A DNA stretch of 64,000 bases, from contig OX579637.1 of the NCBI GenBank assembly GCA_951230915.1, positions 3,038,001 to 3,102,000 on the forward strand. The letters run 5' to 3'. The notes under the pieces were generated by a model, which did not search any database, was not told the DNA's origin, and worked only from the letters and a program-made list of their open reading frames with translations. The DNA is from Antitrichia curtipendula (taxonomy: Eukaryota; Streptophyta; Bryopsida; Hypnales; Leucodontaceae). Of this stretch, positions 1 to 64,000 are shown one piece after another. Each line of letters starts with the position of its first letter. Position 1 is the stretch's first letter. The position numbers were made by a program, and so were the translations under genes.

Positions 1-349
1 CCAACAATATACTTTCAATACTACAATTTAAATCCAGCGCAACAATATCGCAACAATAATGCAAAAGGGTAGAGGTACTTTCCCGATGTAAAGTTCAATA
101 GATTAGAAAAATACTTTAACCTACAAAATAGCTTGTACCTTTCCTTGGGATGAGGCAACACATACAAAGCACTTGCCCCCTAGCGAATAAAGAAGATGAC
201 TAAATGCTGACAACTTTTCATAGAACACACATAAGCAAAACAAAGAGGAAATTCAATCATAAGTACATTCATTTACAAAAGTATTCTTGTAGGTAAACCT
301 TTTAATAACATTAAATGCCGAAGGATTGTTTGAATTACAATCTCGCTCT
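1..349. other. AT-rich sequence without a recognised feature
   Basis: I see no open frame, RNA gene or satellite phase here. The last ~30 bases grade into the first degenerate satellite monomer. It may be another mobile element cut by the window edge. Confidence 0.4.
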
Positions 350-3300
350 TATTCTATTTTATTTTTTATTACGTATGGATACATTAAATGCTACACACAA
401 AATAAATACTTTCGTGCATTCTAATACTCGAAGGTGTTTACAACTTAAACAACTTTCTTTAAGTCACTTTAAAACTCAAATTCTATGACATTTGATGTGG
501 GCCGCCACTAAACTACACGTCCGCATTAATTCCCATTTCTTTTTTATTCACGTGTGGGTGGATTTAATGCTATACACCAATTAAATATCTTCGTGAATTC
601 TAATACTCGAGGGTGTTTACAACTTACACAACTTTCTTCAAGTCACTCTCAAACTCAAATTAGATGACATTTGATGTGGGCCGCCACTAAACTACACGTC
701 CGGTTTAAATTCCATTCTTTATTATTCACGTGAAGATGGATTTAATGCTGCACACCAATTAAATATCTTCCTGCATTCTAATACTCAAAGGTGTTTACAA
801 CTTAAACAACTTTCTTTAAGTCACTTTAAAACTCAAATTCTATGACATTTGATGTGAGCCGCCACTAAACTACACGTCCGGTTTCATTCCCATTTCTTTT
901 TAATTCATGTGTGGGTGGATTAAATGCTACGTACAAATTAAATATCTTCGTGCATTCTAATACTTACAACTTACACAACTTTCTCCAAGTCACTTTCAAA
1001 CTCGAATTCCATGACATTTGATGTGGTCCGCCACTAAACTACACGTTCGATTTAATTCCCATTTGTTTTTTAATCATGTGTGGGTGGATTAAATGCTGCA
1101 CACCAATTAAATATCTTCATGCATTCTAATACATGAGGGTGTTTACAACTTATAAAGCTTGCTTCAAGTCACTTTCAAACTCAAATTAAATGACATTTGA
1201 TGTGGGCACCACCAAAATACACGTCCGATTTAATTCCCATTCTTTATTATTCACGTGTGGGTGGATTTATTGCTACACACCAATTAAATATCTTTGTGCA
1301 TTCTAATACTCGAGGGTGTTTACAACTTACACAACATTCCTCAAGTCACTTTCACGCTGGAATTCTATGACATTTGATCTGGCCGCCACTAAACTACACG
1401 TCCGGTTTAATTTCCATTCTCTATTATTCACATGAAGGTGGATTTAATGCTGCACACCAGTTAAATATCTTTGTGCATTCTAATACTCGAAGGTGTTTAC
1501 AACTTACACAACTTTCCTTAAGTGACTTTCAAACTCAAATTCTATGACATTTGATGTGGGCCACCACTAAACTACACGTTCTAATACTTGAGGGTGTTTA
1601 CAACTTACTTAACATTCTTTTAGTCACTTTCAAACTCCGATTCTATGGCATTTGATGTGGCTGCTACTAAATTGTACGTAAGGTAAAATTTTCATTCATT
1701 ATTGTTCCCGTGAAGGTGGATTTAATGCTGCACACCAGTGAAATATCTTTGTGCAATCTAATACCTGAGGGTGTTTACAACTTACACAACTTTCTTCCAG
1801 TCACTTTCAAACTCAAATTCTATGACATTTGATGTGGGCCGCCACTAAACTACACGTTCGGTTTAATTCCCATTTGTTTTGGTTCATGTGTGGGTGGATT
1901 TAATGCTACACACCAACTAAATATCTTCGTGCATTCTAATACTCGAGGGTGTTTACAACTTACATGACATTCCTCAAGTCACTTTCAAACTGGAATTCTA
2001 TGACAGTTGATGTGGCCGCCACTAAACTACACGACCGGATTAATTTCCATTCTCTATTATTCACATGAAGGTGGATTTAATGCTGCACACCAATTAAATA
2101 TCTTTGTGCATTCTAATACTCGAAGGTGTTTACAACTTACCCAACTATTCTCAAGTCACTTTCAAAATCAAATTCTATGACATTTGATGTGGGCCGCCAC
2201 TAAACTACACGTTCGGTTTAATTCCCGTTCGTTTTTAGTTCATGTGTGGGTGGATCAAATGCTACACACCAGTGAAATATCTTCGTGCATTCTAATACTG
2301 GAGGGTGTTTACAACTTACACAACTTTCTTCAAGTCACTCTCAAACTCAAATTAGATGACATTTGATGTGGGCCGCCACTAAACTACACGTCCGGTTTAA
2401 ATTCCATTCTTTATTATTCACGTGAAGATGGATTTAATGCTGCACACCAATTAAATATCTTCCTGCATTCTAATACTCAAAGGTGTTTACAACTTACACA
2501 ACCTTCCTCAAATCACTTTTAAACTCAAATTCCATGACATTTGATTTGGACCGCGACTAAACTACACGTCTGGATTAATTTCCATTCTTTATTATTCACG
2601 TGAAGGTGGATTTAATGCTGCACACCAATTAATTATCTTTGTGCACTCTAATACTCGATGGTGTTTACAACTTAGACAAATTTCTTCAAGTCACTTTCAA
2701 ACTCAAATTCTATGACTTTTGATGTGGGCCGCCACTATACTACACGTCCGATTTAATTCCCATTTGTTTTTTAATCATGTGTGGGTGGATTAAATGCTAC
2801 AAACCAATTAAATATCTTCATGCATTCTAATATATGAGGGTGTTTACAACTTACAAAGCTTGCTTCAAGTCACTTTCAAACTCGAATTCTATGACATTTG
2901 ATGTGGCCGCTACTAAACTACACGTTCGGTTTAATTTCCATTCTTTATTATTCACGTGAAGGTGGATTTAATGCTGCACACCAATTAAATATCTTTGTGC
3001 ATTCTAATACTTGAGGGTGTTTTCAACTTACACAACTTTCTTCCAGTCACTTTCAAACTCAAATTCTATGACATTTGATGTGGGCCGCCACTAAACTACA
3101 CGTTTGATTTAATTCCCATTTCTTTTTAATTTATGTGTGAGTGGATTTAATGGTACACACCAATTTAATAACTTCGTGCATTCTAATACTCGAGGGTGTT
3201 TACAATTTACACAATTTTCCTCAAGTCACTTTCAAACTCGAATTCTATGACATTTGATGTAGTCGCCACTAAACTACACGTCCGGTTTAATTTCCATTCT

Positions 3301-3696
3301 CTATTATTCACGTGAAGGTGGATTTAATGCTGCACACCAATTAAATATCTTTGTGTATTCTAATACTCGAAGGTGTTTACAACTAACACAACTTTCTTCA
3401 AGTCACTTTCAAACTCAAATTCTATGACATTTGATGTGGGCCGCCACTAAACTACATGTTTGGTTTAATTCCCGATTGTTTTTTAATCATATGTGGGTGG
3501 ATTTAATGCTACACACCAATTAAATATCTTCGTGGATTCTACTACTCGAGGGTGTTTACAACTTACACAACTTTCTTCAAGTCACTTTCAAAACTCAAAT
3601 TGTATAACATTTGATGTGGGCCGCCACTAAACTACACGTCCGGTTTAATTTCCATTCTTTATTAATCATGTGAAGGTGGATTAAATGCTACACACC
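350..3696 (+). repeat. ~178-bp tandem satellite, block 1
   Basis: About 19 head-to-tail monomers, recognisable by the recurring strings 'gacatttgatgtgg', 'gccactaaactacacg', 'gggtggatttaatgct' and 'gtgtttacaact'. The spacing of 'gacatttgatgtgg' is close to 178 bp (for example near 488, 666, 844, 1015, 1193, 1370 and 1548), with one shortened unit near 1560-1650. Monomers differ by point changes such as Tcacgtg/Tcatgtg and CGAGGG/TTGAGG. The length is in the nucleosomal range of plant centromeric or heterochromatic satellites, but location in the chromosome cannot be read from the sequence. The block ends exactly where the insertion at 3697 begins. Confidence 0.97.
3692..3696 (+). repeat. Left target-site duplication ACACC
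   Basis: ACACC directly precedes TGTCGCAGC at 3697. The same five bases follow the other end of the insertion at 10530-10534. Joining the satellite across the insertion restores a normal monomer junction (..gctacacacc + aattaaatatc..), so this is a genuine insertion scar. Confidence 0.85.
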
Positions 3697-4632
3697 TGTC
3701 GCAGCACATGATAGGTAAATTCCCCATTATACTCACAAAAATTATCCTAGAGTATAACTAAGTGACTCTAAAGATCGAATCCACGAGATTCTGTGAAGTA
3801 TGTAGCCTTGTTAACGAACTAAGCCAAGTCAGTAGTAGAATCCGTCTTTTCCGATCCTCTTCCTAAAACCGGAAACACAAACATCCAGAAAACTAATGAC
3901 CGGATTCTCTCTCTCTTCCGATTCCAACTAGTCTTCCGATCGTCAAATCCTACAAAATCCCAGGCTCATACTACTTCCAATCCTGGTATCCGTCTAGACC
4001 AATCTGCTCTAGACAACTCACAACTATTTCCTCTCCTATCCGGTTTGGTTTTACCTCTGTTTAGCCATCAGAGGGGTCGCCGCTTGCTTTTGAGAGTGGT
4101 AGGCCCACCACACCTTCCGTAACTTATAGTGGCTGAAGATCCACTTCCCTAATCTCTACTCTCCTAGACTAATACGGATCCAGTTTGGTCCTTCACAGCA
4201 CTCCAGATAGCGATCTGGTTGCAGGTCACGCAAGGACCCCCCGTACGATCCTCTCAATACTACAACGACCCTGATGCGATCCTAATCCGTGCGAAGCTAA
4301 GGCGGTTACAAGTACACCCGTCCGTTCCAACAACAACTAGAATTCTTCCGTTTATCGCTGTAACGTTACGGAACGTCCGGAAACTAAACTTAATACATAA
4401 AATAGAAATATATAGGAGAAGAACTTTGAAATTTTTGCATAAGTATAGAAGTTTAGACACTAGAAACCTACATTAGAAAAGATCTCTTTCGTAGGAAAGT
4501 TAAAACTCTAATTAGTTTAAAACAGTGTTCCGGAACCAGTAGCCGGATAGTCGGAAGTTCCGGATCGTAGGGGTTCCGGCTAGGGAACTTACGGGAACTC
4601 CACCGGTTCGGGAACTTAGGGTTTCGTGCCGC

Positions 4633-4640
4633 TATATAAA
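4633..4640 (+). promoter_or_regulatory. TATA box upstream of the gag-like gene
   Basis: TATATAAA lies about 136 bp before the ATG at 4776, followed by GC-rich and then pyrimidine-rich leader sequence. The spacing suits a Pol II promoter in the U3 part of a left LTR. A counterpart lies on the minus strand at 10220-10226 before the second copy. Confidence 0.5.
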
Positions 4641-4775
4641 CCCCGCCGCCATTCTCATTCGGTCTCTTTTCTCTGCGGCATTTTTGCGAGTACGTTTAGT
4701 GAGAGAAAGAGTGGTGAGATAGGATCGGGGTAGGAAGCGGAAGTAAGGTCGGTGCAACTCCGGAAGACCGACAGG

Positions 4776-6683
4776 ATGACGGAAACTCGAGCCCGTAGAC
4801 TGGCGGTGACCGCACGGACTGTCAGCCCGGTGATTCCGTTCGATACGGATCGCCATAGAGAGTTGCAAGAGGATTTAGAGACCATGGGCTGTGTCGGATT
4901 CTTACACCGCCCATGGGACTTGAAGAGTGAAGGAATGATTGAAGAACTCCTTTACGGAGTTCCCAATCAATATGAGTTGACGGTGAGGGGCCGCCCGAGA
5001 GCGTGGACACAAGAGCTCTGGGCCGGAACGTACTTTGCACTGAACCGGGGGCATGGATGGGCCGGCCGGCCGGAGAAGTTTGCGGCAGAAAGATTCCGGA
5101 ACTCCGCCGACCCAAAAGAGGGGTTTGCAGCGACGAATTGCGTGTATGCCCGGGATCAGCAACTCTTAGAGTTCCTGATCCCCATCCTGTATCCGGAAAA
5201 GCCTAGCCGGGTGACCACCACGGTGGCCAACACCATTTTTGGGGCTTTAGGAAACAGGGTTAACCCGCCCCCAAGACCCGTAAGTTGGGGCGGACTTATT
5301 CACACGATTGTGGATAAGTTAGCGAATGGGATTTCAGGACGGAAGACCAGTTACATTAGCCCGTACTTGTTCCACTTGTACCACCGGATGGAAACCCTGA
5401 GCGAGCCGGAGCAGCTTATGTACAAGAAAGGGGAAAATCTCCTCAAGTACGGGCTGAGACCGGAACCGCAGCCGGAGGAGCCGGAATCTGAGGAGGAGGA
5501 CGTTCCGGAGGAAACACAGACCACTCCGGAGAAGGCCGGAACCAGTAGGCGGAAGTCCACCGACCGGACAGCGCGAGGGAAACAAGTGGCGGAAGGTTCC
5601 GTCCAGCTGGAAAGCCCACACGAGGAGGTGGATCCAGTCGAGAACGCCATACATTGGCTGCGAACGACGAGGACGGTGAACGACCGGATGGCAGCAGTAC
5701 TCCAAGACGTTTGTCATTCGTTAGGAGTGAAGGACGAGAGAGAGATCTTGGCCGCCATCGCACGAAGACCGAATCCGGAAGACGTCAAGGTTCTGTACGA
5801 TTAGATCCGGAGTCTTCAGGAGGAACGGGATCAGTTCCGGAGCCAGCACCAGTGGTCGGAACGGGAGATGCACATCGCAAACCGGAAGTCCACGGAAGCG
5901 ATGGCTCTAGTATGGAAGCTGGGAGAACTGATCGACCTTCCGGCCAGCACCATCTCGAGGGCCCAACTCTGGAACTCACAGATGGTGGCCCAAGGCCACA
6001 TTACCGGAACGAAGGTCGTACTCATCCTGACGGATTTCGAGGCTCGGATGGAGGGGGTGCTGAAGGAGATGCGACAACTGATTGGAAGCCTCGACCCGAA
6101 CCTGCTTGACCAAGCAATGTTCGCTGATCTTCCGGGAGGAGAGTTCCAAGAAACCCATGGAGCCGGAACTTCAACGGGAAAGAGGAATCCGGAAATCCCA
6201 ACTCACGTGGTCACTTATCCGGAGGTTAAAACGCCGAAGGAAGCAAGCACACAGACCACCGTCCAGGAGGGGACAGCCGGAAGACAGGCGGCGGTAAACC
6301 TGTTTCCGCCTCTCCAGCTGACGGAGACGGAAGCTGAGGCCATAGCAGCAGCAAGTGTCCGGAATCCTGCCCGGACCGATCCGGACAGGTTTATGCATAT
6401 GCAGAACACTCCACCACCAGCGAATCCGGGCAACACCGTCATTAATTTGACGGAGACAAAGACGACACGGCAGCGACACACGAGGATCGAGGAGCCGCTG
6501 GAGATCGATGAGACGGAAGAGGAATCTGCGGAGTCTCACTCCCAATCGGATGGGACGGATTCTGATCCGCCTCAAATCCGGACTCGGTCGGCAACGAAGA
6601 GGACTCCAGCAAAGGTAACTGCCCGGAAGTCCACTCCAGCAAATCTTAGGGCCGGACCATCGACAAAGAAGCCCCGCAAATGA
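4776..6683 (+). CDS. Gag-like element protein, plus-strand copy, one in-frame TAG
   Basis: No named family recognised. I chose ATG 4776 (MTETRARR), just after the leader, over a GTG at 4752. One frame runs 635 codons with a single internal stop, TAG at 5802-5804 (codon 343). Before it, about residues 20-230 form a conserved domain shared with the minus-strand copy: a GC-(V/P)-G-(F/L)-L-x-(R/K)-PW block near the N-terminus, then a PxKP-like turn, an 'LYPEKPSRVT' block and 'YLFHLY'. An acidic Glu/Pro-rich stretch follows. After the TAG come a coiled-coil-like segment and a basic, Thr/Lys-rich tail ending KKPRK, suggesting nucleic-acid or nuclear binding. The layout resembles a retroelement Gag with a basic C-terminus, but I see no zinc knuckle. 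In the minus copy the residue aligned to the TAG is Glu. The gene is CpG- and CCGG-rich, arguing against heavy methylation decay. Confidence 0.6.
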
Positions 6684-8308
6684 CTAGTGCGGATGGGTGT
6701 CTTTTTAGTTAGGATTTTGACTTATTAGTTATTTCCAGAAACGGGAACCCGGACTGTGGGCCCCTAGTTCCGGACTTTTAGGCTGTCAAGCGGCTTTCCG
6801 GTTTTGCCGGAACGGTTATTAGGACCGTTAGCCGGATTTTTAGTTGGCCGTTGGCCGGGTTTTGTGTGGGCCTTTTGGCCGCTTTTTGTTTGCTTTTAAG
6901 GGCAAGCCGGCTTGTTGGCCTATCATTCCCTTTCTTGTCATTTAATCGAAGCTTACCGGAGATCAATTTGATCATCTCTTTGCGTATCGCGTTGATGATT
7001 GAGTCGTACACTGGTTTGTGAGTGAGAGTGTGTGAGAGGGAGTCCGGATTCTTGGGTGACGGATACATATGCTGTGACGGAAGAGCTTTAGATGTGTGAA
7101 TGAGGAGCTGTGCATGGTGCCTTTAAATTGCTGGAACGGTGATCCGGTGGAAGCCTGTTACGGGTGAGGGTGCGAGTCCGGAAGTCCAGGGAGGATTCTG
7201 TGCGGAGATAAGCAACCGCCTGAGGAATTATCCCAGCCATCGGAAGGTCTGCCAACCTCCGGAGCACTCGAGAGTTAAGAAGTCAGCACTACAATCCGGA
7301 AAGTCTGGATCTGTCGTTGTAGTAAGGTGGATCTAACCGGGCCCTGTGTGACCTACTTTCCGGATACGTCATCTGGAAGATTGTGAGGGTACGGATTCTC
7401 CCTTTGCTATTACTGTATAATTCTTGGGTGTTTTGTTTTGTTTGTTACGGATAGAGAGTGTGAACCAAGAGTGGCGAGTCCCTGCCCCTCGGAAAGATCA
7501 ATAGTGGACCCCCTGAGGGTGAAACAGAGGTATCTAAAACCAGTTACTTGAGAGAGTTGGAACCGGAATCCGGAATAGGGCGGAACCGGATTGGAATCCG
7601 GAAAATACTAGTTTCCGGAAGATAGCAATAGAGTGTACGGATTGCTTGGGGTGTTTTTGGGAGTGATCCGGATACCCAAAACTTGCAGCAACATACTAGA
7701 ATTCCCTGGGACGATAACTCGTGTCATCTTACCACATTTTTGTGTTAAAGATACTTACGCGCTAACTACGCGTGCGACAATCGCTAAGATGGCGAGACCT
7801 CACGAGAGATCAGACACTCGACCAGATTTCCTACCCAGGAGTTCTAGCGCGACTAAGGAATCCCTCCCTATCCGCCTAGCCTATCAATGGCTTTCTCACC
7901 CGGAATCTCAAACTCTAGACGTGCTGAGGCACTGAAGTTCACTCCCAACTCTATCCTATCCGCTTTCATGCACTTAGAATCAAGAAAACACACCAAAGGG
8001 AGAAAATCCCAACACACCCGCTCGCGTCTCCCTAACTCCTTCTCATACCAACCTGCCAAACTTGGGAGAAAACGTACAACAAGAGAGCAAATAGGAAACA
8101 CAAAAAAATATAGAGGAAAGACTCCCAGTCCCAAGCTCAGGGACTGACTTATATACACTTTGAGAACTCCCAAAAGTACAAAAGGCAAAAAGCGCCTTTA
8201 AAAGTCAACCTAAATCCGGATCCTAACTTCCGGTCCGCCCTAACACTACCGGATCGGAATACTATTCCGGATCCGTTCTTGTCCTATCCTATAAGAATCT
8301 AACTTACT
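6684..8308. other. Central non-coding part of the 6.8-kb insertion
   Basis: Lies between the 3' ends of the two convergent gag-like genes. CCGGA/TCCGG strings continue to about 7,640 and reappear from about 8,215. The middle (about 7,700-8,200) lacks them and looks like a different sequence type. A minus-strand TATATAAG-like box lies near 8149-8156. Short open frames here have no supporting features. This is the place to look for the junction between two nested elements or for 3' LTRs. Confidence 0.45.
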
Positions 8309-9946
8309 TTACATCGCTATCCCGCGCCCCAATGAAGGACTCTTGGGCTCTGCCTCCAATTGCTCGAAGACTTCTCCCAAGTTCCTGTTCCGCTCTCCGG
8401 CTATCGGATTTGGCAGATCGGAACCGGGAGAGGAATCTATGTTGATCGGCACGGTCTGGGAAGGCTGACTCGGCTTCGACTGCGGATTCTGATCTCTTCC
8501 TTCCCTTGGGTCCGGCACGTCCGGAAACGATTCCGGCATGGAGATGTTCGACAAGTGGACCCTCATCGATCCGGTCAGTTTCTGCGCGCACTCCTCCATC
8601 CGGTTTGCAGCTCCTCGCGTTTGGACCAAATTCTTCTCTACCTGCTCGGAGAAGTCGGTTAGGATCCAAACTATCCAGGAACCGGATAGCTTCTTCTCCT
8701 CCAAGACCTTCTCATCGAAGAGCCTGGCCCTAACTGCCGCGCTTCCGGCCTCACCAAAAGTCGCCTTTACCGCTTTCGCAACCTTCTGCGTTTCAGCCGC
8801 CATCATCTGGGTGGCGGCCATATCTTCATTGAAGGTGGCCACTTCTGCCTTCAGCATGTCAACCTCCTCCTGAAGTCGACGGATCTCTGCTTCTTGCTTC
8901 CGGATCTCGGCCGGATTGGTGATGCAATCCGCTACCTTCCCCGGCAACTTGCTGTCTAGTGCTACGTGTACCAACTCCCCGATCTGGATTAGGGCGATCC
9001 TCTTCGCCTCCCAATCTGCGCGGATGTCGCAGAGGGTCTTGACGAGCTTCTCAAACGGATCAGGAGGTCCCTTCTTCAAGGTGCCCGCCTTCTCCGCTTC
9101 CGGTGTCTTCTCCTTTCCGGTCTTGTCGCCGAGAGGCGATCCTCTTCCGGTCGGAGATGTCGTCTTATGCCGCTTGGGCTGCCTCTCCGCCTTTTCTTCA
9201 TCTTCTTCTTCTTCTTCGGTCTCGGATCCGGTTTCCTCTTCCTCCTCATCCGTTTTCGATTCTCCATACTTCAGGAGATTCTCCTAAGCCTTCCACTCCT
9301 TTTCTTCCGAGTCCAACAGGAGTTGGTGATGCTTGTAAAGGTGGAAGAGGTAGGGACCAACCGGTGTCGGCCTACTCCTTCCAACCCTGGTCGCGAGCTG
9401 GGCCACCAGATCAAACATGATCCGGGCCCAGTCCGCCTTCTGGTCTCCGCTCAGAGCACCAAAAATTGTGTTGCCGAGGGTGATCGTCACCCTTGTCGGC
9501 TTCTCCGGATGAAGGATCAAAATGAGGAACTACAACAACTTCCGGTGCCGGTCATCGATGCAGTCCTCCACCGCATATCCGTCCTTGGGGTTGACCGCTC
9601 CCCGGAACTTGCCGCGGATGTACTCATCTTTCCGGTTTGCCATTCCGAGACCTCCTGTCCGAAACTTGTATACCTCCCTCCAGATCTCTTCCGTCCACTC
9701 CGCCGGAACACAGCGGAGCGTATTGTCAAACTAGTTCGTCCACTTCCCCTGGATCTCCTTCACCATCCACTCGTCCTTAAAACCCCAGGGTTTGTCGAGC
9801 AAACCGGGACACCCCATCCGGTTGAGATCTAATCTAAGCATCTCCTTATCCTCCTCTGTCAAGGGGAGAACCGGAACGATCTTCCGGAGTTTAACCGGAG
9901 CCGACGATGTGGATGGCCCTAGTCTATTCCGCTTAAGCTGCGGCAT
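8309..9946 (-). CDS. Gag-like element protein, minus-strand copy, three in-frame TAGs
   Basis: Homologue of the plus-strand gene at 4776-6683. ATG at 9946 (MPQLKRNR). The frame runs 545 codons to TAA at 8309-8311 with no indel, interrupted only by TAG at 9731-9733, 9530-9532 and 9284-9286. The conserved blocks are in the same order as in the other copy: MGCPGLLDKPWGF, then FRGAVNPKDGYA, then ILHPEKPTRV, then YLFHLY, then an acidic Glu-rich run, a Lys/Arg-rich patch, a long coiled-coil (EIRRLQEEVDMLKAEV region) and a Ser/Pro-rich tail. Against the plus copy, the second TAG aligns with Glu (QLLEFLIP), and the third precedes ENLLKYG where the plus copy has Gly. The gene is likely a structural or nucleic-acid-binding protein of the element; this is inference from layout. 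Confidence 0.55.
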
Positions 9947-10529
9947 GGACACAGACTAGATCTAAACAGTCTCTTTCCGATTCTACCTCACCCAGTCCTA
10001 GCCGCACGTCGCGTTCTCACTTTCTCTCTCCGATCTCAACCAGAAACCTGCACAGCGATCAGTACGCAACCAGAAACCTACCCTGCAGCACACCTCTAAC
10101 ACTCGCACACTCACGCACACACGCGAATCACTTACACAGTGCCGAAACACAAGGAGCACAACAAAACACTCTCACCAAACGGTGTTTGGAAAAGGAGTGC
10201 GATTGAGGAGGTTCTGGCCTTTTATAGTCTCTCCTGACCTAAAAGTGGTCATGATGACTTTTACCGGTCCTGTCCCACCAATCCGGTCTAACCTAATCCG
10301 GTCTTCTAACCCTAATCTGGTTTTCTAACACTTCAAACAAGGTTCTGATTCCATTCTGGTTCTTGAATATCACTGTTAGGACAGGATTCTTTCCAACTGT
10401 TCCACTACTTTAATGTCTTTCTTAATTTTCCGTTCTCTTCTAATTCTAAATGGAACTTGGATACTAACTAATAGTTTCCGATCCATTTTCTAGATAAACA
10501 AACGAAAACCAAAAATTATGATTGCAACA
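9947..10529 (-). promoter_or_regulatory. Leader and promoter end of the minus-strand gag-like copy
   Basis: On the minus strand a TATAAAA box (10220-10226) lies about 275 bp before the ATG at 9946. The leader is rich in CACAC and CCAGAAAC strings. The outer 300 bp down to the TGTTGCAATC terminus is AT-rich and would be the U3 side of an LTR. It is not obviously the same sequence as the 3697-4630 end, which argues against a simple inverted duplication. Confidence 0.45.
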
Positions 10530-10534
10530 ACACC
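10530..10534 (+). repeat. Right target-site duplication ACACC
   Basis: Directly follows the ATTGCAACA terminus of the 6.8-kb insertion and matches 3692-3696. Confidence 0.85.
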
Positions 10535-12332
10535 AATTAAATATCTTTGTGCAATCAATTACTCGAGGGTAATTACAACTTACACAACTTTCTTCAAATC
10601 ACTTTCAAACTGAATTTCTATGACATTTGATGTGGGCTGCCACTAAACTACACGTCCAGTTTAATTTCCATTCTTTATTATTCACGTGAAGGTGGATTAA
10701 ATGCTACACACAAATGAAATATCTTCGTGCATTCTAATACTTGAGGGTGTTTACAACTTACACAAATTTCTTCAAGTCACTTTCAAACTCAAGTTCTATG
10801 ACATTTAATGTGGACCGCCACTAAACTACACGTTCGGTTTAATTTCAATTCTTTATTATTCATGTGAAGGTGGATTAAAGGCTACACACCAACTAAATAT
10901 CTTCGTGCAATCAAATACTCGAGGGTGTTTACAACTTGCACAACTTTCTTCAAGTCCCTTTCAAACTGAATTTCTATGACATTTGATGTAGACTGCCACT
11001 AAACTACACGTCCGGTTTCATTCCTATTTCTTTTTAATTCATGTCTGAGTGGATTAAAGGCTACACACCAACTAAATATCTTTGTGCATCCTAATACTCG
11101 AGGGCGTTTACAACTTATACAACTTTCTTCAAGTCACTTTCAAACTCAAATTCTACGAAATTTGATGTGGCTGCCACTAAACTACACGTCCGGTTTAATT
11201 CCCATTGGTTTTTTAATCATGTGTGGGTGGACTTAAAGCTAAACACCAATTAAATATCTTCGTGCATTCTAATACTTGAGGGTGTTTACAACTTATACAA
11301 CTTTTTTCAAGTCACTTTCAAATTCAAATTCCATGACATTTGATGAGGGCGCCACCAAAATACACGTCCGGTTAAAGTCCCATTCTTTAGTATTCACGTG
11401 TGGGTGGATTTATTGCTATACACCAATTAAATATCTTGTCCATTCTAACACTTGAAGGTGTTTACATCTTACACAACTTTCTTCAAGTCACTTTCAAACT
11501 CAAATTCTACGAGATTTGATGTGGCTGCCACTAAACTACACGTCCGGTTTAATTCCCATTGGATTTTGAATCATATGTGGGTGGATTTAATGCTACACAC
11601 CAATTAAATATCATCGTGCACTCTAATACTTGAGGGCGTTTACAACTTACACAACTTTCTTCAAGTCACTTTCAAACTCAAATTCTATGACATTTGATGT
11701 GGACCGCCACTAAACTACACGTCCGGTTTAATTCCCATTCTTTATTATTCACGTGAAGGTGGATTAAAGGCTACACACTAATTAAATATCTTCGTGCATT
11801 CTAAGACTCGAGGGTGTTTACAAATTACACAACTTTCTTCAAGTCACTTTCAAACACAAATTCTATGATATTTGATGTGGACGGCCACTAAACTACACGT
11901 TCGATTTAATTCCCATTGGTTTTTTAATCATGTGTGGGTGGATTTAAAGCTACACACCAATTTAGTATCTTTGTGCATTCTAATATTTGAGGGTGTTTAC
12001 AACTTACACAACTTTCTTCAAGTCACTTTCAAACTCAAATTCCATGACATTTGATGTGGGCGCCACCAAAACACACGTGCGGTTTAATTTCCATTCTTTA
12101 TTATTCACGTGTGGGTGGATTTATTGCTACACACCAATTAAATATCTTGTGCATTCTAACACTTGAGGGTGTTTACATCTTACACAACTTTCTTCAAGTC
12201 ACTTTCAAACTCAAATTCTATGACATTTGATGCGGGCCGCCACTATGCTACACGTCCGGTTTAATTCCCATTTGATTTTTAATCATGTGTAGATGGATTT
12301 AATGCTATACACCAATTAAATATGTTTGTGCA
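10530..12332 (+). repeat. ~178-bp tandem satellite, block 2, with a 4-mer higher-order period
   Basis: About ten monomers in the same orientation and family as block 1. A variant monomer carrying 'gcgccaccaaaa' and 'gtttacatcttacac' recurs near 11,345 and 12,058, about 713 bp apart, so units are amplified in groups of four. The block stops abruptly at 12332, mid-monomer after '..tttgtgca', where the 20-kb element begins. Confidence 0.95.
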
Positions 12333-12358
12333 GGGTGATTGCACGCTACGGTCGCCCC
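12333..12358 (+). repeat. Left terminal inverted repeat
   Basis: Begins GGGTGATTGCAC and continues CTACGGT then a C-run. It pairs with 32659-32684. The preceding bases 'gca' belong to the satellite, though CAGGG would also fit a hAT-like start if the boundary were moved out by two bases. Confidence 0.7.
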
Positions 12359-12420
12359 CCTGGCCCGATGTGCAATCAAATGCAATCAATACAAACTGTA
12401 CAACTTTGGTACGCCGCACA

Positions 12421-12469
12421 TCCCGGCGGCTTTATTGGTCAGTTCATCCCGGCGGCTTTATTGGTCGGT
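12421..12469 (+). repeat. 26-bp subterminal direct repeat, two copies
   Basis: The string TCCCGGCGGCTTTATTGGTC occurs at 12421 and 12447, followed by AGT and GGT respectively. It lies about 90 bp inside the left TIR, the usual place for transposase-binding subterminal repeats; that role is inference. Confidence 0.7.
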
Positions 12470-12659
12470 TTGACAGATGACCGTGAATTCAGGGGCATCC
12501 AGAGCCGCGAATGCTTCAGTGGCTTAGTAATATACTTTATTATTGTGTGTGAGGATCTAGCTCCAGGATCGGGGTATCCGTCGTGGTGCTTCATGAGGTA
12601 GACAACTTAGAAGCCATAGAACATCCATTTAGCTAATCCGCTACGTATATTAGGACGTG

Positions 12660-12870
12660 CAAATGAAAACAGTGTTAGATTACAATGTAGGGACTCCTGC
12701 AGTGAGCAAAAACTACACTGAATTTTGCACTGAATTTTGCTGTGTATGGTCTAGAAACTATGGAGAATTTACTTCTTGTAAGTACTAATAGATGTTTTCT
12801 GTACAATTTTCTATACTTCGCATACAAATTTGTACTCGGTTGCTCTTCTGCATGCAATGAGATGACCCAG
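12660..12870 (+). pseudogene. Fragment duplicated from an exon of the 16.6-19.8 kb gene
   Basis: The peptide ALNFAVYGLETMENLLL followed by a GTAAGT donor matches ALNFAMHGLETVQNFTF plus GTAAGT at about 17,140-17,200. Flanking non-coding sequence also matches (GGGACTCC.. against GGGATCCC.., and the TTGTAC-rich intron start). A local duplication of 'cactgaattttgc' precedes it. It is a truncated copy near the left TIR. The sequence from 12,870 to 13,285 holds an inverted match ('gaatttcctctagcg' and its complement near 13,105 and 13,190) and nothing else I can support. Confidence 0.55.
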
Positions 12871-13285
12871 CGTACTCTCCGATGACCAGATCTAATCTGC
12901 GAATGATCTTGGAAGGCGCAATAACGGTATTATGATTGTCTGTTTAATAGTATGGTCCTATTCACCGAATGTTGTGAGGTCACCGTTGCCTTTTCCAATG
13001 CAACTCATTTGCAATGGTGCTTCAAGAAGTGTGCTTGGTCTTGGTGCTTGCTTTGTACGGGTCTTCCTGTGTCTCGTTTAGGGTGTTTGTATTCTCAAGC
13101 TTCTTGAATTTCCTCTAGCGGCGATGAAACCTTCCATTCCTAGCTCACGGATTCCTTCGCCTTTGCACAAACGGATCCGTGAGATCCGCTAGAGGAAATT
13201 CAAGGATCGTTTGTATGGTTCTATACAAACTGTACGCCCAGTGGCACGCCCTTGCGAGTTGACTTCAGTTCTCGGGGATGCGGGG

Positions 13286-16193
13286 ATGGCGAATAGAAGG
13301 CTTCAAGAACGAAGTGCCGGATTCAAGAAGAAGGGACCCCGTGGGAGGGTGGAGGATTATAATGCCATGAGGGAGGGTCTGAGAGATGGGGAAGTTGAGA
13401 GGCAACGTCGACATCGTCAGTTGGTGAGGGAGAGAGAAGAAGCAGCTCGTTTGCTTGTTGTCCAAGATGAAGAATTGGGGGTACAAAGGGAGATGTCTCC
13501 ACGGGAGCAATTGCTTATTTTGGTCGAAATTGTGGATTTCTTCACATTAACGATGCAAGGTTGTCCGGAGGTATCTTCTAGGCTGAAAATCATGGAACGT
13601 TTTTTGGAGGATGAACGTATTTCTCCATTTCTTCATGAATATTATCCTCGCAGAGAGGATGCAAAAGCTCAATTTGAATTCCTCAGAAATTATCGGTCGG
13701 AGTTGGATGCTGTGAAGGGGGTTCAATCAGCAGACATGCTTGCTAGAAAGGCTGTACTCCTAGACGCCTCTACTTCTGCTAGTGTGACAAGCACCAAAGC
13801 TTTATCACGGGTTTTAAAAGTTCATCCAGCTAATTTGAGGGTGGCCATAACCCGCCACAGTACTGTACGTTTGCTCGCAAAACCTTTTGCACTTGCAAAA
13901 CGAAAAAAGAGGCCGGGGCTGCCTGCGGAGACCAAGGACCTCGTTACTAAGTGGTGGACAGAGGAGACGCGTGTCAGCCCCAACAGAAAAGAAATCGTAC
14001 AAAAATGGACGAGTCCGAATACATATGACAAGCACTGCACCCACTACTTATTGGAAAGTCAAGTATAATTCAATTGCTCTCCAATACGTTCATTACAATA
14101 GTTTAGGTACGTATTATACTAATTATTGTACAAAATGTATCACAAGTACACAATGTTCCAGCATCGAGTACTGTTTCTCATAATTCTTTTGCATCTCGCA
14201 GACCGCATTCTTTCATAGGTTTATGGAGGCGCACCCCGACGTCAACGCCAAACAGAGAGCCTTCAAGAAATTGAAGCCTTACTTTGTTAAAACCTGCAAT
14301 GAGAGAAACATATGCTGTTGTAGGTACCATGTAGAGATCAACATGTTGAGGGAAGGATTCAATCGCATTCGGGACGACACGAAGGGAATCCACTTTGTAG
14401 AGAATTGCCAGTGCAGGTGTGAGGTGTGCCTTTTTTGACTACAAGAAGAAGCAAACTATCAAGCACATTTCAAGACATATGCAGGTACGACGGCTCTGTG
14501 GCAAGACATTGTTTGCCCTAAGCCTGAAAATGAAGAGTGGCACGCTTTGCATTGTGTTATGGGTGCGTGCGGTGATTGCGGTATTTTGAAGCTTCATATT
14601 TGTCCTCTTGAATTATCCTCGACTTCAAATTTTACTTGGAAATGTTTTGAAAATGAAGTCATTGGAGTGACACGGGAAGGAAAGCCCCGGAAGAGGATCG
14701 TGGAGGTGTACAAGGAGACTTCTCCACAAGTATTTTTTGAATACTTCAAGTCTAAGTTGCCACAATTTGTCAAGCACAATTTCATTGCGAGGTGGCAAGA
14801 CAACCAGTGCAAGGGTTCTATGCAAGATTTGGGTAAAGATGTGATTTTATCACATATTGACTTTGCCGAGAACTACACCTTCGAGATCCAGAATCAAATC
14901 CAGAGCATGTACTGGTGCTCCATACAGATTAGTATTCTTGTTCACATCACGTATCGCTTTAAACCAGATGGAGCTATAGTGAAAGAGTCACATTTCTACA
15001 TCACAGATGATGCGACCTACGATTCCCTGTTCGTACAGCACTGCTTGATGCAGCACTGGCGATGGCTAGAATCTCAAGGTACTACTGACTTTGTATTACA
15101 TGTATTGATTTTGTACCAATCTTGTACTGAAATTGAAAATGATATGGAGTATACTGACTTTATACGTAAATGGACAGGATTTCGACCCAAGCACCACATA
15201 GTGTGGTCCGACGGCTGTGCGGGTCAGTTCAAGGGTGCTCGACCATTCTATTTCGTGGCCAGATATCCTGGATTAACGAATGGGTGCACGATGAACTGGA
15301 ATTTCTTTGGAACAGGCCACGGGAAGGGAGAGTGGGACGGAGCTGGTGCTGTCGTCAAGCGTGCTTTACAGCAGTCCTAGTTACACAACACGTGGAGGAG
15401 GATGCAAAATGCGCATGATGCTGTTTCGTTCTTGACGGAGACGATGGGAGGGAAGGTCGACACGAACTTCAAGAAGACCGGCATCAAAGAAGTCCAAAGA
15501 TATTTTTGGGAAATACCAAAGGATGTCACGAGGGAGCGTAGTTACCATTGTGAAACAGTGAAAGGTTCCCAGGCTCTGCACTCCATCTACTCTTTTTCTG
15601 TTGCGGATCCAACATAGCTTTTTGTTCGCAAATTGTCGTGCTTCTGTGTTTATTGCCTCGATGGCAATTTCGTCAACTGTGGGAACAAGTCCCACGTTGA
15701 GAACTGGGATTTGGTAAAGTTGAAGCCGCATGATCTTCAAGAAGTTGCTAATCACATGACGGACCACGACGTTCCAGAGGATGAGGATTGGGAGGAGGCT
15801 GTCGAAGGCGAAGGCATTGGCGACCTCATTCGGCCAGGTGACAACTTTACTGTCCCTGCTGCGGAGGGCAATGTAGAGGGAGTGGAGTTTTATATTTTGC
15901 AGTGCACCAGGGGGAAATATGTGGTTGATCACAGCTTCATTTGCGCATGGGGTCTGCAGTTTGAAGCAAGCAACCTCGTCATACGAGGTATTTATTATCA
16001 GAAGTGGAACAATGGTTATGTATTTTTGGGCAACTCCCAACCAACCCATATTGATGCACATCTTATTATCCACGATAAATTTTCTATGATTCCAAAGCCA
16101 GGTAGGCGAAAGGGTGGGGAGGTCACTTACAAATTAAGCGACGACTTTGTCGCTACTATTAGGGCTGGCTTACAGCGGGAAGACGAAGACTAG
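13286..16193 (+). pseudogene. DDE/RNase H-like transposase candidate, two introns, three in-frame stops
   Basis: Exon 1 runs 13286-14062 (MANRRLQERSAG..); intron 14063-14201 has GTATAA and TCGCAG ends. From 14202 one frame continues to TAG at 16191-16193, interrupted by TGA 14436, TAG 15378 and TAG 15615 with no frameshift. A 99-nt intron (15079-15177, GTACTA..GGACAG) keeps frame. The N-terminal half is helical and ends in a basic, Trp-containing segment. Then come Cys/His clusters (NICCCRYH, CQCRCEVC, GACGDCG) that probably bind zinc. The core has three acidic blocks expected of an RNase H-like fold: HIDFAENYT, WSDGCAGQFKG and GTGHGKGEWDGAG followed by VVKR. This pattern is known from uncharacterised, transposon-associated proteins in animals, algae and ferns. 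The C-terminus adds a CFCVYC zinc-like cluster and an acidic segment. Its place beside the left TIR fits the element's transposase. The TGA is followed by CTA, a known readthrough context. Confidence 0.65.
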
Positions 16194-16615
16194 TACTATA
16201 TTTCTTGTATTGTTTTGTACACAACACAACGTTTTGTACATTAACATTCCGTTTTTTACACAAGCATGCCATTTTGTAGACTTCCTTTTGCATTACTTGT
16301 AAACTCCTAATGATCTCTTGTTCGTACTATCCTGAACGCAAAACTTCATGTCCGCACATTTGCTCATGAATGTGCGGTGCTAAGAAGGCATTGAGAGTGC
16401 CATCATTGTCATCTATTTGAATAGCCTTAGGCCTAAGGATTCAATAAATGGGCTCATGAGTCATGGTGTGCGGAATTCCACCTCATGCTGGCTTATAAAC
16501 AGCCTTTGCTTTCATAGGTTGTCAGGTTTTAGTTGCTTCCTAACTTTAGTCTCCTTGCGCCGAGTTCGCCAAGGGTGTCGACTGACGTTGTTTTTGCGAG
16601 ACAATATATGGTTCC
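16194..16615. other. Intergenic, TTGTAC-rich
   Basis: Follows the transposase candidate. Contains repeated 'ttttgtaca' strings near 16,210-16,280 and a 'tgtgcgg/ccgcaca' inverted pair near 16,350-16,376. No open frame with support. Confidence 0.4.
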
Positions 16616-19600
16616 ATGGCTGCGGTACCGACACCAGCGGTGGCGCCTGTCCAAGGGCTGGATGGAGAAATTGTAAGATACGCCTTCCACAAGACCTTGA
16701 CGAAGGCGTCCCTGCGGAATTTGGTAAGTGCAACTTTAATTGTAAGTGCAGTTTTGATTTTAATGTGGGGGGGGTGTCTTGAAAGTTTGAAAGGATGTTC
16801 TCTCAATCTCTCAATTTTGGTCCATGCAGAGGCTGCCCGCATGGTTTTTCCATTCGTATCTACACGAGTTTCAAAGAGCTGAGTTCCCAGGAGTTGTTAA
16901 AGTTTGATATATCGGAAAAATTTATTGGCTGAGAATCCATGTGAACGTATCTTGCACCAGGAAGGGACAACTGCAAGTCCTGTTTCATTTTGGATGGAAA
17001 TATTATTGTCAATTCCATGACTTAGTTGGAGCCGACCGGATCACATTGTGGCGCGTGGAGTAGAACCTTTTTGATGTTTAGGTCCAGAGGAACTTAGACT
17101 TGAACCAAACTGCATAGATAGTACCGTCAGGGATCCCGCTGCACTGAATTTTGCTATGCATGGTTTGGAAACTGTGCAGAACTTTACTTTCTGTAAGTAG
17201 TAAGAAATACATTCTATACAAAGTCATACTTTATTTACAATTTGATACGTGTTGTATAGTTTTGTACTCTGTTATTCTTCTTTATAAAGTGTGGTGATGG
17301 AGCAAGGATGTGCATTCAACAGGGATTGGAAATACAAGAGGTTTTTTGGCCTTCAGTTGTTGTTCAAAGTAATTTGTAATAGGTTATCACGGAATCTGCT
17401 GTTGTGTTTGATGCGTTCTCTCCATTCTGGACTTTTCTTTAATTGCTCTCAATACAAGGTCCATGATTCTTCATTGTCAATTTCAACTACGATTTAGCTG
17501 GAGGTCTCATATTCAGGTTACGCTCATGTGTCTATTCATGCCTCATATGTACACAAACATGGTTTCGGTGTGTCGGAAGGAGAACTAACAGTCGAGCGGA
17601 TTGCTGAACTTGTTGGACGAAACCGAAAGTGTATTCTATGGATGTGTCAATACATTTTATAGATCTCTTTTTATTATATCTATTGTGAGTTTTGTCATTC
17701 AAATAGGTTGTTCAGGGTTGAAGAAAAACTATTAAGTCCAGATCTTAGTCTCAAAGAAGTCGGTGCACTGCCTGCTATTTACGCATTCTAGGAAAAATTT
17801 ATACCTGTGATTGAGTACTCTGAAAAGTTTTAGTTATCAATTTAGCAACGATCTTTAATTTTGGAAACTTCTGTTTCAATTCAGCTTACGGAACTTCTCT
17901 CCATCCACAGTTCTGTACATTTTGTAAAACTAAGTACTTATTGTACAAAATTTGTACAAGTTTGTTTTTGTTCATCGTATCAAACTGAACCATCTTGGAA
18001 GGTTTCGTGGATTCTACGGAAGGCTTCTGCAAAGTGACGCAACGGACCCGCTTTTCCTGTGCTTGTTCGATTGGTTGGCACATCGGAAGCCCCGCAAATA
18101 GACCTGCTCCGTCATACGGCCTCGTCGCCTTCTCGCACTTTGCTTTGCTAGCGCCATTTTGCTTACTGTGCCATTTTGCTCTGTTTTGCTAGCCGAGGTG
18201 CAGAGGTTTGGGTTCTACTGCCGTAGTGGTGTTTGCGTCCTTGTTTTTAATTTGTCTTCTACTAGTTCAGTTTGCGCTCTGAGGATGTCTAACCCTCCAG
18301 TGACTAGTTGCACACTTGTTCAACAGTGTATTACAGATTATTTTCCGTTTCGTACCTCTAGCCTAGTTCAACAGTGCATCACGACTTACTTCCCATTTTG
18401 TAGTACTCAACATTGTTCTTTACATTGTGTGTTTGAGTCTTTGGTTACTTCGACGGACATTTCGACGGGTGGATCCTATATCTCCGAAACTCCGACTTCC
18501 AAGCAAGGTGACATTGCGTATTATCTAGGAATTTGTAGTACTACTGTCGTGAGGAGCAGCAAGGCGTTGTTTGAGCGGTCAGTGACAGCAGAAGCCCCAA
18601 CTTCATCGTCTGATTCAGTGAATCAAAGTATTTCAAAGTTTGTATACGTACTTTACTTCTAATTGCACAGGACTGAAATTTCAACTTACCTATCAGAAGG
18701 TCTGTTTGACTCTTAGAGAATGAGCGTATTGTTCGGATTTAGTTGTATCCTTCAAGTCGTACATTGGACGCTTTGTATTTCAAGCACCCACCTTCTGTAC
18801 ATTGGCAGGATTGGAGGCTAGGTTCGGGACGTACTATCTGCAAAGGCACTCTGTAAGTTACCTCATCAACTAGTACATAATCAATTTCTGCATTAGTTCA
18901 TGTACTTATTTTGTACGAGGGGTACCACTTGTACTGGGACTAAAGCATTTGTACCGATAGCGGTTTTAGGAAAGGAATTATTGTACAGTGCTGCACTACC
19001 ATTTCATGGTTCAAGAATTACGGACTATATCAATTGTTACCAAGGTGTACAGGGTTCAAAGTTCTTGAACCACATTTCGTTCAAGGAATGTAGTGAACTT
19101 ACTATTTGTACTAAGACAGTTGCATTTGTACCGATAGCGGTGAATGAAAAGAATGTTTGTAATGTGCTGCAGTACCATCTTATGGTTTCAACAGTCCTAA
19201 CTGTACTAACTAAAACCAGGGTGCAGGGTTCATAGTTCTCGAACTCAGTTGAGTTCAGAAATTGTAGTGTTTGTAGTCTGTGTACTTACAAATACACTTG
19301 CAGTACTTATGTTACTACTAATCAATCCTCATGGAACAATCATCTTTCATTTACATAAGTAACCATTGTACTTTATATTGTCAGAATAGCTTACTATAGA
19401 GTACAAAAACTGTACATTTCTGATTTTGTGTACTTACAGTCATAACTGTGGTACCTTTAGTACTTTTCGTACTGATAGTAGTACAAAATATTGATCACTT
19501 TCTTCTTTGCTCCGCCATTGGACAGAGGCCGATAAATTGGATTGGAACGCAGCTGCAAATTACAAATTCAGGACTATGGAGTTGTGTACACAAGTCCAAT

Positions 19601-19790
19601 TTGACGAGAGGGACGAGCCAAGCTATGGACCGACCTCTGGAGCTGGGGTTTTTGGGGTACAATTTCTACGACAACGTGGAGCAACGGTACTTCCCCATCA
19701 CTTGCACACCGTACTCTGCTGCACTATCTATACCCACCCGCAACTAGATTTGCTTGTGCTTTTTGTTCGTTGTTTTCATTAACCTTTGGC
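16616..19790 (+). CDS. Unrecognised multi-exon gene, probably decayed, containing tandem PIP-box motifs
   Basis: Not recognised. Exon 1 is 16616-16723 (MAAVPTPAVAPVQGLDGEIV.., ending in a perfect GTAAGT donor). Exon 2 starts at 16830 after TGCAG and reads RLPAWFFHSYLHEFQRAEF. Further coding-looking pieces are GPEELRLEPNCIDSTVRDP..LNFAMHGLETVQNF (about 17,085-17,200, GTAAGT donor), CGDGARMCIQQGLEIQEVF (about 17,290-17,375), HGFGVSEGELTVERIAELVG (about 17,530-17,630), RLFRVEEKLLSPDLSLKEVG (about 17,705-17,790), FYGRLLQSDATDPLFLCLFD (about 18,015-18,075), the PIP-box frame (18285-18662) and WTEADKLDWNAAANYKF.. (about 19,515-19,760). All are on one strand in order, so they probably belong to one or two genes. 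Exon joins are not all consistent by eye. Codon-like conservation between the exon here and its copy at 12.7 kb supports past coding. Confidence 0.35.
18285..18662 (+). CDS. Frame with two tandem PCNA-interacting (PIP-box) motifs
   Basis: Starting at ATG 18285 (MSNPPVTSC), a 16-residue unit occurs twice: LVQQCITDYFPF (18315-18350) and LVQQCITTYFPF (18363-18398), period 48 bp. QQCITDYF and QQCITTYF both satisfy the PIP-box rule Q-x-x-[ILM]-x-x-[FY]-[FY]. PIP boxes dock proteins on the PCNA sliding clamp; some DNA transposases (pogo is the published case) bind PCNA this way. The rest is Ser/Thr-rich and featureless, about 126 residues in all. It may be one exon of the surrounding gene. Confidence 0.45.
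   Translation: MSNPPVTSCTLVQQCITDYFPFRTSSLVQQCITTYFPFCSTQHCSLHCVFESLVTSTDISTGGSYISETPTSKQGDIAYYLGICSTTVVRSSKALFERSVTAEAPTSSSDSVNQSISKFVYVLYF
18925..19275 (+). repeat. ~177-bp tandem duplication
   Basis: 'ttgtaccgatagcggt' occurs at 18949 and 19126. The following text (gtgctgcactaccat.. / gtgctgcagtaccat.., then cagggttc..gttct.gaac) matches with point differences. Two copies, 177 bp apart; not related in sequence to the 178-bp satellite. Confidence 0.7.
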
Positions 19791-20567
19791 GTTTACTTTC
19801 TCTTTTGCTCGTTTCAACCGTCCAGTTGCCTGAGGGTGCCTTAGGTTTTTTTTTCTATTAGTTCTATCAGTAAAAGATCCACTCGGGAACAAATTTCTAA
19901 TCGTATTTTGATGGACAGCAAGCTATCGTGGACGCTATATTCCAGGGGGTGCAGCGCTGAAGATGTAGTCTTCTCACTAGTATCAATTTTTGGTGTATTA
20001 TGAATGGAAGGTAGAACAAGTCACCGTCAATTCAATCTTCAGGCTTCATATTTCGGGTTTACCGCTGTTTTTTTTCTTTAAGTACAACCTTACAAAAGTT
20101 GTGGCACAATTAGTTCATAGAGTGCGTGGTCATTTCTTAGCTTTCACTAAGTTCATGCATTTCCTACCTTTGATCATTTATGGTCATCAGTAAATATACA
20201 TAATCCACGGGTCCGTGTTCTCCCGGTAGTTTGCAACTTATACATGGAAACTGTTTCTTTGTACAATTAGGTACAAAACCTACGAACTTTGCAAAGAGGT
20301 ACCAAACGATGTACCAGATATACCATGGCAGTACACCTTTGTCTTTGAACGTTGTTGCCTTTCTCAAGTACTACAAATATTAACATGTGTTGAACGTTGC
20401 TGCCTTCATCAAGTACCATGAATATTAACATGTGTTGGGTGGCTACCAAGACATATGAGACTGTTGTGAATATTACATTGCAACAGAAGTTTCATAAGAG
20501 TCAGATACCCACCTAACATTGGTTAATTTTGTCAGAATCCACCGAAGTAGATTCTCCACAATGAAAG
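19791..20567. other. Intergenic between the plus-strand genes and the SET gene
   Basis: AT-rich. Includes a short local duplication around 20,340-20,430 ('gaacgttg.tgcctt..tcaagtac..aatattaacatgtgtt' twice, about 54 bp apart). No supported gene. Confidence 0.45.
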
Positions 20568-21885
20568 CTACGGCATGTTTCCACATGTTTGGTCATTCGG
20601 CAAGAGATTGGTGATGTGATGAAGTAGGAGACCGTCAATTACTGTGTCACGGCAGTGAGTGCTACCACACTTACAATAGAACGAAATTACAGGATCTACA
20701 ACATCGACTTGTAGCTTTTGAAAAGTACAACCATAATCCCAAGTGAGCTCTTCAAACGTTGGAATGTCTTCTTGTGCAAAGAATGCAACATGGTAGACTC
20801 TTGGGTCCTTGTCGCCTACTTTGACAGGCACATCAATGAGGTTGGCATCTTCACATCTACAAAAACAAGCAACACTGAAATTAGAAGTGGACATAGCACA
20901 AGTACCGTCAACAAGGCTCCCGGCTTAACAAACCAGTACACATTCAATATCTTTTGTACAAATCAATACAAATTGACTGTACATTATTAAAATCACAAGG
21001 CACAAGTCCAGAAAAATACCTGTGGTTTAGAAAGCGACTGACATTTCCCATGACAGTGCTATCTATGCACAATGCCACATCATCGGTGACCTCCTGCTCG
21101 GATATCCAATCGGCGTCCAATGCTAGCGTGAATGCCTCCGATTTCCCCATTTCTCCCAAAGCTCTCCGTTGCATGAGCTCAGCATTTGTAACAATCTCTC
21201 CTACATATTCAAAGACAAAAGTCCCTTTGCAAATTCTATGCTTTGCGTGCAATCCCCAGCCCTTCTCTCCAGCCCAAAAAACCTCTATGGGAATGCGTAA
21301 TCCTCTCTGAACCACTCTATTGCCGCAAGAACTATTGCAGTTGCAAGAGTTGTTGCATTCTTCAAGAAAAAATCGGTTTGTATGACCAGGACATGCAAAA
21401 CCCGGCTCTTGACAACATTGTACAGTGCAGAATCACGTCTCTTCCATCGACACCAACAAGCGTACAAAACAGTGCATAGTTAGTATTTTCTGTACAAATC
21501 AGTACAAGACACATGTTGGTACAAAGAATAATGAAATTGAATGGTTGCAAGAGGTAGAGAAAAAAACCCTAAACCGCAATGAACTTAGCGTTGTCCTCTC
21601 AATTCAAGAAATACTTACATGTTTTAGGATTGAACTCCGTAGACGCCCTCGTTTGTTATACGCCAAGCACAAAAGTTTTTTCACCCGACAACAGCATGCA
21701 TGCCCATGACAATTACGCTCACCACATTGCCAAGAAACGAGGAAATCCATCTTCACTTTAGCCAAACTCTTTGATGCAATTGTAGATAGCTTGGATTGAG
21801 AACTATAAGTAAATTCCTCTAAAGCACGGAATCCCATACTCGGACCAGATACCGTGATTGGGACTCTTTCTAATCCGTTGGACAA
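20568..21885 (-). CDS. SUVR4-like SET-domain histone H3K9 methyltransferase (C-terminal exons)
   Basis: Three exons read on the minus strand. Exon A, 21885 down to 21619, ends at a GTAAGT donor and carries the start of the pre-SET zinc cluster (SWQCGERNCHGHACCC). Exon B, about 21440 to 21020, has CPGHTNRFFLEEC, CNCNSSCGNRVVQRG, then the SET core GWGLHA, YVGEIVTNAEL and ALDADW. Exon C, 20856 to 20571, begins in the middle of the NHRCEDAN cofactor motif, which splices together exactly (CACAG|gtattt, tttttgtag|ATGTGA), and continues ELTWDYG and the post-SET CKCGSTHCRD. Pre-SET, SET and post-SET all look complete. The order and the GNRVVQRG and NHRCEDAN blocks match the plant SUVR1/2/4 group, which methylates H3K9 and silences transposons. 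Here the gene lies inside a putative transposon on the strand opposite the transposase candidate. N-terminal exons, including any WIYLD domain, are not identified. Confidence 0.85.
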
Positions 21886-22083
21886 GTTGCTTGTATCATA
21901 CCAAAATTGTTCCTATGGACAGAAATGCAACTTCAAAAATAGTATCATACCAAAATTGTTCCTATGGACAACAATGCAACTTCAAAAATATGTGAGCTCA
22001 TTAGAGAGAAATGGAACTTTAAACTATGAATTACAAGTGGCGACGAGGTGGACTCCTGGCCCAATTCACTGGTGCTGATTTGT

Positions 22084-23451
22084 TCACTTTGGATCTACTC
22101 TGCTTGGTTTTTTAACTTTTTTTACGCCTTTTTGGCTTCCCTGTGTCTTGAGCCTTTTGCCTCTTCTTCCTAAATTCCACAAAAAACACATGTGTGTTAA
22201 CATTGGTACATTTTGCAAGTATGTTGTAGACATAAAAACACTAGAAATAATGACAAATAACATAATACCCGGATCTTGTTGTTTGTCCCGGTTCAGCAAC
22301 CCCAGCTTCGCCTTCCTCGCCCTCACTAGCTTCTACATCTAGTCCCTCTTTGGTACAAGTGTCCTGCCCCCCCCAACTTCACCAATGCCTTCAGCTTCAC
22401 CAATTGTCCCCACAGCGGCTTCAAAAGCACCCGCGACAGTGACATGGGCTTCATCAGACACGGCTTCAACCATGAGGGGCTCTGGAGCAACGGTGACGTC
22501 CTCAGCCGCGGCTTCAACCACCTTTGGCTCTGGAGCAATGATGACGTCCTCAGCCACAGCTTCAACCACCGGGGGCTGTGGAGCAACAACTTCATCAGCA
22601 ATGGCTTCAACCACAAGGAGCTGCGGAGCAACGATGACGTCCTCAGCAATGGCTTCAACCACAGGGGGTTGTGGAGCAACAAGGACGTCCTCAGCAACGG
22701 CTTCAACCACAGCGGGTTGTGGAGCAACGGCTTCATCAGCCATGGCTTCATCAACCACGGGGGGCTGCAGAGCAATGGTGACGACCTCAGCCACCATTGC
22801 TTTATCAACCGCGTCAAGGGTGGATTCTTTAGCGACGTCAATGGTGGATTCTTCAGCAACGGTGACGGTGGATTCTTCAGCAACAGTGATGGTGGATTTG
22901 TCACCAATGTTGACTATAGCTTGATCACTCACAGCTTCAAGAGCATCAGATTCTCCAGCACCCGTACATGAAACACTCGCTAATACGCAGTCAGTCACCC
23001 CGGCCATAGTTGCCCTAGTACATTCCTCACAGCCAATACAGAAGGATTCAAAACTGCCGTGCACCAACACGTGATCCCCTCCCTTTCTAGCAGTGGCTGA
23101 TGTAAATGGCAGCGCCTCTGCTTCCGTCCTACATTCCAACACAGCATTCGGTAAACCCAATACGCCTAGTACGCTACGTACTGCAGGATGTACACAACTA
23201 CGAAAGCAACAAAAAATTGACTGGAAGATTTAGAAATAATATTGAGGTACTATTGATGCTGCCTTAGCCAGTTGCAGCATCCTAGACTCAATACTCGGTT
23301 CGCCGATGGGAGCCCCACATACGCCAGAATTTCCTCTCCCTCCTTCTCCATCCGATGAACCAAGCTCTGCACCATAACACAATCTACAACTGAGTGAAGA
23401 AGGTTTTGTCCCAAATTCGGGGCTTAAACATACAAACAAGGTACATATCAT
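22084..23451 (-). CDS. Acidic Val/Ala/Pro repeat protein with basic tail; possible N-terminal part of the SET gene
   Basis: Not a recognised family. An exon at about 23,420-23,235 (FGTKPSSLSCRLCYGAELGS.., two CxxC-like pairs, ends near a GTACCT donor) joins through TTTCGTAG to a long exon from about 23,205 down (VHPAVRSVLGVLGLPNAVLE..CIGCEEC). That exon then has about eight degenerate 16-18-residue repeats of the form VAPQPPVVEAVAEDVIV (about 22,750-22,440), preceded by shorter VAEEST repeats. The frame breaks at a run of eight C (22367-22374); shifting one base there gives a further acidic stretch (TKEGLDVEASEGEEGEAG) and a GTATTA donor. Then comes a Lys/Arg-rich exon (about 22,190-22,090) resembling a nuclear localisation signal. 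It is only about 200 bp from the SET exon A and on the same strand, so both may form one gene. Confidence 0.4.
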
Positions 23452-23569
23452 AACAGAAAAGGTACAACTTCAAATTTGTACATACTCAAGGTACAAAGTA
23501 TACAATCCAGGTAGGCACAAAATTACTTGGAATACCACAAGGACTGCCTAAGTGCAAACAACATGGAAC

Positions 23570-24035
23570 ATTATACAAATAATACAAACTATACTACAAC
23601 AAGTACAACAACAAGGACCATACTAAACATGAAGTACTAACAATATGGAAACTTATACAAACAATACAAATTATACTACAACACGTACAACAACAAGGAC
23701 CATACTAAGCATGAAGTACAAATCAGAACACATGCGGGTAGCGATGTATCCAGAACGTTACCAAATTGTACAAACTTGAGATACAAAAATGCACACAATA
23801 CAACCGCAAAGGGAACAGTGACCATCAAGTTGAAATCAAGTTGAAATTATACTACAACAAGTACAACAACAAAGACCATCCTAAACATGAAGTACAAATC
23901 AGAAGACATGCGGGTAGCGATGTATCCAGAACGTTACCGAACTGTACAAACTTGAGATACAAAAATACACACAATACAATCGGAAGGGATACAGTGACCA
24001 TCAAGTTCAAATCAAGTACAAATTAGTGATTTCCA
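23570..24035 (+). repeat. ~177-bp tandem repeat, about 2.5 units
   Basis: 'acatgcgggtagcgatg' followed by 'tatccagaacgttacc' recurs near 23,730 and 23,907, within a longer matching unit that includes 'actacaacaagtacaac' and 'ctaaacatgaagtac'. A partial earlier unit lies near 23,590-23,690. It is rich in GTACAA. It separates the acidic-repeat gene from the RING gene. Confidence 0.75.
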
Positions 24036-24123
24036 AACAACCTTTCCTAAACGATGTACCCAACACAATACAAAATTGATAGAGCATGATATCCCAATTC
24101 CAAGTCCCAGAAACCATATGAAT

Positions 24124-25875
24124 CTAACAAAAATGTAAATACCTTGCACTACACGTACCAATCAATACAAAGGTGTACCAATCAGAATGCAGTTGTACAA
24201 TATTACCTTCCTCCTCGATGGCTGATCTACTACGCTGGATGGCTGTACGAAATTCTGCTGCTGCGTTATTCCTAGCTGCTAGAAATTCTGCTGCTGCGTT
24301 ACTCCTAGCTGCTAATCCTCTAGTGATAGCGGTGTCACACTCTGCCTGTAACTTCGTCCACTCTTCACTCCCACCTCCAGGGCGACCACAGCCACGAGCA
24401 CCCCTCCAACCAAAACTCATGATCCATTCAATGGGTTGAACCTTCTTGCAATATAGAGCGGAGCATTGTATGCCATTGGTGAAGTTCACCAATGCACACC
24501 ATGGATGATATACGTGTCTGCATGCGGCGACAATCATCTCAGAATGGGGGAAAGGAAAACCGCACAAGGAGCACTTTTCATTTGGTGTAGTGCTAGTGTT
24601 TGTGTCTGCTTTTGCTTTCCCTGCGACATACACCATGGGTAACGGTCGCATGTGAAAACCGCAAGATGCACGTCCCAGGTAAGCATGCTCCTCCTGCAAC
24701 GCACGAACCTGCATGCGCATCTTTACAACTCGGTGGCTCTCCAGGTTGAGTGTCTCCTCCAAAGTAGCCACTTTCTCCTCCAACTCCTTCAATTTACTAT
24801 GCTCGCCACTTAATAAATCGTTGGCTATTTCCAACTTGTCACTTAGCACCACTTCCCCCGTTCCATCTGGGTTGGCTGCACGGAACTCCTTCTCATAACC
24901 CTTTTGTCTCAGCTTCATGATCTTTAGTAACCCCCTCTGATAATTCATGGCTTCGTCATGCTTTTCTTTGGCTTTAATAGCATTCTGCTCAGCCTCCAAT
25001 CTAGCCTCGAGCTCTAGATTCTCCACTGCCAGCAACCAGCCCAAATACTCCAACCTGGAGTTGCACTTGTTCTCCTCCAACGCTATTCCGCCCATTGAGC
25101 TTCCTCTCCCCTCGCAAATCTCTGACTGCAACTCGCATTTGCCCACGTGAATTTTTCGCCATTGCCGGGTGACCATTCCGGTGTTCGGCACCTTCGCCTT
25201 TTGCAACCGGATGGTGTCCTTTGCGACCCTTTCCCGTTGGGTCTTGTTTGTGACTTCTCCATAGGCAGCCCAATTCACCGATATGTTTTGTTCCTCCAAA
25301 ACAATCCCTCTGGCCATCTTGTGAAGAAGCAAATTGCAAGGAACTTCTCGTTGATACAGAGCTTGTAGGAGCTCTTTGATCCTCTTTCTAATCCTCGTTG
25401 ATTGGACATCCTTCCAATTGTAACCATACCGTCCTTCTCTACCCACCGATTTTCTAAATAGTTTGATACACCGAGTGTCGTCAAACGGTTTGCCTTGCCA
25501 TTTCGTTAAACGATTTGGCAAGTACCCTTCATTCTTGAACCCGTACTTCTTCAAGAAATTGGCTCTGGTGAGCGCCGGTGGTGGGTCAGGTAGCTTTGGC
25601 CTATCCTCGCCCTCGCTGTTGCCCTCGTCGCTGCTCTCAGCCTCACCCTCCTTGCTGCAGTTGCTGCCATCGTTGCCGTCCTCGCTGCCTTCCTCGCTTC
25701 CCTCCTTGCTCTCCTCGTGTTCAGAACGAGGACTGGGAGCAATGGGAGGGCGAGCGGATGACTTCGCCTAGCTTACAATGGGAGGACGGGCGGATGAAGC
25801 TGCTTGGGATGACTTCTCCGTCAGTGCTCTTGCCCGTAGTACCTCGACAGATCCTTTACCCTTCACCTTCGACAT
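24124..25875 (-). CDS. Coiled-coil RING-H2-like protein 1, one in-frame TAG
   Basis: ATG at 25875 (MSKVKGKG). A single frame runs to about 24,124 with one internal TAG at 25768-25770. Layout: basic/Ala N-terminus with a duplicated SSARPPI segment; very acidic Glu/Ser/Gly region (about residues 45-90); a conserved block beginning FLKKYGFKNEGYLPNRL with Trp/Lys/Arg-rich sequence; a long coiled coil (LEARLEAEQNAIKAKE.. to LEEKVATLEETL); then a zinc-binding module CSLC..CRHVYHPWC..CSALYC. This fits the RING-H2 core C-x-H-x2-H-x2-C, but the last pair is spaced C-x4-C instead of C-x2-C. A tandem Ala-rich repeat (SNAAAEFLAARNNAAAEF) follows. RING-H2 proteins are typically E3 ubiquitin ligases; with the altered last pair that is inference. 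The final residues may be intron read-through. Paralogous modules lie at 31.2 and 41.1 kb. Confidence 0.6.
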
Positions 25876-26789
25876 ATCTTGCCTCAACTGCACGAAATCC
25901 CAATTTATTGTCAATTTTCATCCTAAACTAAACATCACGTTTTGAAGAAAATGAAATCCACATTTACAGAAAGAGGTGGGGACTAACCGCACACATTCCG
26001 ATACAATGCGTACATATTTGTACGCATAGTAAAAACTTGGAAGTGGAGTTTGGTCACTGACTTCCTCCACACCCTGAATTGTGATTCATGCATTAGATTA
26101 GACCACCAGGAAACTGTCAATAAAATCGTTGGCTTGGACATGTAAACCCTACGTCCAAGGCATTCGTCGAAAGTAGTGAATCGCGCACCAACACTACCAT
26201 CAACAGTTCGTATAGTGCAACCTAAAACGCTAGACAGTTCTTTGAAAGCAAAGAATCTCGTTACCAAGACAATGCCTAAACCCAATGCGACAATTAGGAC
26301 GCAACTCACCTCTTTTTCTTACACCCCGTCCACTCGCCAGACAATGGTTCGGCCTAGTTCGCCTTCCCTTGCAAATTGCCCTAGTTTGCCCTAGTTCGCC
26401 ATTCCCTTCCAAATCGACGCAACAAATCCACCTCTTGGCTCATTGAACCATTCGCAAATCGCAAACAAAGGGCGCAAAACACAAACCAACGAGAACACCA
26501 TTGGAAAGTAAGCGGAGAGGGGCACACAGCGAGAGAGAAAGCTCCCACCCAAAGCGGTCAACCGTGGGACCTCAACCGGGTACCACCGGTCATGACGTGA
26601 CTGCTTGAGTACCACAGGTGACGACATGACCGCTTGCCCTCCGTCGAATCATGACTACCAATGAATGCAATTCCGTGTTGTAAATATTATGCATTCTAAA
26701 CATGCGTTCTGTTAGCAAAATGGTAGATGAGAAGCTCAGAAAATATAAGTTCTTGGTTTTCAACAGGTTCCCTCTTGAACTCTAAAAAA
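25876..26789. other. Non-coding stretch between RING gene 1 and the 257-bp repeats
   Basis: About 25,880-26,650 is mixed-composition DNA with scattered short frames but no domain or splice logic I can support. It contains 'gttcgcc'/'ttgccctagtt' repeats near 26,350-26,400. From 26,650 it becomes AT-rich. Confidence 0.4.
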
Positions 26790-27730
26790 GCATACTCCTA
26801 AATTTCTAAATTAAAGAAATGCTTGTTGGTCCTCAACCACATTAATGGGTGTTGTTCTTTTTAATAAAGGTTTAATGTCACACGTTTTGAATGGGAGAAG
26901 AAGTGGGTGATGGAATCAATTGGATTTTCATATATTTCGGTGAAAGAAATACCCAACGCTAGTAAACCAAAAAAATTGGATAATTAAAAAAATGGCCACA
27001 GAAAAAAAAAAAAAGATAATAAAAAAAATTAGGTAATCAAAAAATGGGTATTCTAGTTCATACAGTTCCACAAAGAAATGTTGGTTGGCCCTCAAACACA
27101 TTAATGAGTGTTGCTCTTTTTATTAAAGATTTAATGTCGCACTTTTTGAATGGGAGAAGAAGTGCGTGATGGATTTAATTGGGTTTTCATATACTTCGAT
27201 GAAATAAATATCCAATGCTAGTAAACCAAAAAAATTGGATAATAAAAAAAATGGCCACCAAAAAACAATAGATAATAAAAAAAAAATGGGTAATCAGAAA
27301 ATGGGCATTCTAACTCATAGAGTTTCACAAAGAAATGCTTGTTGGCCCTCAACCACATTAATGGGTGTTGATCTTTTTATTAAAGATTTAATGTCACACT
27401 TTTTGAATGGGAGAAGAAGTGCGTGATGGATTAAATTGGGTTTTCATATATTTCGGTGAAATAAATATCCAATGCTAGTAAACCAAAAAAATTGGGTAAT
27501 AAAAAAATGGCCACCAAAAAACAATAGATAATAAAAAAATAAATGGGTAATCAAAAAATGGGCATTCTAGCTCATGGAGTTTCACAAACAAATGTTGGTT
27601 GGCCCTCAACCACATTAATGGATGTTGTTCTTTTTATTAAAGATTTAATGTCGCACATTTTGAATGGGAGAAGAAGTGCGTGATGGATTAAATTGGATTT
27701 GAATATATTTCAGTGAAAGAAATACCTATC
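26790..27730 (+). repeat. ~257-bp AT-rich tandem repeat, about 3.6 copies
   Basis: The phrase 'cctcaaccacattaatg' recurs near 26,828, 27,087, 27,341 and 27,600. Each is followed by a Ttattaaagatttaatgtc block, then 'aatgggagaagaagtg', then A-runs with 'aatggccac'. Spacing is 255-259 bp and copies differ by few substitutions. Low-complexity A8-A15 runs separate units. Confidence 0.9.
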
Positions 27731-28272
27731 TTCTTATATGTTGCCTTATCCCTAAATTGTTTGGTGATTAATAATAAATGAAAGACACCACTTTATTTTT
27801 GAAAGTGAAGTACTAAATCATCAAAATCCTCAATAAAAATTTATATTTTTTATTAAATGAAGGACAAGGCAACATTAAATTTAAATTATTGGACGTTGTG
27901 TCTTCGTAAAGAAAAAGTCATGTAATGGGATTGTTTTGATTTTCATAATGGGATTATTCAACCACAAAAAACATGACTTCAAAGTCTTCATTGTTTTTTA
28001 TGGTTGAATATTCCCTTTATGAGAATAAAAATAACCCATGTTACATGATTTTTTGCAAGATTAACAAGATATGTTTCGTTTAAAATATTTACATTAATTG
28101 ATGATTGAAGTATGTTTATTATTGTGAAGCTCAAATTCTCAACCATTTTGAGTGACACATATCTTTCTATGTTTTTATCAACAAAACATTACTTAAAACA
28201 AGAGTGACTCATTGTATGCACTCATGTTCTTTAGAAAACAACACTGAGACAAAATAAAGGTTTAAAGGTTTT

Positions 28273-28335
28273 TAGAGTGTAGGATTTAGGTTAGGTTTAG
28301 GGTTTAGGGTTTAGGTTAGGTTTAGGGTTTAGGGC
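28273..28335 (+). repeat. Interstitial plant telomere-like repeat
   Basis: Alternating TTTAGGG and TTAGG/TTTAGGTTAGG units, about eight in all, immediately followed by a T-run. A single short tract, so an interstitial repair scar or element-borne sequence rather than a telomere. Confidence 0.8.
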
Positions 28336-29289
28336 TTTTTTTTTGGAACTAAAAATAAACTGGGAACTTGTATTTTTGTAAAGACGGAAATTGTGTTTCT
28401 GTGCACATGGGATGCCAAGCTTTTTGTGCTGATATGACAAAAGGCCTGTCTGTTTTTGGAGTGTGCGGAGGGCGATGAATCTCTATTTAGACACGACAGT
28501 GGAGGTCGGTTATTGGTTGCCGAGGTACAACGCGTACGCTTATGTACAACCTAAGATTCAAAACCGAATACAGAACACAAGTTTCTTGTGTAGAACACGT
28601 TATGCAATGTAGAAACTGGAACTTAAAGCACAAACACTTTGCAAACTGTGGGAATGCACAGTAATTGAAGGCCGATGGTGTCAAACCATTCCAGCCTGCG
28701 CTCATGAAAAGAGGAGAAAAGGTAGGATTCCGAATAAAAATCAGCTAATTTAGCATTGGGCAGACGATGCTGGAGTCCGGAAAGAACTCGGTACACGAAG
28801 TTGGAGTCTGGAATCCCTAGACTCTTCCTGTTTTTCTTAACTTTCTTCTACTTATTCCACTGATTCCTCCGCAGTCATGTTCGTGGTCTTTTGTTGTGTT
28901 ATTGCACATAACGGAATTGAAGCCTCCGAAACACATTACACATTTTTTAACAAGAAAATTTATAAAATATCCAAAACATACGCAAATGCAAGTCGAGAGG
29001 CGTTTTTTTATGTAAGAAGGCCTCAGAAAAAGGTGTAACTACTGCAGTAATTAAGAAAAATTCAATGTTTTCCGTTGTACGAGTTCATACATATTGTACT
29101 AAATGGTACAGAACAACTTTGCAGAACTCACCAAGTGCACACTAATTGAAGGGCGCCGATGCAAAACCGTGCCAGACTGTGGTCATGAAGATCGGAAAAA
29201 TGAGCATTCCGAATATAAAACTACCAATTTAGTACACAATGCTGGAATTGCAAAGACTTCAGTGCAAGTCGTTTTTTTTTTTTTCCCAC
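28336..29289. other. Non-coding, contains a locally duplicated 100-bp segment
   Basis: The stretch near 28,610-28,760 ('gcaaactgtgg..cacagtaattgaagg..gatg..caaaccat.ccag..ctg') is similar to 29,115-29,260 ('gcagaactcaccaag..cacactaattgaaggg..gatgcaaaaccgtgccag'). No supported gene. Confidence 0.4.
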
Positions 29290-31423
29290 TGTAGGCCCAA
29301 GGACCGAGTTGTTGTTGGTGTTTTCTCCCGCTGCCTTCACCCCAGCTGCCTGCATCTGACAATCGTAATTGTCCAAATTCCGCAGAATTATGTTGACAGT
29401 TTGATCGGCTGCCGCATTCCATGTAAATTGGTTACGCAGGAGAAGACTCACTAGAGGATGCATCCGGGGAAGTGTAAGCCCCGGACTCTTGCTCTCCTCC
29501 TCAAAAACCATGGCCATGAACAAGCAAAGTTCTTGCTTATTCACTAGGTGTCCACGAATGAATGCCATTACCTACACCAAAACAACAATAAACAAAGAAG
29601 TAAACCACAAAGCACAGGAGGCGCACATTATCCAAGATACAACGTAGTACCACACCCATTGAAAATGAAGAACTTCTACTAAGCCTATGAAAACAATACA
29701 CACCCACCCAATGTCGTGGATTGCAGGAGCACCCAAAGGCAAGAGCACAAGAAGTCAGAAGCACAAGAAGGCTCACAATGTAGTAACCGACTTTGCTCAA
29801 AGATAGGAGCACAAGAAGGAACACAAGAAGGATCAAATGGGAAGGAGCCCTTCTCTAAACATCCTCACCCTCATGATTAGTACTTGAATCACATATTGTG
29901 AACATCCTCACCTTCATAATGAAAGTACATCTTACTCGAATCATATAATGTAAACATTCTTTAAGAAGTCACTTCACTTAGTTTTCAAATTTTTCAAATT
30001 AGGAAGCACGGTGTTTTAGGGCGTAAGCATAGGCAAAGAGTTTCAGGGTGACAGTATGTCAAATGTCACTGTAATTTTTTTTAAATGTGCCAATTGACAA
30101 AGCGTACAGATTTTGTACAGTGCGTACATATTTTTCTGCAAACTAAACCAAATGCAACGTGGACACTAACCAAGCGGCGTAATCCTGTGACTCTTCTTGG
30201 TTTTCTTGTATTTCTTCTTTTCTACTTCTACTTCTTTGGTTGATTCCTTCGCAGTCATGTTTCTGGTCTTCTGCTTGGTTACTGCATTGTCATCATCTAT
30301 TGGAGGGAGTGGTGGGGGCTGAAGCACCTTCACCACCGCCGTAGTCACTCCCTCTGCCCTAGCTTCTTCTCTCAACTTCTTGCGGCGTTCTAATTCTGCA
30401 GCTTCTTCTCTCAACTTCTGTAGTCTTTCATAATCCACTTCCTCCTCTGTCAAATTTTTGATGTGCTCATGCAGGTCTGCCTCAATTTCAATCTTGCAAG
30501 ACATAACAGGATCCTCATCTTTTGCTGGGGAGTCGACTTCCTCTATAGATGGTAGACCTGGAAGTGCAGGAAGTTCAAGACGTACAGTCTCAGGTACAGA
30601 AGGTACAGGACGTTGTACAGAATCACTTTGACCTCGGTTGCTACCAGCGGCGTTGCCGTTGCACAGGCTTTGTGACACAAGAATCTCACTGACCCTGAGC
30701 ACGGGATCTGTCTCTGTAAAACTGACAGTGGGTGCCTGTGTGCAAATTTGGAATTCCTGCAATTGCTCTTGGTATACTTTCTCTGGATCTGAAAAAGAAA
30801 CGAGAAGAGGTCAAGTAACGTAATGTGATGGTTTTCTAGTGTCGCATACTAATTTAATAGCTGAAACCCTGAACTCTACAATTTCATCTAATGATACACA
30901 CCTCACGTCACGTACTGACTTCTGTACAATTAGTACTGAATAATATACAAGTTTCGACAGCTGCTTGAGGAAAATCTGCAAGGAATCGCACCAATATGTG
31001 GATGGGAGTCCAAAATTGTCGATGTCAAGGCTTCCATGAGACTGTCTTGCTCCTCTTCTAACTTCAAAGATTGTACCAACTGTTCAAGAGCCGAATGCAA
31101 CTTGCCGAATCCAAAACTGTTGAACCACGAGGGATGCACTGTTGCACGGCAAGAGTTATCCGCACATATGTTGGATTCTCTAAACCAAATCCCTGCGCAC
31201 CACGGGTGATAGACATGACTGCATGTGCAAACGACTATGTCGTTGAGGGGAATCCCGCTTAAGCATAGTGCACAGGACGTCAAAGAAATGGTACTCAACC
31301 CTAAAACAATATTGGGGTCAAATAAAGAGGCTGATCTTCGTCCTTGACCTGAAAGAGGCTGTCAGGCTTGTTATCCCTGGAGAAATCGTGGCTGCGTACA
31401 CACCACTCTTCATCGGACGCCAT
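29290..31423 (-). CDS. RING-H2-like gene 2 with charged coiled-coil exon
   Basis: Minus-strand exons: a short first exon at ATG 31423 (MASDEEWC..); a RING exon from about 31,302 to 30,950; a charged exon 30788 to about 30,170 (acceptor TTTTTCAG); and an exon of about 29,571-29,295 (acceptor GTGTAG). The RING exon reads CALC..CSHVYHPWC..CADNSC, the same altered RING-H2 as gene 1 with C-x4-C at the end, followed by a conserved F..FGFGKL motif and a coiled coil (LEQLVQSLKLEEEQDSL). The charged exon has an acidic start, a Glu/Arg/Lys heptad region (LREEAAELERRKKLREEA) and a strongly basic tail (KKKYKKTKKSH). The last exon is unrecognised (VFEEESKSPGLTLPRMHPLV). I cannot make the phase of the first intron fit cleanly, so the exact start is uncertain. 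Confidence 0.5.
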
Positions 31424-32658
31424 TGTACCCTAAACCGCAAATCAAAAAAGAAAACTTTCGTAAGAGAGTACAATATATACTAAAATAGTACATAATAAAC
31501 TTTAACTTGTACAGTGCACAAGTGGTTGTACAGATGAACTTATGGTCTCATTGTAAGTACTTGTGCAATGTTGTACAAGCACTTGCGCGTTGTTGTAAGC
31601 ACTTGCGCGATGTTGTAAGAACTTCTGTATAGAAAGATAAACGCCTATCTGAAAATGTACCGAATGTATCTGCACAAATACTGAATGTATTCGAAATCGT
31701 TTGCTTGTCCAGTGATTGTACGAGTGAATGTGAACTTATACAGCAACTGTTTATCGCGGAAGAACTAAAGAACAATGCGGAACAAATAATGAAGGAGCAC
31801 GCCCTCTAACGCAAAGTTCAAAATTGTTGTTTACAAGAAAACAAGTGAGAAAACAACGTCGGCAAACGCTTGCGCTTGCGCGGTTCCAACGCTGGCCACC
31901 GAGATCCAGCACCTACTCCGTCGACGAAGACATTGCAGTTCATGAACATTTTTTTTTGAATTTGGAGGAAGAGGGAATGTCGCTGAAAAAGCTCCCCGAA
32001 GCGCCGGAATTTGCAGGTAAAGCCCGATTTAGAAAAGGCGTGGCGGACGATTATTGGTCCATTATGTACAAACTGTACAAATTGTACAACCAGGTATGAT
32101 AAGCAGACCGTGAAGGCTTCTACAAGCTTCAAGCTGGAAAATAGAGCACAAATCTCCGATAGAGAAACTCTAAGCCAATATGAAATTTATATGAAAACTA
32201 AATGATGACCCATATGAAACATTATGTGTTCTTTTAGGTTTTCAAAAGAATAATTCAAAAAAAATAATTTAAGGTCAAAATTTTGCACTTGTACTATAAT
32301 ATACATTTTCTAGGCTATTTTCTTATGTAGATTCTAAAACACTAATTAAGTGCCTAGTCTAAGTACCTAAACATTAGAGCATTGCATTCTTCTCTTTGAA
32401 TTGTAAAAAAGAAACTTTCAACTAAGCAAAAAAGAGTACAACATACTAAAGCTGAATTTGTGACAGTACAAACCTTTAATGTTTGTACTCTTTACATTAA
32501 ATTAATAGATGAAAATCACTTTTTATAATGCAATTATCAATATATGCAAGATATAAGATGCCAATCTATTTTTTTATTTTTTTTTAAGTCAATAAAAATA
32601 TAAGAAAACTGACTCCAAACTTTCATCCTGTATAGAAATTCTGTCGTGACAAGAATTT
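31424..32658. other. Right end of the 20-kb element, mostly non-coding
   Basis: 31,500-31,620 holds short direct repeats of the form 'aagtacttgtgcaatgttgt..' (four degenerate copies, about 25 bp). 31,824-32,090 on the plus strand has a coding-like stretch (EEGMSLKKLPEAPEFAGKAR.. ending KLYNQ with a GTATGA donor), perhaps a lone exon. From 32,200 to the TIR the sequence is AT-rich with A/T homopolymers and nothing I can support. Confidence 0.4.
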
Positions 32659-32684
32659 TGGACAACCGTAGTGTGCTTTTACCC
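32659..32684 (-). repeat. Right terminal inverted repeat
   Basis: The complement begins GGGTAAAAGCACACTACGGT, then TGTCC. Compared with the left TIR, two CpG sites have become CA or TG, as expected from methylated-C decay. The following base starts satellite sequence (acacaaac..). Confidence 0.7.
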
Positions 32685-35600
32685 ACACAAACTGAATAAT
32701 TTCGTGCATATTAATACTTGACGGTGTTTAGAACTTACACAACTTTCTTCAAGTCTCTTTCAAACTCAAATTCTATAACATTTGATGTGGGCTGCTACTA
32801 AACTACAGGTTCGGTTTAAATCATATTTTTTTCTTATTCACGTGTGGGTGGATTAAATGCTACACACAAAATAAATATCTTCGTGCATTCTAGTACTTAA
32901 GGGTGTTTAAAACCTACACAACTTTCTTCAAGTCACTTTCAAACTCAAATTCAATGACATTTGATGTAGGCTGCCACTAAACTACACATCCGGTTTAATT
33001 CCCATTCTTTATTACTCACATGAAGGTGGATTAGATGCTATACACCAATTAAATATCTTCGTGCATTCTAATACTTGAGTGTGTTTACAACTTACACAAC
33101 TTTCTTCAAGTCACTTTCAAACTCAATTTCAATAACATTTGATGTGGACCGCCACTAAACTACACGTCCGGTTTAATTCCCATTTGTTTTCTATTCATGT
33201 GTGGGTGGATTAAATGCTACACACCAATTAAATATCTTTGTGCATTCTAATACTTGAGGGTGTCTACAACTTGCACATCATTCTTGAAGTCACTTTCAAA
33301 CTCAAATTCTATGACACTTGATGTGGACCGCCACTACACTACACGTCCGGTATCATTCCCATTTGTTTTTTATTCATGTGTGGGTGGATTAAATGCTACA
33401 CACCAATTAAATATCTTTGTGCATTCTAATACTTGAGGGTGTTTACAACTTACACAAATTTCTTCAAGTCACTTTTAAACCCCTATTCTATGACATTTGC
33501 TGGAGGCGTCCAATAAACTACACGTCCGGTTTAATTCCCATTTGTTTTTTATTCACATGTGGGTACATTTATTGCTACACACAAATATAAATTTTTCATG
33601 CATTCTTTTACTTGAGGGCGATTACAACTTACACAACTTTCTACAAGTCACTTTCAAACTCAAATTCTATGACATTTGATGTGGGCCGCCACTAAACTAC
33701 ACGTCCGTTTTAATTCCCATTTCTTTTTTATTCACATGTAGGTGGATTTTATACTACACACAAATTCAAAATTTTCGTGCATTCTAATACTTGAGGGTGT
33801 TTACAACTTATACAACTTTCTTCAAGTCACTGTCAAACTCAAATTCTATGACACTTGATGTGGGGCCGCCACTAAACTACTCGTCCGATTTAATTCCCAT
33901 TTGTTTTTTATACACATGCAGGTGGATTTAACCCTATACACAAACTAAATAATTTTGTGCATTGTAATACTTGACGGTGTTTACAGTTTACACAACTTTA
34001 TTCAAGTCACTTTGAAATTCAAAATCTATGACATTTGATGTGGGCCGCCACTATACTACACGTGCGGTTTAATTTGCAATTCATTTTCATTCATGTGTGG
34101 GTGGATTTAATGCTATACACAAATTCAATATATTCGTGCATTCTATTACTTGAGGGTGTTTACAACTTATACAACTTTCTTCAAGTTACTGTCAAGCTCA
34201 CATTCTATGACATTTGATGTGGGCTGCCACTAAACTACGCCTCCAGTTTAATTCCCATTTCATTTTTATTCACGTGTAGGTGAATTTAATGCTATACACA
34301 AATATAAAATTTTCAAGCATTCTAATACTTGAGGGTGTTTACAACTTACACTACTTCCTTCAAGTCCCTTACAATTTCAAATTCAATGACATTTGATGTG
34401 GGCCGCCACTACACTACAGGTCTGGTTTAATTCCCATTTCTTTTTTATTCACATGTGGGTGGATTTATAGCTACACACAAATATAAAATTTTCGAGCATT
34501 CTGATACTTGAGGGTGTTTACAACTTATACAACTTTCTTCAAGTCACTGTCAAACTCAAATTCTATGACACTTGATGTGGGGCCGCCACTAAAATACACG
34601 TCCGGTTTAATCCCCATTTGTTTCTTATTCACGTGAAGGTAGATTAAATGCAACATACAAATTGGATATCTTTGTGCATTCTAATACTTGAAGGTGTTGA
34701 CAACTTACACTACTTCTTCAAGTCACTTTCAATCACAAACTCTATGGCACTTGTAGTGGGCCGCCACTAAATTACACGTTCGTTTTAATTCCCATTTCTT
34801 TTTTATTCACATGTGGGTGGATTTAATGCTACACACAAATTCAAATTTTTTGTGCATTCTAATACTTGAGGGTGTTTACAACTTATACAACTTTCTTCAA
34901 GTCACTGTCAAACTCAAATTCTATGACACTTGATGTGGGGCCGCCACTAAAATACACGTCTGGTTTAATCCCCATTTGTTTCTTATTCACGTGAAGGTAG
35001 ATTAAATGCAACATACAAATTGGATATCTTTGTGCATTCTAATACTTGAAGGTGTTGACAACTTACACTACTTCTTCAAGTCACTTTCAATCACAAACTC
35101 TATGGCACTTGTAGTGGGCCGCCACTAAATTACACGTTCGTTTTAATTCCCATTTCTTTTTTATTCACATGTAGGTGGATTTAATGCTACACACAAATTC
35201 AAAATTTTTGTGCATTCTATTACTTGAGGGTGCTTACAACTTATACAACTTTCTTCAAGTCACTGTCAAACTCAAATTCTATGACACTTGATGTGGGGCC
35301 GCCACTAAACTACTCGTCCGGTTTAATTCCCATTTGTTTTTTATACACATGCAGGTGGATTTAATCCTATACACAAACTAAATAATTTCGTGCATTGTAA
35401 TACTTGACGGTGTTTACAGTTTACACAACTTTATTCAAGTCACTTTGAAATTCAAAATCTATGACATTTGATGTGGGCCGCCACTATACTACATGTGCGG
35501 TTTAATTCGCAATTCATTTTCATTCATGTGTGGGTGGATTTAATGCTATACACAAATTCAATATATTCGTGCATTCTATTACTTGAGGGTGTTTACAACT

Positions 35601-37207
35601 TATACAACTTTCTTAAATTTACTTTCAAGCTCACATTCATGACATTTGATGTATGCTGCCACTAAACTACACCTCCGGTTTAATTCCCATTTCATTTTTA
35701 TTCACATGTGGGTGGATTTAATGCTACACACAAATTCAAAATTTTCAAGCATTCTAATACTTGAGGGTGTTTACAACTTATAGAACTTTCTTCAAGTCCC
35801 TTTCAATCTCAAATTCTATGACATTTGATGTGGGCCGCCACTAAACTACACGTCCGGTTTAATTCCCATTTGTTTCTTATTCACGTGTGGGTGGATTTAA
35901 TGCTACAAACAAACTAAATATTTTTGTGCATTCTAATACTTGAGGGTATTTACAACTTACACAACTTTCTTCAAGTCACTGTCAAACTCAAATTCTATGA
36001 CACTTGATGTGGGCCGCCACTAAATTACACGTCCGATTAAGTTCCCATTTGATTTTTATTCACATGTGGGTGGATTTAATCCTATACACAAACTAAATAA
36101 TTTCATGCATTGTAATACTTGACGGTGTTTACAGTTTACACAACTTTATTCAAGTCACTGTCAAACTCAAAATATATGACATTTGTAGTGGCCGCCACTA
36201 AGCTACACCTCCGATTTAATTCCCATTTGTTTTTTATTCACATGTAGGTGGATTTATTGCTACATACAAATTCAAAATTTTTGTGCATTCTAATACTTGA
36301 GGGTATTTACAACTTATACAACTTTCTTCAAGTACCTTTCAAACTCAAACTCTATGACATTTGATGTGAGCTGCCACTAAACTACTCGTCCGGTTTAATT
36401 CCCATTTGTTTTTTATTCACGTGCAAGTAGATTTAATCCTATACACAAACTAAATAATTTCGTGCATTGTAATAGTTGACGATGTTTACAACGTACAAAA
36501 CTTTATCCAAGTCACTTTGAAACTCAAAATCTATGACATTTGATGTGGGCCGCCACTATACTACACGTCCGGTTTAATTCGCAATTCATTTTTATTCACA
36601 TGTGGGGTGGATTTAATGCTATACACAAATTCAATATATTCGTGCATTCTAATACTTGAGTGTATTTACAACTTACACAACTTCCTTTAAGTCGCTTTCA
36701 AACTCAAATTAGATGACACTTGATGTGGGCCGCCACTAAACTACATGTCCGGTTTAATTCCCATCTGTTTTTTATTCACGTGTGGTTGGATTTAATGCTA
36801 CACACAAGTTTAAAATTTTTATGCATCCTAATACCTGAGGGTGTTTACAACTTATACAACTTCCTTCAAGTCGCTTTCAAACTCAAATTCTATGACATTT
36901 GATGTGGGCCGCCACTAAACTACACGTTCGGTTTAATCCCCATCTGTTTTTTATTCACATGTCGGTGGATTTAATGCTACACACAACTTAAATATTTTTG
37001 TGCCTTCTAATATTTGAGGGTGTTTACAACTTACACAACTTTCTTCAAGTCACTTTAAAACTCAAACTCTATGACATTTGATGTGGGCCGCCACTAAACT
37101 ACACGTCTGGTTTAATTCCCATTTGTTTTTTAATCACGTGCGGGTGGATGAAATGCTACACACAATTTAAATATTTTCGTGCATTCTAATACTTGAAGGT
37201 GTTTACT
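32685..37207 (+). repeat. ~178-bp tandem satellite, block 3, with dimer and 8-mer higher-order repeats
   Basis: About 25 monomers, same family and orientation as blocks 1 and 2 but with its own variants (tatacacaaactaaataa, cttgacggtgtttacag). Two-monomer units starting 'ttgatgtggggccgcc' at about 34,570 and 34,930 are nearly identical. A distinctive monomer with 'ccactatactaca.gtgcgg' recurs 1,433 bp apart (34,028 and 35,461), equal to eight monomers. The block ends at about 37,207, where hAT copy 1 starts. Confidence 0.95.
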
Positions 37208-39600
37208 GTATACTAATCTTCTTGTTTTGTTTGCAGGAGTAAACAGGAAAACCAATCTTCTTATTTTCTTTACAGGAGTAGGTAGAAGAGAGCAGATAAG
37301 AGCAATGGGAGGAGGAAGATAATATTGGAAACCTTGGTACACACTAAGAACAGGTGGAAAAGTTTCATGCAAGTTTTGCAAAACTGTGCTAATTTATCGA
37401 ATGGATTGTTTGCTTTTCCATTTGGGGTACAGATGAAATGACAACCTCCCTGGAGTGAGAGCGTGCAATAAAGCCAGTGCGGCGGTGAAGTTAATGTTTT
37501 TTACTTGTGGAGGGCATATACCTGCGGTTGCCCCTAGATAAATGTAGGCAACGTGGAAGTGACATCACCATCAACGACACGACCAAGTGGAGTACGTGGT
37601 GAGCGAGAGCATGATGCCTCAGATTCAACAAATGATGGAGGGGAATACACTGGAGGCCAAAGCTTGCAAGTACGATCATCGGAGGCGCCCAATTCTAGTT
37701 CGACCCACAGTCGGGCGATGAGGCAATTATCTGTACAAGAAGGAATGAACACATCAAACAAGCAAGTACTAAACAAGAAGTGGGCTAAGTTTTTCTATGA
37801 AGCCAATATACCATTCAATGGAGTGAAGCATCCTGCTTTTTTGGGATGCAACGAAATCAACATCAGAATTGAGAGTTGGCTACAAACCTCCAGCATACCA
37901 TGTACTTCGTACAAAGCTCATAAAATCTACAAAAGACGAAGTGGCAGCAATTTTAGTAGAGAAGACGAGGGCACCAATCTACAAGTATGGCGTTACAATA
38001 TGCTTCGATGGATGGGACAACGTTACACATCGACCATTGATGAATGTCATGTTGGCATGTACAAGTGGAGAGGTATTTCTTGGATTGATAGACACAACAG
38101 GCGAATGCAAAGATGCTTCTTATTCATTGGAACGATGGTATGCAATTACCGCGATCAATGATTTCTACAATCATTGGGACATGCCTAGGATAGATTTGCA
38201 TTACGCAGGGGCTCTATTGAATCCTTTTTTGCTTGACGAAGTCATGCTAATGGATGATGAGGAAGCAAGAGAAGCCATATTGAGAGTTTTGCGCAAATTG
38301 GCTATTGGAGATCAAGCATTTGCTTCTGCTTTGTCTGAGTACCAAGCATTTTGAGATTGTCGAGGCATTTTTGGTGGACTTCCTGATGTAAACACCTTAA
38401 ATTTAGAGCCTCACAAATGGTGGGACCTTCTCGGAGCCGGTGCTTGTATACTTGACCCAATTGCCAAAAAGATCCTCGCACAAGTGTGTTCTGCATCGTC
38501 GTGTGAACGCAATTGGAGCATGTATTCATTTGTCCACAACAAATCCCACAACAAATTGACATCAAAGCATGCTGAGGAATTGGTTTACATTCATATCAAT
38601 TCTAAGACTCTTCGAGAGAGGGCTGCAGCAAATCCGACAAGGTGGTACACCGAGAACATGATGTTAGAAGATTCCATGACAGATGAATCTAATGGGCTAG
38701 ACCATGGTTCGGTTCTCTCTGACCTCAATGATGATGATTCAGATGATAGGTCCAATGATGGCAATGATCCATCGTTTAATAGATTTGGTGGGGCAAGAGG
38801 AGTGCGTCCTCTAATTGATGCATCCGTATTTGACTTTTAAGAGAGGGATAATAACAACAATGACCACGAGGGACATGAAAGAAGTCCACCACGAATGCCA
38901 CAAACATAGAATGCTGGGCGAAGTGGGGGAAACACAAATGAGGACATTGTGGTACCGAGACCACTAAGTCCAGAACCTATGGATGTACAAGTTGATGCCA
39001 CTATAGAAAGACATGGTACTGGTGCTCAAAGAGGATATAAACAAGACATAGTAGTACCACAGTCTTTGTCCATGAGAAGCCCTCGTGGAGAAGGATCCCC
39101 TTATAGTAGAGAATTAGATGTGCCCCCTCCAAATTGAGCCTCGATTGCACTACAACGTCAAATGCCAGTATTGGATAATCTACGAATCCAAAGTTCATCA
39201 AGATTGTCTAGTTCCGAAGTTCGTCTCCACGAACCAACTTCATCGATAGGTACATGATTGGCTAGCATCGGCCGGACTTTGAATGTGTCAGAGCGTACAA
39301 CTCCAAACCAAACTTCATTGTGCCCACTTGCACGTTCCAACACTCAATCTAAGCATCCATGACAAGAAGGTACTACCAGTGAACGTGTGAGTAGGAGAAC
39401 ACGTAGAAGGCTGAAGAGGGAAGAAGCAGCAATCCAACCATTTCAAGAGAATTTATGCTAGGAGGGCCCAATACAGATGGTGTTATAGACGCAATGGGCC
39501 AACGACCTCTTTGGACATTGTCTTTTATAGTTCATCCACAGCAAAACCGCAATTCAAATGCATCCAGTGAAAATCGTCAAACCGCAATTCAAATGCGTCC
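37208..39600 (+). mobile_element. hAT transposon copy 1, internally deleted, 3'-truncated
   Basis: Inserted at the end of the satellite (..gaaggtgtttac then a new sequence with TTTGCAG acceptor-like sites). It carries the transposase remnant at 37304-38840 plus a 3' region homologous to copy 2 (49.2-52.2 kb) up to about 39,580. Compared with copy 2 it lacks about 630 bp in the middle of the transposase gene. Terminal inverted repeats and target duplication were not identified. Confidence 0.75.
37304..39600 (+). pseudogene. hAT transposase pseudogene (BED finger, DUF659, hATC)
   Basis: Start ATG 37304 (MGGGR). The BED zinc finger is visible as CKFC..HLGYR..C, with TGA replacing the CGA Arg codon that copy 2 retains. 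Then come the linker NKQVLNKKWAKFFYEANIPF and a frameshift (one extra G) near 37,850. DUF659 follows (SRVGYKPP region to TICFDGWDN..MLACTSGEVFLG). The frame then jumps from ECKDASY straight to SLERWYA, an internal deletion of about 630 bp relative to copy 2. hATC dimerisation follows (WWDLLGAGA..SASSCERNWSMYSF..LTSKHAEELVYIH). Further stops are TGA at about 38,352 (AGA in copy 2) and TAA at 38,838 (GAA in copy 2). It cannot encode an active transposase but could be mobilised by one. Confidence 0.85.
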
Positions 39601-39949
39601 AATCAAAAAACTTTTGAAAACTTTTTTATAAGAATGATAACATAGAATGATAGATAAACTTATGAGTTTATTTATAATACAATTTCTATTCCAATCAGTG
39701 TCTAAGAGCAAAGGGTATGCCACAATAACCTCAAACAGAGGAGATTGGGACACCGGGCAGTCCAGGACTCCGGGTAGACAAAAAAATCCACAAAAAAATG
39801 AAATACAAATTTGTATATTTTTTGCCAATTGGATTATATTTTCTTTTAAATGGGAGGCTTTCATTCATCCCATTTGGATTAGGAATGGAAAAGTTATGGG
39901 TTTTTTGTGGAGCGGGCAATCCTAGCAACTTCTTAAAATAAATTTGATT

Positions 39950-40065
39950 CTTTCACTTCAAATGCTAATAACTTTCAATCCATACGGTCAAACATTACAA
40001 ATTTTTTATCACGTCATCTAAACCAAGTGTAGAACAAGATCCTTTGGTTCGATTTTAAAAAAATG
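39950..40065 (+). repeat. Dispersed repeat, copy a
   Basis: 'aaatgctaataactttcaat' followed by 'cggtcaaac..ttttta.cacg' matches 48,795-48,890 in the same orientation although the neighbouring hAT copies are in opposite orientation, so this repeat is independent of the hAT elements. The rest of 39,600-40,400 is AT-rich without a supported gene. Confidence 0.55.
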
Positions 40066-40408
40066 GAAACTTTAATTCATAAGTGAACATAGCAAAAGTG
40101 GTGGTTTAGGGTGTTTTGGGCCAAAAAATGGACTTTAGGGCTTCACCAAAAATAAAATAGAACACTCTTTTACCTACCATCTAAGCATACAAGCTTCTTC
40201 TATACTATTACAAAAAGGTCCAATAGATTACAAAAATTGACAAAGGCGAAGCAACAATACACGAGGTGGAAAGAAAACGATAAATGTACATATTTTATAA
40301 ATCCGTTGAAGTACATGATAAACTAATAAAGGCTTTACATAATTACATACGTTCACTTTGTACAACTTCCGGTATTTAATTCTATACATCTTTCTAGTTA
40401 TACACAAT

Positions 40409-42159
40409 CTAATCTACATCTTCGATTACAACGCCGCGTGCTATGCTATTTCTCAAAAATTGCTGCAGTTCTTGTTGCGATTGCAAAGTCCTCAGAAGCT
40501 GGAGTGCTTCTATATCGTATCTATTATGTAAGTGGGAAAAAATGTCATTCACGAGGACTGGCTCATGGAAGGTATTGTCTGCAATGTACGCCATTTCTTC
40601 CTCATAGCCCAATTCCCCTTCAAATCCGACTGGCTGGCCTTGACAGTTAAACATGATGCGTTGTGGATGTGGTGCACGCACAAAAATTAAGCGGTCTGGG
40701 TCTCAATGTCCACCGGCAATCTGACCAAAATATAGTCGACGCCCTGGATCACTGTCTCCAAACACCCTCCTGATCACCTCTGTCACTTGGGCGTCACTTG
40801 TCCATGATATGTCAATCACCGTTCCTGCCGGGGAGTGTCGGTTGTCGTGGCCCCACTTCCAAAGCCATGTCATGTCGGACCTCCAATGTACTCTATTACC
40901 GATGCCCGGTAAATTTTCTTCATTGTGCTCGTAATGTTCAGGCATGTGGTCTTGAAGGCCAAACGTTTTGTACAGTCGTGCATGCAATGGAGCCCTGCAT
41001 TGCGCACATCTCTTTCTGGTGACCATGTGTGGAATAAGACACACGGGGTGGTATAGATGGCCACATGTACCAAGATTCCATCCACCCTTGGGGCCAAATG
41101 GTTGTTGGCACATTATACATGTTGTTCCATCTTGTACAAAATCTGGAACAGAAGGCCACACTAGTGGCGTAATGCCATCGTGGTTGGGTGGCCCGTACCG
41201 TTGACGATCGATATTATATTGGAATTCCAAGTCTGGACGGGCATTCCAATCGATGCTTGAATTCTCCCTATACACTGGCAAATCATCGGTGAACATTTCT
41301 GCCACCCGAGGCCACGAGGTCAAGCCAAAATAACGTTGACCGCCATCATTGAATTCTGCAGCCACTCTCCTCACTTCACATTGCATTTGCTCAGCCTCGT
41401 TTAGCGCTAAGCTGCGTGTCAACTTCATGTTGCACAATTGAAGTAGCATCTGCTCCTTCTGAGGATTTTGGACCAACCGCATATTTTCAGCACTCAATGT
41501 GGTCATGGTCTGCTCCAAGGCTGTTCGAGCTGCAATCAGCACCACCACCTCTGCCTCGGCATTGTTGGCACGAAGTTCCAAAGCGCGCATGGCGTTTGTT
41601 AATTCTTCCATGTTTGTGCGAGTACTTCCAAGCTCTGCTTCAACTCGCTCAGCACGTGCACGCTAAATAAATAATGTAGCACTTTCTGCACTTGGAAAAG
41701 TGGATCGTGATCGCAGCACAAACTCAGATGTATTGCTCGGGCCTGGTGTGTCTTCATCTGCACCGTATGTAGCACGTTCCACTACAAGATCGAGTGGTGG
41801 AACTGAGTCTGTGCTGACCCGCCTTTCACGCTCTACGAGCTCGGCTTCACGTGCGATGAGACGTGCGATGGAACTGAGTCTGTGCTGAGTCGAGTGGTGG
41901 AACTGAGTCTGTGCGGATGTTGGCACTGGTCAATATTTACCACGCCAGATTTCAGGTGCACCTCGTATCGGTCATGTGGCCAATGGCGGTTGATGTGGGT
42001 CCAATCTATATATTGCCGACATGTCACTCTTGTCCATGGGCCATTTGCCTCCACCCACCCAGGCTTTGCCATAATCGCTTCGGCATTAAGTGTGCCCCAA
42101 TCCAAGGTTGCTCTGTTTCCTCTCTTCCTTCTATCTGGGGGTTCACCTGCAGGTACCAA
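40409..42159 (-). CDS. Coiled-coil RING-H2 protein 3, in-frame TAG and TGA
   Basis: One frame runs from about 41,926 to TAG at 40409 with TAG 41663-41665 and TGA 40703-40705 inside and no indel. An upstream exon or frame (about 42,120-41,930) has a Trp-rich conserved block (WVEANGPWTRVTCRQYIDWT). Layout: Arg/Glu-rich coiled coil (LIAREAELVERERR), then a long coiled coil (RANNAEAEVVVLIAARTALE..), a linker with SIDWNARPDLEFQYN, and a canonical RING-H2: CIMC..CGHLYHPVC..CAQC with C-x2-C at the end. Then RLYKTFGL, matching the F..FG motif after the RING in genes 1 and 2. The C-terminus (LQLLRTLQSQQELQQFL) is helical. It is probably an E3 ligase-type protein or its recent pseudogene. Near 41,790-41,910 the motif 'gtggaactgagtctgtgc' is triplicated, which may explain the frame change. 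Confidence 0.6.
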
Positions 42160-42224
42160 ACCTCCTGGGGTTCACCTGCAGGTACCAAACCTCCTGGGGG
42201 TCACCTCCAGGTCCCAAACCTCCT
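42135..42224 (+). repeat. ~29-bp tandem repeat, three copies
   Basis: Three units of the form 'ggggttcacctgcaggtacc..aaacctcct'; the third has decayed (ctccaggtccc). It lies at the 5' side of RING gene 3. Confidence 0.85.
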
Positions 42225-42529
42225 GCTACATCCTCTGCGTCCATTCTTGATACCTGGAAAATGACACACACGATACTGTAAGCAAATACAATGACAATTT
42301 GCTTTGCCTTCTGTTGCTTGAAGGCAACTGAAATGTGGCAAAACAATGTCAAATGTATAATACTTCCCCTCAAATTGCAGTGCAAAGCTTTCTCAAGTTT
42401 GGACAGTGCAACTCAAAAGAGGAAGCAGGTGAACTGTCAAAAAATGGTCACTTATACCCCCCCAATTACCGACCCGATTACGTAGGGTAATTAACATAAC
42501 ATCAGCCCGTCCCCCCCCGAATCCAGACC

Positions 42530-42985
42530 GTCCAGGGCGTGGGACGGCCCTGGAATGGATGGCCGATACGTCCACAGAGGTCCGACACAGGGTTGGAACG
42601 CCGTCAACAGGTTTAGGGCGCCGTCGACAGGTTCGGGAAATAATTACACCGCCACCCGAGAGTTAGACGGACGGATTTTCCATCCTCTTGACGGTCTACC
42701 TGTCCCGTCGACGGCCTGCCCGTACCCTTGACGGAATACCCGTCCCCTCCACAGAATACCCATCTCCTGGACGAAATACCCGTCTTCTCGACGGAATACT
42801 TGTCTCTTGGACGGCATACCCGTCTCCTCGACGGGTATACCCGTCCCCTGGACGGCCTACCCGTCTCTTGGATGGAAAGGCCGTCCAAAAGGACGAGGTG
42901 CCCGTCTCCTCGACGACCTGTCCCTGGTCGGGAATGGCCCGCCCATCCAAGAGACGGCCTGCCGAACGTCCTGGACGGCCCTTTA
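42530..42985. repeat. GACGG/CCGTC palindromic minisatellite, array 1
   Basis: About 20 degenerate units of 20-21 bp of the type GACGG-aatac-CCGTC-tcctc. CCGTC and GACGG are complementary and sit 5-6 bases apart, so each unit can fold into a 5-bp-stem hairpin. The array is GC-rich inside AT-rich DNA. Sequence of the same type recurs at 45,780-46,100 and 52,490-53,030. Confidence 0.9.
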
Positions 42986-45770
42986 AAAATTTTATTTTTA
43001 TTTTTTTGAAAATTGATTTTTATTCGAAGTTTCGACAAAATCACATCAAATAGAAAATTCATTTTCAAATTTTCAAATTTTCACCATGTGTATTAGGTAA
43101 ACCTGCCTATGACAGGCAAACCACCCATGACAGGCACCTACTGACCCCCCCATTACAGTCTTTTATCAATCTATGAGAAACTTTTTCTTAAAAATGGGAT
43201 GAAGACTGCATAAGGTTGATTTGTAGTTGTTATCAAAGCCTTGGAATATGGTTATGAAGTTATTAGTAACTGTTATGAACACGTACACCAATCTAGTCTA
43301 AAACTGGTAGTAAAAAGTAGTTTTTTTATTTCTTCATGTCATGTCCATGTTAGAAAGTCTTGTAGCCATCTTAGAAAATATTATGATTGTTTTAGGTGGG
43401 AAGATGACCATCATGGAAACAATTTTCTGCTAATTTGGGGTAGTCTACAGACTCTTTGGTGCTTATTGGATAGTACATTTCAAAAATTCACAAAAAATTC
43501 ATATTTAATCCAAAAAATAAAATTCCAGTTGCGTTCTTCATTTCTCACATGTGTCTTTGTATGGAAAAAATTTGATTATTTTTGCTAATGGCAATACAAC
43601 AAATCAGTCATTCTGCTTGTCATAGGCAGATTTACCTTATATCACAAGGATAATGACATTAGAATCCATCATAGCGTAAACTTAATTTCCATTTCATGAT
43701 TTGTTTAGAATGTACTGAATGTAATAGACATTAAAAACACATTTGAAGTGCAAATTGCAATAATGAAGTTTCAATTTAGGTTCGTGTTGGGGGATTTTAC
43801 ATAAAATAGGAACTAGAGATAATGAATTTTTGTTTGATAGTTAGACTCAAACTTAGAAAATATCAATTTGGGGGAGAAATTTCAGATTTAGAGTAAGGAG
43901 CAACAAATTCCTAAAATACACTAAAGTAGCATTTTTTTTTCCCCTAAACTCTTAGTTACGTGGAGGCAAATATTGGAAAGACTACAAAATCATTTGGATA
44001 CACTTTGTAATTCAACATGGAAGGTCCCCCAAAAATGAAATGAACGCTTCCACAATCTTTCCATCTCATTGAAGTGATTGAATTGCCATCAAATTGGCAC
44101 TAAATGATGCCGTTGGGCGTTCAGAGATTGAAGTTTATTGTAAATATCTTGCAATCTACAATTCTACATAGGCAAAGTTTGCAAAATTTCTTCCAGTCAA
44201 TTGAACACTAGTCTAGTACTCTAGTATGAGATCTTACATACTACAAGTAGATGTGCACCTTAAAGGCCTAAAGTCCTAAACACATTCATTTTTCTTTTTT
44301 ACATTCTTTGCTATAGAAATGGCAAATTATTTCAGATTTAGGATGGAAAAGAGGCCTTGGGACTTTAGTCAGTTTAGTGGTTAACATACGGTACTACATA
44401 AGCAATTAATAAACAATCCATATGAAAAACTATAATAATTCACCGCTAGTTGCTTTATAATTTAGAAGCCATAAAAAAAATATAGAGACCACAAAAATGT
44501 GAAGTTCATGTACTCAATGTTGCATTTCAATTTTATTACACCAATCCACTCTTATTTGCTATAGTTACATAAACTTGAACATCAAATACTCTTAAAATTG
44601 CAACAATGAAGAGGATTTAGGGTTTAGGGTTTAGGGTTTGGGATTTAGGGTATTGGCCTATAGGATTTACTTTAAAAACTAGCATGGACTAGAAACTACG
44701 AAAAATGTCCTTCCTTTTTTTAGTTGGCATTACAAGTGCAAAACTTAATCGAGATGTAGTCTTTGAAGTTTGAATTGGAAAAAAATAGATTAATGATTTA
44801 AAATCAAAGTTTTATAAAACATATTGAAGACACCAAAAAACGGCATAACAATATCTTTAAAAGGTAAAACATTCTTAAGTTTAGATGTATAGGGCTACAT
44901 TCATTTTCTGTAATGTATGAATGGAAAGCCAAAACAATGTTTTACATGAATCAATGATATGCATATGACATATGTTGTTTAGGAGGTCTTTCACTTATTT
45001 CATAATTAACCATTTCAGAGTTTTAATCTTACTACCTTTAACTGGAGCATTTAGAGGGTGGTTTTTGTCTTGGTCTTTGTATATTTGATCCGGGCTTAGT
45101 AAGTTATTGAATGTTTGTACGTTTGAGACTTTGAGTTGAGTATAATAGTGTAGGCAGGGTTTAAAATTCAACAAAATACTAAATTGTTAGGTGCACTTAT
45201 ATGCAGGGAAGGATGGAATCAAAATACAATAATCCCAAAGGTGAAATTGTTCTACATATAATTGATAAAATTCATTTGAATTCAAATTTGAGCCCTACAG
45301 AATATAAATTATTTTAAGGGATTGCGAGATTCTGGGATTTTTTTAATAAAAACATTGCCCAATGCCAACGACTTTCGTGAAAATGGGTGCAATTAGAATG
45401 AATCAAATGTTAACATGAACATCCAAATAGAACATTCTAGGACCGACATTAAAAAGTTTTCAATTTGACCTTCTATGGTTTTTTCTATGTTTCTTCCATT
45501 ATTTACGTGCAACAAAATAGAATTCCATTCTAAATGAGCAATAAACCTTGTTTTTTGAGCATTTTGAATGTCATCCCTAGTATTTATTTGTCCTCTAATT
45601 GAAACAAATGTGAACATTAAGTTAGCACTCTTAAACTATCCGCCACCGTAGACTAATGCCCGATTGAGAGGGAGGACACCTGTCCTGACAAGTCCGAGAG
45701 TGCCAAACCACATAAATGAAAAATTCTCCGAACAAGGATTAGAAATGAATTACACTCGGCCAGCACTGTT
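42986..45770. other. AT-rich gene-free stretch
   Basis: About 2.8 kb of AT-rich DNA with many homopolymer A/T runs. Short frames (for example 43241-43588) lack domain or codon evidence. Two 'tgacaggca' pairs near 43,108-43,130 are the only local repeats noticed apart from the telomere-like tract at 44.6 kb. Confidence 0.5.
44612..44650 (+). repeat. Short interstitial TTTAGGG tract
   Basis: About five TTTAGGG-like units, one degenerate (TTTGGGA). Same unit as at 28.3 kb. Confidence 0.75.
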
Positions 45771-45777
45771 TTGAATG

Positions 45778-46100
45778 GCTCGCTCGACGACCTTCCCGCC
45801 CTCTCGACGGCCTTCCCGTCTCTCGAAAGTCACCCCGTCCTCTCGACGGCCAGTCTGTGGGCTGGACGGCTTGGCCCCTTGGACGGCTAGTCCGCGGGCT
45901 GGACGGCCTTCCCGTCCTCAGGCCAAGCAGTCCGCAGGCTGGACGGCCTTCCCGTCCTCTCGACGGCCAGTCCGCGGGCTGGACGGCTTGGCCCTCTGGA
46001 CGACTTGTCACCTTGGACGGCCTTCCCGTCCTCTAGACGCCCTGGACGGCCCTGGACGCTCTGTCCGTCCTCTCGACGGCCTGTCCGTCGACGTGAAAGA
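45778..46100. repeat. GACGG/CCGTC palindromic minisatellite, array 2
   Basis: Units such as GACGGCCTTCCCGTCCTCTC, about 20 bp, many with the CCGTC-N5-GACGG palindrome, mixed with 'gtccgcgggctggacgg' variants. It ends about 110 bp before the TATA box of the kinase gene. Confidence 0.9.
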
Positions 46101-46112
46101 TTGGAGTGGATT

Positions 46113-46184
46113 GACCCCCTCGCTTGGCCTTACCAGGGGTGCATGTAAAAAAAAGCCCTCTATTTTTGGCCGAGCGAGGGGGTC
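46113..46184. promoter_or_regulatory. 17-bp inverted repeat upstream of a TATA box
   Basis: GACCCCCTCGCTTGGCC at 46113-46129 and its near-perfect complement at 46168-46184 (one mismatch) enclose a 38-base loop. A TATATAAG box follows at 46211-46218. It could be a protein-binding dyad or the remains of a small element; role inferred from position. Confidence 0.55.
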
Positions 46185-46210
46185 AGTTCACCCCGGCCAC
46201 GTGAAATGGG

Positions 46211-46218
46211 TATATAAG
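46211..46218 (+). promoter_or_regulatory. TATA box of the kinase gene
   Basis: TATATAAG about 200 bp before ATG 46419, directly after the inverted repeat. Confidence 0.5.
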
Positions 46219-46418
46219 ACTGTTTTTAGGGTACTTTTGCCATAGTCTCTCCTGCTCTAACAATGCTCTCTTGTCTTGGATTGGTTGCAGTCCTTGCTTG
46301 CAAACGCGGGTGCTGGGTAGAGGCTGTTTTGAGGAATAAGGGGGCCGGTTTTTCACTTTGTGGAAGCCGAATTCCTAATTCCTTTCATTTTGATTATTTG
46401 TTACTTGTTACTGTCACG

Positions 46419-48077
46419 ATGGCTGGTCGCGATTTCTCGAAGAGAAAGGTTGATGATTGGTGGACAGGTGTTGGAGATGCACCAATCATGGACCCGGATG
46501 CGGAATAACCAGAGCCCGTTTCAGAGGCCGTAGCTGCAGAAGGGTCCGTAGCTGCTGTGGGGGGCGGAGAGTCTTCGGAGGGGAAAAAAAACAACGAAGG
46601 AGGCACAAGGCTACAAATCCAGAGAAGTGGCCAAGCAAGGATGGAACGCAAAAATTGCATGAAGTGGCGTTGGATTTTTTTGATCAGTATTCGATTTTGC
46701 AGTTGAACACAACATACGTCTCACATGGATTACAGGGAGTGGATGTCATTAAACAAAAGTTCCACCACATGTTCTGGACAACAATGAGCGCGGATGAGTG
46801 GCATGAAGACCGCACGAAAGAATGCTTCGATCATTGGTTGGAGTCACAAGTGCAAACGTGTATCTTCAACCTTGCCCAAGTTGCGGAAAAAATAAAAGGC
46901 TTTGAGAAGAGTGTAGTGCCCAGACAACAAGCATTGAATTTGTTGCACAAGAAGGTGTATTGGTGGCATGAAGCAGTGCGTGGATTGTCTTCAAGCAACA
47001 TCCTTTCCGCTCCGTGGTTTCAACGAAGTCAGAACTTGGCCTTTGGTCAACAAGCTGCAGGAGGAGTGGTTTTCTTTGAAAGAGGAGTGGTGGTGGTTTG
47101 TTTGTTTGGCCATAGCAAACAAGGGGGGCATGGGAGGGTGCGCAAAGTATGTGTTCAAAATTCAAAACATATTATCGAGAATATGGAATTAGCTGGGAAG
47201 TCAGCCTTGCGCGTGGATGAATTGAAGAAGTCAAGGGAGAAGTTGTCCATCGAGGCATTGGTATGTCCATGCGAGCATCCAGGGGTCATCAAATTCTTTG
47301 CTATAAATGACATGACCATGGAGTGTTATTCGCAATGGTGGAATGGCGGTACTCTCGGCGCCATGTTTACCCTTGATGAGAAGAACCAAGATCCAAATGA
47401 AATTGGGGAGTTGGCTTACAATGCAACTCCCGAAACAACGCAAGAAGCCAAACGACTTATGGCATATAGACGCAAGCGCACTGAACTTGCGTGGGCGATG
47501 ATTTGCATTGTGGATGCAGTGCAATAGTGCTCTGTATTGCACAACGACATCACACCGAAGAACATTATGCTTCATTTTTTGAATGATGATGGAAGAACCG
47601 TGTGGATTGGTCTATGTGATTGGGGAATGGGTAGCCGCATCAACGAAGAGACCCCTTCTCTTTACCAATTCAATTGTCCAAGGAAGTTTCAGGCAACCCG
47701 AGCGCAACATTGGTGGTGGCTCTTGAGTTGATGTACTTGACTGGAGAGACAGGAACTTCATCATCTCCTACTCGCAGGGTTAAGCCACCGTGTGTAGTAT
47801 ACACACGGACGGATACTCCATAGGAAAATTGGCTATGAAGGTATGGAAAAAAGATCGCGGAAATGTAGAGATGATTCCGGACCATACGGCATTTGGTACA
47901 TTTCAAACCATGTTGGGTGAATTGTGCAAGGTGGAGCCACTACAACGACGCTCGGTGATTGGAGTCGTGCAACGTCTAAGTGGTGCTCCAACGTTTTGGA
48001 CACCACCCGTGGATTGCTACCGTGAGGCCTGCAAAGAACAAGACCTTCAAGAAGAGCAGGCGCGCAATGAAGATTAG
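46419..48077 (+). pseudogene. Protein kinase-like pseudogene with HND and DWG motifs
   Basis: ATG 46419 (MAGRDFSKRK). TAA at 46506 interrupts the acidic/Ala N-terminus. The frame changes near the A8 run at about 46,586, and again near 47,690. TAG at 47525 sits just before the catalytic loop. Domain signs in order: a helical N-terminal region (about 46,650-47,000); an N-lobe strand pair EHPGVIKFFAIND; a hinge-like ECYSQWWNGGTLGAMF; the catalytic loop LHNDITPKNIMLHF (HND in place of HRD, with Asp and Asn kept); the metal-binding loop CDWGMGS (DWG in place of DFG); an APE-like segment VALELMYLTG; and subdomain IX DGYSIGKLAMKV. The C-terminus ends QARNED then TAG. No introns are apparent, so a processed or element-borne copy is possible. 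With two stops and two frameshifts it cannot make a full kinase. Confidence 0.7.
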
Positions 48078-48985
48078 ATAATAGTGTATTACCATGTAGT
48101 TGCAAAATTAGTGTTTACTTAGCACATGCGGTTATTATAGTATGGGCTTGAGGACATCCATAGCAATGTAGCACACTTTGTGGCTTCAATGCATTTAGTA
48201 CTCATTTTGGTTTATACAAAGTTATAAACCTATTTTACCTAAACATTGAGTTGTAAAAAACTTCTTGTCTTCCCTAACTTTATCATTTAAATTGAGTTTA
48301 AACAAAAATCTTATATCTTTAGTACCAAAAACTTTGAATTATATATCACTACAAGAAATTTCAATTAGTTTTGTGGAAAATTGTAATTGTCAACATTTTT
48401 GTTGCACTTCAAGCCATAAATAAGTAAAAATAGAAAAAACAATTCAAGAGATTCTAAATATTTAGTTTTTTACAAGAGGTACAAATATCATTAGAGATTT
48501 CTAGTCAGAAAAATTTTCAATTGGTTATTTTATTTTTCATGCCCAAAACTAGCAAACAACCACAAAGAAAAGCTTGAAGTCAAATTTGACTATCAAACCA
48601 AATTTATATTTTTATTGAAAATCAGCATAATGTTTTAATATTTTTCAACATACGTAAGAATTCATTTTCTATTTATGTTTTTTTTGTTCAAAAACAATAG
48701 TGCCCCGAAGGCCCAATTTTCCATAAATCACACTTAGTGAAAGTTAATCTGAAATTGCAAAGCTAGCATTCAAAAAACTAGTTTTTCCAAGTTTGAATGC
48801 TAATATCTTTCAATCTATTCGGTCAAACTTCATGAAATTTTTACCACGTGATAAAAAACATGTGAAGTATAAGATCTTTTGGTTAGATGTTGTAAAAAAC
48901 ATTTTTTTCGTTTGTTGAAGCAAATGCAAGAAAAAAGACAGTTTTGCGTTTTTTTTTGTGTAATGACTATGGGACTTTAGGGGTA
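48078..48985. other. AT-rich intergenic stretch with dispersed repeat copy b
   Basis: Low-GC DNA without a supported gene. 48,795-48,890 matches 39,950-40,065 (aatgctaat..ctttcaat..cggtcaaac). Confidence 0.5.
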
Positions 48986-48989
48986 AATA

Positions 48990-51900
48990 ATTCCATGAGA
49001 ATGAAAGGAACAAAAGTCATATTTCATATTAATGCTGATTTCAATATGCAAGGTATTGAGCCTCTAAAACCATTGCATTTGAAAACATGAAGACCCTATT
49101 GTCTTTTCAAAAACATTCAACGTCTTCCATGCCTAAGAATGCGCATAGAAGTATTTGCATTTGCTTCTTGTACTATTGGTTCATTACCACCAATTTCTTC
49201 GAGTGGACCTTGTCGAGGCACCGGCCCCCCTGTAATCACTATCTCCTGGAACCTCACCATCTTCACCTATAGTACCACCGATGGATTCACCATCATCATT
49301 GGATGTTGCACTACCACTTTCGCTGGAGGCCTCGAAATTGCGGTTTCGTTGTGGTCGAGCTATAGAAGACAACGTCCGAAGAGGTCGTTGGCCCATTGCG
49401 TCCATAATGCCATCTGGATTGGGTCCTCCTGTTTGAACTTCTCTTAAAAATGGTTGGAAAGCCGTTTCTTCCCTCCTCAGCCTTCTATGCGTTCTACTAC
49501 TCACACGTTCACTAGTAGTACCTTGTGGTTGTGGACGCTTCCCTTGATTATTGGCATGTACAGGTGGCCGCAATGAAGTCGTATTTCTAGTCGCACGCTG
49601 TGACACCATACCAGCCAATCGTATACCTATCGACGAAGTTGGTTCGTGTGGACGGACGTCGGAACTAGACGGCCTTGATGAACTTAGGATTTGTAGATTT
49701 TCCAATATTGGCATTTGCCTTTGTGCAAACGAGACTCGATTTGGAGGGGCCATATGTGCTTCTCCACCTTGAGGGGGCCCTTCTCTGCGGGTGGTCCTCA
49801 TGGGCAATGACGGTGGTACTACTACGTCTTCTTCACGTCCTCTTTGAACGTCAACACCATCTCTTTCTATTGTGGCATCAACTTGTATATCCATAGGGTC
49901 TGGACTTAGTGGTCTCGGTGCCACAACGTCCTCATTTGTATTGCCCCGACTTGGCCCAGCATTCCACGTTTGTGGCATTCGTGGTGGACTTCCTTGATGT
50001 CCCTCGTAGTCATTGTCGTTATTATCCCCCTCTTCAAAGTCAAATACGGATGCATCAATTAGAGGACGCACTCCTCCCGCCCCACGAAATCTATCAAACG
50101 GTGGCTCATTGTCGTCATTGGAACTATCATCTGAATCGTCATCATTGGGATCAGAGAGAACCGAACCACGGTCTAGACCATCAGATTCATCTATCCTGGA
50201 ATCCTCTGACATCATGTTTTCAGTATACCACCTTGTCGGATTTGCTGCAGCCCTTTCTCTAAGAGTCTTGGAATTGGTATAAATGTAAACCAATTCCTCA
50301 GCACGCTTTGATGTCAATCTATTGCGTGATTTGCTGTAGAACGAATACATGCTCCAATTGCGTTCACAGGACGATGCAGAACATACTTGCGCGAGGATCT
50401 TTCTGGCAATCGGTGCAAGTGTACGAGCACCGGCTCCGAGAAGGTCCCACTATTTGTGAGGCTGCAAATTCAAGGTGTTTACATCAGGAAGTCCACCGAA
50501 AATGCCTTGCCGATCTCTAAATGCTTGGTACTCAGACAAAGCTGAAGCAAATGTTTGATTTCCAACAGCCAATTTGCGCAAAACTCTCAATATGGCTTCT
50601 CTTGCGTCATCATCATCCTTTAGCATGTCTTCGTCAAGTAAAAAGGGATTCAATAGAGCCCCAGCGTAATGCAAATCTGTCCTGAGCATGTCCCAGTGCT
50701 TGTAGAAATCATCGGTGGCGGAAATTGCATACCTCTGCTCTAATGAAAATGGTGGATCCTCCAAAGATAAAACATGCTTTTCCACCTTTTTCATCACAAG
50801 CCATGCTTTGTCCAAGCATGGGTGCTTGCCATCAAACTCTCGAAGAGCAATCAACACGGGCTCCATTATGTGCACAAAGTTTAAACATTTCCTCCAAAAT
50901 TCATCCGTTTGCACATATTGTCGCATATCGTTAGCTTTTCTTTGCTTTTGATTGGATGCCAATCTCCGCGTATATTCATTCCACTGCAGATCGTAGACTG
51001 TCGATTCTACCGCTTCCCTCACCTCCACCAAACGTTCGATCATGAGGAACACGGTAGCAAAGCGTGTTTGAACGGGATTTTTCAAAAAGTGATTAGGAGA
51101 ATGTCGTCGAAAGATTGCAAGTGGCATGTGATGCGTTCGAATGTATTTCACAATTGACTTGGCTTTCTTGACCATACTTGTAATCCAATCTTATTTTCCC
51201 CAATCTTCAAGTAGAAGGTCAAGTGCATGTGCTGAACACCCTTGAAAATATATGTGTGAAAATCTACAAAGTAATAAAGCGCCAGCGGCCAACATGTTTG
51301 CTGCATTGTCTGTACAAACTTGTATCACATTCTGTGCCCCTACCTCGTCAATGTAATCACCCATGCAATTAGCCACGTAAGTAGCATCTTTGCATTCGCC
51401 TGTTGTGTCTATCGATCCAAGAAATACCTCTCCACTTGTACATGCCAACATGACATTCATCAATGGTCGATGTGTAATGTTGTCCCATCCATCAAAGCAT
51501 ATTGTAACGCCATACTTGTGGATTGGTGCCCTTGTCTTCTCTGCTAAAACTGCTGCCACTTCGTCTTTTGTAGATTTTATGAGCTTTGTACGAAGTACAT
51601 GGTATACTGGAGGTTTGTAGCCAACTCTCGATTCCAATGTTGATTTCACTGCATCCAGAAAAGTAGGATGCCTCACTACATTGAATGGTATATTGGCTTT
51701 GTAGAAAAACTTAGCCCACTTCTTGTTTAGTACTTGCTTGTTTGATGCGTTCATTCCTTCTTGTACAGACAGTTGCCTCATCAATCGACTGTGGGTCAAA
51801 CTAGGGTTGGGCGCCTTCGATGATTGTACTTGAGAGTTTTGCCCCCTAGTGTTTTCTCCTCCATTGTTTGCCGAGATTGAAGCATCAGGTTGTTGTTCAC

Positions 51901-52250
51901 CACGTACTACACTTGGTAGTATCGTTGATGGTGATGTCACTTCCACGTCGCGTCCAATTCCATGCGAAGTGTCCGTAGGTATATGTCCTCCACAATTAAA
52001 AAACATTACCTTCACGGCTGCATTGACTTTAGTGCACGCTCTCACTCCAAGGAGGGTGTCATTTCGTCTGTATCCCAAATGGAAAAGCAACTGTTCCTTT
52101 CGATAGCTTAGCAAAGCTTTGCAAAACTTGCAAACAACTTTTCCATCTGGCCGTAGTGTGTACTAGGGTTTCCACTGTGATCTTCCTCCACCCATTGCTC
52201 TTATCTGTCCTCTTCTACCTACCCCTGCACCAAAAAAAAGAATAGTATTC
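48990..52250 (-). mobile_element. hAT transposon copy 2, nearly full-length
   Basis: Contains the complete-length transposase gene (52195 to 49184) and about 190 bp of 3' sequence that is repeated in inverted orientation at 53,067-53,370. Sequence upstream of the ATG matches the leader of copy 1 (aggtagaagag..agcaatggg). TIRs and the 8-bp target duplication expected of hAT were not found by eye; the outer right edge may lie in the 52.2-52.45 kb AT-mixed stretch. Confidence 0.75.
49184..52195 (-). pseudogene. hAT transposase (BED, DUF659, hATC), single frame with three stops
   Basis: About 1,003 codons in one frame with no indel; stops TAG 52163-52165 (TGG in copy 1), TAA 51191-51193 and TAG 50450-50452 (TGG in copy 1). 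Residues about 10-60: BED finger DGKVVCKFC..HLGYRRNDT..C. About 100-150: MRQLSVQEGMNASNKQVLNK. About 170-310: DUF659 with TICFDGWDN, the MLACTSGEVFLGSIDTTGEC block, NVIQVCTDNAANM and FQGCSAHALDLLLEDWGK. Middle: IRTHHMPLAIFRRHSPN, TRFATVFLMIERL and HCLDKAW-like helical insertion. About 590-640: hATC WDLLGAGA..SASSCERNWSMYSF..LTSKRAEELVYIYTN. A long acidic, low-complexity C-terminal extension of about 330 residues follows. hAT transposases cut and paste their element; this copy is inactive unless stops are read through. Confidence 0.85.
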
Positions 52251-52259
52251 TTTTTGAGA

Positions 52260-52480
52260 TGTGATGTGGAAACAACACTTGTTGCTCTCACAACAAGTGC
52301 CACCACAACACACTCTTCTTGGACTTCGCTCTACCGCAATGGTTGTCCTCCAACCAAGTCAGGAAAGGCAAAATTAGCAAGGGAAAGTAAACTTGAATAG
52401 GTAGAAGTCCTTAATATACACCTTGAAGCCCTTCCTAACACCCTAAACCCAGCTAGACGGAGTGATGGCTGATGGGGTGG
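52260..52480. other. Non-coding flank of hAT copy 2
   Basis: Contains an 'acaacacttgttgctctcacaacaagtg' -like imperfect dyad at about 52,271-52,300 (acttgttg / caacaagt). No gene. Confidence 0.4.
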
Positions 52481-52489
52481 ACCCTAAAC

Positions 52490-53035
52490 CCGCAGCCTTG
52501 CCATCGAAACCGTCCAAGTGGCGACTGTCCCGTCCTGCAATATTCCGGTCCAGGGGACGGGAGGGTTTCCCGTCCAAAGGACGGAGAGGCCGTCCAAGGG
52601 ACGGATTACTGTCCTGGAGACAAGAATTCCGTCCAGAGACGGGCTCTCCGTCCAGGGGACAGCTGACCATCAAGGGGACGGCCTACCGTCCAGGGGACGG
52701 CTTACCGTCCATCAACGAACTCTCCGTCCAGAGGATAGCTTACCATCTAGCGGACGGCCACTTCGTCCACAGACGGGCTCTCCGTCCAAGAGACGAATGT
52801 CCATTTGGCGACAGAGTGACCGTCCAGGAGACGGCCCGACGCTGTTGCAAAATGGACAGACTTCATTCGCGCTCCGGATGGTTTCGTCAGTATCGGTGAC
52901 GGAGTGACCGTCCAAGAGACGGCCTGACGCCGTTGCAAAATGGACAAACTTCATCCGCGCTCCGGATGGTCCCGTCAATATCGGCGACGGGCTGGGACGC
53001 ATCAGGACGGACGCGTCATGACATCCGGACGTGAA
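52490..53035. repeat. GACGG/CCGTC palindromic minisatellite, array 3
   Basis: Units of about 19-21 bp such as CGTCCAGGGGACGGCCTAC, repeated more than 15 times with drift. Two longer direct repeats of about 85 bp near 52,805-52,890 and 52,895-52,985 share 'gttgcaaaatggaca' and 'cgcgctccggatggt'. It lies between hAT copy 2 and the inverted hAT fragment. Confidence 0.9.
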
Positions 53036-53066
53036 AAGCCCACGTCACGTCCAGATAGACAACCCT

Positions 53067-53370
53067 AATCGGTGGTACTATAGGTGAAGATGGTGAGGTT
53101 CCAGGAGATAGTGATTATAGGGTGTCTCGGCAAGGTCCACTTACCGGAGTTGGTGGTAATCAACCAACTACAGAAGAAGCAAATGCAAACATTTCTGTGT
53201 GCAATCTTAGGCATAGAAGATGTTGAGAGTTATTTTAAAGGCAATAGTGTCTTCATGTTTCCAAATGCAATGGTTTTTTACTTTTTCTGGTTTTGAGGCT
53301 CAATATTTGCATATTAATATATTATTTTCAACATTAATAAATATTTCTTTTGTTCCTTTCATTCTTGTGA
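53067..53370 (+). mobile_element. hAT 3'-end fragment (copy 3), inverted relative to copy 2
   Basis: Matches the complement of about 48,995-49,280: 'ggtggtactataggtgaaga', then 'gaggttccaggagatagtga', then 'gaagaagcaaatgcaaa'-type sequence, with small indels. It holds only the last codons and 3' flank of the transposase gene. With copy 2 it forms a long inverted repeat spaced about 3.8 kb. Confidence 0.85.
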
Positions 53371-53766
53371 AGGATACGATATTACAATTAGACGTGCTGT
53401 CAAAGACATATTACAATTAAAAACGTGCTGTCAGAGACATATTACAGCAACACAACCAAATCTCCACCAAGCCACGCTTTGATATACAAGCATTAGCACA
53501 CACCACACCATATCAGAGCTTTGATTTACGAGTACTAGCACCATTGCCAGATAGTCCTTAGAGCAAACTAGAGTGGTACTCTACAAGGCTCATCAAACAC
53601 AGAAATCCAAACAAGCCCAAATATTCAGAAAAAGCTTCAGACATGAAGGTAATAACAACTTTTAATTGAGCTTATATACCCACGGTTATACCATAAATTT
53701 GAATATGTATATTCCTTCAAGCTTTAAAGCTTTGCGTTTGCAGTCTAAAAAGATGGATCACCTCAA
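53371..53766. other. Non-coding
   Basis: Short duplication 'acgtgctgtcaaagacatattacaattaa' / 'acgtgctgtcagagacatattacagcaa' near 53,391-53,445. No gene. Confidence 0.4.
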
Positions 53767-54231
53767 CTATGCCGAATAGATAATGTGAGTAATTCTCCAA
53801 AAGGACAAATCTCCTTTGAAAGCCCAAAATGCCTTTCCAAAGAAAAAGGAAGTTAGAGATATGGTAGCTGCAAAGAGAAAGAGAGTGCAAAGAGAGAAGG
53901 GGAATAAAGAGCCACAAGAATGACGTGGGCTGCGGCACGTCGAGGGCTGGCAATCGTCAGCGATTTGTCCCCAATTAGCACAATTGTCCGTGATTCCATC
54001 AACCCTCCTTCTCCGTTCAATCAGTTTGGACTCTAAGAACCCATTGGATAAACGAACACATTCCAAAATGTCGTCACTCACAACATTCATTACACGGTCA
54101 TACCAGTCGCCAGCTTCACATTGATCTTGCGGACGGAAGCTTCCACAACTCTTATTCTCTTTATTGCTCTTGTTGGCGCCATCCTTCTTCAGAATTTCTG
54201 CTTTGGAATTTTTTTGGAAAGGTCTCATCAT
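53767..54231 (-). CDS. Hypothetical protein, 154 aa
   Basis: Not recognised. ATG at 54231 (MMRPFQKN). The N-terminal two thirds is polar and charged (NKSNKENKSC, GDWYDRVMNVVSDDILECVR, KLIERRRRVDGIT) and looks coding; the last third is hydrophobic and aromatic-rich (LFPFSLCTLFLFAATISLTSFFF) and may be a transmembrane segment or non-coding read-through. No neighbour on the same strand to link it to. It may be a fragment of an element gene. Confidence 0.25.
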   Translation of the reverse strand: MMRPFQKNSKAEILKKDGANKSNKENKSCGSFRPQDQCEAGDWYDRVMNVVSDDILECVRLSNGFLESKLIERRRRVDGITDNCANWGQIADDCQPSTCRSPRHSCGSLFPFSLCTLFLFAATISLTSFFFGKAFWAFKGDLSFWRITHIIYSA

Positions 54232-55010
54232 TCACATTTGAGCAAATTGAGAATCAAATTCAATTTTGCATGCCAGCAAAGGAAAGTGTAAAGAGCAAAT
54301 GTACTCTTTGCATCATATCTAAATCCCAAACCAAGAAGGAGAATCCCTTCACTTGAAGAAGGCCAATATGATACTTTACAAAGAAATTTGGAGACAACAA
54401 CGCCGTAAAGAACACCATCTCTTTCAACTTATCAATGTATTGGGCCAAGTACCAATCTGATAAAAGCCAAAGGTATCAAATACCTACATAGGGCTGAATA
54501 TCAACTCCTTTTTCCTAATTTGAGGTAATTGTTTGAGCACCACCTTGTGCAAGACAGTTGTTTGAGCACCACAGTCGTTCCCTCCACTTACCTTCATTTC
54601 TTGTGTGGAGAAGCAATTGCATCAATGTGGTTGCAGTGTAGAGAAAAAATAATTGGTGAGGGATATAATTAGCGTAAACACAAAAGCACAGTGTCGTGCT
54701 ACAGATGCAGACACTATGTAAAAATATATATATTTAGGTTCTTTAAATGAGTTTGATATTTATAAAATAGTGAAGAAAAAAGACATCATTGGGAGTGGCT
54801 TCAAGATGACGCTTTACACTATCGTGATAGACAAAGTATAAAGAGAAGAGTTTGCTTATGAGCTTCATTGTATTTAATGTTATTGTTCCTGAATTTTCAT
54901 TTAAGTCATACTATGTTGAACTAGAGGGTATTTTTTGAGTCTCAAGATGAAGAATCTCAACCGGAGCTGAGCTTGAATTTCCTTTATCGCAACTGCCGAA
55001 CCAACCTCAA
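54232..55010. other. Non-coding, AT-rich
   Basis: Contains a duplicated 'gtttgagcaccac' near 54,530 and 54,560. No supported gene. Confidence 0.4.
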
Positions 55011-55139
55011 CTGTCGTTGGGTCTTCCATTGTTGCATGGGCGTTCACAAGATGAAGCTGGACCATCTCAACCACCGAAGCAACCTTGTATGGGAAAACGA
55101 TGGCAAGGAAATCTTCAACATGACGCTTGGGCATTGGTG

Positions 55140-55370
55140 ATCTTGTTGCAGGTTGAATGCGTTGAGTCTAACAGTCGTGAAGTACCATTTGAAGACTGTT
55201 TCAAAGGTTTAAACATCAATCAGTATTATTGCATGGTCAAGCCTATTGAGGGAAGTCGTGGTCATCAACCATGGTTGGAAGGACCAATAAATTCTTTAAC
55301 TAAGGCGGATCGTGCCGATTATATTGCTGCCACTATTAAACGCATTCTCAAGTTCTTGCAGATGGAGTGA
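55140..55370 (+). pseudogene. C-terminal coding fragment, unrecognised
   Basis: The stretch ESNSREVPFEDCFKGLNINQ then YYCMVKPIEGSRGHQPWLEG ending in FLQME before TGA has protein-like composition and an upstream AG that could be an acceptor (TTGCAG at about 55,152). Nothing around it completes a gene, so it is probably the last exon of a decayed gene. Confidence 0.3.
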
Positions 55371-55854
55371 TATTTCGTTTAGAATTCTATTTTTTTAACT
55401 TCTATTAGACATATGCTAATTTTTAGTTCTTTATTTTATACTTAGAATATGTTTTATAAATTAAATTTGTGTTTATGAAGTTGTACGAGGAAAATATTGA
55501 AATAGTTATCATCTAAATACTTTGAGGTGAATTATCTTCTAACTAGGGATCTGGAATTAGTCTATTGGTCAAAATTCACAACCAATGGAGATTAGGGGAG
55601 CCACATGGTTCAAACATGGGCTGAAATCCACTTGACTTGTGTGGTTTAGATAGAAGATAAGGTGGAGGAAAAGGGGAACACTATTCATCTTCTCTCTTGT
55701 TGTTGTTGATAAGGCTTGAATGTTTGAAGAGCCATAGTGTGATGTATATTAAGAAGTTTGAAATGAAATTGAGAGGAATTGTATATCATGATGTTGTGCT
55801 TCCAAAAAGTTCTCTCATGCTTGAATTGAAGTTGTCAATTGAGATTTGTGCTAG

Positions 55855-56215
55855 TTTGAGTGGAAGAAGGTCTGCTGCCTTCCACGATAAGGGACAAAGA
55901 CTTCGACCGACCATAGAAGACGGAAAGTTCTTTATTTTGCAATGAGAATTTTAGGGTTTGGAGTAAATATTGTTAGCTTTCTAAGAAGCTATCATTCGCT
56001 CTATTTGAAGTATTTCTGAGAGAGTTGTGTATGTTGAAATGAAGAAAGGTTTGCTGCCCTCAATTTTAGAGGCCGAAACTTTGGGTGGCCATAGATATTA
56101 GAGAAAGTACTAGAATGACTTGAGATTTGAAGTAAAGGTAGAGATTTTTGTTAGCTTTCCAAAAAGCTATCACTCATCTCATTTGGAGTTGTGAAGCATT
56201 GGTGGTACTCAATTG
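55855..56215 (+). repeat. ~180-bp tandem duplication
   Basis: Two diverged copies share 'gaagaa.ggt.tgctgcc', 'ttgttagctttc..a.aagctatca' and 'atttg.agt'. First copy about 55,855-56,030, second about 56,035-56,215. The shared 'agcttt..aagct' pair is a small dyad. Confidence 0.65.
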
Positions 56216-57590
56216 AAAGAAGAGTTGGAGTTGGAGTTGAAGACTTGTGTGTTGTGGCTTGTAACTTGTGACTTCTTATAAATTTTGTTGTTTAGGGCGG
56301 CATAGGTAAAACCATTGCTTAGCCTTTTTTGTGTTGTGGATACAACAAAGTGGGATTGATCACCTACATGGTTGTACTTTTTTGTTGTTTTCATTGGTGA
56401 GGCATAATTGTTGATCACCGTGGGTTTGAAATTTAGGATTCAATTCCTTGGATGGCTCAACTCGTGGTCTGGCCATCCCGTTTTACCTGTTCGAAGATTG
56501 TGGTTTCTTATTACCTACTTTAACATTTAAATCCAATTAGAACCACTACATGATAGGCCAACGGAGAGCAGTTTGAAGATTCGACAATCGAGTTTGAAGA
56601 ATCTACACGACTACAATATCACTACTTCCTAAGCCATTTCTAGTTGTAGCCAGAACCCCCGTGATTTCGTGAGGCAAACCGCTCTCAACACGACAGCGGT
56701 AGGGAATAAACAATTAGGTAGCAAGGGCAAAAGTGCTTGGTATGTAAGAGAAGAGGATCCAAAGCAGTGAGGAGGGACGAGGAACAATTTTCTTCAAGTA
56801 TGTGCCAACAACAATTGTATAGAAGTCAGCATGGCTATTGCCAAAAATAATTACAATTTTAAAACAATTTGATTTTACAACTTCTAAACCTTGACATAGG
56901 TTTGACGCAAGTTGGTAAAAGATTGGGTTTTGGCCATATTGGGTATCATTAAGGCTATATTAGGTGTACCTACTAATTTCCCATTAAACCTTTCTAGGTT
57001 AATTTAAGACCAAATGTGTTGTTTCATAGATCATAATCAAATTTAGTCTAGTTATTTTTTAATCTGTAATGGATGAGGTTAATGTTTGCTTTAGGTGGCA
57101 TTAAAGTTGGTCATGGCCCCACCTACAGGCTGTAATGGTGCTCCAAGGCTAAATGCTTAGAAATTAATAACTAAATTTAGAGACATCTGAAAATTATTTT
57201 CTCAATGTTTAATACATTATTTCATAATTGTCCATCACTGAAAATTCCTTTCTAATTTTTTAGACAAATGGAATATAGTCCACCTCCCATGTAGCCTGTA
57301 ATAGGCTGTTTTACTTTAGTGGCTTTAAAGAACAACCTTTTGAACTAAAGATCTATGTAATCAAGACATTTTTCAAAAGAATTGTTGAACATTTATACTT
57401 GATTAAGTTTATAGCTTAAGTGTTGAACATGCCTAAAACTCTGATTACTTTCTATATCTATATGTTGATTTATAAGAGCTGATGTGATACTTGCAAGATT
57501 GTTGTTTAGTTGCTATATTTTGATTTGGCTAACAAGGTGCTGCAGGAGGAATATGACATTGTCACAATCTACTACCACCTTGTCTCAAGT
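56216..57590. other. AT-rich gene-free stretch
   Basis: No supported gene. Two related segments around 57,100-57,200 and 57,270-57,310 ('cccacctacaggctgtaat' and 'ccacctcccatgtagcctgtaat') suggest an old duplication. Confidence 0.4.
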
Positions 57591-57609
57591 TTTTGATGTT
57601 GATGAGGTT

Positions 57610-57790
57610 TATTTACAATGTTCAACAATTCTTTTCAAAATTTACAATTGTTGAACATCTTTTGTAAATTCATTAAACATCTTTTGTAAATTTATTGAAC
57701 ATCTTTTGAAAATTTATAATTGTTGAACAATTCTCTTGAAAATTTACAATGTTCAACAATTCCTTTGAATATTTACAATTTAATGTCTTA
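57610..57790. repeat. ~30-45-bp degenerate repeat built on 'aaatttacaattgttgaaca'-type units
   Basis: At least five units combining TTGTTGAACAT/ATGTTCAACAA with TTTGTAAAT or TTGAAAATTTA in both orientations, so the tract is also self-complementary. Confidence 0.75.
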
Positions 57791-58690
57791 TTTTGGGGAT
57801 AGACCCAAGTGAGGCCCACAACCTCGTGGAAGATTTTGGATATTCTATGTACACTTTTATCCTCCTCTTTTTCTATTTTCATGACTCATATAATATAGTG
57901 GTTACAGTGAGACAATATTATTGCTATTATTATTTGTTTTGGACATAGTTTTATATAAAGTGAGCTTTTGCACTTATATACATTTTGCATACGCTTTTTA
58001 TAGTATAAATATTGTAATCTCATGTTTCAAAAATGATTGGATAAAAGATGATTTTGCACTGGTATTTTAATGTTTTGCCTTATCAAAATTAAGTGTATTG
58101 CTCATTATACATATAGTCAAAAGCAAAGTATAAAGAAAAAGTTGTAGAAAAAGAAACTTTTGAGATGTATACTATAAAATAAAGAAGTCCCACACCAAAT
58201 TATGCCACATTTAACTACTTTTGGACTTTGGAAGAGTCCAGAAATAAAAAAATGCTAAAATCCCCAGATGTCCTCTTATGCATCTGGAGATTTCTCATTT
58301 CCTATGTACCTATCTGGAGATCTCCACAACGCACGTAATGTGGCTAAGGATTTCTGTTTATACTTACTATACATCCCAAAACCACCGAGAGGTCTCCAGA
58401 TGATAGATGCTAAAATCAAACCAGCATGGCAAGAATTAGCATTGCAAAAATCCATTGCATGAACCCTAAATTCATCTTTTGAATATCACATTTAAACATC
58501 ATCCAACAAAGCCTTGCCAATCATTTGACAGAATTTTACATTTTCTCAAATGAAAGCAATGACAACCTTGTTTGTCCTTGTATGTGGAGAAGGAGAATTC
58601 ATCTAAGGACATCCAGATGGACTTCCCAGAGCGCTAACAATAAGGATGCATTTAGAAGGCTCAAGACAAATTGAAGAAACTGAAACTACA
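57791..58690. other. Non-coding flank downstream of the DUF7869 gene
   Basis: AT-rich. Between 58,260 and 58,620 the motif CATCTGGA/TCCAGATG and CTGGAGAT recurs at least five times, mirrored by the same motif beyond the gene's other end at 62.3-62.5 kb. Confidence 0.45.
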
Positions 58691-58696
58691 ACTTAG

Positions 58697-61600
58697 TTAA
58701 GGGTCCACCTCATTTGCCCTATTCAAATTCACTAAGGCAGCCTCTCTACTTTTCTTAGGAATTGTCCGTGATTTTGGATCTACAATCTTGGACCAATTTG
58801 AATAAACTAAGCAAGTTGCATCCAACCAGGTCGGAGGACTATTCTCCACAACCCATTTCCCGTACCAACAATTGCGGTACCTTAATTCCAAAGTACTTTT
58901 AGAGTTATCCGGTCGCCAATACTAAAGCAAGAACTTTCCGTAATTTGCATCTCCTTGTAGTCTGCATACAGTGGACAATGCTCTTCCTTGCCAAACAGCA
59001 CAGATTTCCGGATCTTCAGGTCTCAAAAGAACCCATGAACCTGGACGTATGTCAAGCCAAGGATTGAAACTTTCCAATGGTGCTTCATTTGCGGGGCCGC
59101 AATATGGTTTTGGATCCTCTTCCTCAGGAATGATGTCTATAGGATTGACCAAGAAAGTTCGACAAGGATTTTCATCGCGTGTCATCCTCCAATCGTGTTG
59201 TGGCCAAAAGCCTTCCACCAACTCCGAAGGGCATTCAGGTAGTGGTTCTCTAAGCTCACACAGTACACGAATCTAGTATTCCACATAAAGATCAAAGGCA
59301 GTTGCAAATCCCTCGCATTTAGACATCCCGTTTTCCCAGTACTGAATGTACTTTTCTAGTCCTATCATCATAAAACCCTTATTCAAAGTAGCTTTCCTTG
59401 CCATTTCAACAGCCTTCTCTTGATTTCTCGTGGCCTTGGGAACTTTGCTACCCCACATGGGCTTGAATGGAACAGGCTTCGGACAGCCTGGAAGGAGCTT
59501 TGGTCGTCCATGTGAATCTCTCTTCCAGAGGCGTTGAGAAGGTTTATCAGATGGTAGCTACTGCAAATCAACTGCTGACTTCTTATACTTCATGACGGGG
59601 ACCCCCTCACTATCCACATAAAATTTAAAAAGATGCATCTCTCCCAATCCAATTAATCTAGCCGTCCCACTACTTTGGTATCCCTTTACGAACGACTTGA
59701 AATCAGCCACCTCTTGAATGAACTCAGGCATGAATGATAGCTCTTGCGACTGCATGAAGGCTTTCATCAAGTTGGCAACAACAAAAGTATTCTTCGTCTT
59801 CAAGGCCTTAGAGAGGTGGCTGAAATAAGCGTCAATGTCTTCGTGAGTATGTCCGACAAGTAGGAAACCAACTTGAATTTCCTTGAAGACTCCCCGCGTA
59901 GTCAACAAAGACAAGAACACCATAAGGTACTGGTTCTTGTTATCCTTTGCCGAGTTGTCAAGTTGAAGATATAATTTCTCAGGAAGAGGAGAGGGTCCAC
60001 GCCGAGCAGATGGTTCCACTAGGGTCAAACAATCTGTACAACGTGATTTTCCTCTACGCAATGCTTCAAACATAGGGTTTGTTGGCGACTATGGAAATAA
60101 GTCACCTGTCTCTTGAATCGGAGGACCCTCGAGTCTGCGAAACAATCTAGCCAACGACAAAATGGTAAAGTTCGAATCTCCTGGCCAACACGACGGTGCA
60201 TAGTGGGCATATGCACCGTCATCATGATCGTGAGCTACCATTCTTGTTACGCTCATTGGTATCTGCCCCAAACCTTGAGTAGCCTTTGTTGTCACGCGCA
60301 TCCTTGGTAAAGCTGTCTTTGAAGTATCCATCTTGTCGTGAATTACACATAATATGTCCTTCGGATTCCTTTTAGACTCCTCCCGCCATGAAGCATATAG
60401 GCAACGACATGAGGCTTGATGATTGTGATGTTTAGTCCGTTGCTTCGAAAATTCCACAAATTCAGGACTTCCTTTGGGCAACTTCAAAAGGAACTGCTGC
60501 AACTGGTCACATACACTACACTTTGCAAACGAGCTTCCAACGGGCTTTATAGAAACATTTTTGAAATGCTCCTTCTTGATTCTACTAATTGTAGACTGGC
60601 TCACAGGTGGAAGGCCATAGTCTACATTTAACTGCAAAGAAAACAGAAGTATGCATAAGCTACAATTGAGCAAAAAAGTAGTGGAGAAGAGAACTGAACA
60701 ACGAAGACAAGCAAATTTGAAATAGAAAATAGAAGATATGCATGTCTCATCTAGAGTGATCCAGTTGAGATTAAAGCTAGAAAAGAAATTAGAACTAGTA
60801 CCTCATTAGCCTCAACACGAACTCGTTTCCAGTTATTTCCAGCAGGCAAAAATTTCAGAGTGTCCATTCGTCCATGTCCGATGCTGCGCATTTGGTGGAG
60901 CATTTGGTCAGCGTTCTCGTCAATGATAGCTTTCATAGTTCCAGTGACTTGAACGGTTCCAATCCTTGGACGTTTAACCCCTTTGTTTCCGTGTGTGCCA
61001 GAAACAACGCCGTCTTTGTACATTATCATATAACCATGGTATGTGGACTTCAAAATTCCATGAATTACGTACCAAGCCGTCATGCAAACATTCCAAACCT
61101 TCAAGAGTGATTACTTTCCGGTTCCGGTCCCCGCAGAAATTATGAATTTGGCCACCCGCAGCAATTCCATATTTGCATCGATCCTCAAAGGACTTCAAAT
61201 AGTATCTCTGCCTCACAATCAGCGTTTGTTCCCGAGGAAAGAACTGGCAACACCCCCTACTGGAGCATGGGGAAGCACTAACCTTCCGAGTTTTAGAGTT
61301 TGTAGTTTTCCGGGTGGCTAGAGAATCTAGAACGCATACATTGGGCTTCCGATTTATGAATCGATAAGGTGCTTTCTCTCTCCCTCCAAGATATGCTAAG
61401 AGGTCTCCAACAACGAGAATGGCAGCGAAATAGTCAACTGTCTCCTTCAACGACCGTCCACTAGGAAACCAACAAGCTGATAATGGCCACCGGGAGTGAA
61501 TCATTATGGTTTCCATGATTCCTAGAAAAACATCCAACACCGTGACACCCAAATACTCCTCACCAAGTACTCCGTCTTGAAAATGGTTGTCTAGCCTCCA

Positions 61601-62184
61601 ACACATTATTTGCCCGGCCGCCTCAACGAGGCCTGCAGAGTTCTGCAAATGAACCTCGAGCCTGAGCCAATCATCTTGCGGAACATATGAAGAAGAATCC
61701 GTAGGAGGAGCTGAGGTGTCTTCTGAACTTCTTGTGCTCTCCAAAGTACTATCCGATTTACAGCATCCAACATCGATGTAAGTCCCCTTTGGGACGGCGT
61801 GACAGGGATATCCTCAGCTCCGGGGACAACGAAAAGCGCTCGAACCAAGACCAAAACACCCTGCTCTATTGGGATGTCCACCCCAAGCCACTGGCCCTGT
61901 GGACTACCATCCACAACCACCCCTCCACCAACCTCACCGAATACCGCAGCAAAAAGCTTAACTTCATCTCCATTTCCAAATAAACAAGCTCGAGCGGTCG
62001 ACTCTTCGGAGCCTTCACCTGTCAAGTGCTCAGTTGAATACGGGATTACATCATTGCATTCACTGAAGACATCCATGTCGGATTCCTTGTAAATAAGCAA
62101 GGAGTCCTGAGATCCCTTTGAATGTGACAAATGCTTGACAATGAGGGAAACGTATAGAAGTGTGAGAAACAAATTGACATACAA
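58697..62184 (-). pseudogene. DUF7869-type RNase H-like transposase candidate, four in-frame TAGs
   Basis: Read on the minus strand. 5' part (about 62,100-61,080) holds an acidic region, a polyQ-free helical segment, a Cys-rich stretch (CSSRGCCQFFPREQ) and a frame change near 61,740 and another near 61,080. Then comes the block IHGILKSTYHGYMIMYKDG..NKGVKRPR and ENADQMLHQMR..MDTLKFLPAGNNWK known from DUF7869 proteins. An intron 60801-60632 (GTACTA..TTTGCAG) leads to one indel-free frame from 60631 to TAA 58697: VSQSTISRIKKEHF, CSVCDQLQQF..CRCLY (zinc-like), then the catalytic-looking LYLQLDNSAKDNKNQY and GFLLVGHTHEDIDAYFSHLS. TAGs are at 60089, 59558, 59273 and 58922. The C-terminal 400 residues carry Trp-rich blocks (WVLLRPEDPEICAVWQGRA). 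The LDN..KDNKN and GHTHEDID blocks correspond in position to SDGCAGQFK and GHGKGEWD in the 13-16 kb transposase candidate. Confidence 0.65.
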
Positions 62185-62304
62185 GCATCCTGAGGATAAA
62201 TTTGACTTATGGTAATCTTCACATCATTTGCTGTGTGATGATTCAGACACATGAAGATATTGTCGAAGGAAGCAAGTAGAATCGAAACACCGAATTCAAC
62301 CCAG

Positions 62305-62555
62305 AGATATTAGGCATCTGGATCACTCCAGATGAACAAGACTCATCTAGATCACTCCAGATATGAGATGGACCATTCACTGATTTTAATGCAAGGCACA
62401 AAGATGAGAAGCCTGGTAGGTACTGACCAATTCCGGATTGGAGTAATCTATATAACATTCACCATTAGGAGTGATCCAGGTGCTATTCTACATCTGGAGT
62501 GATCCAGATGCTATTCTACAGCTGGAGTGGTTCAGATGCTATTCTACATTTGACG
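62305..62555. repeat. Palindromic CATCTGGA..TCCAGATG repeats
   Basis: CATCTGGATCACTCCAGATG (62315-62334 region) is an 8-bp-arm palindrome. A second, weaker one follows about 30 bp on. Then three tandem ~28-bp units 'gtgatccagatgctattcta' + 'catctgga' lie at about 62,470-62,550. The same motif occurs inside the gene's intron side near 60,750 and downstream at 58.3-58.6 kb. Confidence 0.8.
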
Positions 62556-64000
62556 CATCTCACACGTGTGCCGATATTCATATAACAATACGCGAACAGG
62601 TATATCGGATTCACATACGTCTACCATTGGCTGACTAATACTTTGTAGGTGACCTTCATATATCTCTAAACCACCATGCTTGTTTTATGTATACAACAGT
62701 GGTTTCATCACTACGCTGCACTCTTCCGTCCGATCAAATGAATTGCATTTCAATAGAATGTGCTCAAATTCAGTTGACACGTCTGATGATAACAAGGGCA
62801 TTTGTGGGACATCTTTCTAGGCTGATTTATTGAAATTATTTTGACGACCTGAAACTTAGAAGCTGCAGTACGAAGAAGTGACAGTGTCTTACCTTCTACA
62901 CAAACTACCGTCGACAAGAAAGGCCTCTGCGCGAGCACCCGCAACACACCCAGACTTTGTTATCCAAAATTGCCACGGCCCGGAGATGCGTGATGCACAC
63001 GAGAATTCAGTGGAATTCAAAAAGAATGAGAATGGCTGACCATAAGAGAGTTGGCCTCCCGGGAGGACGAAGATCGTTTTTAGAATTCTGAAATCCCGCC
63101 AAAATTGTGCACGGGATGCCTTGGCAACGGATCTTTGTTGTGGACTTTGACTAACGGAAATTTGTCAGCAACTTAAGGCATTATTCAGCAATCGATGTTC
63201 ATTAAATGTGCTCGTGGATTCGGAATTTGACTTTGTAAAGTTCCAATTCCATTGGCTTTGATGGATGGTGTAGTGGATACCTATTTGATCATGATTTGCG
63301 TCTTCAATTTAAAGCTTTGTGATCATATTAAGTTTGTTACATGATAATGTAGTATTTCATACACACACTTGTGAACTTCCTCTTCAACGTTCATTTGTGT
63401 CAAAAACAAAAGAACTTCCTCTTCAAATATCTCTGACAGCAATGAAATCCGTTTCATTCGTTTAAAATTTTATTTTTTTAAAATTAATTAACTAATTAAA
63501 TTTTATTTTTTGAAATCTCTAACATTAGCGATCTCTTCCAAATTCCAGAGGTTGAGGGTGCAGTATCCCAACATTTGTTTAGGGGAAAAAAAAAATTGAC
63601 GAAGACACGTGTCTGATAGAAGCTCTACGGATTGGGACTTCTGAGTTTTGATCCACTGACAGAAGCAAAGGACTTCCAAGTTTTGGTCCACTGACAGAAA
63701 CTTCTGAAATATCCGGGATCCATTCCACTGACAATGAGACGCTTAATTCCATCCACGATTACTTTAAATAGGAAAGTCACGGGACTTTCAAAGCTAGGAA
63801 TGATTGTAGATGCTTTCTCCGCACACCGTGTCAATGAAGATTACACAAAGTGACATATTAGTTTCTGGTAATATGTTTTACCTAAATCTAATGTAGTTCC
63901 ATTGCCCATGAAACAATAAATTACACCCAATACAAAAGGGGCTTGGGTAGTTATTTTGAACGGTAACTATTTTAAAGTTATTGAATTTTGACAGTTCCAA
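62556..64000. other. Non-coding right edge of the window
   Basis: No supported gene. At 63,635-63,715 a ~37-bp unit (gacttc..gttttg.tccactgacagaa) occurs twice with a third partial copy near 63,725 (ttccactgacaatgag). Homopolymer A/T runs occur near 63,470-63,510 and 63,585. Confidence 0.45.

What the first reader, a model, noticed from the sequence alone, without database searches (positions are those of the whole stretch)
12333..32684. A 20.35-kb TIR element carrying chromatin-modifying cargo
Seen: the non-satellite segment between two blocks of the same satellite starts and ends with matching inverted repeats (GGGT....GCAC.CTACGGT, about 19 of 25 positions), exactly at the satellite borders. 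Inside are a transposase candidate next to the left end, a SUVR-type SET methyltransferase, two RING-H2-like genes, a PIP-box frame and an acidic repeat protein. Known: giant TIR transposons with cargo exist, and H3K9 methyltransferases silence transposons in plants. Inference: this is one mobile unit, of a type I cannot name, that has captured host regulatory genes.
Basis: partly seen in the sequence, partly recalled or inferred. Interest (0 to 1): 0.92.

Follow-up and report, generated by a model that had tools for sequence, protein, structure and literature searches.

The report
Giant plant transposon carrying chromatin genes
A family of 17-26 kb jumping DNA in what is probably a moss or liverwort carries its own histone-methylating enzyme, RING-type proteins and a small protein with PCNA-binding motifs next to its transposase, and most of these genes appear to be kept by selection, so this mobile DNA seems to bring its own chromatin-control kit.

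Summary
12333-32684 is one copy of a multicopy TIR transposon. Its ends match 19/25. The first 200 bp match 22 other places in the same 400-Mb genome over at least 192 bases (capped). Of six other copies fetched, five have both ends, the same gene regions in the same order, 21.4-25.8 kb, and perfect 4-bp target duplications. The window copy has none; its transposase and second RING gene are broken.

The cargo is conserved. Two further families (B; D, 16.9 kb, TSD GGTT) keep transposase, PIP-box protein, SUVR4-type SET methyltransferase and RING-H2-like protein; in D the PIP gene lies upstream of the transposase. 75 of 140 SET loci lie within 15 kb of a transposase hit, all 75 convergent and downstream; 55 of 69 RING1 loci have SET beside them in one order. 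One A copy against one B copy gives dN/dS 0.09-0.13 (transposase), 0.23 (SET), 0.20 (PIP), 0.28 (RING1) in the true frame; the post-SET exon (0.68) shows no constraint.

The transposase has an RNase-H fold and no Pfam family. That the element controls its own chromatin is inferred. SET-carrying DNA transposons are known from oomycetes, so this is a new variant.

The parts
12333..12357 (+). left terminal inverted repeat
   Evidence: 19/25 match to the right end; same end (one with a G-to-A) in the 6 other copies fetched
32660..32684 (-). right terminal inverted repeat
   Evidence: seen in 5 of 6 other copies
13193..14065 (+). transposase, first exon region (open here)
   Evidence: dN/dS A vs B 0.23-0.25
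14205..16190 (+). transposase core; in-frame stops at 14436, 15378 and 15615; probable 99-nt GT-AG intron 15079-15177
   Evidence: 117 homologs, alignment A1 with a gap in the homologs at the intron, AlphaFold of relative P0001 and integrase-like fold; dN/dS 0.09-0.13
18285..18662 (+). small protein with two tandem PIP boxes (QQCITDYF, QQCITTYF) and an SETPTSKQG motif
   Evidence: found in families A, B and D; dN/dS 0.20 in this frame
20568..20856 (-). SET gene, post-SET exon (CEDANLIDVPV ... ELTWDYG ... YCKCGSTHCRD)
   Evidence: frame not distinguished by dN/dS (0.68)
20857..21019 (-). SET gene intron (GT-AG) between NHR and CEDAN
   Evidence: the 4 metagenomic relatives in the alignment (P0126, P0134, P0139, P0144) run on or break at the same residue
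21020..21432 (-). SET gene, core SET exon (SUVR4-type)
   Evidence: Pfam SET, PDB H3K9 methyltransferases E about 1e-30, dN/dS 0.23-0.33
21607..21912 (-). SET gene, pre-SET exon
   Evidence: dN/dS 0.33
22339..23229 (-). acidic repeat frame, possibly a 5' exon of the SET gene
   Evidence: weakly constrained, dN/dS 0.53-0.88 over 62-76 codons
24124..25767 (-). RING1: coiled-coil RING-H2-like protein, 547-aa open frame
   Evidence: 8 homologs, best 60%; 69 loci in own genome; dN/dS 0.26-0.28
26813..27724 (+). 257-bp minisatellite, 3.5 units here, more in some other copies
30166..30810 (-). 214-aa open frame of unknown role
   Evidence: present in the 5 other end-to-end copies, one with a stop; only part aligns in family B
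30930..31329 (-). 3' remnant of RING2 (532-aa frame in copy C1:34.0 Mb); 5' part deleted here
   Evidence: dN/dS 0.20-0.25

Best explanation
This is a decayed copy of a giant, multi-gene terminal-inverted-repeat DNA transposon that is multicopy in this land-plant (probably bryophyte) genome. Shown: paired ends, 4-bp target duplications in complete copies, a core gene set of transposase, tandem-PIP-box protein, SUVR4-type SET gene and RING-H2-like protein(s) found in three families, and signs of purifying selection on most of these genes between families A and B. Inferred: an RNase-H-type (probably DDD) transposase cuts at the TIRs and inserts with a 4-bp stagger; the PIP protein ties the process to PCNA and so to replication; the SUVR-type enzyme methylates H3K9 on the element or its targets, with the RING-H2 proteins acting as E3 ligases in the same pathway. 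My preferred function is that the element sets its own silencing state: it keeps itself, or its new insertions, in a mild heterochromatin that limits damage and host counter-attack. I give that function about 0.4 and the transposon identity about 0.97.
Against: Within family A, pN/pS over 6-7 copies does not separate most cargo from a control frame (SET core 0.83, RING1 0.59, PIP frame 0.51, control 0.51; transposase 0.30-0.37), so cargo constraint shows only between families, and there from a single B copy. Shifted frames are not neutral controls, since constraint on the true frame inflates them. The post-SET exon shows no frame signal (0.68), and TE_B has CC for CR after the last zinc motif. 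The WIYLD ubiquitin-binding domain of SUVR4 was not found in the three SET-strand frames of L030 or in the window scan. RING matches are below Pfam's cut-off. 31 of 55 distant transposase hits have no SET hit within 15 kb and 65 of 140 SET loci no transposase hit. The window copy has no TSD. No expression or chromatin data.
Confidence: 0.85

Rival explanations
1. Anti-silencing kit: the SET and RING proteins disarm host silencing, for example by competing with or degrading host SUVR/SUVH machinery, as plant Vandal elements and fungal TET-carrying transposons are thought to do by other means.
For: Precedents named in PMC12730594 (passages); RING-H2 proteins fit protein turnover; conserved cargo.
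Against: The catalytic motifs of a repressive-type methyltransferase are kept in A, B and D, which a mere decoy would not need.
Confidence: 0.35
2. Targeting: the methyltransferase or its mark steers new insertions into heterochromatin, a safe haven.
For: The window copy sits in satellite DNA; family A/B loci are over-represented on one chromosome, C5 (24 of 67 SET loci against 9.3% expected).
Against: The 5 TSD-bearing copies show no common target sequence and none has this satellite in the flanks fetched (203-296 bp left, 3.9-8.3 kb right; 0 hits); C5 enrichment can also arise from poor removal of old copies.
Confidence: 0.13
3. Passenger cargo: a large transposon that happened to pick up host genes with no function for the element.
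For: Within-family pN/pS of cargo is near the control.
Against: Between-family dN/dS in the true frame 0.20-0.33 for SET, pre-SET, RING1 and PIP, and the same kinds of genes beside a transposase only about 44% identical (family D).
Confidence: 0.07
4. The window unit is an assembly join or chimera, not an insertion.
For: No TSD in the window copy; the satellite position overlaps by 24 bases at the two edges.
Against: The same ends recur with different flanks and TSDs. A recombinant between two insertions explains the missing TSD of this one copy without touching the family.
Confidence: 0.03

Closest known systems
HarbingerS and MuDR families of Phytophthora that encode a SET histone methyltransferase (Kojima and Jurka 2014, cited in PMC12730594; passages of the latter seen)
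   Same: DNA transposon with its own SET methyltransferase gene
   Different: Oomycete hosts and named superfamilies; I did not see those reports themselves and could not compare sequences or other genes
Sola2 transposons (described in PMC3627910, passages)
   Same: 4-bp TSD, short imperfect TIRs, elements with accessory genes
   Different: Sola2 TSDs there are AT-rich; ours are mixed; no Sola2 protein was available to compare
Arabidopsis SUVR4 and plant SUVR4-like proteins
   Same: pre-SET, SET, post-SET motifs; about 40-51% identity
   Different: TE_A/B and TE_D fall outside the clade of plant SUVR4 and Closterium, TE_D being the nearer; no WIYLD hit
SETMAR/Metnase
   Same: SET domain associated with a DNA transposon
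   Different: A host gene fused to a mariner transposase, not separate genes carried by a mobile element (recalled; abstract start of PMC9062482; PDB 3bo5 matched)
Starship and other giant cargo transposons (PMC6431247 passages; PMC11623301 title and abstract start in listing)
   Same: Giant mobile units with gene cargo
   Different: Fungal Starships use a tyrosine recombinase (recalled) and variable cargo; here a DDE-type transposase and a recurring core set

Membership tests
TIR (class II, cut-and-paste type) transposon | paired terminal inverted repeats | tested here: met
   19/25 in the window, 18-19/25 in 5 other family A copies and 19/25 in one family D copy
TIR (class II, cut-and-paste type) transposon | fixed-length target-site duplication | tested here: met
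   4 bp in 5 of 5 complete family A copies and 1 of 1 family D copy; absent in the window copy; not tested in B
TIR (class II, cut-and-paste type) transposon | RNase-H-fold DDE/D transposase | tested here: met
Sola superfamily | 4-bp TSD | tested here: met
   not specific to Sola
Sola superfamily | transposase homologous to Sola transposases | not testable with these tools
   no Sola reference sequence held
Kolobok / piggyBac | TTAA-specific 4-bp TSD | tested here: not met
   CGCA, ATCT, TGTC, AAGT, GGTT besides one TTAA; definition from PMC9587614 passage
HarbingerS | Harbinger-type transposase and SET gene | tested here: inconclusive
   SET gene present; no Pfam family reached its cut-off with the transposase pieces or 9 homologs; the 3-bp TSD of Harbinger is recalled, not looked up
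SUVR4-type H3K9 methyltransferase | pre-SET, SET and post-SET with catalytic motifs | tested here: met
   Pfam Pre-SET 7.5e-13 and SET 3e-8 in family D
SUVR4-type H3K9 methyltransferase | N-terminal WIYLD domain | tested here: inconclusive
   no PF10440 match in three frames of L030 nor of window 16500-31501; split exons could hide it
RING-H2 E3 ligase | C-x2-C ... C-x-H-x2-H-x2-C ... C-x2-C zinc ligands (recalled) | tested here: inconclusive
   first six ligands kept, last pair is C-x4-C in RING1 and RING2 of A and B; below Pfam cut-off

The most novel reading that the evidence does not exclude
An old, previously undescribed clade of plant transposons in which a PCNA-binding protein, a ubiquitin-ligase-like RING protein and an H3K9 methyltransferase form a co-inherited chromatin module with the transposase: a selfish element that writes its own heterochromatin.
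Probability: 0.45. Interest if true: 0.92.

Novelty: new variant of a known kind. Interest (0 to 1): 0.82.

Why it matters
Plants silence transposons with H3K9 methylation. Here the transposons themselves carry, and seem to keep by selection, an enzyme of that very pathway together with RING-type proteins and a PIP-box protein. If active, this makes the question of whether a transposon can set its own silencing level directly testable, offers ready-made parts for epigenome editing, and shows that a set of several genes can be stably co-inherited on a cut-and-paste element in plants.

Tried and rejected
Rejected: a chance inverted repeat; assembly artefact for the family; retroelement or virus origin (no such domain in frame scans of 16500-31501; the integrase resemblance is the general RNase-H fold); insertion aimed at this satellite as a family habit (0 satellite hits in the flanks of the 5 complete copies). 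Led nowhere: viral contigs with the transposase alignment (16 pattern matches, 0 confirmed); phage records with one transposase piece; Foldseek alone (best hit NurA, TM 0.10, not meaningful; the fold claim rests); PDB sequence search of the transposase; comparing contig lengths between the transposase, RING1 and SET protein lists by eye to prove linkage in other species (none equal that I saw); family D right end in the C3 copy (the C3 copy aligns to the C1 copy only as far as 19048 of the stretch, so the right end comes from the C1 copy). Not done: right-end genome search (unanswered each time), structure of RING1, genome-wide search with the PIP protein or RING2, right end and TSD of family B. 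Literature: 10 searches; for SET-carrying transposons, for giant or bryophyte elements; no title or abstract start listed there describes a plant TIR element with SET, RING and PIP genes; the library is open-licence only.

Counts: one search lists 41 matches, one of them the window itself and some of them short or overlapping pieces; 22 others cover at least 192 of the 200 bases. From 150 printed SET rows of 152 matches I dropped nine second pieces and one short isolated match (C2:42369960); some of the 140 kept are still partial. From 83 RING1 rows I dropped 14 second pieces. From the printed transposase rows of 194 matches I kept 127 first pieces; further matches were not listed. The chance figures are simple density estimates.
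Full report
What is there. The window lies at G000:C5:3038001-3102000 of a 400-Mb, 303-contig genome. Three blocks of a ~178-bp satellite flank two insertions. The second, 12333-32684, begins and ends with inverted repeats matching at 19 of 25 positions; the next best minus-strand match to the left end in the window is 15 of 25.

It is a family. The search with the first 200 bp lists 41 matches (capped); besides the window, 22 cover at least 192 bases at 71-82%. I fetched six copies. All six share the left end in different flanks (one with a G-to-A change); five also have the right end within the 30 kb fetched and are collinear with the window element in pieces of 91-96% identity, with some insertions and deletions. 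They are 21.4-25.8 kb long, each with a perfect 4-bp duplication: CGCA, ATCT, TGTC, AAGT, TTAA. The sixth (C3:24.47 Mb) aligns only as far as window position 25823. The window copy has no duplication (TGCA against ACAC), and its two satellite edges overlap by 24 bases of the monomer; a recombinant between two insertions is my guess. None of the five complete copies has this satellite in its fetched flanks (0 hits). The window copy also has three in-frame stops in the transposase and has lost the 5' part of RING2 present in other copies. One copy (C4:6.07 Mb) has the second transposase frame open over 669 aa.

The cargo is a recurring module. Family B (C9:1.04 Mb, two stretches of 10 kb, right end not reached) shares the TIR start, transposase (73% in exon 1, 80-86% in the core), SET (69%), RING1 (67%) and RING2 (61%). 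Family D (C3:17.27 Mb, C1:40.32 Mb) has a transposase only about 44% identical in the core, with an uninterrupted 707-aa frame, a SUVR4-like SET gene with Pfam Pre-SET and SET, a RING protein downstream of it (27%, E 8e-37) and a PIP-box protein upstream of the transposase. Genes were read in the C3 copy, the right end in the C1 copy, whose middle I did not fetch but whose transposase and SET hits lie at the same spacing. The C1 copy is 16,927 bp with TIRs 19/25 and TSD GGTT. The small PIP protein has two tandem PIP boxes and an SETPxSKQG motif in A, B and D; the PIP consensus is recalled. RING1 and RING2 are paralogs (26-28%, E down to 1e-36).

Genome-wide linkage. Of 140 SET loci, 75 have a transposase hit within 15 kb; 75 of 75 are on the opposite strand and downstream; about 1.3 pairs are expected by chance. 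By SET identity to the window: 16 of 20 (86-100%), 36 of 47 (60-83%), 7 of 20 (49-55%), 16 of 53 (<49%). Of the 55 more distant transposase hits, 24 have a SET hit and 31 do not, so the module is not universal, or its SET is too distant in some families. Of 69 RING1 loci, 55 have SET within 12 kb, all 55 in the same order and strand, and 46 also a transposase.

Selection. For one A copy against one B copy, NG86 dN/dS in the true frame is 0.09 and 0.13 for two transposase blocks, 0.23 SET, 0.33 pre-SET, 0.28 RING1, 0.20 PIP; the shifted frames of these genes give 0.65-2.56, which are not neutral controls but show that the signal is frame-specific. With up to five A copies against the same B copy, transposase core is 0.10-0.12, SET 0.27-0.33, RING1 0.26-0.28, RING2 0.20-0.25, transposase exon 1 0.23-0.25. 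Against this: the post-SET exon gives 0.68, like its shifted frames; the acidic repeat frame 0.53-0.88; and within family A, cargo pN/pS (0.46-0.83) is mostly not below a control frame (0.51), only the transposase clearly is (0.30-0.37). I take the last as decay after insertion; the between-family values measure the lineages that kept jumping.

The SET protein. The best hit is an unnamed metagenome protein (71% over 45% of the query); the best named hits are plant SUVR4 proteins at about 40-51%; the best solved relatives are H3K9 methyltransferases such as DIM-5, G9a/EHMT2 and Clr4 at about 1e-30 to 1e-29. A, B and D keep GWG, NHRC, (E/A)LTWDYG and the CxC zinc motif. The tree of 33 sequences puts A, B and two metagenome proteins in one clade (100/100) and D with P0155, P0139 and P0144 (97/93), beside plant SUVR4 and Closterium; with midpoint rooting and unequal branches it cannot say whether there were one or two captures. 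The SET gene keeps an intron between NHR and CEDAN, which would fit capture as genomic DNA; whether the host gene has it was not tested, and no host SUVR gene of this genome was read.

How it may work. Arabidopsis SUVR4 binds ubiquitin through a WIYLD domain in vitro and makes H3K9me2/me3 (PMC7218100, passages; that review's wording on which product needs ubiquitin differs between two passages). A transposon with both a SUVR4-type enzyme and RING-H2 proteins suggests a ubiquitin-linked H3K9 module; but WIYLD was not found here, so direct ubiquitin sensing is unsupported. I favour self-imposed heterochromatin over anti-silencing because the catalytic motifs are kept, but only modestly.

Novelty. 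SET-carrying DNA transposons are known from Phytophthora (HarbingerS, MuDR; cited in PMC12730594, passages). My searches listed no plant TIR element with this gene set. I therefore call it a new variant of a known kind.

Noticed in passing
window 3697-10529: A first insertion in the same satellite, with ends TGTCGCA...TGCAACA and a 5-bp duplication ACACC, but no direct LTR repeats found; a related frame sits inside family A copy C1:34.0 Mb, at its 13.2-15.2 kb.
   Followed up: partly
window 32685 and 10530: Both insertions resume the satellite at about the same phase (ACAC...), although the TIR element has no TSD; unexplained.
   Followed up: no
G000 contig C5: The window's chromosome carries 24 of 67 SET, 25 of 72 transposase and 27 of 69 RING1 loci of families A/B against 9.3% expected, many with stops; perhaps a sex chromosome or low-recombination chromosome.
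   Followed up: partly
G000, e.g. C7:16225452, C1:41022055, C3:15564: Further multicopy SET families matching only residues ~50-155 of the query, without a transposase hit nearby; possibly other transposon types that carry SET genes.
   Followed up: no
window 37258-52242: Two inverted hAT-like copies (DUF659, hAT dimerisation), blocks 79-94% complementary, about 10-14 kb apart.
   Followed up: partly
window 59561-60088: DUF7869 domain (E 5e-39) with LDNSAKDNKN and GHTHEDID motifs, likely another transposase family.
   Followed up: partly
window 40706-41662: Another RING-H2-like frame outside the element, weakly similar to RING2 (E 3e-6).
   Followed up: partly
window 28271-28334 and 44612-44651: Short telomere-like TTTAGGG runs inside the element and in the hAT region.
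   Followed up: no
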